In this document: one piece after another, positions 1 to 64,000 of the stretch
Numbering within the stretch: position 1 is the stretch's first letter
Layout of the letters: every line of letters begins with the position of its first letter
Assembly (NCBI RefSeq): GCF_000718985.1
Contig: NZ_JODL01000005.1
Location: 62,001-126,000 of the forward strand
Direction: 5' to 3'
Source: Streptomyces megasporus
GTDB lineage: Bacteria > Actinomycetota > Actinomycetes > Streptomycetales > Streptomycetaceae
Length of the DNA stretch: 64,000 nucleotides
The notes under the pieces: generated by a model
What the model was told of the DNA's origin: nothing
The model's database searches: none
The model's input: only the letters and a program-made list of their open reading frames with translations
Program-made: the position numbers and the translations under genes

Positions 1-1
1 G

Positions 2-607
2 GCGTTGCGTGCCGCCGCCCCGCACCTGAAGTGGACGCGGCTGCCCGCCTGGTTCGGTGAGTACGCGAAGCGGGAGCAGGAGGCGGTGAGCGTGTGGTCG
101 TACGACACGCACGTGATCAAGGGACTTGTCCAGACGGAGGACTACGCCCGCGCGGTGCTCAGCGCATACGTCCCCGTGTTGGAAGAAGACGAGATCGAGC
201 GTCAGGTGCGGACCCGTATGGAGCGCCAAGCACTGCTGACGCGCAAACCGGCCGTCTCGTTGGCCATGGTCATCGAGGAGTGCGTACTGCGGCGCCCGGT
301 GGGCGGAAAGGCAATTCTCAGAGCCCAGTTGGAGCGGCTGCTGGAACTGTCGGAGATGCGGAACGTGTCGATCCAGATCATGCCGACGCACTATGAAACC
401 CACGCCGGCTTCGATGGTCCCTTCACACTCCTGGAGACACCAGAGTCACAGTGGGTGGCCTACGTGGAAGGACAGTCCACAGGCACAGTTTTCGACGACC
501 GGAAAGAGGTCAGCAGGTTCCAGGATCGCTATGGAATGATCCGAACACAGGCCCTGGTTCCCAAGGACTCCGTCCGGTTGATCGAGGAGATGATCCGCGA
601 ATCATGA
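2..607 (+). CDS. Helix-turn-helix regulator with DUF5753 domain, C-terminal part
   Basis: The reading frame is open to the left edge, so the N-terminal HTH lies outside the window and only about 200 residues are seen. The visible part matches the DUF5753 (Scr1-type) domain of actinobacterial XRE-like regulators: an early W-F-x-E-Y-x-x-x-E-Q-E-A segment, a stretch reading GLVQTEDYARA, a later IMPTHYETHAGFDGPF stretch and a final F-D-D-R-K-E-V-S-R-F segment. In this family the domain follows an N-terminal HTH, and the gene is normally paired with a small DUF397 gene. That pairing is present here with a 4-bp ATGA overlap. The pair behaves as a regulator plus partner in Streptomyces development, and a toxin-antitoxin-like role has been proposed. 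The TTG near base 5 is not taken as the true start. Confidence 0.85.
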   Translation, partial: ALRAAAPHLKWTRLPAWFGEYAKREQEAVSVWSYDTHVIKGLVQTEDYARAVLSAYVPVLEEDEIERQVRTRMERQALLTRKPAVSLAMVIEECVLRRPVGGKAILRAQLERLLELSEMRNVSIQIMPTHYETHAGFDGPFTLLETPESQWVAYVEGQSTGTVFDDRKEVSRFQDRYGMIRTQALVPKDSVRLIEEMIRES

Positions 608-846
608 ACACCGCAGACCTCGCGTGGTTCAAGTCCAGTTACAGCGGGAGCCAGGGCGGCGACTGCGTCGAAGTCGCCGTCGAGTGGCGCAAGTCCAGCC
701 ACAGCGGCGACGCGGGTGGTCAGTGCGTGGAGGTCGCGGCCTGCCCGCACACCGTCCACGTCCGCGACTCCAAGGACGTCGCCCGTCCCTCCCTCGCCTT
801 CACCCCCGGCGCCTGGTCCGCCTTCCTGGACGTCGCCCGCGACTGA
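604..846 (+). CDS. DUF397 domain protein with a duplicated front half
   Basis: An 80-residue protein whose ATG overlaps the stop of the preceding gene, so the two are probably translationally coupled. DUF397 proteins start with a W-x-K-S-S-x-S segment, continue through G-x-x-C-V-E-V-A and end with V-R-D-S-K and a W-x-x-F segment. All of these occur here. The first block is present twice in tandem: WFKSSYSGSQGGDCVEVA at residues 8-25, then WRKSSHSGDAGGQCVEVA at 28-45. Only the second copy runs into the VRDSKD and FTPGAWSAFL end. DUF397 proteins are partners of the HTH/DUF5753 regulators encoded next to them. No enzymatic activity is known, and the molecular role is inferred only from this pairing. 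Confidence 0.85.
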   Translation: MNTADLAWFKSSYSGSQGGDCVEVAVEWRKSSHSGDAGGQCVEVAACPHTVHVRDSKDVARPSLAFTPGAWSAFLDVARD

Positions 847-1152
847 CCCGGAGGCGGCTTCCGTGAGGTGAGGGGCCTTGGGGGTTCGCCGGATGTTGTC
901 CGTTTCCTCACCGGTTTCCCACCCGACCCTCACCTTCGGTGCCTAGCGTGTGGGTCGGGGCGGCGGATGTCGCGCCGCCCCTCCCGCTCGCCATCGGTAC
1001 CGCCTCCTTGTCCGGTGTCTTCGCCGATCGTCCGGTTCCCACTGTCGCCGCACGGTCGGACACCGGGTCCGCATGGCCGGCGGGAGCGGTCGCGCACGGT
1101 CGCCGGGGTCGGCTGACTCCCGGGGACCGTGCGGCGGCCACGGCGCGGCGGT
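847..1152. other. Intergenic stretch without a supported gene
   Basis: About 306 bases between the DUF397 gene and a convergent methyltransferase gene. Reading frames here are open only because of the high GC content; none shows codon bias, a ribosome site or a recognisable domain. The one structured element is the hairpin at 957-981. Confidence 0.5.
957..981. terminator. Hairpin between convergent genes
   Basis: A perfect 9-bp inverted repeat (GGGGCGGCG and CGCCGCCCC) with a 7-nt loop lies downstream of the DUF397 gene and downstream of the convergent methyltransferase gene. There is no U-tract. GC-rich hairpins without one are common as terminators in Streptomyces, so this is a plausible but unproven bidirectional terminator. 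Confidence 0.4.
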
Positions 1153-1881
1153 TCAGGCGGGGCGGCGGAACAACGCCGTCCAGAGGAAGGGTTCGCCGAA
1201 GTACGGGGATTCGGGTGGCTCGTCGTTCATGCGGCGCAGTTCGACTTCCTCCAGGCCGGAGAAGATCCGGCGCAGCGACTCGGGCGTGTAGGCGAGGCCG
1301 CCGTGGAGGCGGCCCTGTCGGTAGAGCTCCTCGTCGGGCAGTTCACAGCCCATCGCCCCGGCCGCGAAGCAGGTGAGGGCGAGGTGGCCGCCGGGTGCCA
1401 GGACGCGGTCCACGAGTGCGAGGTAGCTGACGCGGCGGTGCGGCGGCAGGTGGTGGAAGCAGCCGGAGTCGTGGATCAGGTCGTAGGGGCCGGCCAGGCC
1501 GTCGCCGAGGGCGAAGGCGTCCCCGACGCGAAACCGGATGTCGGCTCCCGCCTCGCGGGCGCGTTCCTCGGCCCATGCGACGGCCTCCGGGGAGAGGTCG
1601 ACGGCGTCCACCTCGAGCCCGAGGGACGCGAGGTGGAGGGCGTTGCGGCCCGGACCGCAGCCCAGGTCGAGCGCCCGGCCCGGCGCGATCAGGCCACGGT
1701 CGAGGTACGCGGCCAGGTTCTCGTCGGGCTTGGCGGCGAAGAACGGCACGGGCTTGGAGCGGTCCGCGTAGAAGCCGTCCCACCAGGAGGCCGCGCCTCC
1801 CGTCCAGCGGTCGGCGTCGGGTGCGAACAGGCCGTCCAGGAGTCTCAACACGTCGTCCACCGTGCGGATGTTCCGGTCCAT
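1153..1881 (-). CDS. Class I SAM-dependent methyltransferase
   Basis: A 242-residue protein with the Rossmann-type methyltransferase signature. Motif I (ALDLGCGPGRNALHLA) starts at residue 70 and is followed by an acidic ribose-binding position in VDAVDLSPEAV. An IHDSGCFHHLPP stretch lies further on, as in small Streptomyces enzymes that methylate diffusible metabolites. The N-terminal region has W-W-D-G-F-Y, typical of this group. The ATG at 1881 has a GAGAGGGGAA ribosome site. The substrate cannot be told from sequence; relatives are annotated broadly as class I methyltransferases, some close to tellurite/thiopurine-type enzymes. No operon partner is visible on either side. Confidence 0.8.
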   Translation of the reverse strand: MDRNIRTVDDVLRLLDGLFAPDADRWTGGAASWWDGFYADRSKPVPFFAAKPDENLAAYLDRGLIAPGRALDLGCGPGRNALHLASLGLEVDAVDLSPEAVAWAEERAREAGADIRFRVGDAFALGDGLAGPYDLIHDSGCFHHLPPHRRVSYLALVDRVLAPGGHLALTCFAAGAMGCELPDEELYRQGRLHGGLAYTPESLRRIFSGLEEVELRRMNDEPPESPYFGEPFLWTALFRRPA

Positions 1882-2144
1882 CGGTTCCCCTCTCGCGACG
1901 GTGGAACCCTAGGGACGGACGGCGCCGGGGACCAGGGCGGGCGGTTCGGCCCGACGTCACGGGCGGGCCCCTGCCGAGCCCGAACGGAGCCGGGAGGCAA
2001 CCCCCTTCACAGCCGGGGCGCCCGGCCGCCCGCGCATCCGTGAGGAGCCGTCACAGGGTCTTTTCCCGCTCGGCTTGGACGGCTTTTTCGACTTTCTCGG
2101 CTTTCTCGATCTTCCGGGTTCCTTGGCTCCCGCCCGGCCGGGTC

Positions 2145-2576
2145 TCAGTCACCGCCGTGGTTCTCGTCGTGCCGCCGCTGCGCGGCCATGACGTCGGGCA
2201 TGTGGGTTTCGAGGTGCTCGATGAGGTCGATCAGCTTGCCGGCCGTGGTGCGACCCAGCTCGGTGAGGCTGTACTCGACCCGCGGCGGCATGACGGCGTG
2301 GACCTCGCGGTGGACGAATCCGTCGCGCTCCAGTGCCTGGAGCGTCTGAGCGAGCATCTTCTCGCTCACGCCGTCGACGCGGCGGCGCAGGGCGTTGAAG
2401 CGGGCGGGCCCGTGGTGGAGGCCGGCCAGGACCAGGACACCCCAACGGCCGGTGAGGTGTTCCAGCACCGGCCGGGAGGGGCAGGCACGGGCGAACACGT
2501 CGAATTCCAGCTCCCGGGCCCGCTGTTCTTCCGCGGTCCCCGGGGCGACCTCCGGCGTGGTGGTCGGTGTCTCCAT
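2145..2576 (-). CDS. HxlR family transcriptional regulator
   Basis: A 143-residue winged-helix regulator. The pattern is HxlR-type: an N-terminal cysteine in ARACPSRPVLEHL, then a helix-turn-helix with RFNALRRRVDGVSEKMLAQTLQ and the wing GFVHREVHAVMPPRVEYSLTELG. Some HxlR proteins sense quinones, aldehydes or hypochlorite through the N-terminal Cys. It is transcribed divergently from an NAD(P)-binding reductase gene 133 bp away, the usual layout for an HxlR regulator and its target, so it probably controls that gene and itself. The intergenic region is the only AT-richer stretch nearby (2605-2640). Confidence 0.88.
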   Translation of the reverse strand: METPTTTPEVAPGTAEEQRARELEFDVFARACPSRPVLEHLTGRWGVLVLAGLHHGPARFNALRRRVDGVSEKMLAQTLQALERDGFVHREVHAVMPPRVEYSLTELGRTTAGKLIDLIEHLETHMPDVMAAQRRHDENHGGD

Positions 2577-2709
2577 GCCTGAAGGCTACCCGAGAGGAAG
2601 CACTGTAGAAAAGTTTGCGCTTTCAATTTCACAGCGTACGGTGGATGCCACATCGGGCCTCCGAGTCCGAGCGCTTCCCTGTCGTTCCCACACCCGAAGG
2701 ACACTCGCG

Positions 2710-3570
<861 letters not shown>

Positions 3571-3634
3571 TCGCGCAGGCGCCCCGGCGCCGTCGGAGGC
3601 AGGCGGGCGGCACCGGGAGCGCGGTGGTGTCCCC

Positions 3635-4582
3635 TCACGCGTCCTCCTCGGCGCTCCCCTCCGCGTGCTCGTCCGTGCGCCCGTCCGCGTTCTTCTCCGC
3701 GCAGCTCCTGGCGACCAGGTCGGCGAAGGTGCGGGCGCTGGGGGTGAGGGTGTCCCAGCGGCGGACGGCCCAGCCGGCCGACAGGGGCGGCAGGGCGGGG
3801 ACGGGCACGAGACGGAGGGGGCCGTCGACGCCCGGAACACGCCATCCGGGCAGAGCCGGCACCAGGGCGTGGCCGAGGCCGAGTTCGGCCAGCAGGACGG
3901 CGGTGTCCCAGTCGGCCACGCTGGTGTCGGAGTCGACGCGGACGCCCAGGTCGGCGAAGGCCGCCTCCAGGCGGGCCCGGGAGGTGGAGCGTTCCGGGAG
4001 CCGGATGTGTCGGATGCCCGCCAGGTCGTCGGCGTCGAGGTACGGCCGAGAGGCGAGCGGGTCGTCCACGCGGGTGGCCAGGACCCAGGGCATGTCGACC
4101 ACGGGACGCTGCTCGACGCCCCGCACGGGCTCGCCGATGGTGATCCAGGCGAGGTCCAGGTCGTTGGCGGTGAGGGCGTCGAAGCAGCCGCGGCTGGAGT
4201 TCTCGGTCTGGAACTCCAGCCGCACTCCGGGGTGACGGCGGCGGAACTCGACGATGGCCTCGGCCATGAAGTGCCGCACCGTCGTGGCGCCCGTGGTGAC
4301 GCGGACGGAGCCGCCGTCGCCGCGTGCGAGGTCGTCGAGGCGGCGCAGGGCGAGGTCTATGCCGGCGAGACCGTCGGCGGCGGCGGCGCACAGGACGCGT
4401 CCGGCCGCCGTGGGCACCACGCCGCGCGCGTGGCGCTCCAGGAGACCGACCCCGGTCTTCCTCTCCAGCCGCCTGATGTGCTGGCTCACCGCCGACTGGC
4501 TGCACCCGAGGTCGCGGGCGACGGCGCTGAGGCTTCCCGCCCGGCACACGGCGACGAGGACACGCAGATCTTCGAGAGTCAC
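3635..4582 (-). CDS. LysR family transcriptional regulator
   Basis: A 315-residue LysR-type protein. The N-terminal winged HTH reads TLEDLRVLVAVCRAGSLSAV, then GCSQSAVSQHIRRLE, and is followed by a two-lobed effector-binding domain (GSVRVTTGATTVRHFMAEAI through GLGHALVPALPGW). I place the start at the GTG at 4582 because the LysR domain begins there and AGGGAAGG lies upstream; a start 24 codons further up would add a Pro-rich tail with no family support. It is divergent from a DUF6817 gene across a 185-bp region, so that gene is its most likely target. The effector is unknown. The C-terminal end is unusually acidic. Confidence 0.87.
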   Translation of the reverse strand: MTLEDLRVLVAVCRAGSLSAVARDLGCSQSAVSQHIRRLERKTGVGLLERHARGVVPTAAGRVLCAAAADGLAGIDLALRRLDDLARGDGGSVRVTTGATTVRHFMAEAIVEFRRRHPGVRLEFQTENSSRGCFDALTANDLDLAWITIGEPVRGVEQRPVVDMPWVLATRVDDPLASRPYLDADDLAGIRHIRLPERSTSRARLEAAFADLGVRVDSDTSVADWDTAVLLAELGLGHALVPALPGWRVPGVDGPLRLVPVPALPPLSAGWAVRRWDTLTPSARTFADLVARSCAEKNADGRTDEHAEGSAEEDA

Positions 4583-4767
4583 GACGCCCAAGCCTTCCCT
4601 TGGAGTTGGCAAGCAAACTCGAGGATTGACTTGGGTTTTGGGGTGCTGGACCATCGTTGCGGGCCCAGGGCGGCAACCCGTCCCCGCGTCCTCGCCACCG
4701 TCCGGGCCCCGGACGAGGGCACGGGACGGGTGCCGACCCCGTCGTTCCGACAGGGGGGAGCGCCTCC

Positions 4768-5337
4768 ATGTCCGTTCACGTCGATCCCGCCGACCGGGTC
4801 GTCGCGCTCCTGCGCGCGTTCGGCGCCGAGGAAATCGCCCACCCCGGCGGCACCCTCCTCGCCCACCTGGAGCGCGTACGGGGGCGGCTCGCCGCGTGGG
4901 GCGCCCGTCCGGCCCTTCGACTGGCGGGCCTGTGCCACGCCCTCTACGGCACCGACGGTTTCGCGTCCGCCCCCCTGCCGCCCGACCGCCGCGACGAGTT
5001 GGCGGAGGTGATCGGCGTCGAGGCCGAGAACATCGTGTACTTCTACGCCGGCTGCGACCGTCAGGCCGCCTACCGCGTCCTCACCGACCCCGACGCGGCC
5101 CTCCGGGACCGGTTCACCGGCCTCCTCCACACGCCCAGCACGGAGTTGCGGCGGGACTTCGCCGAGCTGACCGCGGCGAACGAACTCGACATCGCCCACG
5201 TCGACCCGGTCTTCCGGGAGCGGTGGGGTCCTTCGCTCCGCGCGCTGTTCGACCGCCTCCGTCCGCTGTTGAGCGATCCCGCCTGGCAGGACTGCCGCAC
5301 GGTGCTCACCGCGCCGGGGGCGTCCGGGAACGGCTGA
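4768..5337 (+). CDS. DUF6817 (HHAD-like) domain protein
   Basis: A 189-residue protein matching the DUF6817 pattern. An early H-P-G-G-T-L-L-A-H-L segment is followed by LAGLCHALYGTDGF and by a region ending IVYFYAGCDR. The paired histidines (H-x-x-G-T-L-x-x-H and C-H-A-x-Y-G-T) resemble a metal-binding HD-like helical fold, but no activity is established for the family. The ATG at 4768 has a strong GGGGGGAG ribosome site 7 nt upstream. It is transcribed divergently from the LysR gene, which probably regulates it. A downstream aldo/keto reductase on the same strand starts 100 bp later and may or may not be co-transcribed. Confidence 0.75.
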   Translation: MSVHVDPADRVVALLRAFGAEEIAHPGGTLLAHLERVRGRLAAWGARPALRLAGLCHALYGTDGFASAPLPPDRRDELAEVIGVEAENIVYFYAGCDRQAAYRVLTDPDAALRDRFTGLLHTPSTELRRDFAELTAANELDIAHVDPVFRERWGPSLRALFDRLRPLLSDPAWQDCRTVLTAPGASGNG

Positions 5338-5437
5338 CGCCGCACACGCCGACAAAACCGGCGGGGGGAGGCCGGCGCCGCGCCCGCGCATAGCCTGGTT
5401 CCGCCCGCCACCGTCACGCACCGGGAGGTCGCCGAAC

Positions 5438-6415
5438 ATGGCCCTGGACCGCATGCGCCCGCGCACGCCGTACGCCCGCATCGGGTTGGGGCTGGCCGCC
5501 GTCGGGCGACCCGGGTACATCAACCTCGGACGCGAGCGGGACCTGCCCGCCGAGCGGACCGTCGAGGCGCTGCGCCGCCGCACCCGTGAACTGCTCGACC
5601 TCGCCTGGGCCCGCGGCGTCCGGTACGTCGACGCCGCCCGCTCCTACGGCCGTGCCGAGGAGTTCCTCGCCGACTGGCTGAACAGCGGCGACGACCCGCG
5701 CGAGGGGCTGGTCGTGGGCAGCAAGTGGGGCTACACCTACACCGCGGACTGGACCGTCGACGCTCCCGTGCACGAGGTCAAGGACCACTCCGCGGCCACC
5801 TTCGACCGGCAGCTCGCCGAGACGCGGGCGCTGCTCGGCGACCGGCTCGACCTCTACCAGATCCACTCCGTCACCCCCGACAGCCCCGCCCTGACCGACA
5901 CCGCCCTGCACCGCCGGCTCGCCGAGCTGGTCGCCGAGGGCGTCACCGTGGGGGTGTCCACCAGCGGGCCGAGGCAGGGCGACGCCATCCGCGCCGCCCT
6001 GGACGTCACCGTCGACGGCGAACCCCTCTTCCGCAGCGTCCAGGCCACCTGGAACCCGCTGGAGCCCTCCGCCGGAGAGGCCCTGGCCGAGGCGCACGAC
6101 GCGGGCCGCACCGTCATCGTCAAGGAAGCGCTCGCCAACGGTCGGCTCCTCACGCCCGGCACCCCGCCGCACGCCGTCCTGGAGGCGCTCGCCCGGGAGG
6201 TCGGCGCGTCCGGCGACGCCGTCGCCCTGGCCGCGGCCCTCCACCAGCCCTGGGCCGACACCGTCCTGTCCGGGGCGGCGACCACCGACCAGCTCGCCGG
6301 CAACCTGCTCGCCGCGGACGTGCGGCTGGACGACGAACGGCTCGCGCGTCTCGCCTCTCTCGCCGAGGCCCCGGACGTCTACTGGGCCCACCGGTCCCGG
6401 CTTCCCTGGAGCTGA
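5438..6415 (+). CDS. Aldo/keto reductase
   Basis: A 325-residue TIM-barrel NAD(P)H-dependent oxidoreductase. The catalytic tetrad is recognisable: D and Y in VDAARSYGRAEEFL, K in VVGSKWGYTY and H in DLYQIHSVTP. The later KEALANGRLL and GAATTDQLAGNL segments fit the cofactor-binding end of the barrel. Reading VVGSKWGY in place of the usual TK places it in a common actinobacterial subgroup near the L-galactose-dehydrogenase-like AKRs. The ATG at 5438 follows GGGAGGTCGCCGAAC. The substrate is unknown. The gene is separated from the fatty-acid operon by about 230 bp containing an inverted repeat. Confidence 0.87.
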   Translation: MALDRMRPRTPYARIGLGLAAVGRPGYINLGRERDLPAERTVEALRRRTRELLDLAWARGVRYVDAARSYGRAEEFLADWLNSGDDPREGLVVGSKWGYTYTADWTVDAPVHEVKDHSAATFDRQLAETRALLGDRLDLYQIHSVTPDSPALTDTALHRRLAELVAEGVTVGVSTSGPRQGDAIRAALDVTVDGEPLFRSVQATWNPLEPSAGEALAEAHDAGRTVIVKEALANGRLLTPGTPPHAVLEALAREVGASGDAVALAAALHQPWADTVLSGAATTDQLAGNLLAADVRLDDERLARLASLAEAPDVYWAHRSRLPWS

Positions 6416-6495
6416 CCCGGAGCTGGTCCGGAGCCGATCCTGGAACTGACCCGGAGTCGCCCGGCAGGGGACCACAAGAGGGCTTTGATGCTGCT

Positions 6496-6532
6496 TTGAC
6501 ATCTTCTGGATGAAGTGTCATGAAACATCCAG
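6496..6532. promoter_or_regulatory. TTGACA hexamer and inverted repeat upstream of the fatty acid regulator gene
   Basis: TTGACA at 6496-6501 is followed by a perfect 7-bp inverted repeat, CTGGATG (6506-6512) and CATCCAG (6526-6532), with 13 bp between the arms. The spacer contains a smaller TCATGA palindrome. The element sits about 110 bp before the GTG of the FasR-like gene. No convincing -10 hexamer is placed 17-18 bp after TTGACA. I read it as a possible operator/promoter for that gene. Confidence 0.35.
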
Positions 6533-6641
6533 GTGTCGAGTGGAGGAGCGGTACGAGCGGAACGGCCGTCGCCGCCCCGCTCGTTGTACGAATCCGACAC
6601 CCGCTCCCCGCCGCGCCGTACCAATAGGGCAGTCTTGTCCC

Positions 6642-7844
6642 GTGCCAGAAACCACGCAGACACCAGCACCCGACAAGCAGCGACCGCACCCGCACCCCCA
6701 GACGCTGCGGCGGCTGGAGCAGTCCTCCGGCAAGCTGGCCGCCGCCGCTCTCGCGCGGATGGGGGAGCAACTGCCGTGGTACCGCGCGATGCCGCCGGAG
6801 AACCGGTCCTGGATCGGGCTGGTGGCACAGGCCGGCATCGCGGCGTTCACCGAGTGGTTCCGGCATCCGGAGACCCCGCAGGCCATCAGCACGGACGTGT
6901 TCGGCACCGCACCGCGCGAACTGACGCGGGCCGTCACGCTGCGTCAGACCGTGGAGATGGTCCGCACCACCATCGATGTCGTGGAGTCGGCCATCGACGA
7001 GGTGGCCGCGCCCGGCGACGAGAGCGTGCTGCGCGAGGCGCTGCTCGTGTACGCCCGCGAGATAGCCTTCGCCACCGCCCAGGTGTACGCGCAGGCCGCC
7101 GAGGCGCGCGGCGCGTGGGACGCGCGGCTGGAGTCGTTGGTGGTCAACGCCGTGGTCTCCGGCGAGGCCGACGAGGGGGCCGTCTCCCGCGCCGCCGCAC
7201 TGGGCTGGAACTCCCCCGAGCACGTCGTCGTCGTGCTGGGCACCGCGCCCGACGGGGACAGCGAGTTGACCGTGGAGGCGATCCGGCGCGCCGCCCGCCA
7301 CGCCAAGCTCCAGGTGCTCACCGGCGTGTTGGGCAGTCGGCTGGTGGTCGTCGCGGGCGGCTCGGACAATCCGCTGCACGTCGCCAAGGCGCTGATCGGG
7401 CCGTTCGCCCCCGGTCCGGTGGTGGCCGGGCCGGTGGTCGACGACCTGCTGTCGGCGACGCGCTCGGCGCGGGCCGCCGCCGCCGGCCTGAAGGCGTGCG
7501 CCGCGTGGCCGGACGCGCCCAGGCCGGTGCTGGCGGACGATCTGCTGCCGGAGCGCGCGATGGCCGGAGACCCCACCGCGCGGACGCTGTTGGTGGAGGA
7601 GATCTACAGACCGCTCCAGGAGGCCGGCGCGGCGCTGCTGGAGACGCTCAGCGTGTACCTGGAGCAGGCGAGCTCCCTGGAGGGTGCGGCGCGGATGCTG
7701 TTCGTCCACCCCAACACCGTCCGCTACCGGCTGAGACGTGTGACGGACGTCACCGGATGGTCACCCTCCGATGTCCGCTCGGCCTTCACGCTGCGCATCG
7801 CGCTGATCCTCGGCCGCCTCGCCGAGCAGACCGGACGGATATAG
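6642..7844 (+). CDS. fasR: FasR-like PucR-type activator of fatty acid synthesis
   Basis: A 400-residue regulator directly upstream of fabD. The body is all-helical, and the C-terminus carries the PucR-type HTH: SSLEGAARMLFVHPNTVRYR followed by LRRVTDVTGWSP. In Streptomyces this position is held by FasR, which activates the fabD-fabH-acpP-fabF operon and links membrane lipid supply to acyl-CoA levels. Position and domain match, so the name is given by synteny. I use the GTG at 6642, where conserved-looking protein begins (VPETTQTPAP); the ribosome site is weak. The gene ends 100 bp before fabD, with a candidate operator in the gap. Confidence 0.85.
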   Translation: MPETTQTPAPDKQRPHPHPQTLRRLEQSSGKLAAAALARMGEQLPWYRAMPPENRSWIGLVAQAGIAAFTEWFRHPETPQAISTDVFGTAPRELTRAVTLRQTVEMVRTTIDVVESAIDEVAAPGDESVLREALLVYAREIAFATAQVYAQAAEARGAWDARLESLVVNAVVSGEADEGAVSRAAALGWNSPEHVVVVLGTAPDGDSELTVEAIRRAARHAKLQVLTGVLGSRLVVVAGGSDNPLHVAKALIGPFAPGPVVAGPVVDDLLSATRSARAAAAGLKACAAWPDAPRPVLADDLLPERAMAGDPTARTLLVEEIYRPLQEAGAALLETLSVYLEQASSLEGAARMLFVHPNTVRYRLRRVTDVTGWSPSDVRSAFTLRIALILGRLAEQTGRI

Positions 7845-7859
7845 TCGTGCCGGGCGATT

Positions 7860-7876
7860 TTGTCGGCCCTCCACAA
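7860..7876. promoter_or_regulatory. Candidate FasR operator upstream of fabD
   Basis: An AT-richer inverted repeat, TTGT (7860-7863) and ACAA (7873-7876) with a 9-bp spacer, in the short gap between the FasR-like gene and fabD. FasR is known to bind just upstream of fabD in S. coelicolor. Assigning this particular repeat is inference from position and symmetry. Confidence 0.35.
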
Positions 7877-7944
7877 TTACCCTGACCGTTCTTCGTGCCG
7901 GTCCCCACCGGCGGGGACCTCCGTCGACAAGAGAGAGTGAGAGA

Positions 7945-8910
7945 GTGCTCGTACTCGTCGCTCCCGGCCAGGGTGCCCAGACACCCGGCTTCCTGACTCC
8001 TTGGCTCGAACTCCCCGGCGTCGCCGACCGGCTGCGGGAGTGGTCGGCCGCCATAGACCTGGATCTGGTGCACTACGGCACCGAGGCCGACGCCGAGCAG
8101 ATCCGTGACACCGCCGTGGCGCAGCCGCTGCTGGTGGCCGCCGGACTGGTCTCCGCGCGGGCGCTGCTGGACGGTGTCCGCGAGGACGCCCTGGGAGCGG
8201 TCGCCGGCCACAGCGTGGGCGAGTTGACCGCCGCCGCGATCGGCGGGGTCCTCACCCCCGAGGCCGCGATGGCGCTCGTCCGGCGCCGCGGTCTGGCGAT
8301 GGCCGAGGCCGCCGCCGTCACCGAGACGGGGATGGCCGCCGTGCTCGGCGGGGACCCGGAGACGGTGACGGCGCACCTGGAGAAGCTGGGCCTCACCCCC
8401 GCCAACATCAACGGCGCCGGCCAGATCGTCGCCGCGGGCACCGTCGAGCAGCTCGCCGCGCTCGCCGAGGAGAAGCCGGAAGGGGTGCGGGCGGTGCGGT
8501 CGCTGGCCGTCGCGGGCGCCTTCCACACCCACCACATGGCCCCGGCCGTCTCCGCGTTGGAGGAGGCCGTCCAGGGCGTCGAGGCGAACGACCCGCGCGT
8601 CCGCTACGTCTCCAACCGGGACGGCCACGTGGTCGCCGACGGCGCGGAGGTCGTGCGGCGGCTGGTGCACCAGGTCTCCAACCCCGTGCGCTGGGACCTG
8701 TGCATGGAGACCTTCAAGGAGTTGGGGGTCACCGCGCTGATCGAGGTGTGCCCCGGCGGCACCCTCACCGGTCTGGCCAAGCGTGCCCTGCCGGGCGTGA
8801 AGACGCTGGCCGTGAAGACCCCCGACCACCTCGACGCGGCCCGCGAGCTGATCGCCGAGCACGGCGGCCCCGCACGAGGCGCCGAGCCCGCCGGCACGAC
8901 GGCCGAGTAG
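7945..8910 (+). CDS. fabD: Malonyl-CoA:ACP transacylase
   Basis: A 321-residue FabD that moves malonyl from CoA to acyl carrier protein, supplying the extender unit for type II fatty acid synthesis (and, in Streptomyces, for aromatic polyketide synthases). The oxyanion-hole motif GQGAQ is at residues 8-12, the nucleophile Ser in GHSVGE is at position 90, and the catalytic His lies in AGAFHTHHM near 197. A GVCPGGTL-like segment near the end is as expected. The GTG at 7945 has a purine-rich GAGAGAGTGAGA upstream. It is the first gene of the fab operon; fabH follows after 21 bp. Confidence 0.97.
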   Translation: MLVLVAPGQGAQTPGFLTPWLELPGVADRLREWSAAIDLDLVHYGTEADAEQIRDTAVAQPLLVAAGLVSARALLDGVREDALGAVAGHSVGELTAAAIGGVLTPEAAMALVRRRGLAMAEAAAVTETGMAAVLGGDPETVTAHLEKLGLTPANINGAGQIVAAGTVEQLAALAEEKPEGVRAVRSLAVAGAFHTHHMAPAVSALEEAVQGVEANDPRVRYVSNRDGHVVADGAEVVRRLVHQVSNPVRWDLCMETFKELGVTALIEVCPGGTLTGLAKRALPGVKTLAVKTPDHLDAARELIAEHGGPARGAEPAGTTAE

Positions 8911-8931
8911 TCGAAGAGGAGTCCCGAGACC

Positions 8932-9966
8932 ATGACCGCGAAGATCCGGCCCGCGAAGGGCGCCCCGTACGCGCGCATTCTCGGCGTCGGCGGTTACCGC
9001 CCGGCCCGGGTGGTGCCGAACGAGGAGATCCTCAAGCACATCGACTCGTCCGACGAGTGGATCCGCACCCGTTCCGGCATCACCACCCGCCACTGGGCGG
9101 GTCCGGAGGAGACCGTCGCCGAGATGTCGCTGGCCGCGGCGGGCAAGGCCGTCGCCGCCGCCGGGATCACCCCCGACCGGATCGGCGCGGTCGTCATCTC
9201 GACCGTCTCCCACTTCAAGCAGACGCCCTCGATCGCCACCGAGGTCGCCCACCGGTTGGGCACGGGCAAGGCCGCGGCCTTCGACATCTCGGCGGCCTGC
9301 GCCGGCTTCGGTTACGGCCTGACCATCGCCAAGGGCCTGATCGTGGAGGGCAGCGCGGAGTACGTCCTGGTCATCGGCGTCGAGCGGCTGTCGGACCTGA
9401 CCGACCTTCAGGACCGCAGCACCGCCTTCCTGTTCGGCGACGGCGCCGGAGCGGTGATCGTCGGCCCGGCCGAGGAACCGGCCATCGGCCCCACCGTCTG
9501 GGGTTCGGAGGGCGACAAGGCGGACGTCATCTCGCAGACCGTGCCGTGGGACGAGTTCCGCGGCGACGACGTGTCGAAGCTGCCCGTCGACGAGAACGGC
9601 GAGCCGAAGTTCCCCGCGATCCGGCAGGAGGGCCAGACGGTCTTCCGCTGGGCCGTCTTCGAGATGGCGAAGGTCGCCCAGCAGGCGCTGGACGCCGCGG
9701 GCGTCTCCGCCGACGACCTGGACGTCTTCATTCCGCACCAGGCCAACATGCGGATCATCGACTCGATGGTGAAGACCCTCAAACTGCCGGAGCACGTCAC
9801 GGTCGCCCGTGACGTGGAGACCACCGGCAACACCTCGGCCGCCTCGATTCCGCTCGCCATGGAGCGGCTGTTGGCGACCGGGCAGGCGAAGAGCGGCGAC
9901 ACCGCACTCGTCATCGGCTTCGGGGCGGGTCTCGTCTACGCGGCAACGGTCGTTACCCTCCCCTGA
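8932..9966 (+). CDS. fabH: 3-oxoacyl-ACP synthase III (KAS III), fatty acid initiation
   Basis: A 344-residue KAS III that condenses an acyl-CoA starter with malonyl-ACP. In Streptomyces the starters include branched acyl-CoAs from valine, leucine and isoleucine. The catalytic triad is complete: Cys123 in DISAACAGFGYG, His in PHQANMRI and Asn in TGNTSAASIP. The glycine-rich GFGAGLVYAATV end is typical. The ATG at 8932 has GAGGAG upstream. It sits between fabD and acpP in the operon. A second KAS III gene of the same class lies 1.8 kb downstream on the other strand, so this one is taken as the housekeeping copy from its position. Confidence 0.96.
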   Translation: MTAKIRPAKGAPYARILGVGGYRPARVVPNEEILKHIDSSDEWIRTRSGITTRHWAGPEETVAEMSLAAAGKAVAAAGITPDRIGAVVISTVSHFKQTPSIATEVAHRLGTGKAAAFDISAACAGFGYGLTIAKGLIVEGSAEYVLVIGVERLSDLTDLQDRSTAFLFGDGAGAVIVGPAEEPAIGPTVWGSEGDKADVISQTVPWDEFRGDDVSKLPVDENGEPKFPAIRQEGQTVFRWAVFEMAKVAQQALDAAGVSADDLDVFIPHQANMRIIDSMVKTLKLPEHVTVARDVETTGNTSAASIPLAMERLLATGQAKSGDTALVIGFGAGLVYAATVVTLP

Positions 9967-10025
9967 GTCGGTCAAACCGCACCATGACAATAGGACCGCA
10001 CCACACAACGCAAAGGAGCGCCATC

Positions 10026-10274
10026 ATGGCTGCCACCAAGGAAGAGATCGTCGCCGGTCTCGCCGAGATCGTGAACGAGATCGCCGGCATCCCGGTCGAG
10101 GACGTCCAGCCGGAGAAGTCCTTCACCGACGACCTGGACGTCGACTCGCTGTCCATGGTCGAGGTCGTCGTCGCCGCCGAGGAGCGCTTCGGCGTGAAGA
10201 TCCCGGACGACGACGTCAAGGGCCTGAAGACCGTGGGCGACGCCGTCGACTACATCATCAACCACCAGGACTGA
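10026..10274 (+). CDS. acpP: Acyl carrier protein
   Basis: An 82-residue acidic carrier protein. The phosphopantetheine attachment site is Ser41 in DDLDVDSLSMVE. The four-helix ACP pattern (EEIVAGLAEIVNEIAGIPVEDV, then AAEERFGVKIPDDDV, then VGDAVDYIINHQ) is intact. The ATG at 10026 has an AAAGGAG ribosome site 7 nt upstream, stronger than that of its operon neighbours, which fits the high expression needed for ACP. It carries growing acyl chains for the primary fatty acid synthase, and its gene lies between fabH and fabF. Confidence 0.97.
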   Translation: MAATKEEIVAGLAEIVNEIAGIPVEDVQPEKSFTDDLDVDSLSMVEVVVAAEERFGVKIPDDDVKGLKTVGDAVDYIINHQD

Positions 10275-10364
10275 CCCGGTCCGACGTCCGAGAGACGCGC
10301 TTGTCGCCACCCGCTTCGGGTGGCGCGGACCCACACATCCCCTACCAGTGGAGACAGAATTCCT

Positions 10365-11627
10365 GTGAACGCGACCCATCACCCCGTGGTCGTCACCGGT
10401 ATCGGCGCAACCACACCGCTGGGTGGCGACAGCGCATCGACGTGGGAGGGCCTGGTCGCCGGTCGTTCCGGGGTGAAGGCCCTGGAGCAGGAGTGGGCGG
10501 CCGAACTGCCGGTGCGGATCGCCGCCTCGGTGGCGGTCGAGCCGTCCGAGATCCTGCCTCGGCCGCAGGCCCGCAAGCTGGACCGCTCGGCGCAGTTCGC
10601 GCTGATCGCGGCCCGCGAGGCGTGGGCCGACGCCGGTTACGAGGGCAAGGCCGGCGAGAACGGTCTGGTGGACCCGGACCGGCTCGGCGCGGTCGTCGCC
10701 TCCGGCATCGGTGGCGTCACCACGCTGCTCGACCAGTACGACGTCCTGCGGGAGAAGGGCCCGCGGCGCGTCTCCCCGCACACCGTGCCGATGCTGATGC
10801 CCAACAGCCCGGCCGCCAACGTCGGTCTGGACCTGGGCGCCCAGGCGGGTGTGCACACCCCGGTCAGCGCCTGCGCCTCGGGGGCCGAGGCGATCGGCTA
10901 CGCCGTGGAGATGATCCGCACCGGACGTGCCGACGTGGTCGTCGCGGGCGGCAGCGAGGCGGCGATCCACCCGCTGCCCATCGCGGCGTTCGCCAACATG
11001 ATGGCGCTGTCCAAGAGCGAGAGGGCGCCCGAGGAGGTCTCCCGTCCCTTCGACAAGACGCGGGACGGTTTCGTGCTCGGCGAGGGCGCGGGCATCATCG
11101 TGCTGGAGTCGGCCGAGCACGCCGCCAAGCGCGGCGCGAAGGTCTACTGCGAGGTGCTGGGCCAGGGGCTGTCCGCGGACGCCCACCACATCACCCAGCC
11201 CGAGCCGACCGGCCGGGGCATCGCCGCCGCGCTGCAGAACCTGCTGGAGAGCACCGACCTGGACCCGGCGGAGCTGGTGCACGCCAACGCGCACGCCACC
11301 TCCACCCCGCTGGGCGACGTCGGCGAGATCAAGGCGCTGCGCAAGGTGCTGGGCGCCGACCTGGACCACATCGCCATCTCCGCCACCAAGTCGATGACCG
11401 GCCACCTGCTGGGCGGCGCGGGCGGTGTGGAGACGGTGGCGACGGTCCTGGCGCTGTACCACCGCACGGCTCCGCCGACCCTCAACCTCGACGAGCTCGA
11501 CGAGGAGGTCGACGCCGACATCGTGCGCGGCCAGGCCCGCCCGCTGGGCGAGGGCCGGATCGCCGCGCTCAACAACTCCTTCGGCTTCGGCGGCCACAAC
11601 GTCGTCCTGGCCTTCCGCACGGTCTGA
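10365..11627 (+). CDS. fabF: 3-oxoacyl-ACP synthase II (KAS II)
   Basis: A 420-residue condensing enzyme that elongates acyl-ACP with malonyl-ACP. The active-site Cys is at 170 in VSACASGAEAIGYA. The two histidines are in NAHATSTPLGD and in KSMTGHLLGGAGG, giving the C-H-H triad of KAS I/II enzymes, and the GFGGHN loop near the C-terminus is present. The GTG at 10365 follows GTGGAGAC. It is the last gene of the fab operon, 90 bp after acpP, and ends just before a perfect 18-bp terminator hairpin. Confidence 0.97.
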   Translation: MNATHHPVVVTGIGATTPLGGDSASTWEGLVAGRSGVKALEQEWAAELPVRIAASVAVEPSEILPRPQARKLDRSAQFALIAAREAWADAGYEGKAGENGLVDPDRLGAVVASGIGGVTTLLDQYDVLREKGPRRVSPHTVPMLMPNSPAANVGLDLGAQAGVHTPVSACASGAEAIGYAVEMIRTGRADVVVAGGSEAAIHPLPIAAFANMMALSKSERAPEEVSRPFDKTRDGFVLGEGAGIIVLESAEHAAKRGAKVYCEVLGQGLSADAHHITQPEPTGRGIAAALQNLLESTDLDPAELVHANAHATSTPLGDVGEIKALRKVLGADLDHIAISATKSMTGHLLGGAGGVETVATVLALYHRTAPPTLNLDELDEEVDADIVRGQARPLGEGRIAALNNSFGFGGHNVVLAFRTV

Positions 11628-11668
11628 CACCCGCGATCCGACCGCGCGGTTCGGCACCGCGCACCGCC

Positions 11669-11707
11669 CCGAGGGGGCCACCGGGCACCGCCCGGTGGCC
11701 CCCTCGG
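11669..11707. terminator. Bidirectional terminator between fabF and the second KAS III gene
   Basis: A perfect 18-bp stem: left arm 11669-11686 begins CCGAGGGGGCC, loop ACC, right arm 11690-11707 ends CCCCCTCGG. It lies 42 bp after the fabF stop and 22 bp before the stop of the convergent gene, so it can serve both. It lacks a long U-tract, but the stem is exceptionally stable. Confidence 0.8.
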
Positions 11708-11728
11708 TCGTTCCCGTCCTCGGTGAGG

Positions 11729-12682
11729 TCAGGGGCAGGTGACGACCTGTCCGGCCCAGGAGAGGCCGCCGCCGAAGGCGAACAGCAGCACGGGGGCGCC
11801 CGCCTCGATCTCGCGGCGCTCGACGAGCTTGGAGAGGGCGAGCGGGACGGAGGCGGCCGAGGTGTTGCCGGAGTCCACCACGTCGCGCGCCACCACGGCG
11901 TCGCCGGCGCCGAGCCTGCGGACCAGGGATTCGATGATCCGCAGGTTGGCCTGGTGGGTGACGATCCCACCGAGTTCCCGGGGGGTGATCCCGGCCTTCT
12001 CGCAGGTCCGCTCGATCAGGGGCACCAGTTCGGTGGTGGCCCAGCGGAAGACGGTCTGCCCCTCCTGGGCGAAGCGGGGCTGCCAGTCGCCCATCAGCCG
12101 CACGGCGTCGCCGCGCGAGGGGTCCGATCCCCAGACGACGGGGCCGATGCCCGGGGTGTCGGCGGAGCCGGCGGGGTCGACGCTCACCACGGCGGCGCCC
12201 GCGCCGTCGCCGAGGAGGACGCAGGTGGAGCGGTCGGTCCAGTCGGTGACGTCGGACATCTTCTCGGCGCCGATGACCAGGGCGTGCCGTGCGGCTCCGG
12301 CGCGCAGGGAGTGGTCGGCGCCGGCCAGGGCGGTGGTGAAGCCCGCGCAGCCGTTGTTGAGGTCGAAGGCGACGGCGTCGGGGATGCCGAGACGTCCGGC
12401 GACCTGGGCCGCGGTGGAGGGGCAACGGTCCCGCGCCGAGCAGGTGGCGACGGTGACCAGGCCGATGTCGGCCGGGTCGAGTCCGGCCGCGGCAAGGGCC
12501 TTGCCCGCCGCGGCGGTGGCCAGGTCGGCGACGGACTCCTCGCGGGCGATGCGGCGGGTGGCGATGCCGGTCCGCTGCCGGATCCACTCGTCGCTGGTCT
12601 CCACCATCCCCGCCAGGTCGTCGTTGGTCAGGATGTGGTCGGGCTGGTGGTGGCCCAGGGCGGTGATGCGGGTCGGGTGCAC
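11729..12682 (-). CDS. Second KAS III (FabH-like) with its own regulator
   Basis: A 317-residue KAS III paralogue with a full C-H-N triad: Cys112 in LNNGCAGFTTALA, His in VTHQANLRIIE and Asn in SGNTSAASVP. It also keeps SDEWIRQRTGIATRRIA, typical of FabH. The GTG at 12682 has AGAGGAG upstream; longer frames run through the promoter and are rejected. The complete triad argues for real acyl condensation rather than a non-catalytic relative. It is convergent with fabF and divergent from a TetR gene with a palindromic operator between them. It is probably an alternative initiation enzyme made under specific conditions; its starter preference cannot be read from the sequence. Confidence 0.88.
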   Translation of the reverse strand: MHPTRITALGHHQPDHILTNDDLAGMVETSDEWIRQRTGIATRRIAREESVADLATAAAGKALAAAGLDPADIGLVTVATCSARDRCPSTAAQVAGRLGIPDAVAFDLNNGCAGFTTALAGADHSLRAGAARHALVIGAEKMSDVTDWTDRSTCVLLGDGAGAAVVSVDPAGSADTPGIGPVVWGSDPSRGDAVRLMGDWQPRFAQEGQTVFRWATTELVPLIERTCEKAGITPRELGGIVTHQANLRIIESLVRRLGAGDAVVARDVVDSGNTSAASVPLALSKLVERREIEAGAPVLLFAFGGGLSWAGQVVTCP

Positions 12683-12787
12683 GGCGCTCCTCTTCTCGAC
12701 TTCTTCTCGGCGCAGCCCCGGCACGAACCCGGCACGGCCTTGGCTCGACCGTGACACGGCCGTCGGCTGCGCGGCGCCCACGACTTT

Positions 12788-12813
12788 ATAGCGACCGATC
12801 GATCGGACTCTAT
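12788..12813. promoter_or_regulatory. Palindromic operator between the TetR gene and the second KAS III gene
   Basis: A perfect 12-bp palindrome CCGATCGATCGG (12795-12806) is embedded in a longer symmetric element, ATAG, 3 bp, palindrome, 3 bp, CTAT (12788-12813). It sits 20 bp before the TetR start and about 105 bp before the KAS III start, overlapping the only AT-rich segment of the gap. This is the expected place and symmetry for a TetR dimer operator. Confidence 0.65.
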
Positions 12814-12833
12814 GGGTTCCACTTCTCGGTACG

Positions 12834-13505
12834 ATGGCGCCCGTGAGCCCCCGCAGATCCGTCGCCGAAGCCCGTCGCACCCGCGAGCGGATCATCGAGC
12901 ACAGCGTCGCCCTCGCCTCCCTGGAGGGGCTGGAGGGTCTGACGATCGGACGGCTCGCCTCCGACCTCGGTCTCAGCAAGTCCGGCCTGCTGGGCCACTT
13001 CGGCACCAAGGAGGCGTTGCAACTCGCGGTCCTGGAACGGGCGGCGGTGATCTTCGACCGCGAGGTCTGGCGTCCCGCGGCGGACGCCGAGCCGGGGGTG
13101 ACACGGCTGCGCGCGGTCTGCGCGACGTGGATCTCCTACCTGGAGCGCGGGGTGTTCCCCGGCGGCTGCTTCTTCGTCTCCGCCACGTTCGAGTACGACG
13201 GTCGCGGCGGTCCCGTACGGGATCTGTTGAGGCGCCAGTTCGGCGCGTGGCGCAGCCGGCTGGCGGCGGACGTGCGGGTGGCAGCCGGGCGCGGCGAACT
13301 GCCCTCGGACACCGATCCGGAGCAGGTCGTGTTCGAGTTGAACGGAATCCTGATGAGCCTGAACCACACCATCCAGCTCTACGGCGACACCGGGGCCGCC
13401 GCCCGCGCCCGGCGCGCGGTGGACCGGCTGCTGCCGTCCCCGCCGTCCGCCCCCGTGGCCCCTCGGCGGCCCGGAGAGCGGGGCGCCTCGCCGAAGCCGG
13501 CGTAA
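12834..13505 (+). CDS. TetR family transcriptional regulator
   Basis: A 223-residue TetR-type repressor. The N-terminal HTH reads LTIGRLASDLGLSKSGLLGHF near residues 36-56, and the C-terminal ligand domain has the FPGGCFFVSATFEYDGR segment of the TetR_C_6-like group. It is divergent from the second KAS III gene. A palindromic operator lies 20 bp before its start, so autoregulation and repression of the KAS III gene are likely. The ligand is plausibly an acyl-CoA or fatty acid, but that is only inferred from the neighbour. The last 25 residues are Pro/Arg-rich and probably disordered. Confidence 0.88.
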   Translation: MAPVSPRRSVAEARRTRERIIEHSVALASLEGLEGLTIGRLASDLGLSKSGLLGHFGTKEALQLAVLERAAVIFDREVWRPAADAEPGVTRLRAVCATWISYLERGVFPGGCFFVSATFEYDGRGGPVRDLLRRQFGAWRSRLAADVRVAAGRGELPSDTDPEQVVFELNGILMSLNHTIQLYGDTGAAARARRAVDRLLPSPPSAPVAPRRPGERGASPKPA

Positions 13506-13610
13506 GCACGAGGCGGCCGTGCCCCCGTCACCGTGGCACGCTCGACGGCGCGGCGTACGGGACGCGGGACGGGACGCGGGCCGTACGGCGGGAGCGGGCG
13601 CGACGGGGCG

Positions 13611-14105
13611 TCAGACCACCTGGTGCAGCCAGCGCACCGGGGCGCCCTCGCCCGCGTAACGGAAGGGCTCCAGCTCGTCGTCCCAGGGCTTGCCGAGCAG
13701 CTTGGCGATCTCGGACTCCAGGTCGGTCTCGCCGCGCGAGGCGCGGACCAGCGCGGCGCGCAACCGGTCCTCGGGGATGAGGATGTCGCCGTGCAGACCC
13801 GTCACCGCGTGGAAGATGCCCAGGTCGGGGGTGGAGCTGTAGCGCTCGCCCTCGGCGGTGGCGCACGGCTCGGAGGTCACCTCGAAGCGGAGCATGCGCC
13901 AGCCGCGCAGCGCGGAGGCGAGTTTGGAGGCGGTGCCGGGCTCGCCCTGCCAGGAGAGCTCCGCGCGCCAGGTGCCCGGCGAGGCGGGCTGCTTGATCCA
14001 GTCGAGACTGACGCGGGCGCCGAGCACTCCCGCGACGGCCCACTCCACATGCGGGCACAGTGCGCGGGGAGCGGAGTGCACGTACAGAACTCCACGTGTG
14101 GTCAC
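13611..14105 (-). CDS. DUF3145 family protein
   Basis: A 164-residue conserved actinobacterial protein matching DUF3145. The N-terminus reads TTRGVLYVHSAPRALCPHVEWA. A middle W-R-A-E-L-S-W-Q-G-E segment and a C-terminal GKPWDDELEPFRYAGEG region follow. No function is known. The gene follows fabF in many Streptomyces genomes, and here it is separated from fabF only by the KAS III/TetR pair, so that pair may be an insertion into the ancestral order. The family is cytoplasmic, with no signal peptide or membrane segment. The ATG at 14105 is preceded by CAGGAGG. Confidence 0.9.
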   Translation of the reverse strand: MTTRGVLYVHSAPRALCPHVEWAVAGVLGARVSLDWIKQPASPGTWRAELSWQGEPGTASKLASALRGWRMLRFEVTSEPCATAEGERYSSTPDLGIFHAVTGLHGDILIPEDRLRAALVRASRGETDLESEIAKLLGKPWDDELEPFRYAGEGAPVRWLHQVV

Positions 14106-14445
14106 CGGGACCTCCTGTGCGGTTCGAGCGCGACCTTCCGTGGCGGCCTCGAATCCCTACCGGCCGTGCGCCGAGTCAGCGCTTGACATCTTGTCCCATC
14201 GGTCACGTGTCCTCCAGCCCGTGGTTACGAACAGTAAACACTATCCGTGCCGTTTCTCCCTAAAAGGGACAGCAAGTGACGCGATGTAATCTGTCAATTG
14301 TGTCCGGCGGCCATTTTCGGACCGTCATGGAAAAAGCTACCGCGCCCTGGCGCGCAAAGGGTGACGTACCGTCGGTCGAGGCGGTCAACCCACCCGTCCG
14401 AACCATCACCCCACCGGGAAACGGAGAGAAACGGGGGCAGGAGAC
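14106..14445. other. Divergent promoter region without a supported gene
   Basis: A 340-base region between the divergent DUF3145 and SGNH hydrolase genes. The centre (about 14225-14345) is noticeably AT-richer than its surroundings. A TTGACA hexamer lies on the plus strand at 14183-14188 and another on the minus strand at 14297-14292, but neither has a convincing -10 partner at the right distance. No RNA fold or gene is recognised. Confidence 0.4.
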
Positions 14446-15381
14446 GTGCGAGACAGCGTGCCGCCCGGCCGTGTCCGCGGCGTGGGGCTCGTGCTCGGCG
14501 CGTGCGCCGTCGTCGTCGCCGTCGTCGTGACGCTCGTCGTCCTGGTGGTGTCGGGAGGTTCGCCGGGCGGTTCGTCGGACGGCCGGGGCACGCTCCGCTC
14601 CCCGGGTTCCTCCCCCGACGCCCGCCCGTCCCCCTCGCCCACGCCCGAGTGGGACCCTCGTCCCGATTCGCTGGCGGCGCTGGGCGACTCCATCACCCGC
14701 GCCCACAACGCCTGCTCGCCGCTCTCCGACTGCCCCGAGGCGTCCTGGGCCACCGGCACCTCCGCGACGGTGGAGAGCCTGGCGCGGCGGCTGGGCGTGC
14801 CGGCCTCCGCGCGCTGGAACCTGGCGCGCTCCGGCGCCCTGATGACCGACCTGCCCGCCCAGGCCGAGAAGGCCGCGGCGCGCCGGCCGGAGCTGGTGAC
14901 GGTGCTGATCGGCGCGAACGACGCCTGTCGGTCGAGCGTGGCGCGGATGACGCCCGTGGCCGACTTCCGCGCCGACTTCGCCGAGGCCCTGCGCGTCCTG
15001 CGTCGGAACTCGCCCCGCACCCAGGTGTACGTGGCCGGCGTGCCGGACCTGGAGCACCTGTGGGAGCAGGGGCGGTCCCACCCACTGGCCGCCCGGGTGT
15101 GGGAGTTGGGCATCTGCCCCGCGATGCTGGCCGACGCCGACGCCGTGGACGCCGCCGCAGTGGAGCGCCGCGAGAAGGTGGCCCGGCGGGTGCGGGCGTA
15201 CAACGCCGCGCTCCGGGAGGTCTGCGAGCGCGACGCGCGCTGCCGCCACGACGGCGGGGCGGTCCACGAGTACCGCTTCACCACCCGCGAGCTGAGCGGC
15301 TGGGACTGGTTCCACCCCGGCGAGGCGGGCCAGCGGAAGCTCGCCGAGATCGCCCACCGCCGGATCACGGCCGGGGGGTGA
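14446..15381 (+). CDS. Membrane-anchored or secreted SGNH/GDSL hydrolase
   Basis: A 311-residue protein. An N-terminal hydrophobic helix (about residues 12-36) is a signal or anchor and is followed by a Gly/Ser/Pro-rich linker. The SGNH fold then shows block I ALGDSITRAHNA (Ser nucleophile), block III VLIGANDAC and block V GWDWFHPGEAGQ (Asp and His). Paired cysteines in CSPLSDC and elsewhere suggest disulfides outside the cell. Such enzymes hydrolyse lipid or carbohydrate esters; the substrate is unknown. The GTG at 14446 has GGGGCAGGAG upstream. It is monocistronic, and the next gene starts a separate sugar operon with its own operator. Confidence 0.88.
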   Translation: MRDSVPPGRVRGVGLVLGACAVVVAVVVTLVVLVVSGGSPGGSSDGRGTLRSPGSSPDARPSPSPTPEWDPRPDSLAALGDSITRAHNACSPLSDCPEASWATGTSATVESLARRLGVPASARWNLARSGALMTDLPAQAEKAAARRPELVTVLIGANDACRSSVARMTPVADFRADFAEALRVLRRNSPRTQVYVAGVPDLEHLWEQGRSHPLAARVWELGICPAMLADADAVDAAAVERREKVARRVRAYNAALREVCERDARCRHDGGAVHEYRFTTRELSGWDWFHPGEAGQRKLAEIAHRRITAGG

Positions 15382-15489
15382 CCCTCCCGAGCGGGCCGCG
15401 GGTGCGGCGAGGGAGTCCGCCCGGGAGGGTTCGACCAGGGGATCTCCGCACGACCCATTGACGCCGGTCACGGCATGTCACTACATTCA

Positions 15490-15524
15490 CGCCAGCATTT
15501 CGAACGGTTGACGAAATATCGAAC
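15490..15524. promoter_or_regulatory. Two-box operator upstream of the acid-sugar operon (site A)
   Basis: A 35-bp element ending 20 bp before the dehydratase start. It contains ATTTCGAA at 15497-15504 and CGAAC at 15520-15524, exactly 15 bp apart. The sequence CGAAATATCGAAC at 15512-15524 is 12/13 identical to the reverse complement of site B at 30386-30398. The same two-box layout with the same spacing occurs at 30386-30420 and at 35131-35165. It is probably bound by the IclR regulator encoded at 34310-35089. Confidence 0.65.
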
Positions 15525-15544
15525 AGCGTGGAGGGGCAACCGCT

Positions 15545-16705
15545 GTGCGCATCACCGGAATCAGCACCCACGTCGTCGGCACCCCCTGGCGCAACCTCAC
15601 CTACGTACAAGTCCACACGGACGAGGGCCTCACCGGCGTCGGCGAGACCCGGATGCTCGGACACACCGACGCACTCGTGGGTTACCTCCGCGAGGCCGAG
15701 GCCAATCACATCGCCGGGTCCGACCCCTTCGCGGTCGAGGACCTGGTCCGCCGCATGAAGTACGGCGACTACGGGCGGGCCGGGGAGATCGTGATGTCCG
15801 GCATCGCCGTCGTGGAGATGGCCTGCTGGGACATCAAGGGCAAGGCGCTGGGCGTCCCCGTCTGGCAACTGCTCGGCGGGAGGGTCACCGAGAGGGTCAA
15901 GGCGTACGCCAACGGCTGGTACACCGTCGAACGCACCCCCGAGGCGTTCCACAAGGCGGCCCTGAAGGTCGTCGAGCGCGGCTACCGGGCCCTCAAGCTC
16001 GACCCCTTCGGCACCGGCCACTTCGAACTGGACCACGCCGAGACGCTGCGCTCGGTCGCCCTGGTGGAGGCCGTGCGGGACGCGATCGGACCGGAGTGCG
16101 AGCTGCTGCTGGAGATGCACGGCCGGTTCAGCCCGGCCACGGCCGTCCGCATCGCCCGCGAGGTGGAGCCGTTCAAGCCGAGCTGGCTGGAGGAGCCGGT
16201 GCCGCCGGAGAACCTCAAGGCGCTGGCCAAGGTCGCCGACAAGGTGGACCTGCCGATCGCCACCGGCGAGCGCATCCACGACCGGATCGAGTTCCGCGAG
16301 CTGTTCGAGTCGCAGGCCGCCGACATCATCCAGCCCGACCTCGGCCACCTCGGCGGCATCCTGGAGACCCGCAAGCTCGCCGCCACCGCCGAGACCCACT
16401 ACATGATGGTCGCGCCGCACAACGTCGGCGGCTCGGTGCTGACGGCCGCTTCCCTGCAACTGGCCGGTTGCACACCGAACTTCAAGATCCTGGAGCACTT
16501 CAACGACTTCGCGGACGCCGAGATCAAGAAGGTGGTCAAGGGCGCCCCTCAGGTCGTGGACGGCTACTTCGCCCTCCCCGAAGCCCCCGGCCTGGGAGTG
16601 GAGTTGGACACCGACGCGGCGGCGGAGTTCCCACAGCAGCAGGCCCGGTTCGACCTGTGGGCCGAGGGCTGGGAGAAGCGGGACCCGCGCGGAGCGCGGG
16701 CATGA
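15545..16705 (+). CDS. Enolase-superfamily acid-sugar dehydratase (mandelate racemase group)
   Basis: A 386-residue enolase-superfamily enzyme of the mandelate racemase group. Recognisable active-site positions are K151-x-D153 (ALKLDPFG), the metal ligand E190 with H192 (LLLEMHGR), E216/E217 (WLEEPV), E242 (TGERIHDR), D265 (QPDLGHLGG) and H292 (VAPHNVGG). The E-x-H ligand pair and the downstream His resemble D-galactonate dehydratase-type enzymes, which dehydrate aldonates to 2-keto-3-deoxy acids. The exact substrate (galactonate, arabonate, fuconate or similar) is not certain. The GTG at 15545 has GGAGGGG upstream. It is the first gene of a sugar operon running to 24168, preceded by the two-box operator. 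Confidence 0.82.
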   Translation: MRITGISTHVVGTPWRNLTYVQVHTDEGLTGVGETRMLGHTDALVGYLREAEANHIAGSDPFAVEDLVRRMKYGDYGRAGEIVMSGIAVVEMACWDIKGKALGVPVWQLLGGRVTERVKAYANGWYTVERTPEAFHKAALKVVERGYRALKLDPFGTGHFELDHAETLRSVALVEAVRDAIGPECELLLEMHGRFSPATAVRIAREVEPFKPSWLEEPVPPENLKALAKVADKVDLPIATGERIHDRIEFRELFESQAADIIQPDLGHLGGILETRKLAATAETHYMMVAPHNVGGSVLTAASLQLAGCTPNFKILEHFNDFADAEIKKVVKGAPQVVDGYFALPEAPGLGVELDTDAAAEFPQQQARFDLWAEGWEKRDPRGARA

Positions 16706-16850
16706 CACGCGGTACGCCACGGGGGCGCGGGACCACCGCGGCCGGCCGGGCGGAGAGCGGCGCCGCCCTCCGCCCGGCGGACGGAGAGCACGACGGCGCC
16801 ACGCGAACCGTACGCGCGTACGGCCCGTGCGGCGCGGGGAGGATGCAGCG

Positions 16851-17930
16851 GTGAACACACCCGTACACGACCAGGACCCGACGGCCCCGGCACCGGAGGG
16901 CGCCGTACGCCCCGCCCGCGCCGGCCGCGCCGTCGTCGTGGAACGGCCCGGCGTCCATCGGCTGGTGGAGGTGGAGCGCGCCGAGCCCGGCCCCGGCGAG
17001 GCACGGGTGGCGGTGTACGCGGCGGGGATCTGCGGCAGCGACCGCGAGGTGTACGCCGGGACGCGCGCCGAGGGCTACGTCCGCTACCCCGTGATCCCCG
17101 GTCACGAGTGGTCCGGCACGGTGGACGCGGTCGGCCCCGGCGTCGATCCGGCGCTGGTGGGCCGGAAGGTGGTGGGCGAGGGGTTCCGCGCCTGCCTGGT
17201 CTGCGACCGCTGCCGGGAGGGCGCCACCAGCCTGTGCGGCGGAGGCTACGAGGAGACCGGCTTCACCCGGCCCGGCGCCTTCGCCGACGCCCTCGTCCTG
17301 CCGGCCCGGCTGCTGCACGTCCTCGACGACCGGGCCGACCTGCGCTCCGCGGCGCTGTTGGAGCCCGCCGCCGTGGTCGCCGCGGCGGTGCTGGCGGGCG
17401 AGCCCCGCTCCGGGGAGCGCGTCGCCGTGGTCGGCGCGGGCACGCTCGGCCTGCTGGCCGTCCAGTTGCTGGCCGCCGTCTCCCCCGCCGAGCTGCTGGT
17501 GGTCGATCCCCGTGTGCAGCGCGCCGAGCAGGCGCTGTCCATGGGCGCCACCCGGGCGCTGGCCCCGTCGGACGCCGAGGGGCTGCGCGGCCGTCACGAC
17601 CTGGTGGTGGAGACCGCGGGCGCGCCCACCACCGCGCACGACGCCTGCCTGCTGGCCCGGCGCGGCGGGCGGGTGGTGCTGACCGGCCTGCCCGAGCCCG
17701 GCGCGCTGGGCATCGATCCCGTCCACCTGACCGTCGGCCAGCTCACCGTCCGGTCCGTCTTCGGCGCTCCGCCCGCCGCCTGGGCGCACGCGGTACGGGC
17801 CTTCGACACCGGGCTGCTGGCGCCCGCCGCCCTGATCACCCACGAGCTGCCGTTGGACGGTTTCGCCGAGGCCGTCGCGTTGGTCGGCAGCGGCGATCCG
17901 GGGGTCGGCAAGGTCCTGCTGCGGCCCTGA
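16851..17930 (+). CDS. Zinc-dependent medium-chain dehydrogenase
   Basis: A 359-residue MDR-family dehydrogenase. Catalytic zinc ligands are C61 in GICGSDREVYAG and H85-E86 in GHEWSG. The structural zinc cysteines are C115, C118, C121 and C129. The Rossmann motif VAVVGAGTLGLLAVQ starts near residue 194. Relatives oxidise sugars, alditols or aldonates with NAD(P)+. Between a sugar-acid dehydratase and a monosaccharide importer, a sugar 1-dehydrogenase or polyol dehydrogenase role is the simplest reading. The GTG at 16851 has GGGGAGGA upstream, 145 bp after the dehydratase gene, so the two genes are probably co-transcribed. Confidence 0.82.
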   Translation: MNTPVHDQDPTAPAPEGAVRPARAGRAVVVERPGVHRLVEVERAEPGPGEARVAVYAAGICGSDREVYAGTRAEGYVRYPVIPGHEWSGTVDAVGPGVDPALVGRKVVGEGFRACLVCDRCREGATSLCGGGYEETGFTRPGAFADALVLPARLLHVLDDRADLRSAALLEPAAVVAAAVLAGEPRSGERVAVVGAGTLGLLAVQLLAAVSPAELLVVDPRVQRAEQALSMGATRALAPSDAEGLRGRHDLVVETAGAPTTAHDACLLARRGGRVVLTGLPEPGALGIDPVHLTVGQLTVRSVFGAPPAAWAHAVRAFDTGLLAPAALITHELPLDGFAEAVALVGSGDPGVGKVLLRP

Positions 17931-18019
17931 CCGCCCCGCCCGTCCCGCGCGGGCCGCCCCCGACCCACGTCACACCCTCACTCGCCAACGACGTACGAGA
18001 CACCGAACCTGGGAGCATC

Positions 18020-18997
18020 GTGACCGACGCGTCCACTCCACTGCCCGGCTCGCCCGCCGGCCGCCGCCCCGGCGAGACCGCCCTCGCCGCCCTCGGCCAC
18101 CCCGTCCCGCCCCTGAACCCCTCCGACGCGTCCCCGCACGCCTTCCCCGACGGCGGCACCTGGCGCACCGAGATCCCCTCCGTGGAGGGGCCGGAGGCAC
18201 TGGCCACCGTGTTGAAGGAGGCCGAGACCCTCGGCGTCCCCGTCCACCGCATCAGCCAGGGCAGCGGTGTGTGGATGTTGAGCGACGCCGAGATCACCGA
18301 GATGGTCGGGGCCTGCGCCGAACACGACGTCGAGCTGTGCCTGTTCACCGGCCCGCGCGGCACCTGGGACACCGGCGCCGGGACCCGCACCCTCTCGGGC
18401 GGCGCGGGGCTGCGCGCCCGCGGCCACGACGCGCTCGCCGGGTGCGTCGAGGACGCCGTGCGCGCGACCGAACTCGGCGTGCGCTGCCTGCTGGTGGCCG
18501 ACGAGGGCGTGCTGCTGACCCTGCACCGGCTGCGGACGCGGGGCGTGCTGCCCGCCGACACCACCCTCAAGGTCTCGGCGCTCATCGGCCCGGTGAACCC
18601 CGCCTCGTACTCCGTCTACGAACGTCTGGGCGCCGACTCGATCAACATCCCCTCCGACCTGACCCTGGAGCACCTGACCGAGATCCGCCGGGTCAGCCGC
18701 GCCCCGATGGACTTCTACCTGGAGGCCCCCGACGACCTCGGCGGCTACGTGCGGATGTACGACGTCGCCGAGTTGATCCGGCGCGGCGCGCCGATCTACC
18801 TCAAGTTCGGTCTCAGCAAGGCCCCCGGCCTCTACCCCTACGGCGCGCACCTGCGCGACGTGACCCTGGACACCGCGCGCGAGCGGGTCCGCCGCGGACG
18901 TCTCGCCCTGGACCTGCTGGCCCGCCTCGGCGCCGACACCGGGATGTCCCCCCTCGGCTCCCGACTGCCCGGCCCGCTCGACCGCTTCCCCGACTGA
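18020..18997 (+). CDS. TIM-barrel-like protein of unknown function in the sugar operon
   Basis: A 325-residue cytoplasmic protein I cannot assign to an enzyme. It is rich in alternating beta/alpha segments such as [63 protein letters not shown] and [20 protein letters not shown]. This suggests a TIM barrel, faintly like the U32-peptidase-type fold. Strongly patterned charged residues ([22 protein letters not shown]) look like a conserved ligand pocket. The GTG at 18020 has GGGAG upstream. It sits between the dehydrogenase and the ChvE-type binding protein, so a step in catabolism of the imported sugar, for example acting on the 2-keto-3-deoxy acid, is a reasonable guess and no more. Confidence 0.7.
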
Positions 18998-19073
18998 CCC
19001 GGCCGGCCCGACCGCCTCGCCCCCTCGGCACTCCGCTCGCCCCCACCACCCACACGGAGGGAACCGAACCGAC

Positions 19074-20183
19074 ATGCGCACCCGCACCCGCACCGCCAGA
19101 GCCCCCCTGGCCCTCGGCGCCGCCCTCGCCCTCGCGCTCACCGCCTGCGGCCAGAGCTCCGAGGGCGGCAGCAAGGCCGGTGACGACGACCCCAAGGGCG
19201 GCACCATCGGCATCGCCATGCCCACCAAGTCCTCCGAGCGGTGGATAGCCGACGGAAAGAACATGGTGAAGGCGTTCGAGGCCAAGGGCTACAAGGCCGA
19301 TCTGCAGTACGGCGACGACAAGGTGGAGAACCAGGTCGCGCAGCTCGAGAACATGATCTCCAAGGGGCACGAGGCGCTGGTGGTCGCCGCGATCGACGGC
19401 TCCTCCCTGACCGACGTGCTCCGCCGCGCCGAGGAGGCGGGCATCCCCGTCATCGCCTACGACCGGCTCATCCGCGGCACCGGGGACGTCGACTACTACG
19501 CCACCTTCGACAACTTCAAGGTCGGCGAACTCCAGGGACGGTACATCGTCGACGCGCTGAAGCTGGAGGAGAACAAGGGGGAGAAGTTCAACCTGGAGCT
19601 GTTCGCCGGCTCGCCGGACGACAACAACACCGGCTTCTTCTTCCGCGGCGCGATGAACGTGCTGAAGCCCCACATCGACGACGGGCGGCTCGTCGTCCGC
19701 AGCGGCCAGACGGCGATGAACCAGGTCACCACCCTGCGCTGGGACGGCGGCACCGCCCAGAAGCGGATGGACGACCTGCTCAGCCGCCACTACGGCGGCG
19801 AGCGCGTGGACGCGGTGCTCTCCCCCTACGACGGCATCTCGATCGGCGTCATCTCGGCCCTGAAGAGCGCCGGTTACGGCACCGCGGCCAAGCCCTACCC
19901 CGTCGTCACCGGGCAGGACGCCGAGTTGGCCTCCGTCAAGTCGATCATCGCCGGGCAGCAGACCCAGACCGTCTTCAAGGACACCCGCGAACTCGCCCGA
20001 CGCGCCGTGGAGATGACCGACGCCGTGCTGAACGGCGACAAGCCGGAGGTCAACGACACAGAGTCCTACGACAACGGCGTCAAGACCGTCCCGGCCTACC
20101 TGCTGGAACCGGTCAGCATCGACAAGTCCAACACCGACCTGCTCGTGGACGAGGGCTACTACACCGCCGACCAGCTCGCGTAG
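19074..20183 (+). CDS. chvE: ChvE-type monosaccharide-binding lipoprotein
   Basis: A 369-residue periplasmic-type sugar-binding protein anchored as a lipoprotein. The signal peptide ends in the lipobox LTAC with Cys25. The mature fold belongs to the type 1 sugar-binding family ([61 protein letters not shown]). The YDRLI and [14 protein letters not shown] segments match the ChvE/multiple-monosaccharide subgroup, which binds arabinose, galactose, xylose, glucose or fucose. It is followed by the matching ATPase and permease genes, forming a complete CUT2 importer. The ATG at 19074 has GGAGGGAACC upstream. Confidence 0.92.
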
Positions 20184-20210
20184 CCCGCCCGAGACCACCG
20201 GGAGACGACC

Positions 20211-21776
20211 ATGAGCAGCGTTCTGGAAATGCGCTCCATCACCAAGACCTTCCCCGGGGTCAGAGCGCTGTCCGGGGTGAACCTGACCGTCCGCAGCGGC
20301 GAGATCCACGCCGTCTGCGGCGAGAACGGCGCGGGCAAGTCGACGCTGATGAAGGTGCTCAGCGGTGTCCACCCGCACGGCGGCTACGAGGGGGAGATCC
20401 TCTTCGAGGGCGAGCCGTGCGCGTTCCGCGACATCCGGGCCAGCGAGCGGCGCGGCATCGTCATCATCCACCAGGAACTCGCCCTGGTCCCCTACCTCTC
20501 CATCGCCGAGAACATCTTCCTCGGCAACGAGCACGCCCGGCGCGGCGTCATCCGGTGGAACGAGACCGTCCGCCACGCCGCCGAGCTGATGCGCCGGGTC
20601 GGGCTCCACGAGAACCCGCAGACCCGCGTCGCCGACATCGGCGTGGGCAAGCAGCAACTGGTGGAGATCGCCAAGGCCCTGGCCAAGAGGGTCAGGCTGC
20701 TGATCCTGGACGAGCCGACCGCCGCGCTCAACGACGAGGACAGCGCCAAGCTCCTCGACCTCCTCCTGGAACTGCGGTCCCAGGGCATCGCCTGCATCCT
20801 CATCTCCCACAAGCTGGGCGAGGTCCGGCGCGTCGCCGACACCGTCACCGTCCTGCGCGACGGGCGGACGATCGAGACGCTGTCCGTCCGCCCCTCCCCG
20901 GGAGCTCCCGCGGAGGTCTCGGAGGACCGGATCATCCGCGGCATGGTGGGCCGGGACCTGGACCACCGCTTCCCCGAACGCACCCCCTACCGGGGCGAGG
21001 GAGCCGGGGCCGTCGCGCTGGAGATCTCCGGCTGGACGGTCCGCCACCCCATCGACCACCAGCGGAAGGTCGTCGACGACGTGTCGCTGACGGTGCGGCG
21101 CGGCGAGATCGTCGGCGTCGCCGGGCTGATGGGCGCGGGCCGCACCGAGTTGGCGATGAGCGTCTTCGGGCGCTCCTACGGGGTGTACGCGGGCGGGACG
21201 GTCCGGCTGAACGGCCGGGAGGTCGACACCCGCACCGTCCCCGCCGCGGTCGCCGCGGGCCTCGCGTACGTCACCGAGGACCGCAAGACCTACGGGCTGA
21301 ACCTGATCGACACCGTCAGCCGCAACATCTCGCTGGCCTCGCTGCCCGGTCTCGCCCGGGCCGGGATCGTCGACGAGCACCGGGAGCGGCGGGTCGCCGA
21401 GCGGTACCGGGCGTCGATGAACATCAAGACCCCGACCGTCTTCGAGCAGGTCGGCCGGCTCAGCGGCGGCAACCAACAGAAGGTCGTGCTCGGCAAGTGG
21501 GTGCACGCCGACCCGGAGGTGCTGATCCTCGACGAGCCCACGCGCGGCATCGACGTCGGGGCGAAGTACGAGATCTACACCGTCGTCGACCGGCTCGCCG
21601 CCCAGGGCAAGGCGGTGTTGATGATCTCCTCGGAGCTGCCGGAGCTGCTGGGGATGTGCGACCGGATCTACACCATGGCGGCCGGTCGGCTGACCGGCGA
21701 GGTGTCCCGCGAGGACGCGAGCCAGGAAGTACTGATGCGCCACATGACGATGGACAGAAGCCGAGGTCCCCGATGA
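20211..21776 (+). CDS. mmsA: Multiple-monosaccharide ABC transporter ATPase (two ABC domains)
   Basis: A 521-residue fused double ATPase of the CUT2 family. In the first half, Walker [10 protein letters not shown] is at residues 37-45, the signature region reads [13 protein letters not shown], and Walker B is [11 protein letters not shown]. The second half has a degenerate Walker A ([12 protein letters not shown]) but an intact signature [14 protein letters not shown] and Walker [14 protein letters not shown], as usual for this family. It powers import of sugars bound by the ChvE-type protein. The ATG at 20211 has GGGAG upstream, and the stop overlaps the permease start as ATGA. Confidence 0.94.
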
Positions 21777-23002
21777 AGACCGCCCCGACCAAGACCGAAG
21801 GCAGCGGCGAGCCCCGCTCGGGGGGAAGCACCGCCGGCGCCCTGCTCGTGCGCACCGTGCGCGCCAACATGCGGCAGTACGGGATGCTCGTCGCGCTGGC
21901 GCTGATCGTCGTGCTGTTCCAGATATGGACCGACGGCAACCTCCTCAAGCCCGTCAACGTGTCCAACATCGTCCAGCAGAACAGCTACATCCTCATCCTG
22001 GCCATGGGCATGATGATCGTGATCATCGCCGGCCACATCGACCTGTCCGTCGGCTCGCTGGCCGCCTTCGTCGGCGCGGCGGCGGCCGTGATGATGGTCG
22101 AGTACGACATGGCCTGGCCCCTGGCGCTGGCGTGCTCCCTGCTGATCGGCGCGTTGGCGGGCGCCTGGCAGGGCTTCTGGATCGCCTACGTGGGCATCCC
22201 CTCGTTCATCGTGACGCTCGCCGGGATGCTGCTGTTCCGCGGCGGCACCCAGATCCTGCTGGAGGGCCAGTCCCTGGCGCCCTTCCCGCGGGGCTTCCAG
22301 AACCTCAGCCAGGGCTTCCTGCCCGAGGGCGGCCCGCTCTCCGACTACCACGACCTGACGGTGCTCATCGGCGTGGTCGTGGTGGCGGTCGTGCTGGTCC
22401 AGCAGTGGCGCGACCGCCGCCGGCAGCAGGCGTACGAGCTGGAGGTGCTGCCGCTGAACCTGTTCGTCCTCAAGTGCGTGGCGATCGTGGCGGCGGTGCT
22501 GGCGTTCACCCTCACCCTGGCCAGCTACCGGGGCGTCCCGGTGGTGCTGCTCGTCATGTGCGCGATCCTGATCGGGCTGGGTTTCGTGATGCGCAACGCC
22601 GTCATCGGCCGCCACGTGTACGCGCTGGGCGGCAACAAGGCCGCGGCCAGGCTGTCGGGCGTGAAGGACGCCCGGGTCACCTTCCTGGTCTTCGTCAACA
22701 TGGGTGTGCTGGCGGCGCTGGCGGGCTGCGTGTACGCCGCCCGGCTCAACGCCGGCACCCCGCAGGCGGGCATCAACTTCGAACTGGAGGCGATCGCCGC
22801 GGCGTTCATCGGCGGCGCCTCCATGAGCGGGGGCGTGGGTACCGTGCTGGGTGCCGTCATCGGCGGTCTGGTGCTCGGCGTGCTCAACAACGGCATGTCC
22901 CTGGTGGGCATCGGTACCGACTACCAGCAGGTCATCAAGGGCCTGGTCCTGCTGGCGGCGGTGGGATTCGACGTCTGGAACAAGCGAAAGGTGGGCACGT
23001 GA
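21773..23002 (+). CDS. mmsB: Multiple-monosaccharide ABC transporter permease
   Basis: A 409-residue integral membrane permease with about ten hydrophobic segments. It has the GHIDLSVGS motif typical of the RbsC/XylH/MmsB family and the C-terminal [17 protein letters not shown] loop that contacts the ATPase. The start ATG at 21773 overlaps the ATPase stop and its own stop overlaps the GTG of the epimerase gene, so translation is coupled through the operon. The length fits the longer MmsB subgroup rather than the shorter RbsC. It completes the ChvE-MmsAB importer. Confidence 0.94.
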
Positions 23003-24168
23003 GCACCAGCAGACGCGCAGTGATCACGGCTGCCGCGGCGGCCGGGTTGACGGCCGCCGCGGCCGTGGGGCCGGGAGCGGGAGAGGCGCACGCCAAGCCC
23101 GGCGATCCGTCCCCGCCACGGCGGAAACGGTTCGGCGAGCTGGCGGACGGCACCGCGGTGGACGTCTGGACCCTGGCGTGCGGCGGCACCCGGCTGAAGG
23201 TGCTGTCCTACGGCGGTGTCGTGCAGTCCCTGGAGGTGCCCGACCGCGACGGCCGGTACGCCAACGTCTCGCTCGGCTTCTCCGACCTGGCCTCCTACGT
23301 GGAGAGGTCGCCGTACTTCGGCGCGCTCATCGGCCGTTACGGCAACCGCGTCGCCGACGGTCGCTTCACGCTCGACGGGCGGACGTACGAGCTGCCCCGC
23401 AACGACAACGGGCACAGCCTGCACGGCGGCGACCAGGGGTTCCACACCCGGGTGTGGCGGGTGGAGCCGTTCACCCGACGCGGCGAGGTCGGGCTGGTCC
23501 TGACCCGCACCAGCCCCGATGGCGAGATGGGCTACCCGGGGACGCTTCAGGTCCGGGTGGAGTACACGGTGACCCGGCAGGGCGACTTCCGGATCGACTA
23601 CGAGGCCGTCACCGACAAGCCCACCGTCGTCAACCTCACCAACCACACCTACTTCAACCTCGCCGGCGAGGGCGCCGGAAGCGTCCTGGACCACCGTCTG
23701 GAGGTGGCCGCCTCCCGCTACACCCCGGTCGGGAGGACGCTGATCCCCACCGGCGAGTTGGCGCGGGTCGCGGGCACGCCGTTCGACTTCCGCCGGGCCA
23801 AGCCGATCGGGGCGGACATCCGCGAGGCGCACGAGCAGATCCTGTTCGGTCAGGGCTACGACCACAACCTCGTGCTGGACAAGGGCATCACGGCCGAGCC
23901 GGAGCACATCGCCACCGTCACCGAGCCCGTCTCGGGCCGGGTGATGCGGATCGCCACCACCGAGCCGGGCGTGCAGTTCTACAGCGGCAACTTCCTCGAC
24001 GGCACCCTGGAGGGCACCTCGGGGCGGGTCTACCGGCAGGGCGACGGGTTCTGCCTGGAGACCCAGCACTTCCCCGACTCCCCCAACCAGCCCTCCTTCC
24101 CCACCACCGTGCTGCGTCCGGGGCAGACGTACCGGACCACGACGGTGCACTCCTTCTCCACCGAGTAG
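22999..24168 (+). CDS. galM: Exported aldose 1-epimerase
   Basis: A 389-residue galactose-mutarotase-type epimerase that interconverts alpha and beta anomers. The N-terminus is a Tat-type signal (TSRRAVITAAAAAGLTAAAA), so it acts outside the membrane. Active-site segments are ALIGRYGNRVADG, HSLHGG, NLTNHTYFNLAG (His) and the C-terminal FCLETQHFPDSPNQPSFP (Glu). The GTG at 22999 overlaps the permease stop as GTGA. Delivering the right anomer to the ChvE-type importer fits this position as the last gene of the operon. A perfect hairpin terminator follows. Confidence 0.9.
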   Translation: MSTSRRAVITAAAAAGLTAAAAVGPGAGEAHAKPGDPSPPRRKRFGELADGTAVDVWTLACGGTRLKVLSYGGVVQSLEVPDRDGRYANVSLGFSDLASYVERSPYFGALIGRYGNRVADGRFTLDGRTYELPRNDNGHSLHGGDQGFHTRVWRVEPFTRRGEVGLVLTRTSPDGEMGYPGTLQVRVEYTVTRQGDFRIDYEAVTDKPTVVNLTNHTYFNLAGEGAGSVLDHRLEVAASRYTPVGRTLIPTGELARVAGTPFDFRRAKPIGADIREAHEQILFGQGYDHNLVLDKGITAEPEHIATVTEPVSGRVMRIATTEPGVQFYSGNFLDGTLEGTSGRVYRQGDGFCLETQHFPDSPNQPSFPTTVLRPGQTYRTTTVHSFSTE

Positions 24169-24204
24169 CCGGCTCGGAGCGCTCCGCCCGGGGCGGTGAG
24201 CGTT

Positions 24205-24237
24205 CGGCGGGGCGGTCCTTCACGGGCCGCCCCGCCG
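24205..24237. terminator. Bidirectional terminator between the two sugar operons
   Basis: A perfect 11-bp stem: CGGCGGGGCGG at 24205-24215 and CCGCCCCGCCG at 24227-24237, with an 11-nt loop. It lies between the ends of the convergent epimerase and arabinofuranosidase genes and can stop transcription of both operons. Confidence 0.65.
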
Positions 24238-24272
24238 TCGTGTTCCCCGGGCGCCGCCGGCGCCCTACGGGG

Positions 24273-25769
24273 TCAGGCGAGTCGGATGACGTTCCACGAC
24301 ATCGGCTCCAGGACGGTGCGCAGCGCGCCGTCCTTCAGTTCGGTGCCCTCGCCGGGGTGCGGGGCGACCCGCTCGGGGTCGTCGAGGGTGTTGCGGGCCT
24401 CGGGGTCGGCGTCGGCCAGCACGCTGTGCTCGACGACGTCCTCCAGGGCGAGCCCGCGCAGGTCCACCTCCAGGGGCAGGGCGTCGCGCTGCCCGCGGTT
24501 GACGGCGAAGACGGTGACGGCCCCGCTGTCGTCCCGCACGGCGGTGGCGTGCAGCAGCGGCACCTCGCCGTACTTCGCGGTGGTGTACGTCGGCGACTCC
24601 ACCCGGACGTCCAGCACCTGCCCGCGTCCGTACCGGGAGGCCTGGGCGAAGGGGAAGAAGGTGGTCTGCCGCCAGGCCGGGCCGCCCGGCTCGGTCATGA
24701 TCGGGGCGATCACGTTGACGAGTTGGGCCAGGCAGGCGACGGTCACCCGGTCGGCGTGGCGCAGCAGGGCGATCAGCAGGGAGCCGAAGACCACGGCGTC
24801 GGTGACGGAGTACACGTCCTCCAGCAGCCTCGGCGCCTCCTCCCAGTCGGGCGGGGTCTGGGCGTGGTGGCGCCGCTGGTACCAGACGTTCCACTCGTCG
24901 AAGGAGAGGTTGATCCGCTTGGAGGACTTCAGGCGGGCGCCGACGTGGTCGCAGGTGGCGACCACGTTCTCGATGAAGGACTCCATGTCCACGGCGGAGG
25001 CCAGGAAGGAGTCGCGGTCGCCGTCGATCTCCTCGTAGTAGGCGTGGAGGGAGATGTGGTCCACCAGGTCGTAGGCCTCGGCCAGGACGGTGGCCTCCCA
25101 GGCGGCGAAGGTGGGCATGGCCTGGCTGGAGCTGCCGCAGGCGACCAGTTCGAGGGAGTCGTCGATCTGGCGCATGGCGCGCGCGGTCTCGGCGGCGAGC
25201 CGGCCGTACTCCTCGGCGGTCTTGTGGCCGGTCTGCCAGGGGCCGTCCATCTCGTTGCCCAGGCACCACAGCCGGATGCCGTAGGGCTCCTTGTCGCCGT
25301 GCGCGGCGCGGAGGTCGGAGAGCGTGGTGCCGCCGGGGTGGTTGGCGTACTCCAGCAACTCCCTGGCCTCCTGCACGCCGCGGGTGCCGAGGTTGACGGC
25401 CAGCATGGGCTCGCCGCCGACCTTGCGCACGAAGTCCATGTACTCGGACAGGCCGAAGCGGTTGGTCTCCAGCGAGCGCCAGGCGGGGTCCAGGCGGCGG
25501 GGACGCCGGTCGACGGGGCCGACGCCGTCCTCCCAGCGGTAGCCGGAGACGAAGTTGCCGCCGGGGTAGCGGATGGCGGTCACACCCAGTTCACGGACCA
25601 GGTCCAACACGTCGGTGCGCAGGCCCTGTTCGTCGGCGGACGGATGTCCGGGCTCAAAGACGCCCGTGTAGACGCAGCGGCCGAGGTGCTCCACGAAGGA
25701 GCCGAACAGCCGAGGGTCGACCTCGCCGATGGTGAAGGCGGGGTCGAGGGTGAACCGTGCGGTGCTCAT
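24273..25769 (-). CDS. abfA: GH51 alpha-L-arabinofuranosidase, intracellular
   Basis: A 498-residue GH51 enzyme that releases terminal alpha-L-arabinofuranose from arabino-oligosaccharides. The acid/base Glu173 is in WCLGNEMDGPWQ and the nucleophile Glu292 in FDEWNVWYQ. The N-terminal IRYPGGNFVSGYRWEDGVGP stretch is characteristic of the family. There is no signal peptide, so it acts in the cytoplasm on imported oligosaccharides. The ATG at 25769 has GGAAGGAATCC upstream; the frame extends further but only through the intergenic spacer. It is the last gene of a minus-strand operon with a secreted GH43 arabinanase and an oligosaccharide ABC importer. Confidence 0.94.
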   Translation of the reverse strand: MSTARFTLDPAFTIGEVDPRLFGSFVEHLGRCVYTGVFEPGHPSADEQGLRTDVLDLVRELGVTAIRYPGGNFVSGYRWEDGVGPVDRRPRRLDPAWRSLETNRFGLSEYMDFVRKVGGEPMLAVNLGTRGVQEARELLEYANHPGGTTLSDLRAAHGDKEPYGIRLWCLGNEMDGPWQTGHKTAEEYGRLAAETARAMRQIDDSLELVACGSSSQAMPTFAAWEATVLAEAYDLVDHISLHAYYEEIDGDRDSFLASAVDMESFIENVVATCDHVGARLKSSKRINLSFDEWNVWYQRRHHAQTPPDWEEAPRLLEDVYSVTDAVVFGSLLIALLRHADRVTVACLAQLVNVIAPIMTEPGGPAWRQTTFFPFAQASRYGRGQVLDVRVESPTYTTAKYGEVPLLHATAVRDDSGAVTVFAVNRGQRDALPLEVDLRGLALEDVVEHSVLADADPEARNTLDDPERVAPHPGEGTELKDGALRTVLEPMSWNVIRLA

Positions 25770-25878
25770 GGATTCCTTCCGTCGGGGACGGTCCGGTGTC
25801 GAGTGGGAGGTGTCGGGCGGGGAGGTGCCGGGGCGGGTGGGGCCGGGTGCGTGCGGCCCCACCCTGGGTTGAAAGGTT

Positions 25879-26877
25879 TCAGTAGGCTACCGGCCAGCCG
25901 TTGTCCCAGCGCAGCAGGTTGATGCCGAGGGTGGGCGAGCCGTTGTTGGCGCCGTCGTAGTAGTGGTAGACGAGCAGGTCGCCGTCGACGTCGGCGAGGA
26001 CCGACTGGCCGCCGGGGCCGACGATCCGGCCGTGGGTCTCCAGGACGACCGTGCCCCCGTTGTTCCGCATGTCCACGCCGTTGCGGTCGCGGAAGGGCCC
26101 GGTGGGGCTGGTGGAGCGGCCGACGCGGATGCTGTAGGTGCTGTCGGTGCCGGCGCAGCAGCGGTCGAAGGACGCGAAGAGGTAGTAGTGGCCACCGCGC
26201 TTGATCAGCGTCGGTCCCTCGATGCCGTTGCCGGTGGGGTTGCGGGCGGCGACGGAGTACAAGGTGCGGTCGCCGGGGTGCTGCTTGCCGGTGGCCGGGT
26301 CGATCCGGATCGTCTTGATCCCCGACCACCAGGAGCCGAAGGTCAGCCACCACGTGCCGTCGCCGTCGCCGAAGAGGTTGGGGTCGATGGCGTTGTAGCC
26401 CGAGGACGAGGTCGTGGCGTGGACCTGACCGTGGTCGGTCCAGGTGCCCGGAAGTCCGGTGGGGCTGGTGGCCACGCCGATGGCGGAGTGGCTGGAGCCG
26501 AAGGTGGAGAGGGAGTAGTACAGCCAGTACCGGCCGTTGTGTTTGGAGATGTCGGGCGCCCAGGGGCTCTGCTCGGGCGAGTACCGACTCCACCACGAGG
26601 GCGGGGTGCGGAACGCCGGTCCGGCGTGGGTGAAGTGGATCCGGTCGGTGGAGATACGGGCCTGGGGTCCGTCGTGGGTGGAGTACAGGACGTACCGGCC
26701 GTCGTCGAGGCGGATCATCGACGGGTCGTGGACGGAGACGTCACCGGTGACCCGGCCCGGGTTCGGGTAGGCGGTCGCGCTGCCGGGCACCAGGGCCACG
26801 AGCAGGCCCAGGAGGACGGCGACCAGCACGGTCGGGGAACGGCGGACGCGAACGCGCCCGCCCGGTCGGTCGTTCAT
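25879..26877 (-). CDS. Secreted GH43 endo-1,5-alpha-L-arabinanase
   Basis: A 332-residue secreted glycosidase. The Sec signal peptide spans about residues 12-36, ending in a SATA cleavage site. The five-bladed GH43 fold shows the three catalytic acids: Asp51 (VSVHDPSMIR), Asp165 (YNAIDPNLFG) and Glu220 (GIEGPTLIKR). The PEQSPWAPDISKHNGRYWLYYS segment is typical of endo-arabinanases. It would cut arabinan outside the cell into oligosaccharides for the adjacent ABC importer. It is the third function in an operon transporter-arabinanase-arabinofuranosidase. A 238-bp spacer with a tandem repeat separates it from the transporter genes, so it may also have its own promoter. Confidence 0.92.
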   Translation of the reverse strand: MNDRPGGRVRVRRSPTVLVAVLLGLLVALVPGSATAYPNPGRVTGDVSVHDPSMIRLDDGRYVLYSTHDGPQARISTDRIHFTHAGPAFRTPPSWWSRYSPEQSPWAPDISKHNGRYWLYYSLSTFGSSHSAIGVATSPTGLPGTWTDHGQVHATTSSSGYNAIDPNLFGDGDGTWWLTFGSWWSGIKTIRIDPATGKQHPGDRTLYSVAARNPTGNGIEGPTLIKRGGHYYLFASFDRCCAGTDSTYSIRVGRSTSPTGPFRDRNGVDMRNNGGTVVLETHGRIVGPGGQSVLADVDGDLLVYHYYDGANNGSPTLGINLLRWDNGWPVAY

Positions 26878-26886
26878 ACGGCTCCT

Positions 26887-26966
26887 TCGTCGGTCCTCGT
26901 TCGTCGTTGGTCGTTGGTCAGTCGTCGGTCGTCGTTGGTCGGTCGTCGTTGGTCGTCGGTCGTTCG
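26887..26966. repeat. GTCGTTGG-type short tandem repeats
   Basis: An 80-bp tract built of reiterated GTCGT(T)GG and GTCGTCG words in the spacer between the permease and arabinanase genes. Two perfect head-to-tail copies of GGTCGTCGTTGGTC occupy 26927-26940 and 26941-26954. There is no CRISPR-type spacing and no obvious coding role. Confidence 0.7.
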
Positions 26967-27115
26967 GGGCGCGCGGCGCCCCGAGGTCCCCTCGTGTCCG
27001 TGGTCGAGGGGACCGACGGGCCTCCTCTCGTCGTCGGGTTCGTCCGGTGGCCGCGGGCTCCTTCCGGGGCCCTCCCCGCGGCGCGGGTCCCGGCCCCGCT
27101 CGTCCCGCCGTCGCC

Positions 27116-28057
27116 TCACTGACCGGCCAGGCCCGTGTGGGCGACGCCGCGGACGATCTGCCGCTGGAAGAAGGCGAAGACCAGCAGCAGCGGCAGCCCG
27201 GCGATCACCAGCGAGGCCATCACCTGGGCGTAGCGGGCGCCGTAGGTGGACTGGACGTTGACCAGGCCGACCGGCAGCGTCATCGCGCCCGGGTCGGTGG
27301 TGACCAGGAACGGCCACAGGAAGTTGTTCCAGGTCTGGATGAACGTGAAGATGGCGACGGCGGCGAGGACCGGCCGCGACAGCGGTACGACGACCGTCCA
27401 GAACACCCGCCAGCGTCCCGCGCCGTCGACGAAGGCCGCCTCCTCCAGTTCGCGCGGCACCCCCTCGAAGAACTTCACCAGGATGAACACCATGGCGGGG
27501 ACGGCGACCTGGGGCAGGATCACCCCCCAGTAGGTGTCGACCAGTCCGAGGGAGACCATCTCGGCGAACAGCGGGGCGATGAGCACCTGCGGCGGCACCA
27601 TGATCCCGGCCAGCACCAGCCCGTAGAGGAACCGGCGGCCCCGGAACTCGGTGCGCGAGAAGCCGTAGGCGGCCATGGCGCAGGTCGCCACGGTCAGCGC
27701 GGTCGTCACGACCGATATGTAGGCGGAGTTGAGCATCCACCGCCCCAGATCGCCGGAGGCCCAGACCTTCCCGTACGCCTCGAAGGTGATCCGCGATCCG
27801 ACCCACTCCAGCGAGGTCCGCGTCGTCTCGTTCTCGGGCTTGAGGGAGGTGGCGACCGCCCAGGCCATCGGCAGCACCCACAGGACCACCAGGACGAGCG
27901 CGACGGCGAGCATCGCGACGCGGCCCGGGGTCCACCGCGGCCCGCGCCCGTCCTCCGCGCTCGGGGAGCCCTTCCTCGGCCCGATCTTCCTCCGCCCGGC
28001 GCTCGCCGCGTCGAGACCTCTCCCGGCGGTCGGTCCGGCCTTCACGGTCGCGCTCAC
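27116..28057 (-). CDS. Oligosaccharide ABC transporter permease (MalG type)
   Basis: A 313-residue CUT1-family permease with six hydrophobic segments and the cytoplasmic EAA loop (LEEAAFVDGAGRWRVFWTVV) that contacts the ATPase. The first 40 residues are a polar N-terminal extension. The GTG at 28057 overlaps the stop of the upstream MalF-type gene. With the MalF-type permease and lipoprotein it forms an importer lacking its own ATPase gene; in Streptomyces such CUT1 systems usually share the MsiK ATPase encoded elsewhere. From the adjacent arabinan enzymes, arabino-oligosaccharides are the likely cargo. Confidence 0.92.
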   Translation of the reverse strand: MSATVKAGPTAGRGLDAASAGRRKIGPRKGSPSAEDGRGPRWTPGRVAMLAVALVLVVLWVLPMAWAVATSLKPENETTRTSLEWVGSRITFEAYGKVWASGDLGRWMLNSAYISVVTTALTVATCAMAAYGFSRTEFRGRRFLYGLVLAGIMVPPQVLIAPLFAEMVSLGLVDTYWGVILPQVAVPAMVFILVKFFEGVPRELEEAAFVDGAGRWRVFWTVVVPLSRPVLAAVAIFTFIQTWNNFLWPFLVTTDPGAMTLPVGLVNVQSTYGARYAQVMASLVIAGLPLLLVFAFFQRQIVRGVAHTGLAGQ

Positions 28058-29019
28058 TTGGCGGCCTCCTCACGGGAACGGCGGGTCATCCGCAGGTGGA
28101 TCAGCGAGACGATCACGATCAGGGCGAAGAAGACGTAGGAGACGGCCGAGGCGTAACCGATCCGGTAGCCGGTGAAGCCCGCCTCGTAGACGTACTGGAG
28201 GATCGGACGGGTGCTCTCGTCGGGTCCGCCGCCGGTCATGATGTAGACCTGGTCGAAGATCTTCAGCGAGGCCAGGAGTTGGAGGATGACCACCACTCCG
28301 GTGGTGCGGGCGAGCATCGGCAGTGTGACGTGCCGCAGCCGGTGCCAGGCGCCGGCGCCGTCCAACTCGGCCGCCTCGTACAGGTGTCGCGGGATGGCCT
28401 GGAGCGCGGCGAGGTAGAGCAGGAAGTTGAAGCCGACCGTCCACCACACGGTGGTCAGCACGATGGAGAGCATCGCGTAGCGGGTGTCGGTGAGCCAGCC
28501 GACCTCGGGGGTGAGGCCGACGGACTTCAACAGCAGGTCGGCGAGGCCGAAGTCGGAGGGGTAGATCATCCACATCCACAGCAGGCCGACGACGCCCGAG
28601 GGCAGCAGGAAGGGCGCGAACCACGACAGCCGCCACAACCACTGGACCACCCTCAGGTGGTGGGCGAGCAGGGCCATGACCAGCCCCACGAGGACCAGGG
28701 GCGCGGTGGACAGCAGGGTGAACCAGACGGTGTTCCACAGCGAGGACCACACCGCCGGGTCCCGTAGCGCCTCGGCGTAGTTGTCCAGGCCGACGAAGTC
28801 GCTGCCGGTGCCCGCGATGTTGTCGTTGCCCAGGCTCATCTTGACGCCCAGCAGCAGCGGCCAGACGAGGAAGGCGGCGTAGAGCAGCAGGAAGGGCGCG
28901 GTGAAGACCAGGCCGTGTTCGAGCGGGCGCCGGCGCACGGTCACGGGTCGGGCCTTCTCGCCGGCGTCGGCGGTCGCCGCCGGCGGCGGGACCGGGGCGG
29001 TGGGCGCGGTCGCGGTCAT
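28054..29019 (-). CDS. Oligosaccharide ABC transporter permease (MalF type)
   Basis: A 321-residue CUT1 permease with six transmembrane helices. The EAA loop reads LYEAAELDGAGAWHRLRHVTLPML, and the MTGGGPDESTRPILQYVYEAGF segment is a hallmark of the family. The ATG at 29019 overlaps the stop of the binding-protein gene as ATGA, and its own stop overlaps the next permease start. The three transport genes are therefore tightly translationally coupled. Residues 1-33 form a Pro/Ala-rich cytoplasmic tail. No ATPase gene accompanies them. Confidence 0.93.
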   Translation of the reverse strand: MTATAPTAPVPPPAATADAGEKARPVTVRRRPLEHGLVFTAPFLLLYAAFLVWPLLLGVKMSLGNDNIAGTGSDFVGLDNYAEALRDPAVWSSLWNTVWFTLLSTAPLVLVGLVMALLAHHLRVVQWLWRLSWFAPFLLPSGVVGLLWMWMIYPSDFGLADLLLKSVGLTPEVGWLTDTRYAMLSIVLTTVWWTVGFNFLLYLAALQAIPRHLYEAAELDGAGAWHRLRHVTLPMLARTTGVVVILQLLASLKIFDQVYIMTGGGPDESTRPILQYVYEAGFTGYRIGYASAVSYVFFALIVIVSLIHLRMTRRSREEAAK

Positions 29020-30371
29020 GCCTCGTCTCCCAGTGGGTTGGGGGTGTCGAGCAGTTCCCGGAGCCGGGACGTGGCCTCCTCCAGGGCCTCCCGCGGCGTG
29101 CGGGAGCCGGTGAGCACTCCGGAGAAGACCGCGCCGAGTTCGATCCACATCGTCGAGGCGGAGCCGGCGAACCAGGCGGGCGGGTCCAGCGCCACGTCGT
29201 CGATCACCGACCGGTACTCCGACTGCGGCTCCAGGTCGAGGTAGGCCGGTTCCTCCAGGACGGGCAGGTACGCGGGGACGTGGCCGCCCTTGGCCCACTC
29301 GACGGTGTTTCTGATCACCCAGGCGACGAAGGCGTGGGCCGCCTCGTTGGTCTCGCCGCCGCGGTCGCGCTGGTGGGGGAGGACGAGGCAGTGGGAGTCG
29401 GCCTGGGCGGTCGGGCGTCCGAACAGGGCGGGCACGCGGGTCATGGAGAACGGCAGTTCCAGGTTGGCGAAGGTGCTGACCTCCCACTCGCCGTTGAGGA
29501 GGAAGGCGGTCTCCCCGCCGCCGAAGACTCCGACCGTCCCGTTGTAGTCGACCCGGCGGTGGGCCAGGCCCTCGTCGGTGAGCCGCCGCATGAAGCGCAG
29601 GACGTTCAGGGCCTTGGCCTCGTCGATGGTGATGCGGGTGGCGTCCTCGTTCAGGAGGGTGCCGCCGGTCTGGGAGTAGAAGGTGGAGAACAGCCGCCAG
29701 GGGCCGATGGTTCCGGCGCCGAGGGTCTCGACGACCAGTCCGGGCTTGCCGGTGACCTTCCCTGCCGCGCGCAGCGCGGCGACGAACTCGTCCGTGCCGC
29801 GGATCGGTTTCAGTCTGCCGTCCGGGGCGAGCAGTCCGGCTTTCGCGCAGATGTCGGTGTTGTAGTAGAGGACCATCGGGTGCGTGTCGAGCGGGACGGC
29901 GTACTGTGCCCCGTCGACCCGTCCACGCTGCCACAGGTCGGCGGGGAAGTCCCGTTCGGTGACGCCGTGTTCGGCCAGCAGGTCGAGGTCGAAGGCGTCC
30001 AGCAACCTGCCGGGCCCGAAGCCGGGCAGCCGCGCCAGGTGCAGGGCGGCGACCTCGGGGGCTCGTCCGCCGGCCCCCGCCATGCCCAGCTTGGTGTAGT
30101 ACGGGGCGCCCCACTGGAGCGTGGACGCCTCCAGGGCGATCTCGGGGTGCGCCGCGCGGTAGGCGTCCAGCATCGTCCGCATGTTCACGCCGTCTCCGCC
30201 GCCGAAGAGGTGCCAGAAGCGCACCCTGGTCCGGCCCCGGCCGACGGCCGCGGGGGCGGCGCATCCGGCGGTGCCGGCCGCTCCGGCGACCGTCAGGGCG
30301 GCCAGCCCGGCCATGCCGCCGAGCACGCGCCGCCGGCTGGGAGCGCGGCTCGACAGGGAGGTTCGGCGCAT
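29016..30371 (-). CDS. Extracellular solute-binding lipoprotein for oligosaccharides
   Basis: A 451-residue family-1 solute-binding protein. The N-terminus carries a twin-arginine pattern (SRRRVLGGMAGLAAL) and a lipobox TAGC, suggesting a Tat-exported lipoprotein. The mature part starts RVRFWHLFGGGDGVNMRTML and contains the family segments VPLDTHPMVLYYNTDI and FLLNGEWEVSTF. The ATG at 30371 has GAGGTGG upstream; an upstream extension would cross the operator and is rejected. It is the first gene of the arabinan operon, directly behind the two-box operator at 30386-30420. Confidence 0.92.
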   Translation of the reverse strand: MRRTSLSSRAPSRRRVLGGMAGLAALTVAGAAGTAGCAAPAAVGRGRTRVRFWHLFGGGDGVNMRTMLDAYRAAHPEIALEASTLQWGAPYYTKLGMAGAGGRAPEVAALHLARLPGFGPGRLLDAFDLDLLAEHGVTERDFPADLWQRGRVDGAQYAVPLDTHPMVLYYNTDICAKAGLLAPDGRLKPIRGTDEFVAALRAAGKVTGKPGLVVETLGAGTIGPWRLFSTFYSQTGGTLLNEDATRITIDEAKALNVLRFMRRLTDEGLAHRRVDYNGTVGVFGGGETAFLLNGEWEVSTFANLELPFSMTRVPALFGRPTAQADSHCLVLPHQRDRGGETNEAAHAFVAWVIRNTVEWAKGGHVPAYLPVLEEPAYLDLEPQSEYRSVIDDVALDPPAWFAGSASTMWIELGAVFSGVLTGSRTPREALEEATSRLRELLDTPNPLGDEA

Positions 30372-30385
30372 ACCATCCACCTCAC

Positions 30386-30420
30386 GTCCGATATTTCGAA
30401 TAGCGATCGGTGACTCGAAC
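30386..30420. promoter_or_regulatory. Two-box operator upstream of the arabinan operon (site B)
   Basis: A 35-bp element 14 bp before the binding-protein start, with ATTTCGAA at 30393-30400 and CGAAC at 30416-30420, 15 bp apart. It is 24/35 identical to site C in front of the IclR gene, with the same outer ends (GT-C-G and CGAAC). The position just upstream of the ribosome site suits repression. The rest of the 339-base gap up to 30710 contains only the terminator at 30529-30559. Confidence 0.7.
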
Positions 30421-30528
30421 GGGAAGGTAGGTGGAGCGACCGTCCGCGTCAATGGTTTGCGCAGAAACAGGTGTGGCAGCCGACACAGCGGACGGTCCGG
30501 GGAGCCCGCCCCGACCGGGCGCACGGAA

Positions 30529-30559
30529 AAGGCCGCCCCGGCGGTGCCGGGACGGCCTT
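30529..30559 (-). terminator. Rho-independent terminator of the alkenal reductase-type gene
   Basis: A 14-bp stem with one mismatch: AAGGCCGCCCCGGC at 30529-30542 and GCCGGGACGGCCTT at 30546-30559, loop GGT. Read on the minus strand the stem is followed by TTTTCC, a proper U-tract, so it terminates the gene that ends at 30711. Confidence 0.75.
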
Positions 30560-30710
30560 CTTCGGCGCGGTACGCGCCCGAGGCGTCGGACGACGTCAGG
30601 CGACGATGGTGTGCGGCGCGTCGATCGGGTGGCGGGACCCGCGCCGACGGAGCCGGCCCTTCCGGCCGCCCGCCCCGCCGCTCGTCTCCTCGATCGCCCG
30701 GTGGGCCGGA

Positions 30711-31730
30711 TCAGTCGTCGAGGCTGACGACCATCTTTCCGATGTTCTGTCCGCGGAGCATGCCCAGGAAGGCGTCCACCGCGTTCTCGATGCCCTTCAC
30801 CACCGTCTCGCGGTACTTGAGCTCACCGGAGCGGATCCACCCCGAGACCTCCTCCACGAACTTCGGCCGCAGGGCGGCGTGATCGTTCACGATCATGCCC
30901 TGGAGCCGCAGCCGCTTGCCGATGACGAGCGCGAGGTTGCGCGGGGCGGCGGGCGGTTCGGTGGCGTTGTACTGCGCGATCATGCCGCAGATCGTGATAC
31001 GGCCGTGCAGCTTCAGGGCGCCGATGGCGGCCTCCAGGTGCTCCCCGCCGACGTTGTCGAAGTAGACGTCGATGCCGTCGGGGGCGGCCTCCTTCAACTG
31101 CCGCGACACCGGACCGTTCTTGTAGTTGAAGGCGGCGTCGAAGCCGTACTCCTCGGTGAGCAGCCGGACCTTCTCGTCCGACCCCGCGCTGCCGATGACA
31201 CGCGAGGCCCCCTTGAGCCGGGCGATCTGACCGACCTGGCTGCCGACCGCGCCCGCCGCGCCGGAGACGAAGACGGCGTCCCCCTCCTTGAAGGAGGCGA
31301 CCTCCAGCAGCCCGGCGTAGGCCGTCAGGCCGGGCATGCCCAGCACTCCGAGGTAGGTGGTCGGCGGGGCCAGCTCCGGATCCACCTTCGACGCGTGCTT
31401 CGCGTCCAGCGTGGCGTACTCGCGCCACCCCAGCCCGTGCAGCACGTGGTCGCCCGGGGCGAGGCCCTCGGCCTCGGAGGCGACGACGACGCCGACGGCC
31501 CCGCCGTCCATCGGCTCGTCCAGCCGGAACGGCGGCACATAGGACTTGCGGTCGTCCATGCGTCCGCGCATGTACGGATCGACCGAGAGGTGGAGATTGC
31601 GCACCAGGACCTGGCCGGGGCCGGGAGCGCGCACGGGAGCCTCGCGCAGCGCGAAGTCCTCCGGGGTGGGCCACCCCTGCGGACGGGCCGTCAGGTGCCA
31701 CTCGCGGCCGGTGGTGGGCAACGTCATCAA
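30711..31730 (-). CDS. NADP-dependent oxidoreductase, 2-alkenal reductase/PTGR type
   Basis: A 339-residue zinc-free MDR-family reductase of the leukotriene B4 dehydrogenase/CurA group. Typical segments are VLVRNLHLSVDPYMRGRM near the start, GMPGLTAYAGLLEVA, the nucleotide-binding VFVSGAAGAVGSQVGQIARLKG, FDAAFNYKNG and GIDVYFDNVGGEHLEAAI. Such enzymes reduce the C=C bond of enals and enones with NADPH and protect against reactive carbonyls. It is divergent from a MarR gene, with a TTCAG-CTGAA palindrome between them, and is followed by its own terminator. It interrupts the sugar region without an obvious link to it. Confidence 0.92.
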   Translation of the reverse strand: MMTLPTTGREWHLTARPQGWPTPEDFALREAPVRAPGPGQVLVRNLHLSVDPYMRGRMDDRKSYVPPFRLDEPMDGGAVGVVVASEAEGLAPGDHVLHGLGWREYATLDAKHASKVDPELAPPTTYLGVLGMPGLTAYAGLLEVASFKEGDAVFVSGAAGAVGSQVGQIARLKGASRVIGSAGSDEKVRLLTEEYGFDAAFNYKNGPVSRQLKEAAPDGIDVYFDNVGGEHLEAAIGALKLHGRITICGMIAQYNATEPPAAPRNLALVIGKRLRLQGMIVNDHAALRPKFVEEVSGWIRSGELKYRETVVKGIENAVDAFLGMLRGQNIGKMVVSLDD

Positions 31731-31744
31731 GAGCCTCCAGAAGC

Positions 31745-31757
31745 TTCAGTACCTGAA
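31745..31757. promoter_or_regulatory. Candidate MarR operator
   Basis: A 13-bp palindrome, TTCAG, TAC, CTGAA, lies 15 bp upstream of the reductase start and 54 bp upstream of the MarR start, in the AT-richest part of the divergent spacer. Symmetry and position fit a MarR dimer site; binding is inferred. Confidence 0.45.
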
Positions 31758-31810
31758 ACAACCATCCCCTTCACATTTCACACTGTCAAGTAAATCGGTA
31801 GGCTGGTGCC

Positions 31811-32275
31811 ATGTCCTCCCGCTCCTCCCGGCCCTCCCCCGCCGATCCGCTCACCCTCGAGGTCGTCGAACTGATCGGCTCGGTCGTCGCCCGCTACCAC
31901 CAGGAGTACGACGAGGCCGCCGGCCGGTACGCGCTGACCGGCGCCCAGGCCCGGCTGCTCACTCTGCTCCAGCACCGCCCCCTGCCCATGCGGGAGATCG
32001 CCCGACGGTTGAAGTGCGAGCCGTCGAACGTGACGGGCATCGTCGACAGGTTGGAGGCCCGCGGGCTCGTCGAGCGCCGCTCCGACCCCGCCGACCGCCG
32101 CGTCAAGCTCGCCGCCGTCACCGAGGAGGGCCACGACACGGCCGAACGGCTGCGCGCCTCGCTGGACTTCGCCCGTGAGCCCCTGGCCGAGCTGACTCCC
32201 CTGGAACGCGCCACCCTGCGCGAACTGCTGCAGCGCATGCTGGGCGCCGAGCGGCGGGAGACCGCCGGGGAGTGA
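31811..32275 (+). CDS. MarR family transcriptional regulator
   Basis: A 154-residue winged-helix dimeric regulator. The DNA-binding region reads MREIARRLKCEPSNVTGIVD, followed by the wing RRSDPADRRVKLAAVTEEG (the D-x-R-x-x-x motif of MarR proteins). N- and C-terminal helices form the dimer interface. It is divergent from the NADP-dependent alkenal reductase-type gene and probably represses it until an electrophile or phenolic ligand is present. The ATG at 31811 has little ribosome site (GGCTGGTGCC), so it may be poorly translated or leaderless. Confidence 0.9.
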   Translation: MSSRSSRPSPADPLTLEVVELIGSVVARYHQEYDEAAGRYALTGAQARLLTLLQHRPLPMREIARRLKCEPSNVTGIVDRLEARGLVERRSDPADRRVKLAAVTEEGHDTAERLRASLDFAREPLAELTPLERATLRELLQRMLGAERRETAGE

Positions 32276-32324
32276 CGCGGGGTGACCGGGAACGGCCGGT
32301 CCCGCGTCCGCTCCCCCCGGGGCT

Positions 32325-33344
32325 CTAGACGCACCACCACATGAAGCGTTCGCAGGTCGGTTCCGGCTCGGGCTCCGGTTCGGGTTCCCGGGTGGGCTCG
32401 GAGGGCGGCGGGTCGGCGGGCGTCGCCTGCGGCGGCTCCGGCTCCCGGGTGGGGTCGCCGGTGGGCTGTGGCGGCACCGAGACGGCTCCCGACTCGGTCG
32501 CGGTGGCCGAGGGGTCCGCCGAGGCGGAGCCGTCCGGGTCGGCCGACGCATCGGCGGACTCCGACGGGTCCGCGGAGGAACCGTCGGAGGCGGAGGACGA
32601 GGGCGAACGCGAGGTGGACGACGGCCCGCTTCCGTCCGGCTGTCCGCCTCCGGGCAGGCGATCGGCCACGCCCCCCTCACCGGCCGAGCCGTCGTCGGAC
32701 ACACCGGCGTCGTCCGTGCCGAAGGAGGGGAGGGGGAAATGCTCCAGCCCGTCCTCCGTGGTGAACTCCGCGATGCCCAGCGTGGCCAGTCCGGCGCCGA
32801 GCACCAGCCCCGCCACGGCCGTCCGGCGGCGGCGCCCGGCGTACGAACGGGCCCGACGCCCGCGCCGTCCGCGCCGGACCGGACCCTCTTCGGCGTGCTC
32901 GCCGTCGTGCTCGTCGGCCGACTCCTCGCCGTGCACGCCGCTTTGGTCCTCGTACGCCCCGGCATGGGCGTCCGGGGTGCCGTGGACGCCGTGAACACCG
33001 TGGACGCCGTGAACACCGTGGACGCCGTGGGGATCGGCGGGAGGAACGTTCTGGGCCTCGTGACCGGGCGGGATCCCGTGATCGACCCCCTGCCCACCGA
33101 AACCGTCGCCGTACCCGCCGTCAAGGCCGTATGCGTCACCGACGCCGTACCCGTCACCGCCACCGTACGGAGCGTACGAACCGTACGCCCCGTACCCGTG
33201 TCCGGCCGGCTCCGGAGCGGCGACCGGCTCGACGTACACGGCAGTGGGCGTGTCCGTCGACGCCAGGTCGTGGCCGGGTGTGCCACATCCCGGGCAGGAA
33301 AGGGCACCGTTCAGATGCCGACGGCACGTGACGCAGTAGGTCAT
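32325..33344 (-). CDS. SCO2400-type zinc-ribbon membrane protein with low-complexity arms
   Basis: A 339-residue protein. It begins with a zinc ribbon (C4-x2-C7, C17-x2-C20, in YCVTCRRHLNGALSCPGCG), which I recognise from SCO2400-type Streptomyces proteins. A Gly/Tyr-rich stretch follows, then a run of His-Gly-Val triplets, an Arg-rich block, one transmembrane helix (AVAGLVLGAGLATLGIAEF) and a long Ser/Pro/Glu-rich outer arm ending in EPEPEPEPTCERFMWWCV. The layout suggests cytoplasmic zinc ribbon, one membrane pass and a disordered extracellular tail. The function is unknown. The ATG at 33344 has weak upstream purines. It is convergent with the MarR gene. Confidence 0.8.
   Translation of the reverse strand: MTYCVTCRRHLNGALSCPGCGTPGHDLASTDTPTAVYVEPVAAPEPAGHGYGAYGSYAPYGGGDGYGVGDAYGLDGGYGDGFGGQGVDHGIPPGHEAQNVPPADPHGVHGVHGVHGVHGVHGTPDAHAGAYEDQSGVHGEESADEHDGEHAEEGPVRRGRRGRRARSYAGRRRRTAVAGLVLGAGLATLGIAEFTTEDGLEHFPLPSFGTDDAGVSDDGSAGEGGVADRLPGGGQPDGSGPSSTSRSPSSSASDGSSADPSESADASADPDGSASADPSATATESGAVSVPPQPTGDPTREPEPPQATPADPPPSEPTREPEPEPEPEPTCERFMWWCV
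32982..33029. repeat. 18-bp in-frame minisatellite in the zinc-ribbon gene
   Basis: Two perfect copies of an 18-bp unit (GTGGACGCCGTGAACACC on the plus strand) at 32982-32999 and 33000-33017, plus a 12-bp partial copy to 33029. The unit encodes repeated His-Gly-Val triplets in the minus-strand protein and is a likely site of length variation. Confidence 0.85.
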
Positions 33345-33407
33345 GGAGTCCGCAGAGTACGAGCGTGTGTGCGGAGAGCGAAAGGCTCCCCTTGTGAAGA
33401 TCTTGTG

Positions 33408-34274
33408 TCAACCCGCGAAAGGCGGCTGCGCCACGCCCTGTCCCGCGTCCGGCAGCACCAGGAGCGAGCCGGCCAGCGGCTCCGCGGCGGGGTCGACCCC
33501 GGTGCGGGCCGTGGTGATGTAGAGGTCCCGCAGTTCCGGCCCGCCGAAGGCGCACGCCGTCGTGTTGCCGGCCGGCACGGGGATCGTGCGGTCCAGCCGG
33601 CCGTCCGGGGTGTAGCGCCGGACCGCGCCGCCGCCCCACAGGGCGACCCACACACAGCCGTCCGCGTCCACCGTCAGTCCGTCCGGGAAGCCCGCCCCCT
33701 CCTCGATCTCGACCAGCGTCCGGCGCCCGGTCACCTCCGGGCCGGCCACGTCGAAGACGTCGACGCGGCGGGTGGGGGTGTCGATGTGGTACATCAGCCG
33801 CCCGTCCGGGCTCCAGCCCGTGCCGTTGCTGATCGTCACGTCGGCCAGGACGGTCGTCGCCGAGCCGTCCGGGGCGACGCGGACGAGCGTGCCGCCGCCG
33901 GTGTGCTCGTCGTACGCCATCGTCCCCGCCCAGAGCGCGCCGTCCGGGGCCACGGCCGCGTCGTTGCCCCGGCGGCCGGGCACGGGATCGCGGTGCAGCC
34001 AGGAGAAGGAACCGTCCTCCTCGTACCGGCCCACTCCGTCACGGAGGTTGACCACCAGGCCGCCGCCCGCGCGCGGCTTGGCCGCTCCCACGTGCTGTTC
34101 GGTGGTCAGCACCGTGCGCCGACCACGGGCCGGGTCCCAGGTGTGCACCCGCGAGGAGAGGATGTCCACCCATATCAGCCGCTCGTTCGCCGCGTCCCAG
34201 GTCGGCCCCTCGCCCAGCAGCGCGTCGTGCCGCACCGCGACCTCGAGCCTCGCCGCCCCGCCCGTTCCGGTCAT
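33408..34274 (-). CDS. SMP-30/gluconolactonase family sugar lactonase
   Basis: A 288-residue six-bladed beta-propeller lactonase. Metal ligands are all visible: Glu22 (LLGEGPTWD), Asn104 (RGNDAAVAPDG), Asn150 (ISNGTGWSPDG) and Asp198 (FPDGLTVDADG). These enzymes open sugar 1,4- or 1,5-lactones to aldonates, for instance L-arabinolactone or gluconolactone. The gene begins 35 bp after the IclR gene stop and reads in the same direction, so the two are probably one operon behind operator site C. This makes it a good candidate for the lactonase step between the dehydrogenase at 16851 and the dehydratase at 15545. Confidence 0.9.
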   Translation of the reverse strand: MTGTGGAARLEVAVRHDALLGEGPTWDAANERLIWVDILSSRVHTWDPARGRRTVLTTEQHVGAAKPRAGGGLVVNLRDGVGRYEEDGSFSWLHRDPVPGRRGNDAAVAPDGALWAGTMAYDEHTGGGTLVRVAPDGSATTVLADVTISNGTGWSPDGRLMYHIDTPTRRVDVFDVAGPEVTGRRTLVEIEEGAGFPDGLTVDADGCVWVALWGGGAVRRYTPDGRLDRTIPVPAGNTTACAFGGPELRDLYITTARTGVDPAAEPLAGSLLVLPDAGQGVAQPPFAG

Positions 34275-34309
34275 CGCCGTCCGCCCCCTTCTTCTCGCGT
34301 CCGTTCCGC

Positions 34310-35089
34310 CTACGCCGCGCCCCGGTACCCGAGCCGCGCCGACAGGTCGGCGGCGCCCTCGGCCGCCAACGCCTCCAGTTCGATGCGCCGTTCCTCACTC
34401 CAGCGGATGGTGGGCACCGAGATGCTGAGCGCCGCGACCACCCTGCCGGTGCCGTCGCGCACGGGCGCGGCGACACAGCTCACGTCCGGATTGGACTCCC
34501 GCTCCTCGACGGCGATGCCGCGCGCGCGGATCTCCGCCAGCGCCTCGCGCAGCTCGGCCGGGGAGGTGATGGAGTTCTCGGTCATCGCCCTCAGCGGCTC
34601 GTCGTCGGGACCGGGCAGACGGGCGTCCAGCTCCTCCCTCGGCAGCGAGGCCAGCAGCATCTTCCCCACCGAGGTGCAGTGCGCCGGCAGGCGCCGCCCG
34701 GCGGCGGAGACCATCCGCACCGCGTGGGTGCTGTCCACCTTGGCGATGTAGATGACGTCCGCGCCGTCCAGGATGGCCACGTGCACCGTCTCGTCGCAGG
34801 TCTCGGCGACCTTCCGGGCCACCTGCTGCCCCTCGGCGGCGAGGTCGAGCTGCTCCGCGTAGCGGCTGCCGAGCTGGTAGGTCCGCACGCCCAGGCGGTA
34901 ACGTCCGGGCTGTCCGGGCACGGGCACCAGGTACGAGCGCGCGGCGAGCGTGGTCACCAACTCGTGGACGGTGGTGCGGGGCAGGCCCAGCCTGCGGGTG
35001 ATCTCGGGCGCGGACAGGGTGCCGTCCCCGTCGAGGAAGAGTTCCAGGATGTCGAGAGCTCTGGTCACGGCCGGTACGAGACGTCCCAT
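34310..35089 (-). CDS. IclR family transcriptional regulator of the sugar regulon (inferred)
   Basis: A 259-residue IclR-type regulator. The N-terminal winged HTH reads LDILELFLDGDGTLSAPEIT then RRLGLPRTTVHELVTTLA, and the C-terminal effector domain has SVGKMLLASLPREEL, VEERESNPDVSCVAAPVRDG and VVAALSISVPTIRW. The ATG at 35089 has GGGGAGGG upstream. An inverted pair of 15-16-bp boxes sits 41 bp before the start (site C), and the same element precedes the acid-sugar and arabinan operons, so this is the most likely common regulator and is probably autoregulated. IclR proteins commonly sense keto acids or sugar-acid intermediates. Confidence 0.9.
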   Translation of the reverse strand: MGRLVPAVTRALDILELFLDGDGTLSAPEITRRLGLPRTTVHELVTTLAARSYLVPVPGQPGRYRLGVRTYQLGSRYAEQLDLAAEGQQVARKVAETCDETVHVAILDGADVIYIAKVDSTHAVRMVSAAGRRLPAHCTSVGKMLLASLPREELDARLPGPDDEPLRAMTENSITSPAELREALAEIRARGIAVEERESNPDVSCVAAPVRDGTGRVVAALSISVPTIRWSEERRIELEALAAEGAADLSARLGYRGAA

Positions 35090-35130
35090 CGCCGCCCTCC
35101 CCTTCTCCCCGGCCCCCCGGGTCTTTCACC

Positions 35131-35165
35131 GTTCGAGATTCCGAAGACTGATCGGAATGACGAAC
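35131..35165. promoter_or_regulatory. Two-box operator upstream of the IclR gene (site C)
   Basis: An imperfect inverted repeat: GTTCGAGATTCCGAA at 35131-35145 and ATCGGAATGACGAAC at 35151-35165, 5 bp apart; the arms match at 12 of 15 positions. It contains ATTCCGAA and CGAAC with the same 15-bp spacing as sites A and B. It lies 41 bp upstream of the IclR start, as expected for autoregulation. Confidence 0.7.
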
Positions 35166-35308
35166 ACAGGCTATCGGCAGGCCGAACCACCCGGCAACGA
35201 CCCCCTTCTCCCCCGTCCCTCACGCGCCCTTCCCGCGCTTTCCCGCCGCCTTCGCACACCCCCGTCCGCCCTCCGCATGAACCGGGCCGGCCGTGGCACT
35301 CGTCCCCC

Positions 35309-36202
35309 ATGCCGAACACCGTCGTGGAAGGCCGCGATCTGGCCCTGACCAGCCTGGACAAGGTGCTCTACCCGGCCGCCGGCTTCACCAAGGGCGACGT
35401 GGTGGAGTACTACTCCTCCGTCGCCGAGGCGATCCTCCCCCACCTGCGGGACCGCCCGGCGTCCTTCGTCCGCGCCCCCGGCGGCGTGGAGAGCAGTCCC
35501 TTCATGGCCAAGCACGTGCCGCCCGGCACGCCGGACTGGGTGACCGTGCGCGAGGTGCACCGCGTGGACGGGACCACCGACCGGCAGGTTCTCGTCCAGG
35601 ACCTGCCGACCCTGCTCTGGGCCGCCAACCTGGCCGCCCTGGAGATCCACGTGCCCCAGTGGCGACTCCCCGAGGAGGGGGAGGCCGACCGGTTGGTGCT
35701 CGACCTCGATCCCGGCGCGCCCGCCACGGTCGTCGAGTGCTGCGCGGTGGCCCGCTGGCTGCGCGACCGACTGGCCCGGGACGGCCTGTCCGCGTACGCC
35801 AAGACCTCCGGCTCCAAGGGCCTCCACGTGCTCGTCCCGCTCCAACCCACCGACGCCGACGCCGTGGCCGAGTACGCCGAACGGCTGGCCCGCGAGGCGT
35901 CGGAGGCGCTGCCCGACCTGGCCGTGCACCGGGTGCCCAAGAGCCTGCGCACGGGCCGGGTCTTCGTCGACCACAGCCAGAACGCCTGGACCCGCACCAC
36001 CGCCGCCCCGTACACCCTGCGCGCCCGGCCCCGGCCGTCCGTCTCCACACCGGTGACGTGGGACGAGGTCGCCGGGTGCTCGGAACCCGACGACCTCGTC
36101 TTCACGGCCGGGGACGTCTCCGGCCGGCTCGACCGACACGGCGACCTGCTCGGTCCCCTGCTCGACTCCTCCCGCGCGGGCCGACTGCCGGACGGGGGCT
36201 GA
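35309..36202 (+). CDS. Stand-alone LigD-type polymerase/primase domain protein
   Basis: A 297-residue protein corresponding to the polymerase (archaeo-eukaryotic primase) domain of the end-joining ligase LigD. Catalytic acids lie in LVLDLDPG, followed by the SGSKGLHVLVPL motif and the nucleotide-binding VHRVPKSLRTGRVFVDHSQN. There is no ligase or nuclease domain. Such single-domain proteins fill or extend ends during non-homologous end joining with Ku and a separate ligase. No Ku or ligase gene is visible nearby. The ATG at 35309 lacks a clear ribosome site. It is divergent from the IclR gene across 219 bp, but nothing else links them. Confidence 0.88.
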   Translation: MPNTVVEGRDLALTSLDKVLYPAAGFTKGDVVEYYSSVAEAILPHLRDRPASFVRAPGGVESSPFMAKHVPPGTPDWVTVREVHRVDGTTDRQVLVQDLPTLLWAANLAALEIHVPQWRLPEEGEADRLVLDLDPGAPATVVECCAVARWLRDRLARDGLSAYAKTSGSKGLHVLVPLQPTDADAVAEYAERLAREASEALPDLAVHRVPKSLRTGRVFVDHSQNAWTRTTAAPYTLRARPRPSVSTPVTWDEVAGCSEPDDLVFTAGDVSGRLDRHGDLLGPLLDSSRAGRLPDGG

Positions 36203-36229
36203 ATCCCCGTCCCGCCCGTCCGGGCCCGT

Positions 36230-36541
36230 TCAGGTGTTGCTGGTGCCCCAGTCGTCGTCGAACGGCGTGCGCTGCGCCGCGCCACGCCCCCGCAGGCCAC
36301 GCACCTTGTCGGACACCGTGCCGGGAAGCCGGTCGCCCATCCGCTCGGACACCGTGTCGAGGGCCTTGCCGGCCATCTGGCGACCGTTGGTCGTGGCGGA
36401 CTCGTAGGCGTTGCGCACCGCGGGGTTCTCCATGAACTGCCGAGCGGTCTTGCGCAGTTGCTCGTACTTCTCGCGGCCGGCTCGCGTGCCGAGCACGTAC
36501 CCGACGGCCATCCCTGCGACGAACGTGAGCCGGTAGCGCAT
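36230..36541 (-). CDS. YtxH-like small membrane-associated protein
   Basis: A 103-residue protein. A short hydrophobic N-terminal segment (LTFVAGMAVGYVLGTRAG) is followed by an amphipathic helical tail that begins REKYEQLRKTARQFMENP and ends in a polar region. This GYVLGTRAGREKYEQ pattern resembles YtxH-domain proteins, which are small, single-pass and linked to stress in Firmicutes; the role here is unknown. I start at the ATG at 36541 with GGAAAGGGTGGAG upstream, since the longer frame adds only low-complexity residues. It is convergent with the LigD-type gene. Confidence 0.75.
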   Translation of the reverse strand: MRYRLTFVAGMAVGYVLGTRAGREKYEQLRKTARQFMENPAVRNAYESATTNGRQMAGKALDTVSERMGDRLPGTVSDKVRGLRGRGAAQRTPFDDDWGTSNT

Positions 36542-36740
36542 GGCTCCACCCTTTCCTCGGACATCTCCCTGAACACCCCTCGTACCGGGGTGCGCGCCGC
36601 GGTCCGCGGCGGACATCCCACGAGTACCCCGAGGGCCGGAGCGGATACCGATTTCAGAGCACCCCCCGGCATGCGCTAATGTATTCCTCGCCAGCAGGGA
36701 ACGCCCCCGGAGCTCCGGGAGGGCGGTCCCGACAGAGCAG

Positions 36741-36813
36741 TCCCCTGTAGCTCAATTGGCAGAGCAGCCGGCTGTTAACCGGCAGGTTACTGGTTCGAGT
36801 CCAGTCGGGGGAG
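36741..36813 (+). tRNA. tRNA-Asn (GTT)
   Basis: A 73-nt cloverleaf. Acceptor TCCCCTG pairs with CGGGGGA, the D-arm is GCTC...GAGC, the anticodon loop is CTGTTAA with anticodon GTT, and the T-arm is around GGTTCGAGTCC. The discriminator is G, and CCA is not encoded. A terminator-like hairpin follows directly. Confidence 0.97.
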
Positions 36814-36818
36814 CAGTG

Positions 36819-36848
36819 GAAGAGGGGCTCCGAATGGAGCCCCTCTTC
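36819..36848. terminator. Terminator after tRNA-Asn
   Basis: A perfect 13-bp stem, GAAGAGGGGCTCC (36819-36831) and GGAGCCCCTCTTC (36836-36848), with a GAAT loop, 5 bp after the tRNA. There is no U-tract. Confidence 0.7.
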
Positions 36849-37026
36849 GGCGTACCGGGCGATCTTCCGGGTAAGTGCTCCCCGTCGCGGCGAAACCGAC
36901 AACCCGGCGATCGCGGGCTTCATCGGTCCTTCATCGGTCGATGCCTCCCCCGGCACGGGCGGGAGATCGTATGAGCGGCTATGCTGCGGCAGACGGCGCG
37001 CACAGATGTGCGCGACGCGCCGTCCC

Positions 37027-37100
37027 GGGGCGGTAGCTCAGCCGGTTAGAGCAGCGGACTCATAATCCGTCGGCCGTGGGTTCGAGTCCCACCCGCCCCA
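37027..37100 (+). tRNA. tRNA with CAT anticodon, elongator Met type
   Basis: A 74-nt cloverleaf. Acceptor GGGGCGG pairs with CCGCCCC, discriminator A, D-arm GCTC...GAGC, anticodon loop CTCATAA, and T-arm GGTTCGAGTCC. The G1-C72 pair excludes the initiator. Distinguishing elongator Met from Ile2 (lysidine-modified CAT) needs identity-element comparison; Met is favoured by overall resemblance to actinobacterial elongator Met tRNAs. Confidence 0.85.
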
Positions 37101-37634
37101 CTCACCGGACCGGGAAGACGCTCCGGGCCTGTGCCCGACCTCCGGAGCGGTTCCTTCCGGATCCCTGCCGCGCCCCTCCCAGCCGAGGTGGAATCGACCA
37201 CTCTCCCTCGTGTCCGGGGTAGGCAAGCTCAGCGAGTCGAAGCAGTTCGGTTTCCCACCCGATCATGTGGCGGACTTGCCGGGCGTGGAGGCAGCCGCGA
37301 ACGATGTGCGGCCGACGCCGACGACGGCGGAGGAAGCGACGAGGCCCACAGGCGGGGTCGTCCGCCGAGCACGCCCGGGAGACGTGCACGTGCCGCTTGG
37401 CGTCGACATCGAGGATCTCGTCGGGTCCGAGTCGGGACTGTGGCCGGGCGCAGCCCATACCGGTCGGCAACCGACCCCCTGGACCTTCCGACGGGCGGGC
37501 GGTGCGTCCGTACCACCGCACCTCGGGAACGTAACGATTCGCTCGATGCTTTCGGCCCAGAGCGAAAGGGCTTCACACCACCGGTCCGACTGCCACAGAC
37601 TGACGGCGCCTCAGGTACGGCTAGGAGAAGAATC
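37101..37634. other. Long stretch after the tRNA without a supported gene
   Basis: 534 bases between the CAT tRNA and a small secreted protein gene. An 8-bp stem (CGCTCCGG at 37119-37126, CCGGAGCG at 37142-37149) just after the tRNA may be a weak terminator. Frames on both strands are open for up to about 140 codons but have poor codon bias, no ribosome site and no recognisable domain. Composition is slightly less GC-rich than flanking genes, consistent with degraded mobile DNA next to a tRNA. Confidence 0.45.
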
Positions 37635-38123
37635 GTGCGCAAGCGCATCCTCGGAGTTCTCGCCACAGCCGCCGTGTTCGCCGGCGTCGTGGCGGCGAAC
37701 GCCACCCCGGCGTCGACCGCCACCCCGGCCACCACCCCGGTGTCGACCACCACCTCGACGACCGACACGGGCTGGATCACCCAAGCGGAAGTCCACGGCA
37801 GCACGAACACGGCGATCGCCGTGGACAAGGTCACCCCGGCCGGTACCGTCCAGGTCCGCCACGGCATCCACGCGGGGAAGCAACACGGCTGGGGGCGTGC
37901 GGTGAACCCGAAGGAGGGCTACAACCTCGTCTTCGAGGTCGACCTCGACGGAGACCGCCGACCGGAGAAGCAGTGGACGTGGTCGTACCTTCCGGAGGGC
38001 GGCCTCAGGTGGACCGGAGGGTATCCCACGTCGTCCAGCAGCGACCGCGCGTTCCGCGCGTGCATCACCAGGCACAACTCGTGTTCGCAAACCACTTCCG
38101 ACTACAGAACCGCTTGGTGGTAA
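37635..38123 (+). CDS. Small secreted protein of unknown function
   Basis: A 162-residue protein with a clear Sec signal peptide (KRILGVLATAAVFAGVVAANATP). A Thr/Pro-rich linker follows, then a compact domain containing EVDLDGDRRPEKQWTWSYLPEGG, a possible calcium-binding D-x-D-G-D turn. Two cysteines near the C-terminus (ACITRHNSC) could form a disulfide. I do not recognise the family. The GTG at 37635 has GGAGAAG 4 bp upstream. It lies alone between a tRNA gene and a transposase remnant, so it may belong to mobile DNA. Confidence 0.65.
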   Translation: MRKRILGVLATAAVFAGVVAANATPASTATPATTPVSTTTSTTDTGWITQAEVHGSTNTAIAVDKVTPAGTVQVRHGIHAGKQHGWGRAVNPKEGYNLVFEVDLDGDRRPEKQWTWSYLPEGGLRWTGGYPTSSSSDRAFRACITRHNSCSQTTSDYRTAWW

Positions 38124-38255
38124 GCCCCGGGCGGAACAACCCCGCGCACGCCGCCGCCACCGGCTGTGAACCTGGATCCATCGGGCGGATCGCGGTAAGC
38201 GTTTCCGGGTGATTCCGGCGCGGGTTTTCGTTGATGGGTGTGGATGATCGCCAGG

Positions 38256-38820
38256 TGGCCGACCGTGCCGGGACCGCGATCAGGTGACGGCGGATAGTGC
38301 CGGTGCGGGCCCTGGCGTGGAACACGGAGGCCAGGGCTCCCAAGGCGCGGGTGAGGTTGTGGGCGAGCGTGGCCAGGGCGGGCCAGGCCGCGTCCGCGGT
38401 GAACTTCCCGACGACAGCTGCCCGAGCGCGGTGTCCTCCAGGTCTGCGAAAACTTGCTCCACGATCGTGTGCGCGCGGTGACGCCTCTCCGCCTCGACCA
38501 GCTCGAAGGGGCTATCGGGGAACACCACGTGGAAGCGCCAGGTGGTGAACAACTCGCCTTGCCCACCCGGAACGTGGGCGTCGTTCAGGCGCTTGACGCG
38601 GCGAATGAGCAGCCGGGCAGCCGTGTCGTACTTCTTGGCCTTGTCGGTGAAGGCGGTGTACTCCACCCTCGCGTCCGCCGCTGTTTCAGCCGCGCCCGTC
38701 AGGCGGCCCTTGTCCCGGACCAGCGTGGGCAGGCCGCACTGCTCGGTCGGCCGGAGGGTCGGCTCCAGCCCCGCCGTGCGCCAAGAGATTCGGATCGTCG
38801 AACGCGGCGAAGACCGCCGC
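38256..38820 (-). pseudogene. IS1380-type transposase remnant with internal deletion and frameshifts
   Basis: Fragments of an IS1380-family transposase in order on the minus strand. First an N-terminal piece (FAAFDDPNLLAHGG), then after a frameshift near 38770 EPTLRPTEQCGLPTLVRDKG, directly joined to C-terminal pieces (VEYTAFTDKAKKYDTAARLL and TIVEQVFADLEDTALGQLSSG). After a second frameshift near 38405 comes KFTADAAWPALATLAHNLTR and GALASVFHARARTGTIRRHL. The middle of the protein, including most of the catalytic DDE core, is missing. It is therefore dead. Borders of the original element are not clear. Confidence 0.8.
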
Positions 38821-39042
38821 CGGGTATGGGAGGACTTCACTTACGAGATGCCTTGCCGACCGTGCCTTATGTGAGCGTCGAGAACTCTCATCCTCACAGG
38901 TCACAAGGCACTTCTTCGTTCCCGGCCCTCACCCCGGCAGACGATCACACGGTGGATCCAGGCTCAGTAACCGATCGGTAGGTCCAGAGCGAGGGAGCGA
39001 CAAGCGCAATTTGCCACGGAAGGCACCCCAAAGGAAATCAGG

Positions 39043-39600
39043 TCAGGGCATATGCCCTTCCGACACCACTTCCTCAGCCTCCTCCAAGGCTTCGACCGCC
39101 ATACGCCGCAATTCACCTTGAAGACTCGCAACAGAGCTCCTCAGAAACTCGACAACCTCCTCCGAGGAGTCGGCCAACTGAGGAACAAGGAAGCACACCT
39201 CTCGGAAGTACTCCGCATCTCTTCCATCGGCCTCACTGAGGAGATCAGGAAGGATCTCCAGAATCCTTCTCCGGCAGTACGCCTCCACCTCCACCGTGCC
39301 TCCGGCCGCACTTGCCCGGAGCCCGGCAGACCTGGCGTTGAGGATCGACTCGAGGAGGTCCACGGCTTCCGGGCTCGGAGTGGCTCCGGACCTCACGTGC
39401 TCCGCGATCACGTCAACGCACGGCGCGGCAGCGCTGTACAGCTGTCCCTGATTGGCGACTTCGCAGTAGAGCAGGCCACCGGCACTGCGACGTTCGTCCG
39501 CATCCCCATAAAGAAGCCGTTCAAGGTATTCCAGAAGTCGAGGAGCAGGAATGCTCAAAGTCGTCAGGGCATCCCACCCCCATTCTTCTGTCGTTCTCAT
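39043..39600 (-). CDS. Probable immunity protein for the RHS toxin
   Basis: A 185-residue acidic, all-helical cytoplasmic protein. It has repeated amphipathic helices (APRLLEYLERLLYGDADERR, DLLESILNARSAGLRASA, RRRILEILPDLLSEADGRD, EVVEFLRSSVASLQGELRRM), reminiscent of HEAT/ARM-like immunity proteins. The ATG at 39600 overlaps the stop of the RHS toxin gene as ATGA, so it is translated from the same mRNA. Position directly after the toxin tip, coupling, acidity and lower GC than neighbours are the usual marks of a polymorphic-toxin immunity gene. The family is not recognised. A GTG 18 bp further up is a weaker alternative start. Confidence 0.7.
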   Translation of the reverse strand: MRTTEEWGWDALTTLSIPAPRLLEYLERLLYGDADERRSAGGLLYCEVANQGQLYSAAAPCVDVIAEHVRSGATPSPEAVDLLESILNARSAGLRASAAGGTVEVEAYCRRRILEILPDLLSEADGRDAEYFREVCFLVPQLADSSEEVVEFLRSSVASLQGELRRMAVEALEEAEEVVSEGHMP

Positions 39601-42600
39601 CCCTGATCGCTCTCCCACTTGGTCCCAGGAGCGAACTGATCGCGCGTGGTCCGACTCTCACACCGTCTGCACACAAGAGCCGCAACCCGTTTCAACGGGC
39701 GAATCGGCACGCTGTAGACGATGTTCTCAGGTCTCGCCCCTCTGGCCTCAAGAGCCTTCCGGCAAATGTCTTCCGCGCAGAAATCACTGCCATCACCGGT
39801 CCTTTTCAGGCCAACCTCGACCATCCCCGTGCGCCGGTCAACAGCGGCAGATCCCATAGCGTACCGCCGGATCTGGCTCTTACTCATTGTCGCGTGCATC
39901 CTGTCGAGTTCAGCGGACAGTGCCTGGTTGGCCCTCTCCGCCGCCTCCTCATAGCTGAGTTCTCCACAGTTGTGGACCAGGAGCGGCGTGGCGCCCGCCA
40001 GCGCGTGGTAGGTGTGGATGCCCTCGACGGTGAGGTTGTGGACCGTGGCCTGTTGGGTCCAGGACTCGATGGCGGTGATCTGGACCCAGGTGCCGGAGGA
40101 GGTCTGGAGCCACTGGCCGGATTTCAGCTCGTCGGCGTCCAGCCACTCGCCCAGCTCCGGCACCCAGAACGGGTGGCCGTCGGTGGCCACGATCGACGCC
40201 GTGGTCGACGTGTCGGAGCCGTCCCGGTCCCCGCGATCGCCGTGGTCGGCGGTGGACGTCGGTGGTGACTGGTCGCCGCCACTGCCGTCCCGGTCGCCCG
40301 CGACGACCGCCGACGGGGTCGCCTCGGTGGTGCGGATCGTGACCTTGACCAGGTCCTTGGCTCCATCCCCGAGGATCGTGGCGGTGACCGTCTTGGCCTT
40401 GGTCTCGCCCGTCTTCGGGTCGGTGGCCAGCACCTTGTCGCCGACCTTGATCTCCTCGATCGGCTTGCGCGAGCCGTCGGCCATCAGCACCAGGGTGCCG
40501 GGCGCGAAACTGTTCGACGTCGGACAGCCACCGCCGTTGGTGACCGCGTCGACGGCGTTGTCCTTGGCCTCCTCCGCCAGTTCGCGCTTGGCCTTCTGTA
40601 TCCGCTGTTGCGCGGGTTTCTTCTGTTGCGAGGGCTTCGGCTTGGACTTCGGACGACTCCGCGGCGCCGAGCGCGGCTTCGGTTTCGCCTTCCGCGTCGC
40701 AGCGCGGCGCGCCTGGGCCTTGCGGGCGGCCGAACGGGCCGCGCGTTGACGGGCCTGGGCGGCGGCCCTGCGCTGGGCCGCCTGCCGCGCCGCGGCACGG
40801 CGGGCGGCGGCGCGAGCCGCGGCACGACGGGCGGCGGCGGCCCTGCGGGCGGCGGCGCGACGGGCGGCGGCACGGGCGGCGGCCCTGCGCGCGGCGGCAC
40901 GGGCGGCAGCGCGACGAGCGGCAGCGCGGGCGGCGGCCTGCGCGGCACGGCGGGCGGCGGCACGAGCCGCGGCACGAGCGGCGGCGCGGATCGCGGCCCG
41001 GATCGCGATCCGGGCGACGATGCCGATCAGGATCGGGAAGAACAGGCCCTCCGGGTCGGAGAACGTCGCCGGCGCGTTGTTGGCGTAGGCGTACGGGTTG
41101 ATCGTCGCCGGATCGCTGTAGTCGACCATCGGGTCGACCGAGATGAACCGCCCGGTGGCCGGGTCGTAGTCCCGGGCCCCCAGTCGGGTCAGGCCGGTGT
41201 CCGGGTCCACGGTGCCGCCGACGAAGCCGCGCTGTCCGGGCCAGTCCGCCGGGGCTGTGCCGCGCAGTTCGCCGAACGGCATCAACTGGCGGCGGGTGAC
41301 GGCCATGCCACTGCCAACCAGGTCCACCAGGATGGTGGACGACCCGTGGTGGTCGGTGAGCATCAACTGCCGTTCGCCGCCGGTCCTGCGCACGGTGGTC
41401 GAGCCGTCGGGGTGCTCGTAGAACCGCTCGGCCTTGACCACGCCCGTGGTGTCGTTGGCCGTCAGTTCGGCCTCGCCCAGGTAGAGGGTCTTCGTCCCGT
41501 CCGGGCCGGTGCGGATCAATCGCTCGCCGTCCGCGCCGTACAGGTACGAGGTCTCCTTGGTGCCGCCGTCCTCGACGGGCTCGGAGACCTTGACGAGTTG
41601 GCCCTCCACATCCCAGGTCAGGGTCTGGGTGTTGCCGCCCCGCTGGCGCTGGGTGGTGTTGCCCGCCCGGTCGTAGGCGAAGGTGTTCAGCCGTTCGCCG
41701 GCCGGACCGGTGGAGACGACCTCGGCCAGGGCGTTGGGGCCGCCGATGCCGTCCTTGCCGTACCGGTAGACACGGGTGACGTCCTTGGTGGTGTCTCCGG
41801 CCGGGTCGTGCTCGACGAGCTTGGTGCGGTTGCCGGCGTCGTCGTACTCGTAGGTGTGCCAGTAGGGGTTGGCACCACCGACGGTCTCGGCGCTGGGTCC
41901 GGTCCGGCACTCGTCGGTCTTCGCCGTCCAGGCGGAGGTCATCCGGCGCAGTCGGTCGTAGGCGAAGCACTGGATGTCGGGTCGGGCGTCGGTGGTGACG
42001 GCCTGGCCCGGCGTGCTGGTGATGCGGGTGACGTTGCCCGCCTGGTCGTAGGCGTACCGGACGTCGTCGATGCGGCCGGGGGTGACGGACCGGTCGTAGA
42101 CGGCGCGGGAGAGCCGCTTGGTGAATTCGTCGAACTCGTAGGAGGCCCAGACCTTCCGTCCGGTCGCGCCGGCCTCGGTGCGCAGCACCTCGCCGAAGGC
42201 GGAGTACTCCACGCCGGTGACGTAACTGGCGGCTCCGCCCATGGAGATGGGCAGGTCGTCGCTGTTGTAGCGGAACACCAGGCGCTCGCGGGTGAGGCCG
42301 CCCAGGCCGGGCAGTTCCACCCAGGAGAGGTTGCCGGTGGGGGTGTAGTTGTACGTGTAGGTGTAGGTACCGCCGATGAGCCCTTCGCTCTCGGGGATGA
42401 CGACCCGGGTTCCGGTGGGCCGGTATGCCTTGTCGTAGCCGGTGACCTCGTCGCGGTACTCCTTGCCGCCGTGGTGGCGGATGGCGGCGACGGGCAGGCC
42501 CTTGCCAAGGGTGTCGTAGGTCCACTCCAGACGGAGAGGGCCGTCGGGGCCGTCCTCGCGCACGGCGACGGGCCGTCCGCCGTCGTCGTAGGTGGTGTGG

Positions 42601-45600
42601 AGGGTGTTGCCGCGTGCGTCGGTGGTGGTCACCACGCGGTCGGAGTCGTCGTAGGTGTACCTGGTGGTGCCGCCGTCGGGGTCGGTCACCGAGGTCTGGC
42701 GGCCGCGGGTGTCGTAGGTGAAGGTCGTCTCGGCGCCGCCGGGAGCGGTGATCTTCACCAACTGGTCGAGCGCGTCGTAGTGGTAGACGGTGTCGCGCCA
42801 GGCGCTGCGGTCCTCCTTGGTGTACTCGCGCACTCGGGAGACGCGGCCCTCGTCGTCGGTGAACGTCGTGGTGACGGTGTCGCCCTCGGGGGGCACCGTG
42901 GTGGTGGCGTTGCCGTTGCGCTCGATGGTGGTGCGGTGCTTCTCCTCACCTCGGAAGTAGGCGATCTCGGCGGTGGGCTCGCCCAGGCCGTTGTAGGTGA
43001 CGCGGGTCTGGGAGGGCACCTCGAAGTCGCCGACGATCAGCAGGCTGGTGGAGGGCTCGGCGGAGTTGAAGTAGCCGTCGTTGGTCTTGAATTCGCGTCC
43101 GGCCGAGTCGTAGAAGACGTCGTTGACGATCCGGCCGCCGCCGACGGCCTCGTCCTGGGTCTGTCGGGTGCGCAGCAGGCCGTCGAGGATCTCGTAGGAG
43201 ACCGCGTAGTCCCCGTTGTCCTTCAGGGTGCGGGTGGTGACGACCGTGGGAGCGTCGTGGCGGATGTCGTAGTCGTAGGTCGCCGAGGGGCTCTGGGTGG
43301 CCTTGTCCCGGTCGATCTCCCAGACCTTCAGCAACCGGCCGAGCGGGTCGTACTCCATGTCGGCACGCTTGCCGTTGGCGTCGATCTCGGCGAGCGGCAG
43401 GCCGCGCAGCGGGTCGAACTCGACGGTCTCGGTGTGGCCGAGCGGGTCGGTGGTGACGGTCTTCGTCGGGATGGCACCGGTGGCCGGGGTGTAGGTGACG
43501 GTGGTCTTGCGGCCCCCGGTGTCCCAGGTGGCGATCTCGCGGCCGTGGACGTCGTACTCGGTGCGGTCGATGGTGATGTGCCCACTGCCGTCGGCGTCGA
43601 GCTCCCGTACCTCGGTGACCAGGCCCTTCGTCGGGGCCTCGCCGTAGGCCTGGCCGTCGTAGAGGGTGCGGGTGTCGTCCAGGACGGTGGCGCCGGCGGT
43701 GCCGCAGCCGCCCGCGATGGTGACCTCGCGGATCTCGGTGTCGATGATGTGCTTGTCGGTGTTGCGGGCGTAGGTGGTGGTGGTGCAGCGCCTGGTGCCG
43801 CCGGTGGTGGTCTCGTCGACGGTGAGGGGCAGGCCGTACGCGTCGTAGGTGGTGGTCTCGGTGGAGCGCAGCCAGGTGTCGCCGTCGCCGCGTTCGCGGG
43901 TGCGGGTGGTGGCCGGGCGCACCATGTACGCCTCCAGGGCGGTGGTGCCCTCCCGCGCGCGGGAGGCGGTCCTCTTCGCCCAGGGGGTGAAGGTGGTGGC
44001 GTTCTCCACCGGTCCGCCGTCAAAGGCGTAGGTGATCTCCTCGCGGAGCTGGCCCTGGTACTGGGGCTCGTCGGCGACGGTGTTGCCCTCGGAGTCGGCG
44101 ACGGTGACGCTGCGCTTGCCGCCGTCGGGCAGCCTGTCGCCGTTCATGCCGCGGAAGTAACGGTGTTCGGTGAGCTGCTTGACGTCGTCGCCGGCGCCGA
44201 TGCGGGTGCGGACCCTTTCGTAACCGCGGTACTGACTCCACGTGCGGTGCTTGGCCTCGGCGAACTCGCTGTCGTCGTAGGCCCAGGCCGCGCCGCCGAG
44301 GTACTCGTAGGAGGTGACCTTCGGCGGGGCGTCGGTGACGTGGTCCTCCTCACGGACCTCCGTCACCACGTACTTGTGGAACCAGTCCTTCACCGGTTCC
44401 CAGGCGCCCTCGGGCGTCCAGTGTTGCGGGTAGCAGCGCATGGTGTTGCCGTGCGGGGAGGACGGCATCCGCTTGGGCTCCAGAGCCCGGCAGTCACGCC
44501 CCGAGTAGGTGACGGCGATGGTGCCGCCGGTCTCGGTGTCGATGGCGTTCACGCGGTAGCGGGAGAAGGGCGGCAGGCCCTCGAGGCCGTCGACGCGGTT
44601 GTCCATCTGGACGCCTCGGAAGGAGACCGCGGGCATCGAGGCGGTGCTGCCGTCGGCGGCGTGCCCGGTGCGGGTGACGGACTTCAGCCACAGGGAGGGG
44701 GAGGTGCCGTCTCCGGTGTCGGGGAAGGACTGTTCCAGCTTCCAGGAGTCGACGGTCTTCAGCGCGGTGCCGACGAGCACCCGGGTGTCGATCCTCACCA
44801 GGCGCTTGGTGGACCAGAACGTCGGAGAGTGCTTGTCCTTGCAGCTCTCGCCCGCCCTGCACTCCCGGTCCAGCGGGACGTCCGGCCAGTGCTTGGCGTT
44901 GGCGGCGGTCCGCTTGGACTCGGCGCAGTCGAAGGAGGCGTCGGGCAGGCAGCGCTCGGCGACGGTGAAGTCCACCCGGCCTGCGGGCTGGGCGGTGAAG
45001 AGGGTGTCGGAGCGCTGGCCGTAGTCGATGCGATCGAGGTGGGTGGCGCGGGTGTAGGAGACGCCGTCGGTCTTGTTCTCGGCGCCGTAGCGGTTGGTCT
45101 CCTTCGCCCACCACAGAGTCATGGCGTCGCCGTGCGTGTCGACGACGTAGTCGAGGTTCCAGCGCCAGGCCTGGGCGCAACCGGAATCGGCGAAGGTGCT
45201 CGCGTGACAGGGCTCGCCGGGGTGGTTGCCGTAGACCCGGACGGTGGCGGCGGAGTTGGTGGTGGTGCCGGCCGGGGCGCCGGGCAGCTTGTTCAGACCG
45301 AAGTGGTACCGGGTGCCGTCGGTGGTGGTCAGGACCCAGTACTCGCCGTCCTCGGTGCCGTTGTCGGCGCCGGTCTTCCGCTCCAGGCGGGAACCGTCGT
45401 CGTCGGCGAGCCGCCAGGTGCCGGTGGCGTCGTCCTTGACCAGCTCGCCGGAGTTGCCGCCGAGGGAGATGAGGACCTGGTCGGAGCCCCAGCACAGGTC
45501 GCCGGTCTTGGTGGTGTTGTTGGCGCCCTTGCCCTGGTCGTCGGAGCAGCTGCGGTAGCGGCGCTCGATGAAGCCGGGTTCGTAGTCCCAACCTTCGGCG

Positions 45601-46664
45601 ATCCAGGAGGACTGGGCGTTGGTGGAGGCGGTGCGGCCGTCCACGGACTGGGAGGAGTACGAGAGCGCCACCTCGGGCTGGGGACCGCCGGGGACCTCGG
45701 GGGCCTCGATCGGGTAGGTCCAGGAGAAGCCGCCCGAGGAGCTGCCGGCCATCCAGGAACCGGACGGCGACAGCGGGGTGGCGGTGTAGGAGCCGGAGGA
45801 GCCGGAGGCGGAGGCGACGGCGGCCAGCACCGTCGGCCGGGCCGCGGAGGCGGACAGCTCCACCTCGGCGGTGACGGTCTGCTCCACGGGGTCGTTGACG
45901 CTGCGCAGGGCCCTCGTCCCGCGGCAGTCCTTCCTGTCGGGGGCGGTCAGCGCGCAGGACGGAAGCTGGACGAGGGTGAGGCGGGACCCCCAGTCTCCGC
46001 CGAAGAAGTGGCCGAACGAGGAGTAGTCGAGTTCCACTCCGACCCGGCCGGACGCGGCGTTCCCGCCATTCAGGAGGCTGCCGCCGGAAGCAGGGGTGAC
46101 GGCGAGGAGTACGCCGTCCACACCGGCGCGGCGGGCGGCCGCCGGGTCCTTGACCTCGATGCGGGCCAGCTCTCCGACGCGGGCGCGTCCGCCGTCCTCC
46201 GTGGCGGTCTTCGCGCCCTTCGCCGCGTCGCTCCCCGGGGAGTCGACGGGTCGCAGGGCGACGGGAACCCCCCTGCTCTCCTCCAGCGAGCGGTCACCAG
46301 GGCGTGTGGGGTCCACGGGCCTCAGCAGGTCCTCCCCGCCGTTCCCACCGGCGGAGTCGTCCGCCCGGACCGGGACCACCTCGGAGCCGGAGTGCCAGGC
46401 TCCGACCGGCGGACGCCAGTCGCGGGCGGCGCCGTCCCGGCGTGTCGCGTTCCTCGGCTCGTACTCCTTGCCCGGGACCGAGCGCTCGTGCTTGAGCTCG
46501 GGCGGGTCGCTCTTCAGGGCCGCCGCCTCGGCCACGTCGGCTTGGGGCAACAAGGTCACCAACATGGCCAGGAAAGTCACCATCGACACCGAACGCCGCC
46601 AGTGTCCGAGGTGCTTGAGTTCCCAGAGGAAACGTGCCGCGCCCGCCCCCACCCGTGCCCCCAA
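39597..46664 (-). CDS. RHS-repeat polymorphic toxin with Hint and deaminase-like tip
   Basis: A roughly 2,355-residue secreted protein. An N-terminal signal segment (SVSMVTFLAMLVTLLPQADV) leads into a long region of RHS/YD repeats (many YDxxGR/TRYTYDDSDRV-type units) and the RHS core ending GLTRLGARDYDPATGRF then ISVDPMVDYSDPATINPYAY. After an Ala/Arg-rich linker (about 1885-1990) comes a pretoxin Hint domain (about 2050-2233, NSFAPGTLVLMADG to LLVHNC). The last about 120 residues form the toxin tip, with CAE at 2296-2298 and CRRC at 2332-2335, the zinc and catalytic residues of a nucleic-acid deaminase-like fold. The TTG at 46664 is the longest start; a GTG at 46652 after GGGGG is an alternative. 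The immunity gene overlaps its stop. Confidence 0.92.
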   Translation of the reverse strand: MGARVGAGAARFLWELKHLGHWRRSVSMVTFLAMLVTLLPQADVAEAAALKSDPPELKHERSVPGKEYEPRNATRRDGAARDWRPPVGAWHSGSEVVPVRADDSAGGNGGEDLLRPVDPTRPGDRSLEESRGVPVALRPVDSPGSDAAKGAKTATEDGGRARVGELARIEVKDPAAARRAGVDGVLLAVTPASGGSLLNGGNAASGRVGVELDYSSFGHFFGGDWGSRLTLVQLPSCALTAPDRKDCRGTRALRSVNDPVEQTVTAEVELSASAARPTVLAAVASASGSSGSYTATPLSPSGSWMAGSSSGGFSWTYPIEAPEVPGGPQPEVALSYSSQSVDGRTASTNAQSSWIAEGWDYEPGFIERRYRSCSDDQGKGANNTTKTGDLCWGSDQVLISLGGNSGELVKDDATGTWRLADDDGSRLERKTGADNGTEDGEYWVLTTTDGTRYHFGLNKLPGAPAGTTTNSAATVRVYGNHPGEPCHASTFADSGCAQAWRWNLDYVVDTHGDAMTLWWAKETNRYGAENKTDGVSYTRATHLDRIDYGQRSDTLFTAQPAGRVDFTVAERCLPDASFDCAESKRTAANAKHWPDVPLDRECRAGESCKDKHSPTFWSTKRLVRIDTRVLVGTALKTVDSWKLEQSFPDTGDGTSPSLWLKSVTRTGHAADGSTASMPAVSFRGVQMDNRVDGLEGLPPFSRYRVNAIDTETGGTIAVTYSGRDCRALEPKRMPSSPHGNTMRCYPQHWTPEGAWEPVKDWFHKYVVTEVREEDHVTDAPPKVTSYEYLGGAAWAYDDSEFAEAKHRTWSQYRGYERVRTRIGAGDDVKQLTEHRYFRGMNGDRLPDGGKRSVTVADSEGNTVADEPQYQGQLREEITYAFDGGPVENATTFTPWAKRTASRAREGTTALEAYMVRPATTRTRERGDGDTWLRSTETTTYDAYGLPLTVDETTTGGTRRCTTTTYARNTDKHIIDTEIREVTIAGGCGTAGATVLDDTRTLYDGQAYGEAPTKGLVTEVRELDADGSGHITIDRTEYDVHGREIATWDTGGRKTTVTYTPATGAIPTKTVTTDPLGHTETVEFDPLRGLPLAEIDANGKRADMEYDPLGRLLKVWEIDRDKATQSPSATYDYDIRHDAPTVVTTRTLKDNGDYAVSYEILDGLLRTRQTQDEAVGGGRIVNDVFYDSAGREFKTNDGYFNSAEPSTSLLIVGDFEVPSQTRVTYNGLGEPTAEIAYFRGEEKHRTTIERNGNATTTVPPEGDTVTTTFTDDEGRVSRVREYTKEDRSAWRDTVYHYDALDQLVKITAPGGAETTFTYDTRGRQTSVTDPDGGTTRYTYDDSDRVVTTTDARGNTLHTTYDDGGRPVAVREDGPDGPLRLEWTYDTLGKGLPVAAIRHHGGKEYRDEVTGYDKAYRPTGTRVVIPESEGLIGGTYTYTYNYTPTGNLSWVELPGLGGLTRERLVFRYNSDDLPISMGGAASYVTGVEYSAFGEVLRTEAGATGRKVWASYEFDEFTKRLSRAVYDRSVTPGRIDDVRYAYDQAGNVTRITSTPGQAVTTDARPDIQCFAYDRLRRMTSAWTAKTDECRTGPSAETVGGANPYWHTYEYDDAGNRTKLVEHDPAGDTTKDVTRVYRYGKDGIGGPNALAEVVSTGPAGERLNTFAYDRAGNTTQRQRGGNTQTLTWDVEGQLVKVSEPVEDGGTKETSYLYGADGERLIRTGPDGTKTLYLGEAELTANDTTGVVKAERFYEHPDGSTTVRRTGGERQLMLTDHHGSSTILVDLVGSGMAVTRRQLMPFGELRGTAPADWPGQRGFVGGTVDPDTGLTRLGARDYDPATGRFISVDPMVDYSDPATINPYAYANNAPATFSDPEGLFFPILIGIVARIAIRAAIRAAARAAARAAARRAAQAAARAAARRAAARAAARRAAARAAARRAAARRAAAARRAAARAAARRAAARQAAQRRAAAQARQRAARSAARKAQARRAATRKAKPKPRSAPRSRPKSKPKPSQQKKPAQQRIQKAKRELAEEAKDNAVDAVTNGGGCPTSNSFAPGTLVLMADGSRKPIEEIKVGDKVLATDPKTGETKAKTVTATILGDGAKDLVKVTIRTTEATPSAVVAGDRDGSGGDQSPPTSTADHGDRGDRDGSDTSTTASIVATDGHPFWVPELGEWLDADELKSGQWLQTSSGTWVQITAIESWTQQATVHNLTVEGIHTYHALAGATPLLVHNCGELSYEEAAERANQALSAELDRMHATMSKSQIRRYAMGSAAVDRRTGMVEVGLKRTGDGSDFCAEDICRKALEARGARPENIVYSVPIRPLKRVAALVCRRCESRTTRDQFAPGTKWESDQG
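40695..41012. repeat. Low-complexity Ala/Arg-coding tract inside the RHS gene
   Basis: About 320 bp of reiterated GCGGC/GGCGG words encoding repeated A-A-A-R and A-A-R-R units (about residues 1885-1990), between the RHS core and the Hint domain. It is followed by a Lys/Pro/Arg/Ser-rich stretch. It is strongly basic and predicted helical. Confidence 0.85.
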
Positions 46665-46833
46665 AAGGTAAAGATCTTGTGATCATCGGCACGCTAGAAC
46701 GGCGGAGCACTTTCTGACAACCTTTTCGGACCCTCTGTGATCGAAGAACGACCTCGGGGCGGATGGTTCGTCAACTGTCATCCTGTGCATGCTTGTTGAC
46801 GTGTCATCGGCGAGACAGGAGTAAAGCCTTCCC
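46665..46833. promoter_or_regulatory. Divergent promoter region of the RHS and FG-GAP genes
   Basis: A 169-bp spacer, clearly AT-richer than the genes on either side, between the start of the RHS toxin gene (minus) and the FG-GAP protein gene (plus). It includes AAAGATCTTGTGATCAT at 46670-46686, with a GATC-TTGT-GATC palindrome, and a strong AGGAG ribosome site before the plus-strand gene. Specific -35/-10 pairs could not be assigned. Confidence 0.5.
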
Positions 46834-49800
46834 ATGTCCGACATGCGTTTCCGGCGGCCGGTGCGGCACAGACCGCGCGGCCGCGCGGCACTGGCGGCCC
46901 TGCTGATCGGCGCCTCGCTCGGCTTCCTGCCGTCCGTGCCCACCCAGGCGTCACAGGGGGGCACCACCGACTCCTCCGACTCGGTCTCGGCCGAGGAACA
47001 GGCGCTGGACCAGGCCGCCCGCAGCGGCAAGGCGAAGGAAGTCACCGTCCTGCGCACCGAGAACAGCGAGGTGCACGCCCAACCCGACGGCACCCTGCGC
47101 CTGACCCAGCACGCCCAACCCGTGCGGGTGCGCCGCGACGGCGATTGGGTCCCGGTGGACACCACGCTCACCGAGACGGACGGCCGAATCGCTCCCAAGG
47201 CCGCCACCGGCGGCGTCACCTTCTCCGCGGGGGGCGAGGGGGCGCTGGTGAAGATGGCGGACCAGGGCCGGAGCCTGGCCCTGACCTGGCCCGAGCCACT
47301 GCCCGAACCGGTGCTGGAGGGCAGCGTCGCCCGCTACCCCGACGTCCTGCCCGGCGTCGACCTGGCGTTGGCCGCCGACATCGACGGGTTCTCCCAGGCC
47401 CTGATCGTCAAGACGCCGCAGGCCGCGCGCAGCGCCAAGCTGCGCGAGGTGTCCTTCGGCCTGAAGGTCGACGGGCTCACCGTACGCGCCGACGAGGAGA
47501 CGGGCGCGCTGACGGCGAAGAACCCGGCCGGACAGACGGTGTTCGCCACCTCCACCGCCCGCATGTGGGACTCCTCCGCCGAGAAGGCGGCCAAGGAGGG
47601 ACCGGCCGCATTCAACGCTTTCAAGAGGTACGGACTCCTCTCCTCCGAGCCCGCGGCCGACCTGTCCGCCACGACGGGCGACGGTCTCGGTCCCGGCGCC
47701 CGCAGCGCCGAGGTGGGGCTGAAGGTGTCGGATCGCGCCCTCTCCCTCACCCCCGACCAGGAGTTGCTGACCTCGCCGGACACCGTCTTCCCGATCTACA
47801 TCGACCCGCGTTTCACCGGCAGCCTCGAGGCCTGGACCACCGCGTACAAGCCCTACCCGAACACCTCCTACTGGAACGGCGCGGGATGGGGCACCGCCGG
47901 CAAGTACGCGCGGGTGGGGTACGAATCCGAAGACGGCGGAACCGCACGGTCATTCTTCCGGTTGGGCTCCAGGGACTTGGCCGACGTGCAGGTGCTGGAC
48001 GCCCAGTTCAAGATCACCATGACCCACTCGTGGTCCTGCTCCCCCCGCCCGGTCGAGCTGTGGCTGACCGGGGGGATCAGCTCCGCCACCACCTGGAACA
48101 ATCAGCCCGCCTGGAAGACGAGGCTCGACACCCTCAACGCCGCTCACGGCAACGAGGCCCGCGGCTGCGCCGACAAGAGCGTCGACTTCGACGCCACCGC
48201 GGCCGCCCGCGAGGCCGCGTCCAAGAAGTGGAGCCACATCACCTTCGGGCTGCGGGCGAGCAGTGAGACCGACACCTTCGGCTGGAAGCGGTTCGCCCCC
48301 AACCCCACGCTCATCGTCGACTACAACCGGAGGCCGAAGGCACCCTGGAACCTGGACACCTCCCCCAGCACCCACAACGGCGTCGACTGCGGCCACACCG
48401 CGCCGAAGGTCTGGTTGGGCAACACCGACGTGAGACTGACGGCCTACGCCTCCGACCCCGACGGCGGCGACGTACGGGTCCAGTTCCACCTGTGGGCCAC
48501 CGGCAAGCGCCATGAGGCCCCCGGTCTGCTCTTCGTCGGAATGGTGCGGGTCTCCTCGCGCAGCACCGGCACCTACGCGCACGTCACCATCCCCAAGGAG
48601 CTGCTGGCCAGACACGTCGACGCGGCCGGCGGGAGCTTCTCCTGGAAGGCCAAGGCGCTGGACGACCACTCCTCCTCGGCCTGGATGCCCGCGGGCACCG
48701 CCGAGTGCCGGTTCGGCTTCGACCCGCAGCGGCCCACCGAGCTGCCCACGGTCAGCTCCGTCGAGTACCCGGACGGCACCGATGGCACTCAGGGTGCCCC
48801 GGCCCGCACCCCGGGCACCTTCACCCTGGGCAGCGGCGGCATCTCCGACGTGGTCGAGTACCGCTACGGCCTGGACCAGTATCCGCCGACCTCTTCCGCC
48901 AAGCCCGCCACCGCGGGCGGTTCGGTGGACATCACCCTCACCCCCACCAGTACAGGGCCCCACACCCTGTACGTGCAGAGCGTCGACCACGCGGGCAACG
49001 TCTCCGACACCCTGCGGTACACCTTCTACGCGACGAGCCGGGGCATCACCGACGAGCCCGGTGACCTCAACGGCGACGGCAACCCCGACTTCTACGCCAT
49101 CGACGGCTCCGGCAACCTGCTGCTGTATCCGGGCGACGGCTCCGGAGGCCACGCGCCCGGGGTCGATGTCTCCACCACCGGTGACTGGACCGGATCACTG
49201 ATCACACAGCGCGGCGACTGGACCTCCGACGGCTACTTCGACCTGGTCGCCCGGCGCACCGACGGCAGGCTGTGGCTCTACCCGAACGACGGGCTCGGCC
49301 ACATATCCGACGAAACCCGGCAGGAGATCCTGCAGTTCACCAACGAGGAGGACTCCCAGTACATCGACCCCGCCGCCATCGACCAGCTCGTCGCCGTCGG
49401 GGACCTCAGCCACGACACCGAGCAGTCCACCACGGACTTCCTGGCCGTCATCGGCGATCGGCTGTGGTACCTGCCCGGGTACGAGAACGGATTCCTGGAC
49501 CTGCCGTACCTCATCGGCGACAGCGGCTGGGCGGACACCACACTGGTCTCCCCCGGCGACCTGGACGGCGACGGCCACCCCGACCTGCTGGTCCGCGACA
49601 GGACCACCGGGGAGCTGTGGCTCCACCGCGGACGGCCGGACGCCGCGGACGCCACCCTCACCGATCCGGTCTCCCTGGGGGATCGCGGTGGTCGCGTCCT
49701 GTACGGGACGGGCTGGTCCCCCGCCGACCGTCCGCTGATCACCGCGTCCGGCGACGCCGACGGCGACGGGATCACCGACCTGTGGAGCACCGATGCCTCC

Positions 49801-49899
49801 GGCCGTCTGCTCCACCTGCCCGGCGGCCGGGACGCGGCCGGCGCTCCCCGAGTCGTGGGCTCCAGCGGATGGCAGGCCATCACGGCCCTGTCCTCCTGA
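46834..49899 (+). CDS. Secreted DNRLRE and FG-GAP/VCBS-repeat protein
   Basis: A 1,021-residue exported protein. The signal peptide spans about residues 12-40 (AALAALLIGASLGFLPSVPT). A large middle part contains a DNRLRE-type beta domain (SFFRLGSRDLADVQVLDAQF, then SATTWNNQPAW). A C-terminal beta-propeller has FG-GAP calcium turns: DLNGDGNPDFYAIDG, DLDGDGHPDLLVRD and DADGDGITDLWSTD. Such proteins are frequently encoded next to secreted RHS proteins in Streptomyces and may assist their cell-surface display or target binding; this is inferred from proximity and divergent orientation. The ATG at 46834 has AGGAG upstream. A perfect hairpin follows the stop. Confidence 0.88.
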   Translation: MSDMRFRRPVRHRPRGRAALAALLIGASLGFLPSVPTQASQGGTTDSSDSVSAEEQALDQAARSGKAKEVTVLRTENSEVHAQPDGTLRLTQHAQPVRVRRDGDWVPVDTTLTETDGRIAPKAATGGVTFSAGGEGALVKMADQGRSLALTWPEPLPEPVLEGSVARYPDVLPGVDLALAADIDGFSQALIVKTPQAARSAKLREVSFGLKVDGLTVRADEETGALTAKNPAGQTVFATSTARMWDSSAEKAAKEGPAAFNAFKRYGLLSSEPAADLSATTGDGLGPGARSAEVGLKVSDRALSLTPDQELLTSPDTVFPIYIDPRFTGSLEAWTTAYKPYPNTSYWNGAGWGTAGKYARVGYESEDGGTARSFFRLGSRDLADVQVLDAQFKITMTHSWSCSPRPVELWLTGGISSATTWNNQPAWKTRLDTLNAAHGNEARGCADKSVDFDATAAAREAASKKWSHITFGLRASSETDTFGWKRFAPNPTLIVDYNRRPKAPWNLDTSPSTHNGVDCGHTAPKVWLGNTDVRLTAYASDPDGGDVRVQFHLWATGKRHEAPGLLFVGMVRVSSRSTGTYAHVTIPKELLARHVDAAGGSFSWKAKALDDHSSSAWMPAGTAECRFGFDPQRPTELPTVSSVEYPDGTDGTQGAPARTPGTFTLGSGGISDVVEYRYGLDQYPPTSSAKPATAGGSVDITLTPTSTGPHTLYVQSVDHAGNVSDTLRYTFYATSRGITDEPGDLNGDGNPDFYAIDGSGNLLLYPGDGSGGHAPGVDVSTTGDWTGSLITQRGDWTSDGYFDLVARRTDGRLWLYPNDGLGHISDETRQEILQFTNEEDSQYIDPAAIDQLVAVGDLSHDTEQSTTDFLAVIGDRLWYLPGYENGFLDLPYLIGDSGWADTTLVSPGDLDGDGHPDLLVRDRTTGELWLHRGRPDAADATLTDPVSLGDRGGRVLYGTGWSPADRPLITASGDADGDGITDLWSTDASGRLLHLPGGRDAAGAPRVVGSSGWQAITALSS

Positions 49900-49910
49900 C
49901 CGTCCTCCCG

Positions 49911-49946
49911 CCCGTCCCGCCCGGGGTCCGCCCCGGGCGGGACGGG
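49911..49946. terminator. Terminator after the FG-GAP gene
   Basis: A perfect 16-bp stem, CCCGTCCCGCCCGGGG at 49911-49926 and its complement at 49931-49946, with a TCCG loop, 12 bp after the stop codon. No U-tract; very stable. Confidence 0.75.
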
Positions 49947-49986
49947 TCCGTCCCCGGCTTCCACCCGCATCCGGAGAGTCACCGTC

Positions 49987-50943
49987 ATGAACACCCAGAA
50001 CCACCGGCACGACGGACGGCCGACAACCACCTGCCGCGCGGTCGAGGCCGCCCCCGGCACGGCCGCGGGCACCACCGGGACGACCGCCCGGGAGCGGTTG
50101 CGTGCCGAACGGGAGCGGCAGGCCAGACGCTCCCGATTGCGCCGCCGACTCGGCGTGGGGGCCGCCTCGGCGGCGGTCCTGGCGGCCGCCGCCGGCACCG
50201 GCGTCCTCCTGACGCACGGGGGCGACGGCGGCCGGGGCGACAACAGCGACTGGTCCGCCGCCGCGGAGGTGGCCGAGGAGGGCGGCAGCGCCGGACCGTA
50301 CGCGCGGTACGAAGCGCCCGGGCACACCCGGGGCGAGGGTGGTGTCGACATCCTGATCGGTGAGGAGAGCGCCGGACACACCCTCACCCTCTACGAGGAC
50401 CTCCGGTGCCCGGTCTGCGCATCCTTCGAGCAGGCCAACGGCGAGAGGATCCGCCGGGACGTCGAGGCCGGCAGGTACCGGACCGAGTACGTCTTCGGCG
50501 CCTTCCTCGACGAGCGTGCCGGCATCGAGGGCACCGGTTCGAAGAACGCGCTCAGCGCGCTCGGCGCCGCGCTGGACGTGAGCCCCTCCGCGTTCCTCGC
50601 GTACAAGGAGGTGCTCTTCTCCGCCGACCGCCACCCCGAGGAGACGTCGGACGAGTTCGCCGACGACCGGCATCTGGTCGCCCTCGCCCGGGAGGTTCCG
50701 GAACTCAAGGGTCACAAGGGATTCGAGAAGGCCGTCCTGGAAGGCCGCTTCGACCCCTGGGCCGTGCGGGTCGCGGCGAAGTTCGACGCGGCCGAGGACG
50801 TCACCGGCACCCCGACCGTCGAACTCGACGGCGAGCGGATCCGGGGCAAGGGCGGTGGGGTGCCGCCCATGGACCCCGAGGAGTTCGGCCGGCTCGTCGA
50901 AGCCGTGCTGGACGGGAGTGCGCCGGCGGAGAAGGGGAACTGA
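49987..50943 (+). CDS. Membrane-anchored DsbA/thioredoxin-fold protein
   Basis: A 318-residue protein. The basic, disordered N-terminus is followed by one transmembrane helix (about residues 55-77) and an extracytoplasmic thioredoxin-fold domain of the DsbA_4 type. The redox motif Cys141-Pro-Val-Cys144 lies in LYEDLRCPVCASFEQ. The cis-proline loop appears as VTGTPTVELDG. It probably oxidises or isomerises disulfides in secreted proteins. It sits 87 bp downstream of the FG-GAP gene but beyond a strong terminator, so it is likely a separate unit. The ATG at 49987 follows CCGGAGAG. Confidence 0.88.
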   Translation: MNTQNHRHDGRPTTTCRAVEAAPGTAAGTTGTTARERLRAERERQARRSRLRRRLGVGAASAAVLAAAAGTGVLLTHGGDGGRGDNSDWSAAAEVAEEGGSAGPYARYEAPGHTRGEGGVDILIGEESAGHTLTLYEDLRCPVCASFEQANGERIRRDVEAGRYRTEYVFGAFLDERAGIEGTGSKNALSALGAALDVSPSAFLAYKEVLFSADRHPEETSDEFADDRHLVALAREVPELKGHKGFEKAVLEGRFDPWAVRVAAKFDAAEDVTGTPTVELDGERIRGKGGGVPPMDPEEFGRLVEAVLDGSAPAEKGN

Positions 50944-51169
50944 GGGAACGCTGAGGAAGGGGGCGCCGCCGGGTGCGCCGCCTTCTCCGGTCGCGTCCGG
51001 GGGCGAGGAACCGGCCCGGTGGAGTCGCGCGGTCCCACGCGCGTTCGCGCCGTCGCCGTCCGGGCGCTTCGTGAGAAACTGACCGGCGCTTCACTCGCAC
51101 GGGCTCTCCGTCGCCGCCGTCGGCTCCAGGGCCCACCCGACCCGCTTCCCACGGGAGAGAGCCTTGCCC

Positions 51170-51634
51170 ATGAAACGCACGCCGCTTCCGGGTGTCGGCG
51201 TCCAGTACGACGTCACCACCCACTCCGGGCAGCACCTGTCCGTCGTCGTCCACCAGGACGGGCGGCGCTTCCTCGGGTTCTACTCGGACGACGACCCCGA
51301 CGGCTGCCAGGCGTCCTTCAAGCTCGACCCCGACGAGGCGGCGGCGCTCGCCGCGCTGATCGCCCCCGACAAGGGGCCGGACCTGGCCGTGGGCGAACTG
51401 GACCTGGCCACCGAGCGCATCCCGGTCAGCACCAAGTCCCCTTACCGCGGGCGGCCGTTGGGCGACACCCGCGCCCGCACCCGCACCGGGGCGTCCATCG
51501 TCGCGGTGCTGCGTCGCACCGCCCCGCACCCCGCGCCCGGTCCGGACTTCCGGCTCGAGGCCGGGGACATCCTCGTGGTCGTGGGCACCCGCGAGGGCGT
51601 CGACGAACTCGCCCAGATCATCACGGGGGGCTGA
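51170..51634 (+). CDS. TrkA-C regulatory subunit of a cation/proton antiporter
   Basis: A 154-residue cytoplasmic protein with a C-terminal TrkA_C (RCK_C) domain: GDTRARTRTGASIVAVLRRT then FRLEAGDILVVVGTREGVDE. TrkA_C domains bind nucleotides or ions and gate K+ or cation transport. The N-terminal about 75 residues form a separate small domain. It ends 2 bp before the antiporter gene, so the two form one system. I choose the ATG at 51170, since GGGAGAGA lies at a proper distance; a TTG 6 bp upstream is less likely. Confidence 0.9.
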   Translation: MKRTPLPGVGVQYDVTTHSGQHLSVVVHQDGRRFLGFYSDDDPDGCQASFKLDPDEAAALAALIAPDKGPDLAVGELDLATERIPVSTKSPYRGRPLGDTRARTRTGASIVAVLRRTAPHPAPGPDFRLEAGDILVVVGTREGVDELAQIITGG

Positions 51635-51636
51635 GT

Positions 51637-52887
51637 ATGCACGACACCACCATGTTGCTCATCGAACTGGGCGCCATCATCCTCGGTCTCGGTCTCATCG
51701 GGAGGTTCGCCGGGCGGGTCGGGCTGTCCGCGATCCCCCTGTACCTGCTGGTCGGACTCGCCTTCGGCCAGGGCGGGTTCCTGCCGCTCAGCGCCAGCGA
51801 GGAGTTCGTGGCGATCGGCGCCGAGATCGGTGTGATCCTGCTGCTGCTCCTGCTGGGCCTGGAGTACAGCGCCTCGGAACTCGTCGACAACCTCAAGACG
51901 CAGTACCCGTCCGGGCTGGTGGACTTCGTCCTCAACGCCACCCCCGGAGCCGTCGCGGCCCTGATCATGGGCTGGGGTCCGGTGGCCGCCGTGGCCCTGG
52001 CCGGTGTCACCTGGATCTCCTCCTCCGGCGTCATCGCCAAGGTCCTCACCGACCTGGGCCGGCTCGGCAACCGCGAGACCCCCGTCATCCTCGGCGTCCT
52101 CGTCATGGAGGACCTGGCGATGGCCGTCTACCTGCCGCTGCTGACCACCCTGCTGGCCGGGGTCGGCCTGGCGGGCGGCAGCATCAGCCTGATCATCGCG
52201 CTGGGCACGGTGGGGCTGGTCCTGTACCTGGCGCTGCGCCACGGGCGTCTGATCAGCAAGTCGGTCTCCTCCGACAACCCGGAGCTGCTGCTGCTGGTGG
52301 TGCTCGGGCTGACCCTGCTGATCGCCGGCATCGCCCAGCGGCTGCACGTCTCCGCCGCCGTCGGCGCGTTCCTCGTGGGCATCGCCCTGTCCGGGGAGGT
52401 CGCCGAGAACACCCACCGGCTGTTCGCGCCGCTGCGGGACCTGTTCGCGGCCGTCTTCTTCGTGTTCTTCGGCCTGTCCACCAACCCGGCCAACATCCCG
52501 CCCGTGCTGGTCCCGGCGCTGCTCCTGGCGGCGGTGACCGTCGTCACCAAGGTGCTCACCGGCTGGTACGCGGCGCAGCGCGCCGGCATCTCCCCGCGCG
52601 GACGGCTCCGCGCGGGCGGCGCCCTGGTGGCGCGCGGCGAGTTCTCCATCGTCATCGCCGGGCTGGCCGCCGGGGTCTCCGCCGAGATCAGGCCGCTGGC
52701 CACCGCCTACGTCCTGCTGCTGGTGGTCGTCGGTCCGCTCGCCGCCCGCTGGACCGAGCCCCTGGTCCGCACCTTCTTCCCGCAGGTGCTGCGCCCGACG
52801 CCGGAGAGGAGCGCGCGGACGCCGGTGGACACGCAGGCCGCCGTCGCCCCCGAACCGGAGGGGTTGCGGCCTCCCGGCGTCCCGTGA
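51637..52887 (+). CDS. CPA2-family cation/proton antiporter (KefB-like)
   Basis: A 416-residue integral membrane antiporter with about twelve hydrophobic segments. Family marks are the early LVGLAFGQGGFLPLS loop, ILLLLLLGLEYSASEL, ISSSGVIAKVLTDLG, VMEDLAMAVYLPLL (the acidic ED pair in the ion path) and VAAFLVGIALSG-type segments. It exchanges K+ or Na+ for H+ and is normally gated by the TrkA_C protein encoded immediately upstream. There is no fused cytoplasmic RCK domain, which explains the separate regulatory subunit. The ATG at 51637 has GGGGGG upstream. Confidence 0.93.
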   Translation: MHDTTMLLIELGAIILGLGLIGRFAGRVGLSAIPLYLLVGLAFGQGGFLPLSASEEFVAIGAEIGVILLLLLLGLEYSASELVDNLKTQYPSGLVDFVLNATPGAVAALIMGWGPVAAVALAGVTWISSSGVIAKVLTDLGRLGNRETPVILGVLVMEDLAMAVYLPLLTTLLAGVGLAGGSISLIIALGTVGLVLYLALRHGRLISKSVSSDNPELLLLVVLGLTLLIAGIAQRLHVSAAVGAFLVGIALSGEVAENTHRLFAPLRDLFAAVFFVFFGLSTNPANIPPVLVPALLLAAVTVVTKVLTGWYAAQRAGISPRGRLRAGGALVARGEFSIVIAGLAAGVSAEIRPLATAYVLLLVVVGPLAARWTEPLVRTFFPQVLRPTPERSARTPVDTQAAVAPEPEGLRPPGVP

Positions 52888-52903
52888 GGCATCATGTCCC
52901 ACC

Positions 52904-54385
52904 ATGGGGATAGTCGCCGGTCTGGACAGTTCGTCCGAGTACACCCGCATCGTCATCTGTGACACCGACACCGGTGCCGTCATCAGACAGGGACACGCTC
53001 CGCACCCCGTGCCGGAGGGCTCGGACGGCGGGGACGGCGGAGACGGCGCGGCCCCGAGCACGGGCAGGCGCACCGAGATCGACCCGCAGTCCTGGCTGCT
53101 CTCGATCGGCGACGCGGCGGCCGGCGGACTGCTGGAGGGCGTCCAGGCGATCGGCGTCTCCGCCCAACAGCACGGGCTGGTCGCGCTCGACGAGACCGGC
53201 GCCCCGGTGCGTCCCGCGCTGGTCGGCAACGACAAGCGGGCCCAGACCGCCGCCGCCGACCTCGTGGACGCCCTCGGCGGACGCGAGGCGTGGGCGCAGG
53301 CGGTCGGGGTCGTGCCGCAGGCGGCCCAGCCGGTGACGAAGCTGCGTTGGCTGGCCCGGCAGGAGCCGGAGACGGCGCGGCGCGTGGCCGAGGTGCTCCA
53401 GCCGCACGACTGGCTGGTGTGGCAGTTGCTGGGACGTCCCGCCCGACGCACCACCGACCGCGGGGACGCCTCGGGGACCGGCTACTGGTCGGCGGCGACC
53501 GAGTCCTGGCGGCCCGACCTGGCGGAGTTGGCGCTCGGCCGACCGGTGCGGCTGCCGGAGGTGACCGGCCCGGCCGAGGCCGCCGGGCAGACCCCGGAGG
53601 GACTGCTGATCTCGGCCGGCACGGGCGAGACGATGGCCGCCGCCTTCGGGTTGGGGGTCGGCATCGGGGACGCGGTGGTCTCCCTCGGGGCGTCCGGTTC
53701 GGTCTTCTCGGTCCACCACCAGGCGCTGGTGGAGCCGACCGGCATGATCACCTCGCTCGCCGACGCCACCGGCATGCACCTGCCGGTGGTGTACACGCTC
53801 AACGCCGTGCGGGCGCTGCGCGGCGCCGCCGACCTGCTCGGCACGGACCTGGAGGGGCTGTCGGCGCTGGCGCTGAAGTCCACGCCGGGCTCGTACGGGC
53901 TGGTGCTGCTGCCCTATCTGGAGGGCGAGCGCACCCCCGACCTGCCGCACACCGCGGGCACCCTGGCCGGGCTGCGACGGGAGAGCATGAAGCCGGAGCA
54001 CCTGGCGCGCGCCGCGTTCGAGGGGATGCTGTGCGGGCTCGCGGACGCCCTGGACGTGTTGCGGGGCAGGGGGGTGGCGGTCAACCGGATCTTCCTGCTG
54101 GGGCCCGCCGCCGAACTCCCGGCCGTCCAGGCGATCGCCCCGTCCCTGTTGGGGGCGCAGGTGGTGGTCCCGCAACCGGCGGACTACACGGCGCTGGGCG
54201 CCGCCCGCCAGGCCGCCTGGGCGCTGGGGGTGGCCCAGGGCACCCTCTCGCCGCAGCAGCCTCCGCTCTGGCCCGCGCCCGCCGGGCAGGTCTTCGAGCC
54301 GGGCGAGGAACTGGCGGTGGGCCAGGCGGTGCGGCAGCAGTACGTGACCGTGCGGGAGCAGACGCACCCGGGGGCGTTCGGCTGA
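52904..54385 (+). CDS. FGGY-family carbohydrate kinase (xylulokinase-like)
   Basis: A 493-residue sugar kinase. The N-terminal ATPase half begins GIVAGLDSSSEYTRIVICDT, with SAQQHGLVALDETG and the acidic GNDKRAQTA region. The DASGTGYWSAATESW segment is typical of xylulokinases, and the C-terminal half has GASGSVFSVHH, LLPYLEGERTPDLP and AADYTALGAARQA-type segments. It phosphorylates a ketose or related sugar with ATP; D-xylulose is the best guess. Two residue stretches rich in Gly/Asp (about 38-50) form an insertion. The ATG at 52904 is 16 bp after the antiporter stop, so co-transcription is possible but unexplained. Confidence 0.87.
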   Translation: MGIVAGLDSSSEYTRIVICDTDTGAVIRQGHAPHPVPEGSDGGDGGDGAAPSTGRRTEIDPQSWLLSIGDAAAGGLLEGVQAIGVSAQQHGLVALDETGAPVRPALVGNDKRAQTAAADLVDALGGREAWAQAVGVVPQAAQPVTKLRWLARQEPETARRVAEVLQPHDWLVWQLLGRPARRTTDRGDASGTGYWSAATESWRPDLAELALGRPVRLPEVTGPAEAAGQTPEGLLISAGTGETMAAAFGLGVGIGDAVVSLGASGSVFSVHHQALVEPTGMITSLADATGMHLPVVYTLNAVRALRGAADLLGTDLEGLSALALKSTPGSYGLVLLPYLEGERTPDLPHTAGTLAGLRRESMKPEHLARAAFEGMLCGLADALDVLRGRGVAVNRIFLLGPAAELPAVQAIAPSLLGAQVVVPQPADYTALGAARQAAWALGVAQGTLSPQQPPLWPAPAGQVFEPGEELAVGQAVRQQYVTVREQTHPGAFG

Positions 54386-54404
54386 GACGGGGCGAGGCGG
54401 GGTC

Positions 54405-55700
54405 TCAGTCCAGGTAGCCCCTGAGCTGGTCCGCGTACGCGTGGTCGCGGAGCTTGCCGAGGGTCTTGGACTCGATCTGGCGGATGCGTTCGCGGGTGAC
54501 GCCGAAGAGTCGGCCGATCTCCTCCAGCGTGCGGGGACGGCCGTCGTCGAGGCCGTAGCGGAGCTGGACGACCTTGCGTTCGCGCTCGCCGAGGGTGGAC
54601 AGGACCGCCTCCAGGTGCTCGCGCAGCAACAGGAAGGCGGCGGACTCCACGGGCGAGGGGGCGTCGCCGTCCTCGATCAGGTCGCCGAGGTGGACGTCCT
54701 CCTCCTCGCCCACCGGCGCGTGCAGCGACACCGGGTCCTGGGCGAGGCGCAGCACCTCGCCCACCCGCTCCCCCGTCAGGCCGAGGTGGGCCGCGACCTC
54801 CTCGGGGGTGGGCTCGTAGCCGCGCTCCTGGAGGATGCGGCGCTGGACGCGGACGACGCGGTTGATCAGCTCGACGACGTGGACCGGGACCCGGATGGTG
54901 CGGGCCTGGTCGGCCAGTGCCCGTGACATCGCCTGGCGTATCCACCAGGTGGCGTAGGTGGAGAACTTGTAGCCCCGCGTGTAGTCGAACTTCTCCACGG
55001 CCCGGATCAGGCCCAGGTTGCCCTCCTGGACCAGGTCGAGCATGGTCAGTCCGCGGCCGACGTACCGTTTGGCGACGGAGACCACCAGTCGGAGGTTGGC
55101 CTCGATGAGCCGGCGCTTGGCCATCCGTCCCATGACCACCAGCCGGTCGAGGTCGAGGGCCAGCCGCTCGTCGAGGTCGGGGGTGCGGCCGAGCTTCTCC
55201 TCGGCGAACAGGCCCGCCTCGACTCGTCGGGCGAGCTCCACCTCCTCGGCGGCCGACAGCAGGGGGATGCGGCCGATCTCCCGGAGGTACTGGCGGAAGA
55301 GGTCGGCGGAGGGGCCGACGCCCTCGGTCCGCGCCGGCGGTGGGACGAAGGGCGGTTCGGCGACCGCTCGGAGGGCGTCCTCCCCGTCATCCCCTCCTTC
55401 CGGGACTTCTTCCGGGAGGGCCTCGGGGTGGTCGGCGGGCAGGGCGGCCAGGTCCGTGACGGTCGGGACGGGCGGAGGGGCCGAGGCGTTCGGAGCGGAC
55501 GGGGGCGCGGTTGCGGTGGGGGCGGCGAGCTCCGCGCCGGCCAGGGTCCGGGTCTGCACGGGGGTGGCCTCCAAGCTGATCGCTTCGGGTTCGGGGGCGA
55601 CACGCGAGACGAGGGCGGACGCGGCCACGCCGCCGTCCGTCCCGGGCGGGTGAGCGGCTCCGGGGACTTCCGGGGGTTCGCGCTCCGAGGACTCAGACAC
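54405..55700 (-). CDS. Principal-type RNA polymerase sigma factor (HrdA-like)
   Basis: A 431-residue sigma-70 factor of the HrdB/HrdA group. Region 1.2 is [21 protein letters not shown]. Region 2 has [39 protein letters not shown] and [15 protein letters not shown]. Region 3 is present, and region 4 includes [20 protein letters not shown]. The first about 130 residues are a Pro/Ala/Glu-rich low-complexity extension. The GTG at 55700 with GGAAG upstream is preferred to longer starts. From memory, hrdA is the principal-type sigma gene close to dnaG in S. coelicolor, hence the label; the exact paralogue needs phylogeny. It is convergent with the FGGY kinase. Confidence 0.93.
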
Positions 55701-55860
55701 CGCTTCCAGTGTGGGGTACGACACACTCCGGCCACGAGGGTCGTGCACCCGGTTTTTGACGTCCAATCGTGACCGGGCGCGTGCGGAGCGCCACGGAAGG
55801 GACCGCCGGGCCGGCGTGGGACGAGGCTCGCCACCGTTCGGCCCCGGTCTCGGCCCGGCC

Positions 55861-57768
55861 TCAGCCCCAGAGCGCGGCGGCGCCGCGGTCGCGCAGGGAG
55901 CGGCCGTACCGCTCCAGCGTCCACAGGTGTTCGGCGACGGCCTCCTGGCCCTCGTCGCCGCTGTTGACCAGGCGTTCGAAGGTGCTGCGCAGGTCGGCGA
56001 TCCTGCGGTTGACCGCCTCCAGGCGCACCTTGACCAGGAACTCCCCGGCGTATGCCGCGTCGGGTTCGCGGGGGGTGCGCGGCGGCTCGACGCTCAACTC
56101 GGTGATGAGCGACCGCACCGTGTCGTCCGGGGCCGCGTCGCGTACCCGCGCGAGGTACTCCCCGTCGGCCCGCTCCACTCCCCCGGCCTTCTCGATCGCC
56201 TCGCGCACCGCCACGTAGGGAGAGGCGGTGAACTCGTCGGAGCCGTAGGCGTCGAAGAGCGGGGAGACCAGGTGCGGGTACTGCAGGGCCAGCTTGAGCA
56301 GTTCGCGTTCGGCCAGCCGCTGGGGCGTGCGCAGGTCGAGCCGGGGGCCGCGCGGAGCCGGTCCGGACGGCGGCTGCGGCACGGGCGGGCCCGCGGGGCG
56401 GCGCTGCGGGGCGCCGGGGCCGGCGGCGCGGCGCTCGCGCTCCCAGCGGGCGAGCTGCCCCACCCGCCGCACGACGAACTCGGTGTCGAGGATGCCCAGC
56501 AGCCCGGCCAACCGGACCGCGTACTGGTGCTGGATCGCGCCGTCCTTGATCCGGGCGACGATCGGCGCGGCCTCCTCCAGGGCGGCGGCGCGGCCCTCGG
56601 CGGTGTCCAGGTTGTGCCGTTCGGTGCCCGAGCGGATGGCGAACTCGAAGAGCGGGGAGCGGCCCTCCACCAAGCCCCGCACCGCCTCGTCACCCTGGGC
56701 GAGCCGCAGTTCGCACGGGTCCATGCCGCCGGGGGTGATGGCGATGGAGGTGCGGGCGGCGAACTTCTGGTCGTCCTCGAAGGCGCGCAGGGCGGCCTTC
56801 TGCCCGGCCGCGTCGCCGTCGAAGGTGAAGACGACCTCCGAGCGGGAGTTGTCCATCAGCAGCCGCCGCAGGATCTTGACGTGCTCGCCGCCGAAGGCGG
56901 TGCCGCAGGTGGCGATGGCGTCGGTCACCCCGGCCAGGTGGCAGGCCATCACGTCCGTGTAGCCCTCGACGACCACCGCCCGACCCGTCTTCGCGATCTC
57001 CCGTTTGGCCAGGTCGATGCCGTACAGCACCTGGGACTTGCGGTAGATCGCCGTCTCGGGGGTGTTGAGGTACTTCGGCCCGTTGTCGTCCTCGCGCAGC
57101 TTGCGGGCGCCGAAGCCGACGACCTCGCCGGTGATGTCGCGGATGGGCCACATCAGCCGGCCGCGGAAGCGGTCGATGGGCCGCCCGTTGCGGCTCTCCT
57201 GGGCGAGCCCGGCGAGGATCAGCTCCTTGTCGCTGAAGCCCTTGCCGCGCAGGAAGCGGGTGAGGTGGTCCCAGCCGGCCGGGGCGTAGCCGACGCCGAA
57301 GTGCGCGGCGGCGTCCGCGTCGAAGCCGCGCTCGGCGAGGAAGCGGCGGCCGATCTCGGCCTCGGGCGAGTCGAGCCGCTCGACGTAGAACGCGGCGGCG
57401 GCCTTGTGGGCCTGGACCAGTCGGATGCGCTCGCCCTGCTGGCGTCCGGGCGCGTAACCGCCCTCCTCGTAACGCAGGGTGATCCCGGCCTGGGAGGCGA
57501 GCCGTTCGACGGCCTCGGAGAAGGAGAGGTGGTCCACCTTCATCACGAAGTCGAGGGTGTCGCCGCCGGCCTGGCAGCCGAAGCAGTGGTAGAGACCCTT
57601 GCTCGGGCTGACGTGGAAGGAGGGGGACTTCTCGTCGTGGAAGGGGCACAGGCCCTTGAGGTTGCCCCCACCGGCCGGGCGGAGCTGGAGGTACTCGGAG
57701 ACGACGGCGTCGAGCGGGACCGCGTCCCGCACGGCCTTCACGTCCTCGTCGTTGATCCTGCCGGCCAT
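55861..57768 (-). CDS. dnaG: DNA primase
   Basis: A 635-residue bacterial primase that lays RNA primers for replication. The N-terminal zinc-binding domain has C41-x2-H44 and C62-x2-C65 ([23 protein letters not shown]). The catalytic core holds the Toprim motifs [17 protein letters not shown] and [14 protein letters not shown] Pro-rich linker near 445-475 leads to the C-terminal DnaB-helicase-binding helical domain. The ATG at 57768 is chosen at the start of the conserved [10 protein letters not shown]; the longer frame would overlap the divergent sigma gene. It reads in the same direction as the HrdA-like gene, 160 bp upstream of it. Confidence 0.97.
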
Positions 57769-57883
57769 GGTGTGAAGTCTAGGCCGCCCTCGAAGGCCCC
57801 GCCCCACGGGCGTCGGCGGGCCCCTCTGTAACGATCGACCGTCCCGCACCACTACTCGGTGTAAGGCACCCGGAGGAACGGAG

Positions 57884-58435
57884 GTGCGGCCGGTGTCCGA
57901 CGACGCGGCACGCTTCACCAGCATGTACGACGCCTGCCGACAGCGCGTGTGGGCTTACGTCGTGAGCCGTGCGGGACGGCAGGTGGCCGAGGAGGTGGTG
58001 AGCGAGACGTTCGCCGTGGCGTGGCGCCGGTTCGGCGACGTGCCGCAGCCGCCCCTGCCGTGGCTGCTCGCCGTGGCGCGCAACGTCCTGCGCGACACCG
58101 TGCGGGCCGAGGTCCGTCGGTCCTCGCTCGCCGCGGAACTGCGGGAGTGGGCCGAGTCGGCGGAGGACGACATCGCCGAGGAGGTGGCCGACCGGATGGC
58201 GCTGCGCCGCGCGCTGGCCTCGTTGAGCGAGGAGGACCGCGAGGTCCTCGTCCTCGCCGCGTGGCAGGGGCTGAGTCCGCGGGAGGCCGCGCGGGTCGTC
58301 GGCTGCTCCGCCGCCGCGATGCGGGTGCGGCTGCACCGGGCCCGAAGACGGCTGACCCGGGCCGCCGAGGGCGGCACGGCACCGGTACGTTCCGTCGCGC
58401 CCCTCCGGGTGCGGACCGCAGGAGAGGATGCGTGA
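57884..58435 (+). CDS. ECF-type RNA polymerase sigma factor
   Basis: A 183-residue extracytoplasmic-function sigma factor with regions 2 and 4 only. Region 2 spans ARFTSMYDACRQRVWAYV to ETFAVAWRRFGDVP and PLPWLLAVARNVLRD. Region 4 is LASLSEEDREVLVLAAWQGL then PREAARVVGCSAAAMRVRL. It is divergent from dnaG. The stop sits one base before the ATG of a CU044_5270-type membrane protein, which probably controls or serves it. Two GTGs (57884 and 57893) are possible starts; each has a GGAGG upstream, and the first is used here. Confidence 0.9.
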   Translation: MRPVSDDAARFTSMYDACRQRVWAYVVSRAGRQVAEEVVSETFAVAWRRFGDVPQPPLPWLLAVARNVLRDTVRAEVRRSSLAAELREWAESAEDDIAEEVADRMALRRALASLSEEDREVLVLAAWQGLSPREAARVVGCSAAAMRVRLHRARRRLTRAAEGGTAPVRSVAPLRVRTAGEDA

Positions 58436-58436
58436 G

Positions 58437-59648
58437 ATGAAGCACGACGTCATGCGGCGGTTGGCCGCGGCACGCCCCGGCCACCTCGACCCCGACCGTC
58501 CGGTGGATCCCGAGGTGCGGGCCCGGGAGCTCGACCGGGCGATGCTCCTGACCGAGACCGCCGGCGCCCCGGAGTCGGTCTCGGTCGCGGAGCCGGCCCC
58601 TAAGTCGGCGCGACGCCCCCTGTGGCGCTCCCACCGGGTGTGGGGCACGGCCCTGACCGCCACGGCGGCGGCGGTGGCCGCGGCGGTGATCGTCTCCGGC
58701 ACGCCCGGCGCGGAGGGGGTGCGCCCCGGCGGCACGGACGCCGCGCGGGAGACGTTCGCCCACTCCCGGGTGCTGATGGCGGCGGCCTCCAAACTGGAGC
58801 GCGCCTCGGACGTGTCGGGCGCGTACTGGTACCAGGAGGTGCGCTCGGGCTCTCTGTCGGACGTCTCCGGCAAGGACTACACGGTCGACGTCCGGCACAT
58901 GTCGAGGGTGTGGGTCGCCGCCGGCAACAGCGAGCACTGGTCCCAGCTCTTCGAACTCGGCGCCCGGCCCGCGAGCCCGGCCGACGAGGAGGCCTGGCGC
59001 GCCGACGGATCGCCGAAGAAGTGGGACATCACACCCCCCGACGCACCGGCCGACGCGGACCGGCAGATCGTCCATCACCAGGGCGCGGGCCTGCTCCAGG
59101 CCGACGCGCCGGGCGGCACCGGGGACGTCGGGGACGCCGGGCAGATCAGCCTGGCCGAGCTGGCCAAGCTGTCCCCCGAGCCCGAGAAGCTCCGCACCCA
59201 GCTCAAGGCGCTGGTCGATCGGCACTACAACGCCCCGCGGCGCATCCTCGACACGCAACTGTTCAACACCGTCGTCTACGTCGCCTTCAGCTCGCCCGCC
59301 GAGCCCGAGCTGCGCGCCGCCGCGTACCGGTTGCTGGCGACCCTGCCCGGGGTGCGGGACCTCGGCGAGGCCGAGACCCACGACGGACGGACCGGGAGGG
59401 CGATCGCGATCAAGCCCCGGACGGTCGTGCCCGACAGGACCGTCGACTTCGAGCGGCGGCTGTTCTTCGATCCGGAGACCGGGATGCCCATGGCCAGTGA
59501 GACCGTGACGACCAAGGCACACGACGGCCACGAGGCGGGAGAACTCACGGGTTACTCGGTCGTCACCGAGATGACCTGGACAGACGAGAAGCCCCCGTTC
59601 GACGAGGACTTCATCGACCACGAGCCCGAGCCGGCCGACAAGCGCTGA
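58437..59648 (+). CDS. CU044_5270-type membrane protein paired with the ECF sigma factor
   Basis: A 403-residue protein of the actinobacterial CU044_5270 type. A cytoplasmic N-terminus of about 70 residues (MKHDVMRRLAAARPGHLDPD onward) precedes one transmembrane helix (GTALTATAAAVAAAVIVSG). The large outer domain has GAYWYQEVRSGSLSDV, ALVDRHYNAPRRILDTQLFN, VAFSSPAEPELRAAAYRLLA and VDFERRLFFDPETGMPMASE segments. Such genes usually follow ECF sigma genes, and an anti-sigma or sensor role is inferred. I use the ATG at 58437, 9 bp after GGAGAGG; an ATG at 58428 sits too close to that site. Confidence 0.82.
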   Translation: MKHDVMRRLAAARPGHLDPDRPVDPEVRARELDRAMLLTETAGAPESVSVAEPAPKSARRPLWRSHRVWGTALTATAAAVAAAVIVSGTPGAEGVRPGGTDAARETFAHSRVLMAAASKLERASDVSGAYWYQEVRSGSLSDVSGKDYTVDVRHMSRVWVAAGNSEHWSQLFELGARPASPADEEAWRADGSPKKWDITPPDAPADADRQIVHHQGAGLLQADAPGGTGDVGDAGQISLAELAKLSPEPEKLRTQLKALVDRHYNAPRRILDTQLFNTVVYVAFSSPAEPELRAAAYRLLATLPGVRDLGEAETHDGRTGRAIAIKPRTVVPDRTVDFERRLFFDPETGMPMASETVTTKAHDGHEAGELTGYSVVTEMTWTDEKPPFDEDFIDHEPEPADKR

Positions 59649-59735
59649 GGCCCTCTCGGCTCCCACCACTCCCGCCCTGTCCGCGCCCGCGCGCCGACGG
59701 GGCGGTGTGGCGTGTCGCCGCGCGTGGTGGCCGGG

Positions 59736-60998
59736 TCAGTCGCCGGCCAGGTCGTCCAGGGGCACCGAGGGGTCGGCCAGTTTCTCCGGGTCCGTCCGGC
59801 GGCCGGAGCGCACCAGCCGCTGGATCGGATCGGTGACGTCCCGGACGTTGGCGTTCAGCCCGGCCAGCACCCTCTCCTCGTGCAGCCAGAACGCGACGAA
59901 CTCCCGCTTGCCGACGTCGCCGCGGACCACCATCTGGTCGTAGGAGCCCGGGGGCGCCCAGCCGGAGTACTCCATGCTCATGCCGTACTGGTCGGAGAAG
60001 AAGTACGGGATCCGGTCGTGGACCACCTCCTGCCCGAGCATGGCGCGGGCGGCGGCCGGCCCGCCGTGCAGCGCGTTGGCCCAGTGTTCGACGCGCAGCC
60101 GGGTGTCGAACAGCGGGTGGTGGAAGGCGGCGACGTCGCCGGCGGCGTGGATGTGCGGGTCGGAGGTGCGCAGGGAGGCGTCCACGGCGATGCCCCCGAT
60201 GGACTCCTCGGCCAGTTCCAGCCCGGCGGTCCGGGCCAGCGAGATCCGGGGCGCGGCCCCGATGGCGGCGAGCACGGTGTGGGCCGGGTGTTCGTCGCCG
60301 TCCTCGGTGCGGACGGCGAGGACCTGGCTGTCCTGCCCGACGATCTCGGTGATCCGGGTGCCGAAGCGGAAGCGGACGCCGTGCTCGCGGTGGAGGTCGG
60401 CGAGGATCTCGCCCATCTCCGGTCCGAGGGCGGAGTGCAGGGGGGTGGGCAGCGTTTCGATGACGGTGACCTCGGCGCCGTAGGTGCGGGCGGCGGCGGC
60501 CACCTCCAGGCCGATCCAGCCCGCCCCGGCGACGACCAGGTGCCCGTTGTCGCGACCGAGTCCGGCCAGGACGCCGCGGAGCCGGTCGGCGTGGGCGAGG
60601 CGGCGCAGGTGGTGCACGCCGGCCAGGTCGGTGCCGGGGACGTCCAGGCGCCGGGGCTCGGCTCCGGTGGCCAGCAGCAGGGCGTCGTAGTGGACGCGGG
60701 CGCCGTCGCCAAGTTCCACCGTCCGGGTGTCGCGGTCGAGGCGGACGGCGGGCTGGCCGAGGTGGAGTTCGACCTCCGCCCGGGCGTACCAGGCGGGTTC
60801 GTGAACGAAGACGCTTCCCCGTTCGGCGGTGCCGGCGAGGTAGTCCTTGGAGAGGGCGGGCCGCTCGTAGGGGTGGTCGCGTTCGTCGCCGATCAGGATG
60901 ACGCGGCCGGTGAACCCCTCGGCTCTCAAGGTCTCGGCCGCCTTCGCCCCGGCCAGACCGCCGCCGACGATGACGAACGTGCGATGTGCGTCGACCAC
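59736..60998 (-). CDS. FAD-dependent ferredoxin reductase-type oxidoreductase
   Basis: A 420-residue flavoprotein of the ferredoxin/rubredoxin reductase family. The N-terminal FAD motif is FVIVGGGLAGAKAAETLR, followed by the FAD-contact YERPALSKDYL, the NAD(P)H-binding Rossmann LVVAGAGWIGLEVAAAA and the second FAD motif IHAAGDVAAF. The C-terminal RVEHWANALHGG and FFSDQYGMSMEYSGWA segments are typical. It passes electrons from NAD(P)H to a ferredoxin, usually for a P450 or dioxygenase, but no such gene is in this window. The GTG at 60998 has GAGGAGGAG upstream. A PucR-type regulator gene lies 198 bp upstream on the same strand. Confidence 0.92.
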   Translation of the reverse strand: MVDAHRTFVIVGGGLAGAKAAETLRAEGFTGRVILIGDERDHPYERPALSKDYLAGTAERGSVFVHEPAWYARAEVELHLGQPAVRLDRDTRTVELGDGARVHYDALLLATGAEPRRLDVPGTDLAGVHHLRRLAHADRLRGVLAGLGRDNGHLVVAGAGWIGLEVAAAARTYGAEVTVIETLPTPLHSALGPEMGEILADLHREHGVRFRFGTRITEIVGQDSQVLAVRTEDGDEHPAHTVLAAIGAAPRISLARTAGLELAEESIGGIAVDASLRTSDPHIHAAGDVAAFHHPLFDTRLRVEHWANALHGGPAAARAMLGQEVVHDRIPYFFSDQYGMSMEYSGWAPPGSYDQMVVRGDVGKREFVAFWLHEERVLAGLNANVRDVTDPIQRLVRSGRRTDPEKLADPSVPLDDLAGD

Positions 60999-61196
60999 GT
61001 GCTCCTCCTCGCTGCGCTGCCCCCCTACCGGTTTGCGTCCCCGTGAGCGTGCCGCACCGACCGCTTCGCCGGAAAGAGGCGATGGTGGCCGGTTCGGGTG
61101 TGTTGCGGCGGCGTTGTCCCCCTGGGGCTTCCCACGGGTCCTTCCCATCCGACGTCCCCGTCACGCCGCCTCGGGGTGTCGGTCTCACCGCCGGTC

Positions 61197-62486
61197 TCAC
61201 ACAGCGGTACGGATCGAGGGACGGAGCACTCGGCGGGCCGTCAGGGCGAGGGAGAGCTCGGCCACCTCGTGTGGACGGCCGAGCGACCGGCCGGTGAGCT
61301 GCTCGAAGCGGCGCAGCCGGTTGAGGACGGTGTTGCGGTGGCAGAACAGCCGGCCGCCGGCCCGCCGCGCCGAGCCGTCGCACTCCAGCCACGCGGTCAG
61401 GGTGTCCAGCAGCAGGTCCCGGTCGGCGCTCTCCAGCCGTAGGACGGGGCCCAGCACCCGTTCGGCCAGCGCGGACGCCAGGTCCGGCGAGGAGACCAGC
61501 AGGGCCGCCGGGAGGTGCTCGTCCAGCAGGACCGGTTCGCCTCCGGGGGCGGCCGAGCGCAGCGCGGTCTCGGCGAGCCGGCGGGCGTCGCCGACCGCGG
61601 CCAGGCCGTCCACGGCGGAGCCGATGCCCGTCCTCGTCCCGGGCAGGGCGGGCAGGGCGGCGGCCAGCTCGGCCAGGGCGTCCCGGCTCCCGCCGTCGCC
61701 CGTGTGGGGGTCGCCGCCGTGGGAGTCGCCGGGAGCGCCGTCGCGGGGGGCGCCGGCGAGCAGGACGATGCCCAGGTCGGCGTCGGGCCGGGAGTGCCAC
61801 AGGACGCGCAGGCCGGACGGGACGCGGGAGCGGACCGCGGCCCGGTGGGCCTCCCGGCCGGCGCCGGAGACGACCACCACCGCGTACCGGCCGCGTTCGG
61901 GCAGCCCCAGCGCCTCGGAGACCTCCGGCAGGTCGGCCACCCGCATGGTGCCCTCCAGGAGGGCCTCGGCCATCAGCCGACGGCGGTTCTCGTGCCGCCA
62001 GGTCAGCCGGCGCTCGGTCTGCCGGTACGCCTCGGCCACCACCGCGCAGTGCTCGTCGACGAAGTCCCACACCTCGGCCGCCACGTGGACCAGCAGCCGG
62101 ACGCCGTCCGGGTCGCGCTGGGTGACCCGGTCCACCAGGGCCTGCCAGACCACGGCCCCGCCGAGGCGGAAGGCGCGCAGCAGGGCGTCCAACGGCAGTC
62201 CCTGTTCGGCCCGTTCGGCGCCGATCTGCCAGGAGCAGCGCCGGGCGGCCTCGCGCAGTTCCTTCGGGCGCAGCAGGGAGCCCACGTTGTGCCGCAGCGA
62301 GCGGTGGACCTCCTGCCAGAGCTCGTCCTGGTCCACCGACGCGGCGCGGTAGGCGGGTTCCTCCTTGCGGAGCAGCGCGACCATGCGATCGGTGAGCAGC
62401 GGGAGTTCGTCCAGCAGCGGGCGGGCGGCCCGGTGCAGCACGGCCACGGCCTCGGCGTTCACGGGGGAACGTACGACGGGGTGCAT
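61197..62486 (-). CDS. PucR-type transcriptional regulator with C-terminal HTH
   Basis: A 429-residue regulator. The N-terminal half is helical (RRCSWQIGAERAEQGLPLDA, LRAFRLGGAVVWQALVDRVT). A middle GGDEF-like PucR region follows (GRYAVVVVSGAG, then SGLRVLWHSRPDADLGIVLL), and the C-terminal HTH_30 reads LECDGSARRAGGRLFCHRNT then VLNRLRRFEQLTGRSL. The domain layout matches the CdaR/PucR family, whose members activate catabolic or oxygenase genes. I start at the ATG at 62486 with GGTGGAGG upstream; an ATG 24 bp further up lacks a ribosome site. The likely target is the downstream flavoprotein gene or the regulator itself; the effector is unknown. Confidence 0.87.
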   Translation of the reverse strand: MHPVVRSPVNAEAVAVLHRAARPLLDELPLLTDRMVALLRKEEPAYRAASVDQDELWQEVHRSLRHNVGSLLRPKELREAARRCSWQIGAERAEQGLPLDALLRAFRLGGAVVWQALVDRVTQRDPDGVRLLVHVAAEVWDFVDEHCAVVAEAYRQTERRLTWRHENRRRLMAEALLEGTMRVADLPEVSEALGLPERGRYAVVVVSGAGREAHRAAVRSRVPSGLRVLWHSRPDADLGIVLLAGAPRDGAPGDSHGGDPHTGDGGSRDALAELAAALPALPGTRTGIGSAVDGLAAVGDARRLAETALRSAAPGGEPVLLDEHLPAALLVSSPDLASALAERVLGPVLRLESADRDLLLDTLTAWLECDGSARRAGGRLFCHRNTVLNRLRRFEQLTGRSLGRPHEVAELSLALTARRVLRPSIRTAV

Positions 62487-62688
62487 CACGGTCCTCCACC
62501 TGGCGGGCATCAGGGGGTCGATGCTGCATTGTGGGCGGGCCGGGACCGGTATGCCAGAGGTAGGGCGACATCGCTTACCAACCGCTTGGTTTCCCAGGTG
62601 TCCCGGCCCGCGCGCCCCTTCCGTCGGAGGGCGACCCCGTCGTGAGGCCATGTCTCGCACGGCGGGGCGGGACGGTCGGGGGCGGCCG

Positions 62689-64000
62689 TCACCCGTCGCC
62701 GGCCGCCGCGAGGACGCGGGTGAGCTCCACCCGGGAGCGGACGCCCAGCGCCGCGAAGACGTTGCGGAGGTGGTGGTCGACCGTACGGGGGCTGACCGAC
62801 AGCCGCAGCGCGACCTCGCGGTTGGTGGCCCCCTCGGCCACGCACCGGGCGATCCGCAACTGCTGGGGGGTGAGACCGCCCAGGACCCGCGGCCCGTCCG
62901 CGCCCGCCGTCTCGCCGGTGGCCCGCAGTTCGGCCCGTGCCTGGTCGGCCCAACCGCGGGCGCCGCAGCGTTCGAAGGCCAGGAGCGCGTCGCGCAGCAC
63001 GCCGCGTGCCGCGCCCGGCCGCCGGCCGCGCCGCAGCGCCTTGCCGTGCAGCAGTTGGGTGCGACCGCGTTCGAAGTCGCTGTCGACGCGGGCGTGTTCC
63101 TCCAGGGCTCGGGCGAACAGCTCGGGGGCCTCCTCCGGTTCGGCGAGCAGCGCGCGACAGCGGGCGAGCTGGGTGGGTGCCAGGGGGTCGGCGGTGACGG
63201 CCGTCCACGCGGTGAAGTACTCCAGGGCGCGGCGGGCCGTCGCGGTGTCGCCCGCGAGGGCCGCGGCCTCGACCAGGCACGGCGCGGCCAGTGCCTGGAG
63301 CGCGAAGTGGCCCTGGCCGGCGCCCGGTCCGGAGCCCACCAGCGGCTCCAGCCGGGCCGCGGCCTCGTGCGGCCTGCCCTGCCCCATGGCGCACCGGGCC
63401 AGGGCCCACTGGGCGAGGGTGGCGGCGACGCCCAGGCCGTGCGGGCCGGCGTCCTCGCCCGCCGCGCGGGCGTGGCCGGCGCAGGACTCGGCGTCCCCCT
63501 CCACCGCCGCGACCATCGCCAGCACCGCGTGGTGGTGGGCGGCGCAGTTGCGCTGCCCGGTGCGCCGGGCGCGGCGCAGCCCGTCCTCGGCGTGGGCGCG
63601 GGCCCGGCTGTGCTGCCCGGCCCGCAACTCGCTGTAGGCCAGGTGCTCCAGGGCCTGGGGGACGAGGGCGGCCGGGCCGCACGCCCGGGCGGCGGCCAGG
63701 GCCCGGGTGTTGAGGTCGAGGGCCGCCGCCACGTCGCCGACGACGAGGGCGGCGATCCCGGCCCGGATCAGCCGCCAGGGCTGTCGCTCCTCGGCGGCCG
63801 ACTCCAGGACGCGGAACAGCGGCGGGGCGCCGCGGTCGAAGTCGCCGCACAGCACGGCGTCCAGTCCGGCGCAGTAGTCCTCCAGCAGTCGGTCCCCGGC
63901 GGGGGAGCCGAGCGCGGCGACGCCGGCGAGGTCGGCGCGGAGGCCGGCGATGTCGCCGACCGCCCAGGACGCCTCGGAGGCGTGGAGCATCGCCCTGCGG
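62689..64000 (-). CDS. LuxR-type regulator with helical repeats, N-terminus outside the window
   Basis: At least 436 residues of a minus-strand regulator whose frame is still open at the right edge, so the N-terminal part (probably an AAA-type ATPase domain of a large LuxR/LAL regulator) is missing. The visible part is a TPR-like helical array (ARRALEYFTAWTAVTADPLA, ARSRARAHAEDGLRRARRTG). A LuxR-type HTH follows at the C-terminus: GLTPQQLRIARCVAEGATNR then EVALRLSVSPRTVDHHLRNV. LAL-type regulators often control secondary metabolism or sugar use. An internal ATG at 63990 is probably not the true start. Confidence 0.85.
   Translation of the reverse strand, partial: RRAMLHASEASWAVGDIAGLRADLAGVAALGSPAGDRLLEDYCAGLDAVLCGDFDRGAPPLFRVLESAAEERQPWRLIRAGIAALVVGDVAAALDLNTRALAAARACGPAALVPQALEHLAYSELRAGQHSRARAHAEDGLRRARRTGQRNCAAHHHAVLAMVAAVEGDAESCAGHARAAGEDAGPHGLGVAATLAQWALARCAMGQGRPHEAAARLEPLVGSGPGAGQGHFALQALAAPCLVEAAALAGDTATARRALEYFTAWTAVTADPLAPTQLARCRALLAEPEEAPELFARALEEHARVDSDFERGRTQLLHGKALRRGRRPGAARGVLRDALLAFERCGARGWADQARAELRATGETAGADGPRVLGGLTPQQLRIARCVAEGATNREVALRLSVSPRTVDHHLRNVFAALGVRSRVELTRVLAAAGDG

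Follow-up and report, generated by a model that had tools for sequence, protein, structure and literature searches.

A putative IclR regulon for arabinan breakdown and oxidative L-arabinose catabolism in Streptomyces megasporus

Three 35-bp elements in a window of the Streptomyces megasporus genome (the whole stretch analysed, 64 kb, 72% G+C) are in all probability operators of the IclR-family protein encoded beside one of them. Sequence comparisons are best read as showing a probable autoregulated repressor of arabinan breakdown and import and of oxidative L-arabinose catabolism, with L-arabinose or an intermediate as its putative inducer. Site conservation, target genes, promoter spacing and co-occurrence were observed directly, whereas binding, repression, the inducer and the substrate of the route are predictions.

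Operators and the genes behind them

Operator A is centred 38 nt from the start codon of the dehydratase gene, operator B 32 nt from that of the importer binding protein gene, and operator C 59 nt from that of iclR (Table 1). This agrees with the initial annotation, where each element was placed directly before the first gene of a transcription unit. The boxes ATTYCGAA and CGAAC, described there as 15 bp apart, occur as exact ATTYCGAA-N15-CGAAC matches at positions 15497, 30393 and 35138. Recounting gave the same identities as before: operators B and C share 24 of 35 positions, and CGAAATATCGAAC of operator A is identical at 12 of 13 positions to CGAAATATCGGAC of reverse-complemented operator B. 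When up to two mismatches are allowed, the pattern matches the window four times, the fourth match being operator C on the opposite strand; the mean for shuffled sequences is 0.75, and one of 100 shuffles reached four. In the weight-matrix scan of the window, an approach suggested in the initial annotation, each left-out operator ranked directly behind the two training sites, with scores of 22.4, 27.9 and 34.4 bits, against 5.5, 6.2 and 6.5 bits for the best other positions.

Table 1 Features of the iclR unit and the two sugar operons (window positions).
Feature	Position	Strand	Description
Promoter A	15458..15487	+	TTGACG - 18 bp - TACATT, 2 bp from operator A; hexamers read by eye
Operator A	15490..15524	+	In front of enolase-superfamily dehydratase; intact palindrome on the right, outer box on the left degenerate
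Presumed sugar-acid dehydratase	15545..16705	+	Enolase superfamily; first gene of operon A
Zinc-dependent alcohol/sugar dehydrogenase	16827..17930	+	Start codon uncertain
Weak operator-like remnant	17979..18013	+	Inside operon A, before TIM-barrel gene
TIM-barrel protein	18020..18997	+	Candidate aldolase
ChvE	19074..20183	+	Multiple-monosaccharide binding protein; above NCBIfam cut-off
GguA	20211..21776	+	ATP-binding protein; above NCBIfam cut-off
Presumed sugar permease	21773..23002	+	GguB position; from open reading frame and gene position alone
Aldose 1-epimerase	22999..24168	+	Signal-like N-terminus (by eye)
ArfA	24273..25862	-	Alpha-L-arabinofuranosidase; above NCBIfam cut-off, 753 bits
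GH43 protein	25879..26877	-	Nearest model endo-arabinanase AbnA, score under its cut-off
Importer permease	27116..28057	-	
Importer permease	28054..29000	-	Start approximate
Solute-binding protein (SBP)	29016..30371	-	Sugar ABC importer
Operator B	30386..30420	-	Before arabino-oligosaccharide importer/hydrolase operon
Promoter B	30424..30452	-	TTGACG - 17 bp - TACCTT, 3 bp from operator B; hexamers read by eye
SMP-30/gluconolactonase family protein	33408..34274	-	Presumed sugar-acid lactonase; Pfam SGL, E 1.9e-84; iclR transcription unit
IclR-family regulator	34310..35089	-	259 aa; Pfam HTH_IclR and IclR_C
Operator C	35131..35165	-	Before iclR (putative autoregulation); best dyad, 12/14 pairs
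Promoter C	35168..35197	-	TTGCCG - 18 bp - TAGCCT, 2 bp from operator C; hexamers read by eye

The IclR protein matches HTH_IclR with 52.6 bits (cut-off 22) and IclR_C with 161.1 bits (cut-off 24), and all eight of its NCBIfam matches to named subfamilies (KdgR, BhcR, PcaR, IclR, AllR) are under the curated cut-off. The best solved relatives of the SMP-30 protein are of the SMP-30/regucalcin type. The genes behind operators A and C, predicted to share one control, include those for a zinc dehydrogenase, an SMP-30 family protein and a presumed enolase-type dehydratase, the set expected for an oxidative L-arabinose route.

Operator architecture

The element is composed of two tandem palindromes of about 16 bp (ideal GTTCGA-N4-TCGAAC) with centres 19 bp apart, which together form one 35-bp dyad. 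Symmetry was scored at every centre of 42 distinct iclR sites and 56 distinct arf sites. Local palindromes are centred at 8.5 and 27.5-28 and the whole dyad at 18; the palindrome centres are 19-19.5 nt apart, in line with the 19-bp offset of repeated boxes noted initially. The two direct boxes of the initial annotation are present, but are only part of the larger symmetric dyad, and after the symmetry scoring they were replaced as a full description of the element. Single sites depart from the ideal palindrome in at least one box. An additional local symmetry, centred at 24, almost equals the dimer centres in strength and counts against a simple two-dimer account.

Sites in the genome and in relatives

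Pattern searches of the genome revealed two additional sites, one in front of a GH51-type arabinofuranosidase (Pfam ASD1_dom), the other in front of a GH62 gene that is broken. The simple three-site regulon of the initial annotation was therefore rejected, and the predicted targets now take in arabinofuranosidases and arabinanases encoded at other places in the genome. The concern that the motif might be randomly frequent in the genome was dispelled: the reversed control pattern gave no match in the same search, and no background match with up to three mismatches was found in 3.1 Mb, counting both strands. The boxes are only a few bases long and the window is G+C-rich, which speaks for a chance likeness of CG-rich words; we nevertheless regard this origin as extremely improbable and rejected it on the weight-matrix ranking, the genome-wide searches and the background counts, as the elements are conserved and the sites found by pattern alone are functionally coherent. 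At 20 hand-picked sites of other Streptomyces, several of which have a divergent gene on the other side so that the side with the TTGAC box was chosen, 17 downstream proteins were scanned. Arabinofuranosidase, AbfB, GH43 or GH62 domains are present in 16 of them; the remaining one is a ThuA protein 260 bp away.

Phylogenetic footprinting, also suggested in the initial annotation, showed that the element is conserved in the orthologous promoters of iclR, importer/ArfA and dehydratase loci. The element is present within 200 bp upstream of iclR in 80 of 80 fetched iclR-ortholog loci, and 61 of the 62 loci with an SBP or ArfA match have a further site; in locus L010 the importer is without a site, its SBP match begins at residue 40, and the promoter region looks absent. 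Among 64 further sites above 14 bits, 58 were mapped automatically (SBP 36, ArfA 20, GH43 1, dehydratase 1), and the other six, read by eye, belong to five ArfA frames and one SBP-like remnant. The site-A form precedes the dehydratase in 30 of 30 loci examined, including the S. megasporus locus. At loci L202 and L203, from another genus, nothing convincing precedes iclR, and G201 has a weak site only.

Element and regulator also co-occur. Among 199 Streptomyces genomes, 128 have both IclR and the operator, 8 IclR only, 2 the operator only, and 61 neither (10 discordant), in counts that are uncorrected for kinship and include iclR's own site in each genome's operator count. In seven of the eight IclR-only genomes, a weaker element with 2-3 mismatches lies no more than about 105 bp upstream of iclR; these elements rest on position, as the control pattern also matches in the three-mismatch search. 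In the eighth, G115, no element was found beside iclR. The operator-only genomes are G101 (1420 contigs, 95% complete), which has three good sites but whose IclR relatives do not exceed 39% identity, and G003, with one weak match and no IclR ortholog. Dehydratase orthologs (at least 83% identity) occur together with IclR in 130 genomes, IclR alone in 6, the dehydratase alone in 1, and neither in 62. Footprinting and co-occurrence uphold the proposed tie of the two sugar operons to the IclR gene and the 19-bp offset between the putative dimer sites.

The AraA isomerase is absent in this genome and in 121 of 136 IclR-bearing genomes (present in 15). It is possible, though unlikely, that the regulon is correctly delimited and the signal is not derived from arabinose: the ChvE/dehydratase branch would then serve galactose or galactonate from arabinogalactan, with a derivative of galactose or galactonate as inducer. 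ChvE binds multiple monosaccharides, and the dehydratase scores highest with galactonate dehydratase models, though under their cut-offs. However, nearly all further targets identified are arabinofuranosidases, arabino-oligosaccharide importers or GH43/GH62 proteins, with the ThuA protein as the exception among those scanned, and AraA is missing from 117 of the 131 dehydratase-bearing genomes.

Promoters and proposed mechanism

Of the five sites in this genome, four (A, B, C and that of the GH51-type gene) have an operator that begins 2-3 bp past a -10-like box; the site at the broken GH62 gene is ambiguous. In all 30 dehydratase loci, TTGAC begins 32 or 33 bp ahead of the operator, and the distance from the TTGAC-type box to the operator is similar in most relatives. 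Located directly after the -10 box, the operator should cover the start site, from about -3 to +32. Because the TTGAC-type promoter is positioned at near-fixed spacing just upstream of the operator, a bound tetramer should block transcription. IclR-family members can be activators or repressors, and the protein might accordingly activate, or both activate and repress, the promoters of operators A, B and C. We consider this quite improbable, since a position 2-3 bp past the -10-like box is typical of repression and the distance is kept in most relatives.

We hypothesize that the repressor binds as a tetramer, a dimer of dimers, and that it contacts both palindromes, which are spaced by 19 bp or about two helical turns, from the same side of the DNA. 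Bound IclR would stop open-complex formation or promoter escape. In the presence of arabinan, arabinoxylan or L-arabinose, L-arabinose or an early oxidation product (lactone, L-arabonate or 2-keto-3-deoxy acid) would act as the ligand of the IclR_C domain, so that the operator is freed. Induction would turn on the arabinofuranosidases whose N-termini are signal-like, the importer for oligosaccharides together with ArfA and GH43, the ChvE-type importer for monosaccharides, the dehydrogenase-lactonase-dehydratase route, and iclR itself.

Relation to known regulators

The operator architecture agrees with that of an IclR operator class already described. Group 1 tandem palindromic operators of the subgroup NGT-12-ACN have the consensus NGTYCRAW4TYGRACN, palindrome centres 18-22 nt apart, and sites whose centres are mostly found 20-80 nt ahead of the start codon, and sugar and sugar-acid genes are frequent in their regulons (PMC8222616). 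The GTYCRA-W4-TYGRAC palindrome is found here in the idealised half-operator GTTCGATATTTCGAAC, and both the centre spacing and the distances to the start codons are within the ranges of the class. Searches of the main text of PMC8222616 found no mention of arabin-/arabinos-, gluconolactonase, galactonate or dehydratase; its supplementary regulon tables may list the ortholog group. The initial annotation knew of no description of this regulon in this exact form, and none of the open-access papers listed in our literature search describes an IclR-controlled arabinan/arabinose regulon for Streptomyces. As a class, the architecture has been published before (PMC8222616).

CGAA/TTCG words also precede Streptomyces hemicellulase genes under a BxlR-type LacI-like regulator, and the motif CGAANNTTTCG is reported to be linked to a LacI-like xylan regulator in Streptomyces sp. 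SirexAA-E (PMC12772271). A different regulator recognising CGAA/TTCG, with IclR merely a target, is nonetheless very improbable. The element tracks iclR in the 199 genomes and directly precedes it in 80 of 80 loci, and the tandem spacing is that published for IclR proteins (PMC8222616). BxlR-type regulation differs in its LacI-like regulator, xylan targets and shorter motif (PMC12772271). KdgR, the IclR-family regulator of pectin and oligogalacturonate use, has the motif RWWGAAACGNCGTTTCAKKA and a regulon for pectin, not arabinan (PMC8222616). KdgR is among the best NCBIfam matches of the IclR protein, which however scores 167 against a cut-off of 275. AraR-type arabinose regulators belong to other regulator families than IclR. 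Such regulators, for example in bifidobacteria, control arabinose and arabino-oligosaccharide use (PMC5928203), as is predicted for the IclR protein here.

Implications and the last step of the route

Streptomyces play a major part in the decomposition of plant cell walls in soil, which includes debranching of arabinan and arabinoxylan. One predicted regulator with a recognisable operator predicts, for each genome, the arabinofuranosidases and arabinanases of one programme, and the operator/promoter unit offers an inducible promoter part of known geometry. The regulon also opens the putative oxidative route for L-arabinose, together with an as yet unassigned enzyme family, to direct tests. More speculatively, and with considerable doubt, IclR may be the master regulator by which Streptomyces and relatives, across the family, control the breakdown of alpha-L-arabinofuranosides, and one which senses an intermediate of an isomerase-free oxidative L-arabinose route whose final cleavage is catalysed by a new TIM-barrel aldolase family in the regulon.

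For an aldolase, or a second dehydratase with a semialdehyde dehydrogenase, the operon offers only the TIM-barrel protein. Structure searches with this product gave generic barrel matches only, with TM-scores mostly of 0.4-0.6. At the place corresponding to the weak operator-like remnant before its gene, several relatives have higher-scoring sites.

Architecture of the predicted operators

The three predicted operators that the initial annotation had placed before operons A and B and unit C are present as described, according to both a reading of the sequence and a re-scan of the pattern. Each site scores 22–34 bits with leave-one-out matrices, and the best other position of the 64 kb reaches at most 6.5 bits. 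The centre-aligned 35-mers are composed of GTTCGAnATTTCGA-N7-TCGAAATnTCGAAC, with deviations: in site A the left outer box is missing, and the right inner box of site B is poor. Of 14 dyad positions, 12 pair in site C, 8 in B, and 7 in A.

Features of the proposed arabinan regulon in the window and in related loci
Feature	Position	Strand	Description
Site A	15490-15524	+	Before operon A: enolase-superfamily dehydratase, Zn-dehydrogenase, TIM-barrel protein, ChvE-GguA-permease importer, aldose epimerase
Weak operator-like element	17979-18013		Before TIM-barrel gene
TIM-barrel gene	18020-18997	+	Third gene of operon A
Site B	30386-30420	-	Before operon B: ABC importer, GH43, ArfA (α-L-arabinofuranosidase)
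iclR	34310-35089	-	Predicted regulator, 259 aa
Site C	35131-35165	-	Before unit C: IclR, SMP-30 family protein; also found as inverted repeat 35131-35144/35152-35165
Split GH62 gene	L093 1797-2646		Own genome, two frames
Second ArfA homolog	G000:C39:5126-6691		Own genome, 66% identical
TIM-barrel gene of L202	around 811-1254		Directly upstream of iclR, seen from sequence

Symmetry was scored in distinct sites only, 42 from iclR promoters and 56 from arf promoters. The whole dyad at centre 18 holds on average 9.9 and 9.25 of 14 pairs, respectively, and shifted partners hold at most 5.6. Local symmetry peaks at centres 8.5 and 27.5–28, forming two palindromes about 19 bp apart. At the level of sequence, this agrees with the earlier proposal that a 19-bp offset would suit a tetrameric IclR protein gripping two dimer sites. 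Both sets have a third local symmetry centre at operator position 24, nearly equal in strength to the dimer centres.

Group-1 motifs of the IclR family, NGTYCRAW4TYGRACN among them, are set out in PMC8222616, which also describes tandem palindromes 18–22 nt apart in 94 ortholog groups. The element described here matches this motif and tandem spacing, and is therefore of a kind already known. Our literature search, which did not extend to RegPrecise or to the regulons tabulated in the supplement of PMC8222616, found no paper describing this arabinan regulon; it may have been predicted there earlier.

Additional predicted operators in the genome

The window, contig C5:62001-126000 with a G+C content of 72%, is part of a 5.85 Mb genome. 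In this genome the pattern with up to three mismatches occurs at four places: sites B and C and two new sites. Site A is too divergent to be found, and the equally loose reversed control has no match in this genome. One new site (L091) lies 21 bp before an arabinofuranosidase gene, the product of which has a signal-like N-terminus and a Pfam ASD1_dom, and which we take to be GH51. The other (L093) precedes the split GH62 arabinofuranosidase gene. The genome also encodes a second ArfA homolog.

Twenty sites remote from both iclR and the importer were picked by hand in Streptomyces genomes; where genes flanked both sides, the side bearing the TTGAC box was chosen. Sixteen of the 17 scanned downstream proteins contain arabinofuranosidase (ASD1, ArabFuran-catal, AbfB), GH43, or GH62 domains. 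The remaining one belongs to the ThuA family, with the operator match 260 bp ahead (L166).

Conservation of the operators

The best 80 of 470 iclR relatives (84–93% identity) comprise 79 Streptomyces records, among them the orthologs at 93% identity, and one titled "Actinobacteria bacterium", and their upstream regions were scanned with a matrix built from the three window sites. The phylogenetic footprinting proposed initially finds a site no more than 200 bp upstream of iclR in all 80 loci; the 81 sites represent 44 distinct sequences. All loci but L015 (79 of 80) have an SMP-30 match. A further site occurs in 61 of the 62 loci with a match to the importer solute-binding protein (SBP) or ArfA inside the fetched stretch; in the sole exception, L010, the SBP match begins at residue 40, with the promoter region apparently missing. 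Counting one overlapping pair in L036, 64 further sites exceed 14 bits. Tblastn assigned 58 of them to genes for the binding protein (36), arfA (20), GH43 (1), and dehydratase (1); a reading of the translations identified arfA frames for five of the other six and an SBP-like remnant for the last.

In all 30 dehydratase loci examined (our own and 29 others, the 30 best of 142 matches), the operator has the site-A form, and its left box is degenerate in a similar way. Four have a second, better operator about 100–160 bp away; iclR adjoins the dehydratase gene divergently in three of these (L104, L109, L115) and sits on a different contig in L095. The weak element before the TIM-barrel gene scores higher in several relatives (e.g. 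L101 3769, L112 398).

In other genera of the same family, the element is found in all five g7 loci and the g15 locus, and a weak match lies 38 bp upstream of iclR in the g4 locus. None was found upstream of iclR in the two g2 loci, one of which is L202.

Co-occurrence of IclR and operator

Across 199 Streptomyces genomes, the strict operator pattern (one mismatch) occurs in 130 and an IclR ortholog in 136; 128 have both, 8 IclR only, 2 the operator only, and 61 neither (Fisher p ~1e-39, not corrected for kinship). The motif is not randomly frequent, a possibility raised initially: the reversed control gives only single matches in 2 of the 199 genomes. At three mismatches the control also matches, so position beside iclR is what counts; seven of the eight IclR-only genomes carry the element at most about 105 bp upstream of iclR at this setting, and G115 has none near iclR. 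The operator-only genomes are G003, with one weak match, and G101, with three good matches, no IclR relative above 39% identity found, and an assembly in 1420 contigs. ArfA (57–100% identity) is present in 107 of 136 IclR-bearing genomes, compared with 5 of 63 without IclR.

Promoter geometry

In 30/30 dehydratase promoters, a TTGAC box begins 32 bp upstream of the operator, or 33 bp in one case. A TTG[ACG]C box starts 31–33 bp before the 62 arf-type sites (60 counts) and mostly 30–32 bp before the 81 sites of iclR promoters (70 counts). By eye, a −10-like hexamer ends 2–3 bp before the operator at A, B, C, and the GH51-type gene; the broken GH62 gene has no clear one. Given this hexamer position, the operator should cover roughly −3 to +32, which would be a place for a blocking repressor. 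From the observed box spacing, the start sites and repression at these promoters are inferred.

Proposed arabinose route

The first three steps of the oxidative pentose route are catalyzed by a dehydrogenase, a lactonase, and a dehydratase. The dehydrogenase and presumed dehydratase of operon A and the presumed SMP-30-family lactonase of unit C fit these steps. The arabinofuranosidases predicted to be co-regulated point to a substrate of the arabinose type; galactonate is a possible, less likely one. L-arabinose isomerase AraA was not found in our genome by a search that was positive in 5 of 14 control genomes. AraA is also missing from 121 of the 136 IclR-bearing genomes (present in 15), so most of these would probably use the oxidative route for arabinose.

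The TIM-barrel protein of operon A has no Pfam or NCBIfam match (scanned as part of a longer frame) and no sequence match in the PDB. Its relatives are sometimes named Peptidase U32, and one is listed with that Pfam domain. The predicted structure has a barrel-type α/β fold (pLDDT 81), with aldolase-type barrels as the nearest structures, at low TM. We consider this conserved protein a candidate for the missing keto-deoxy-sugar-acid aldolase.
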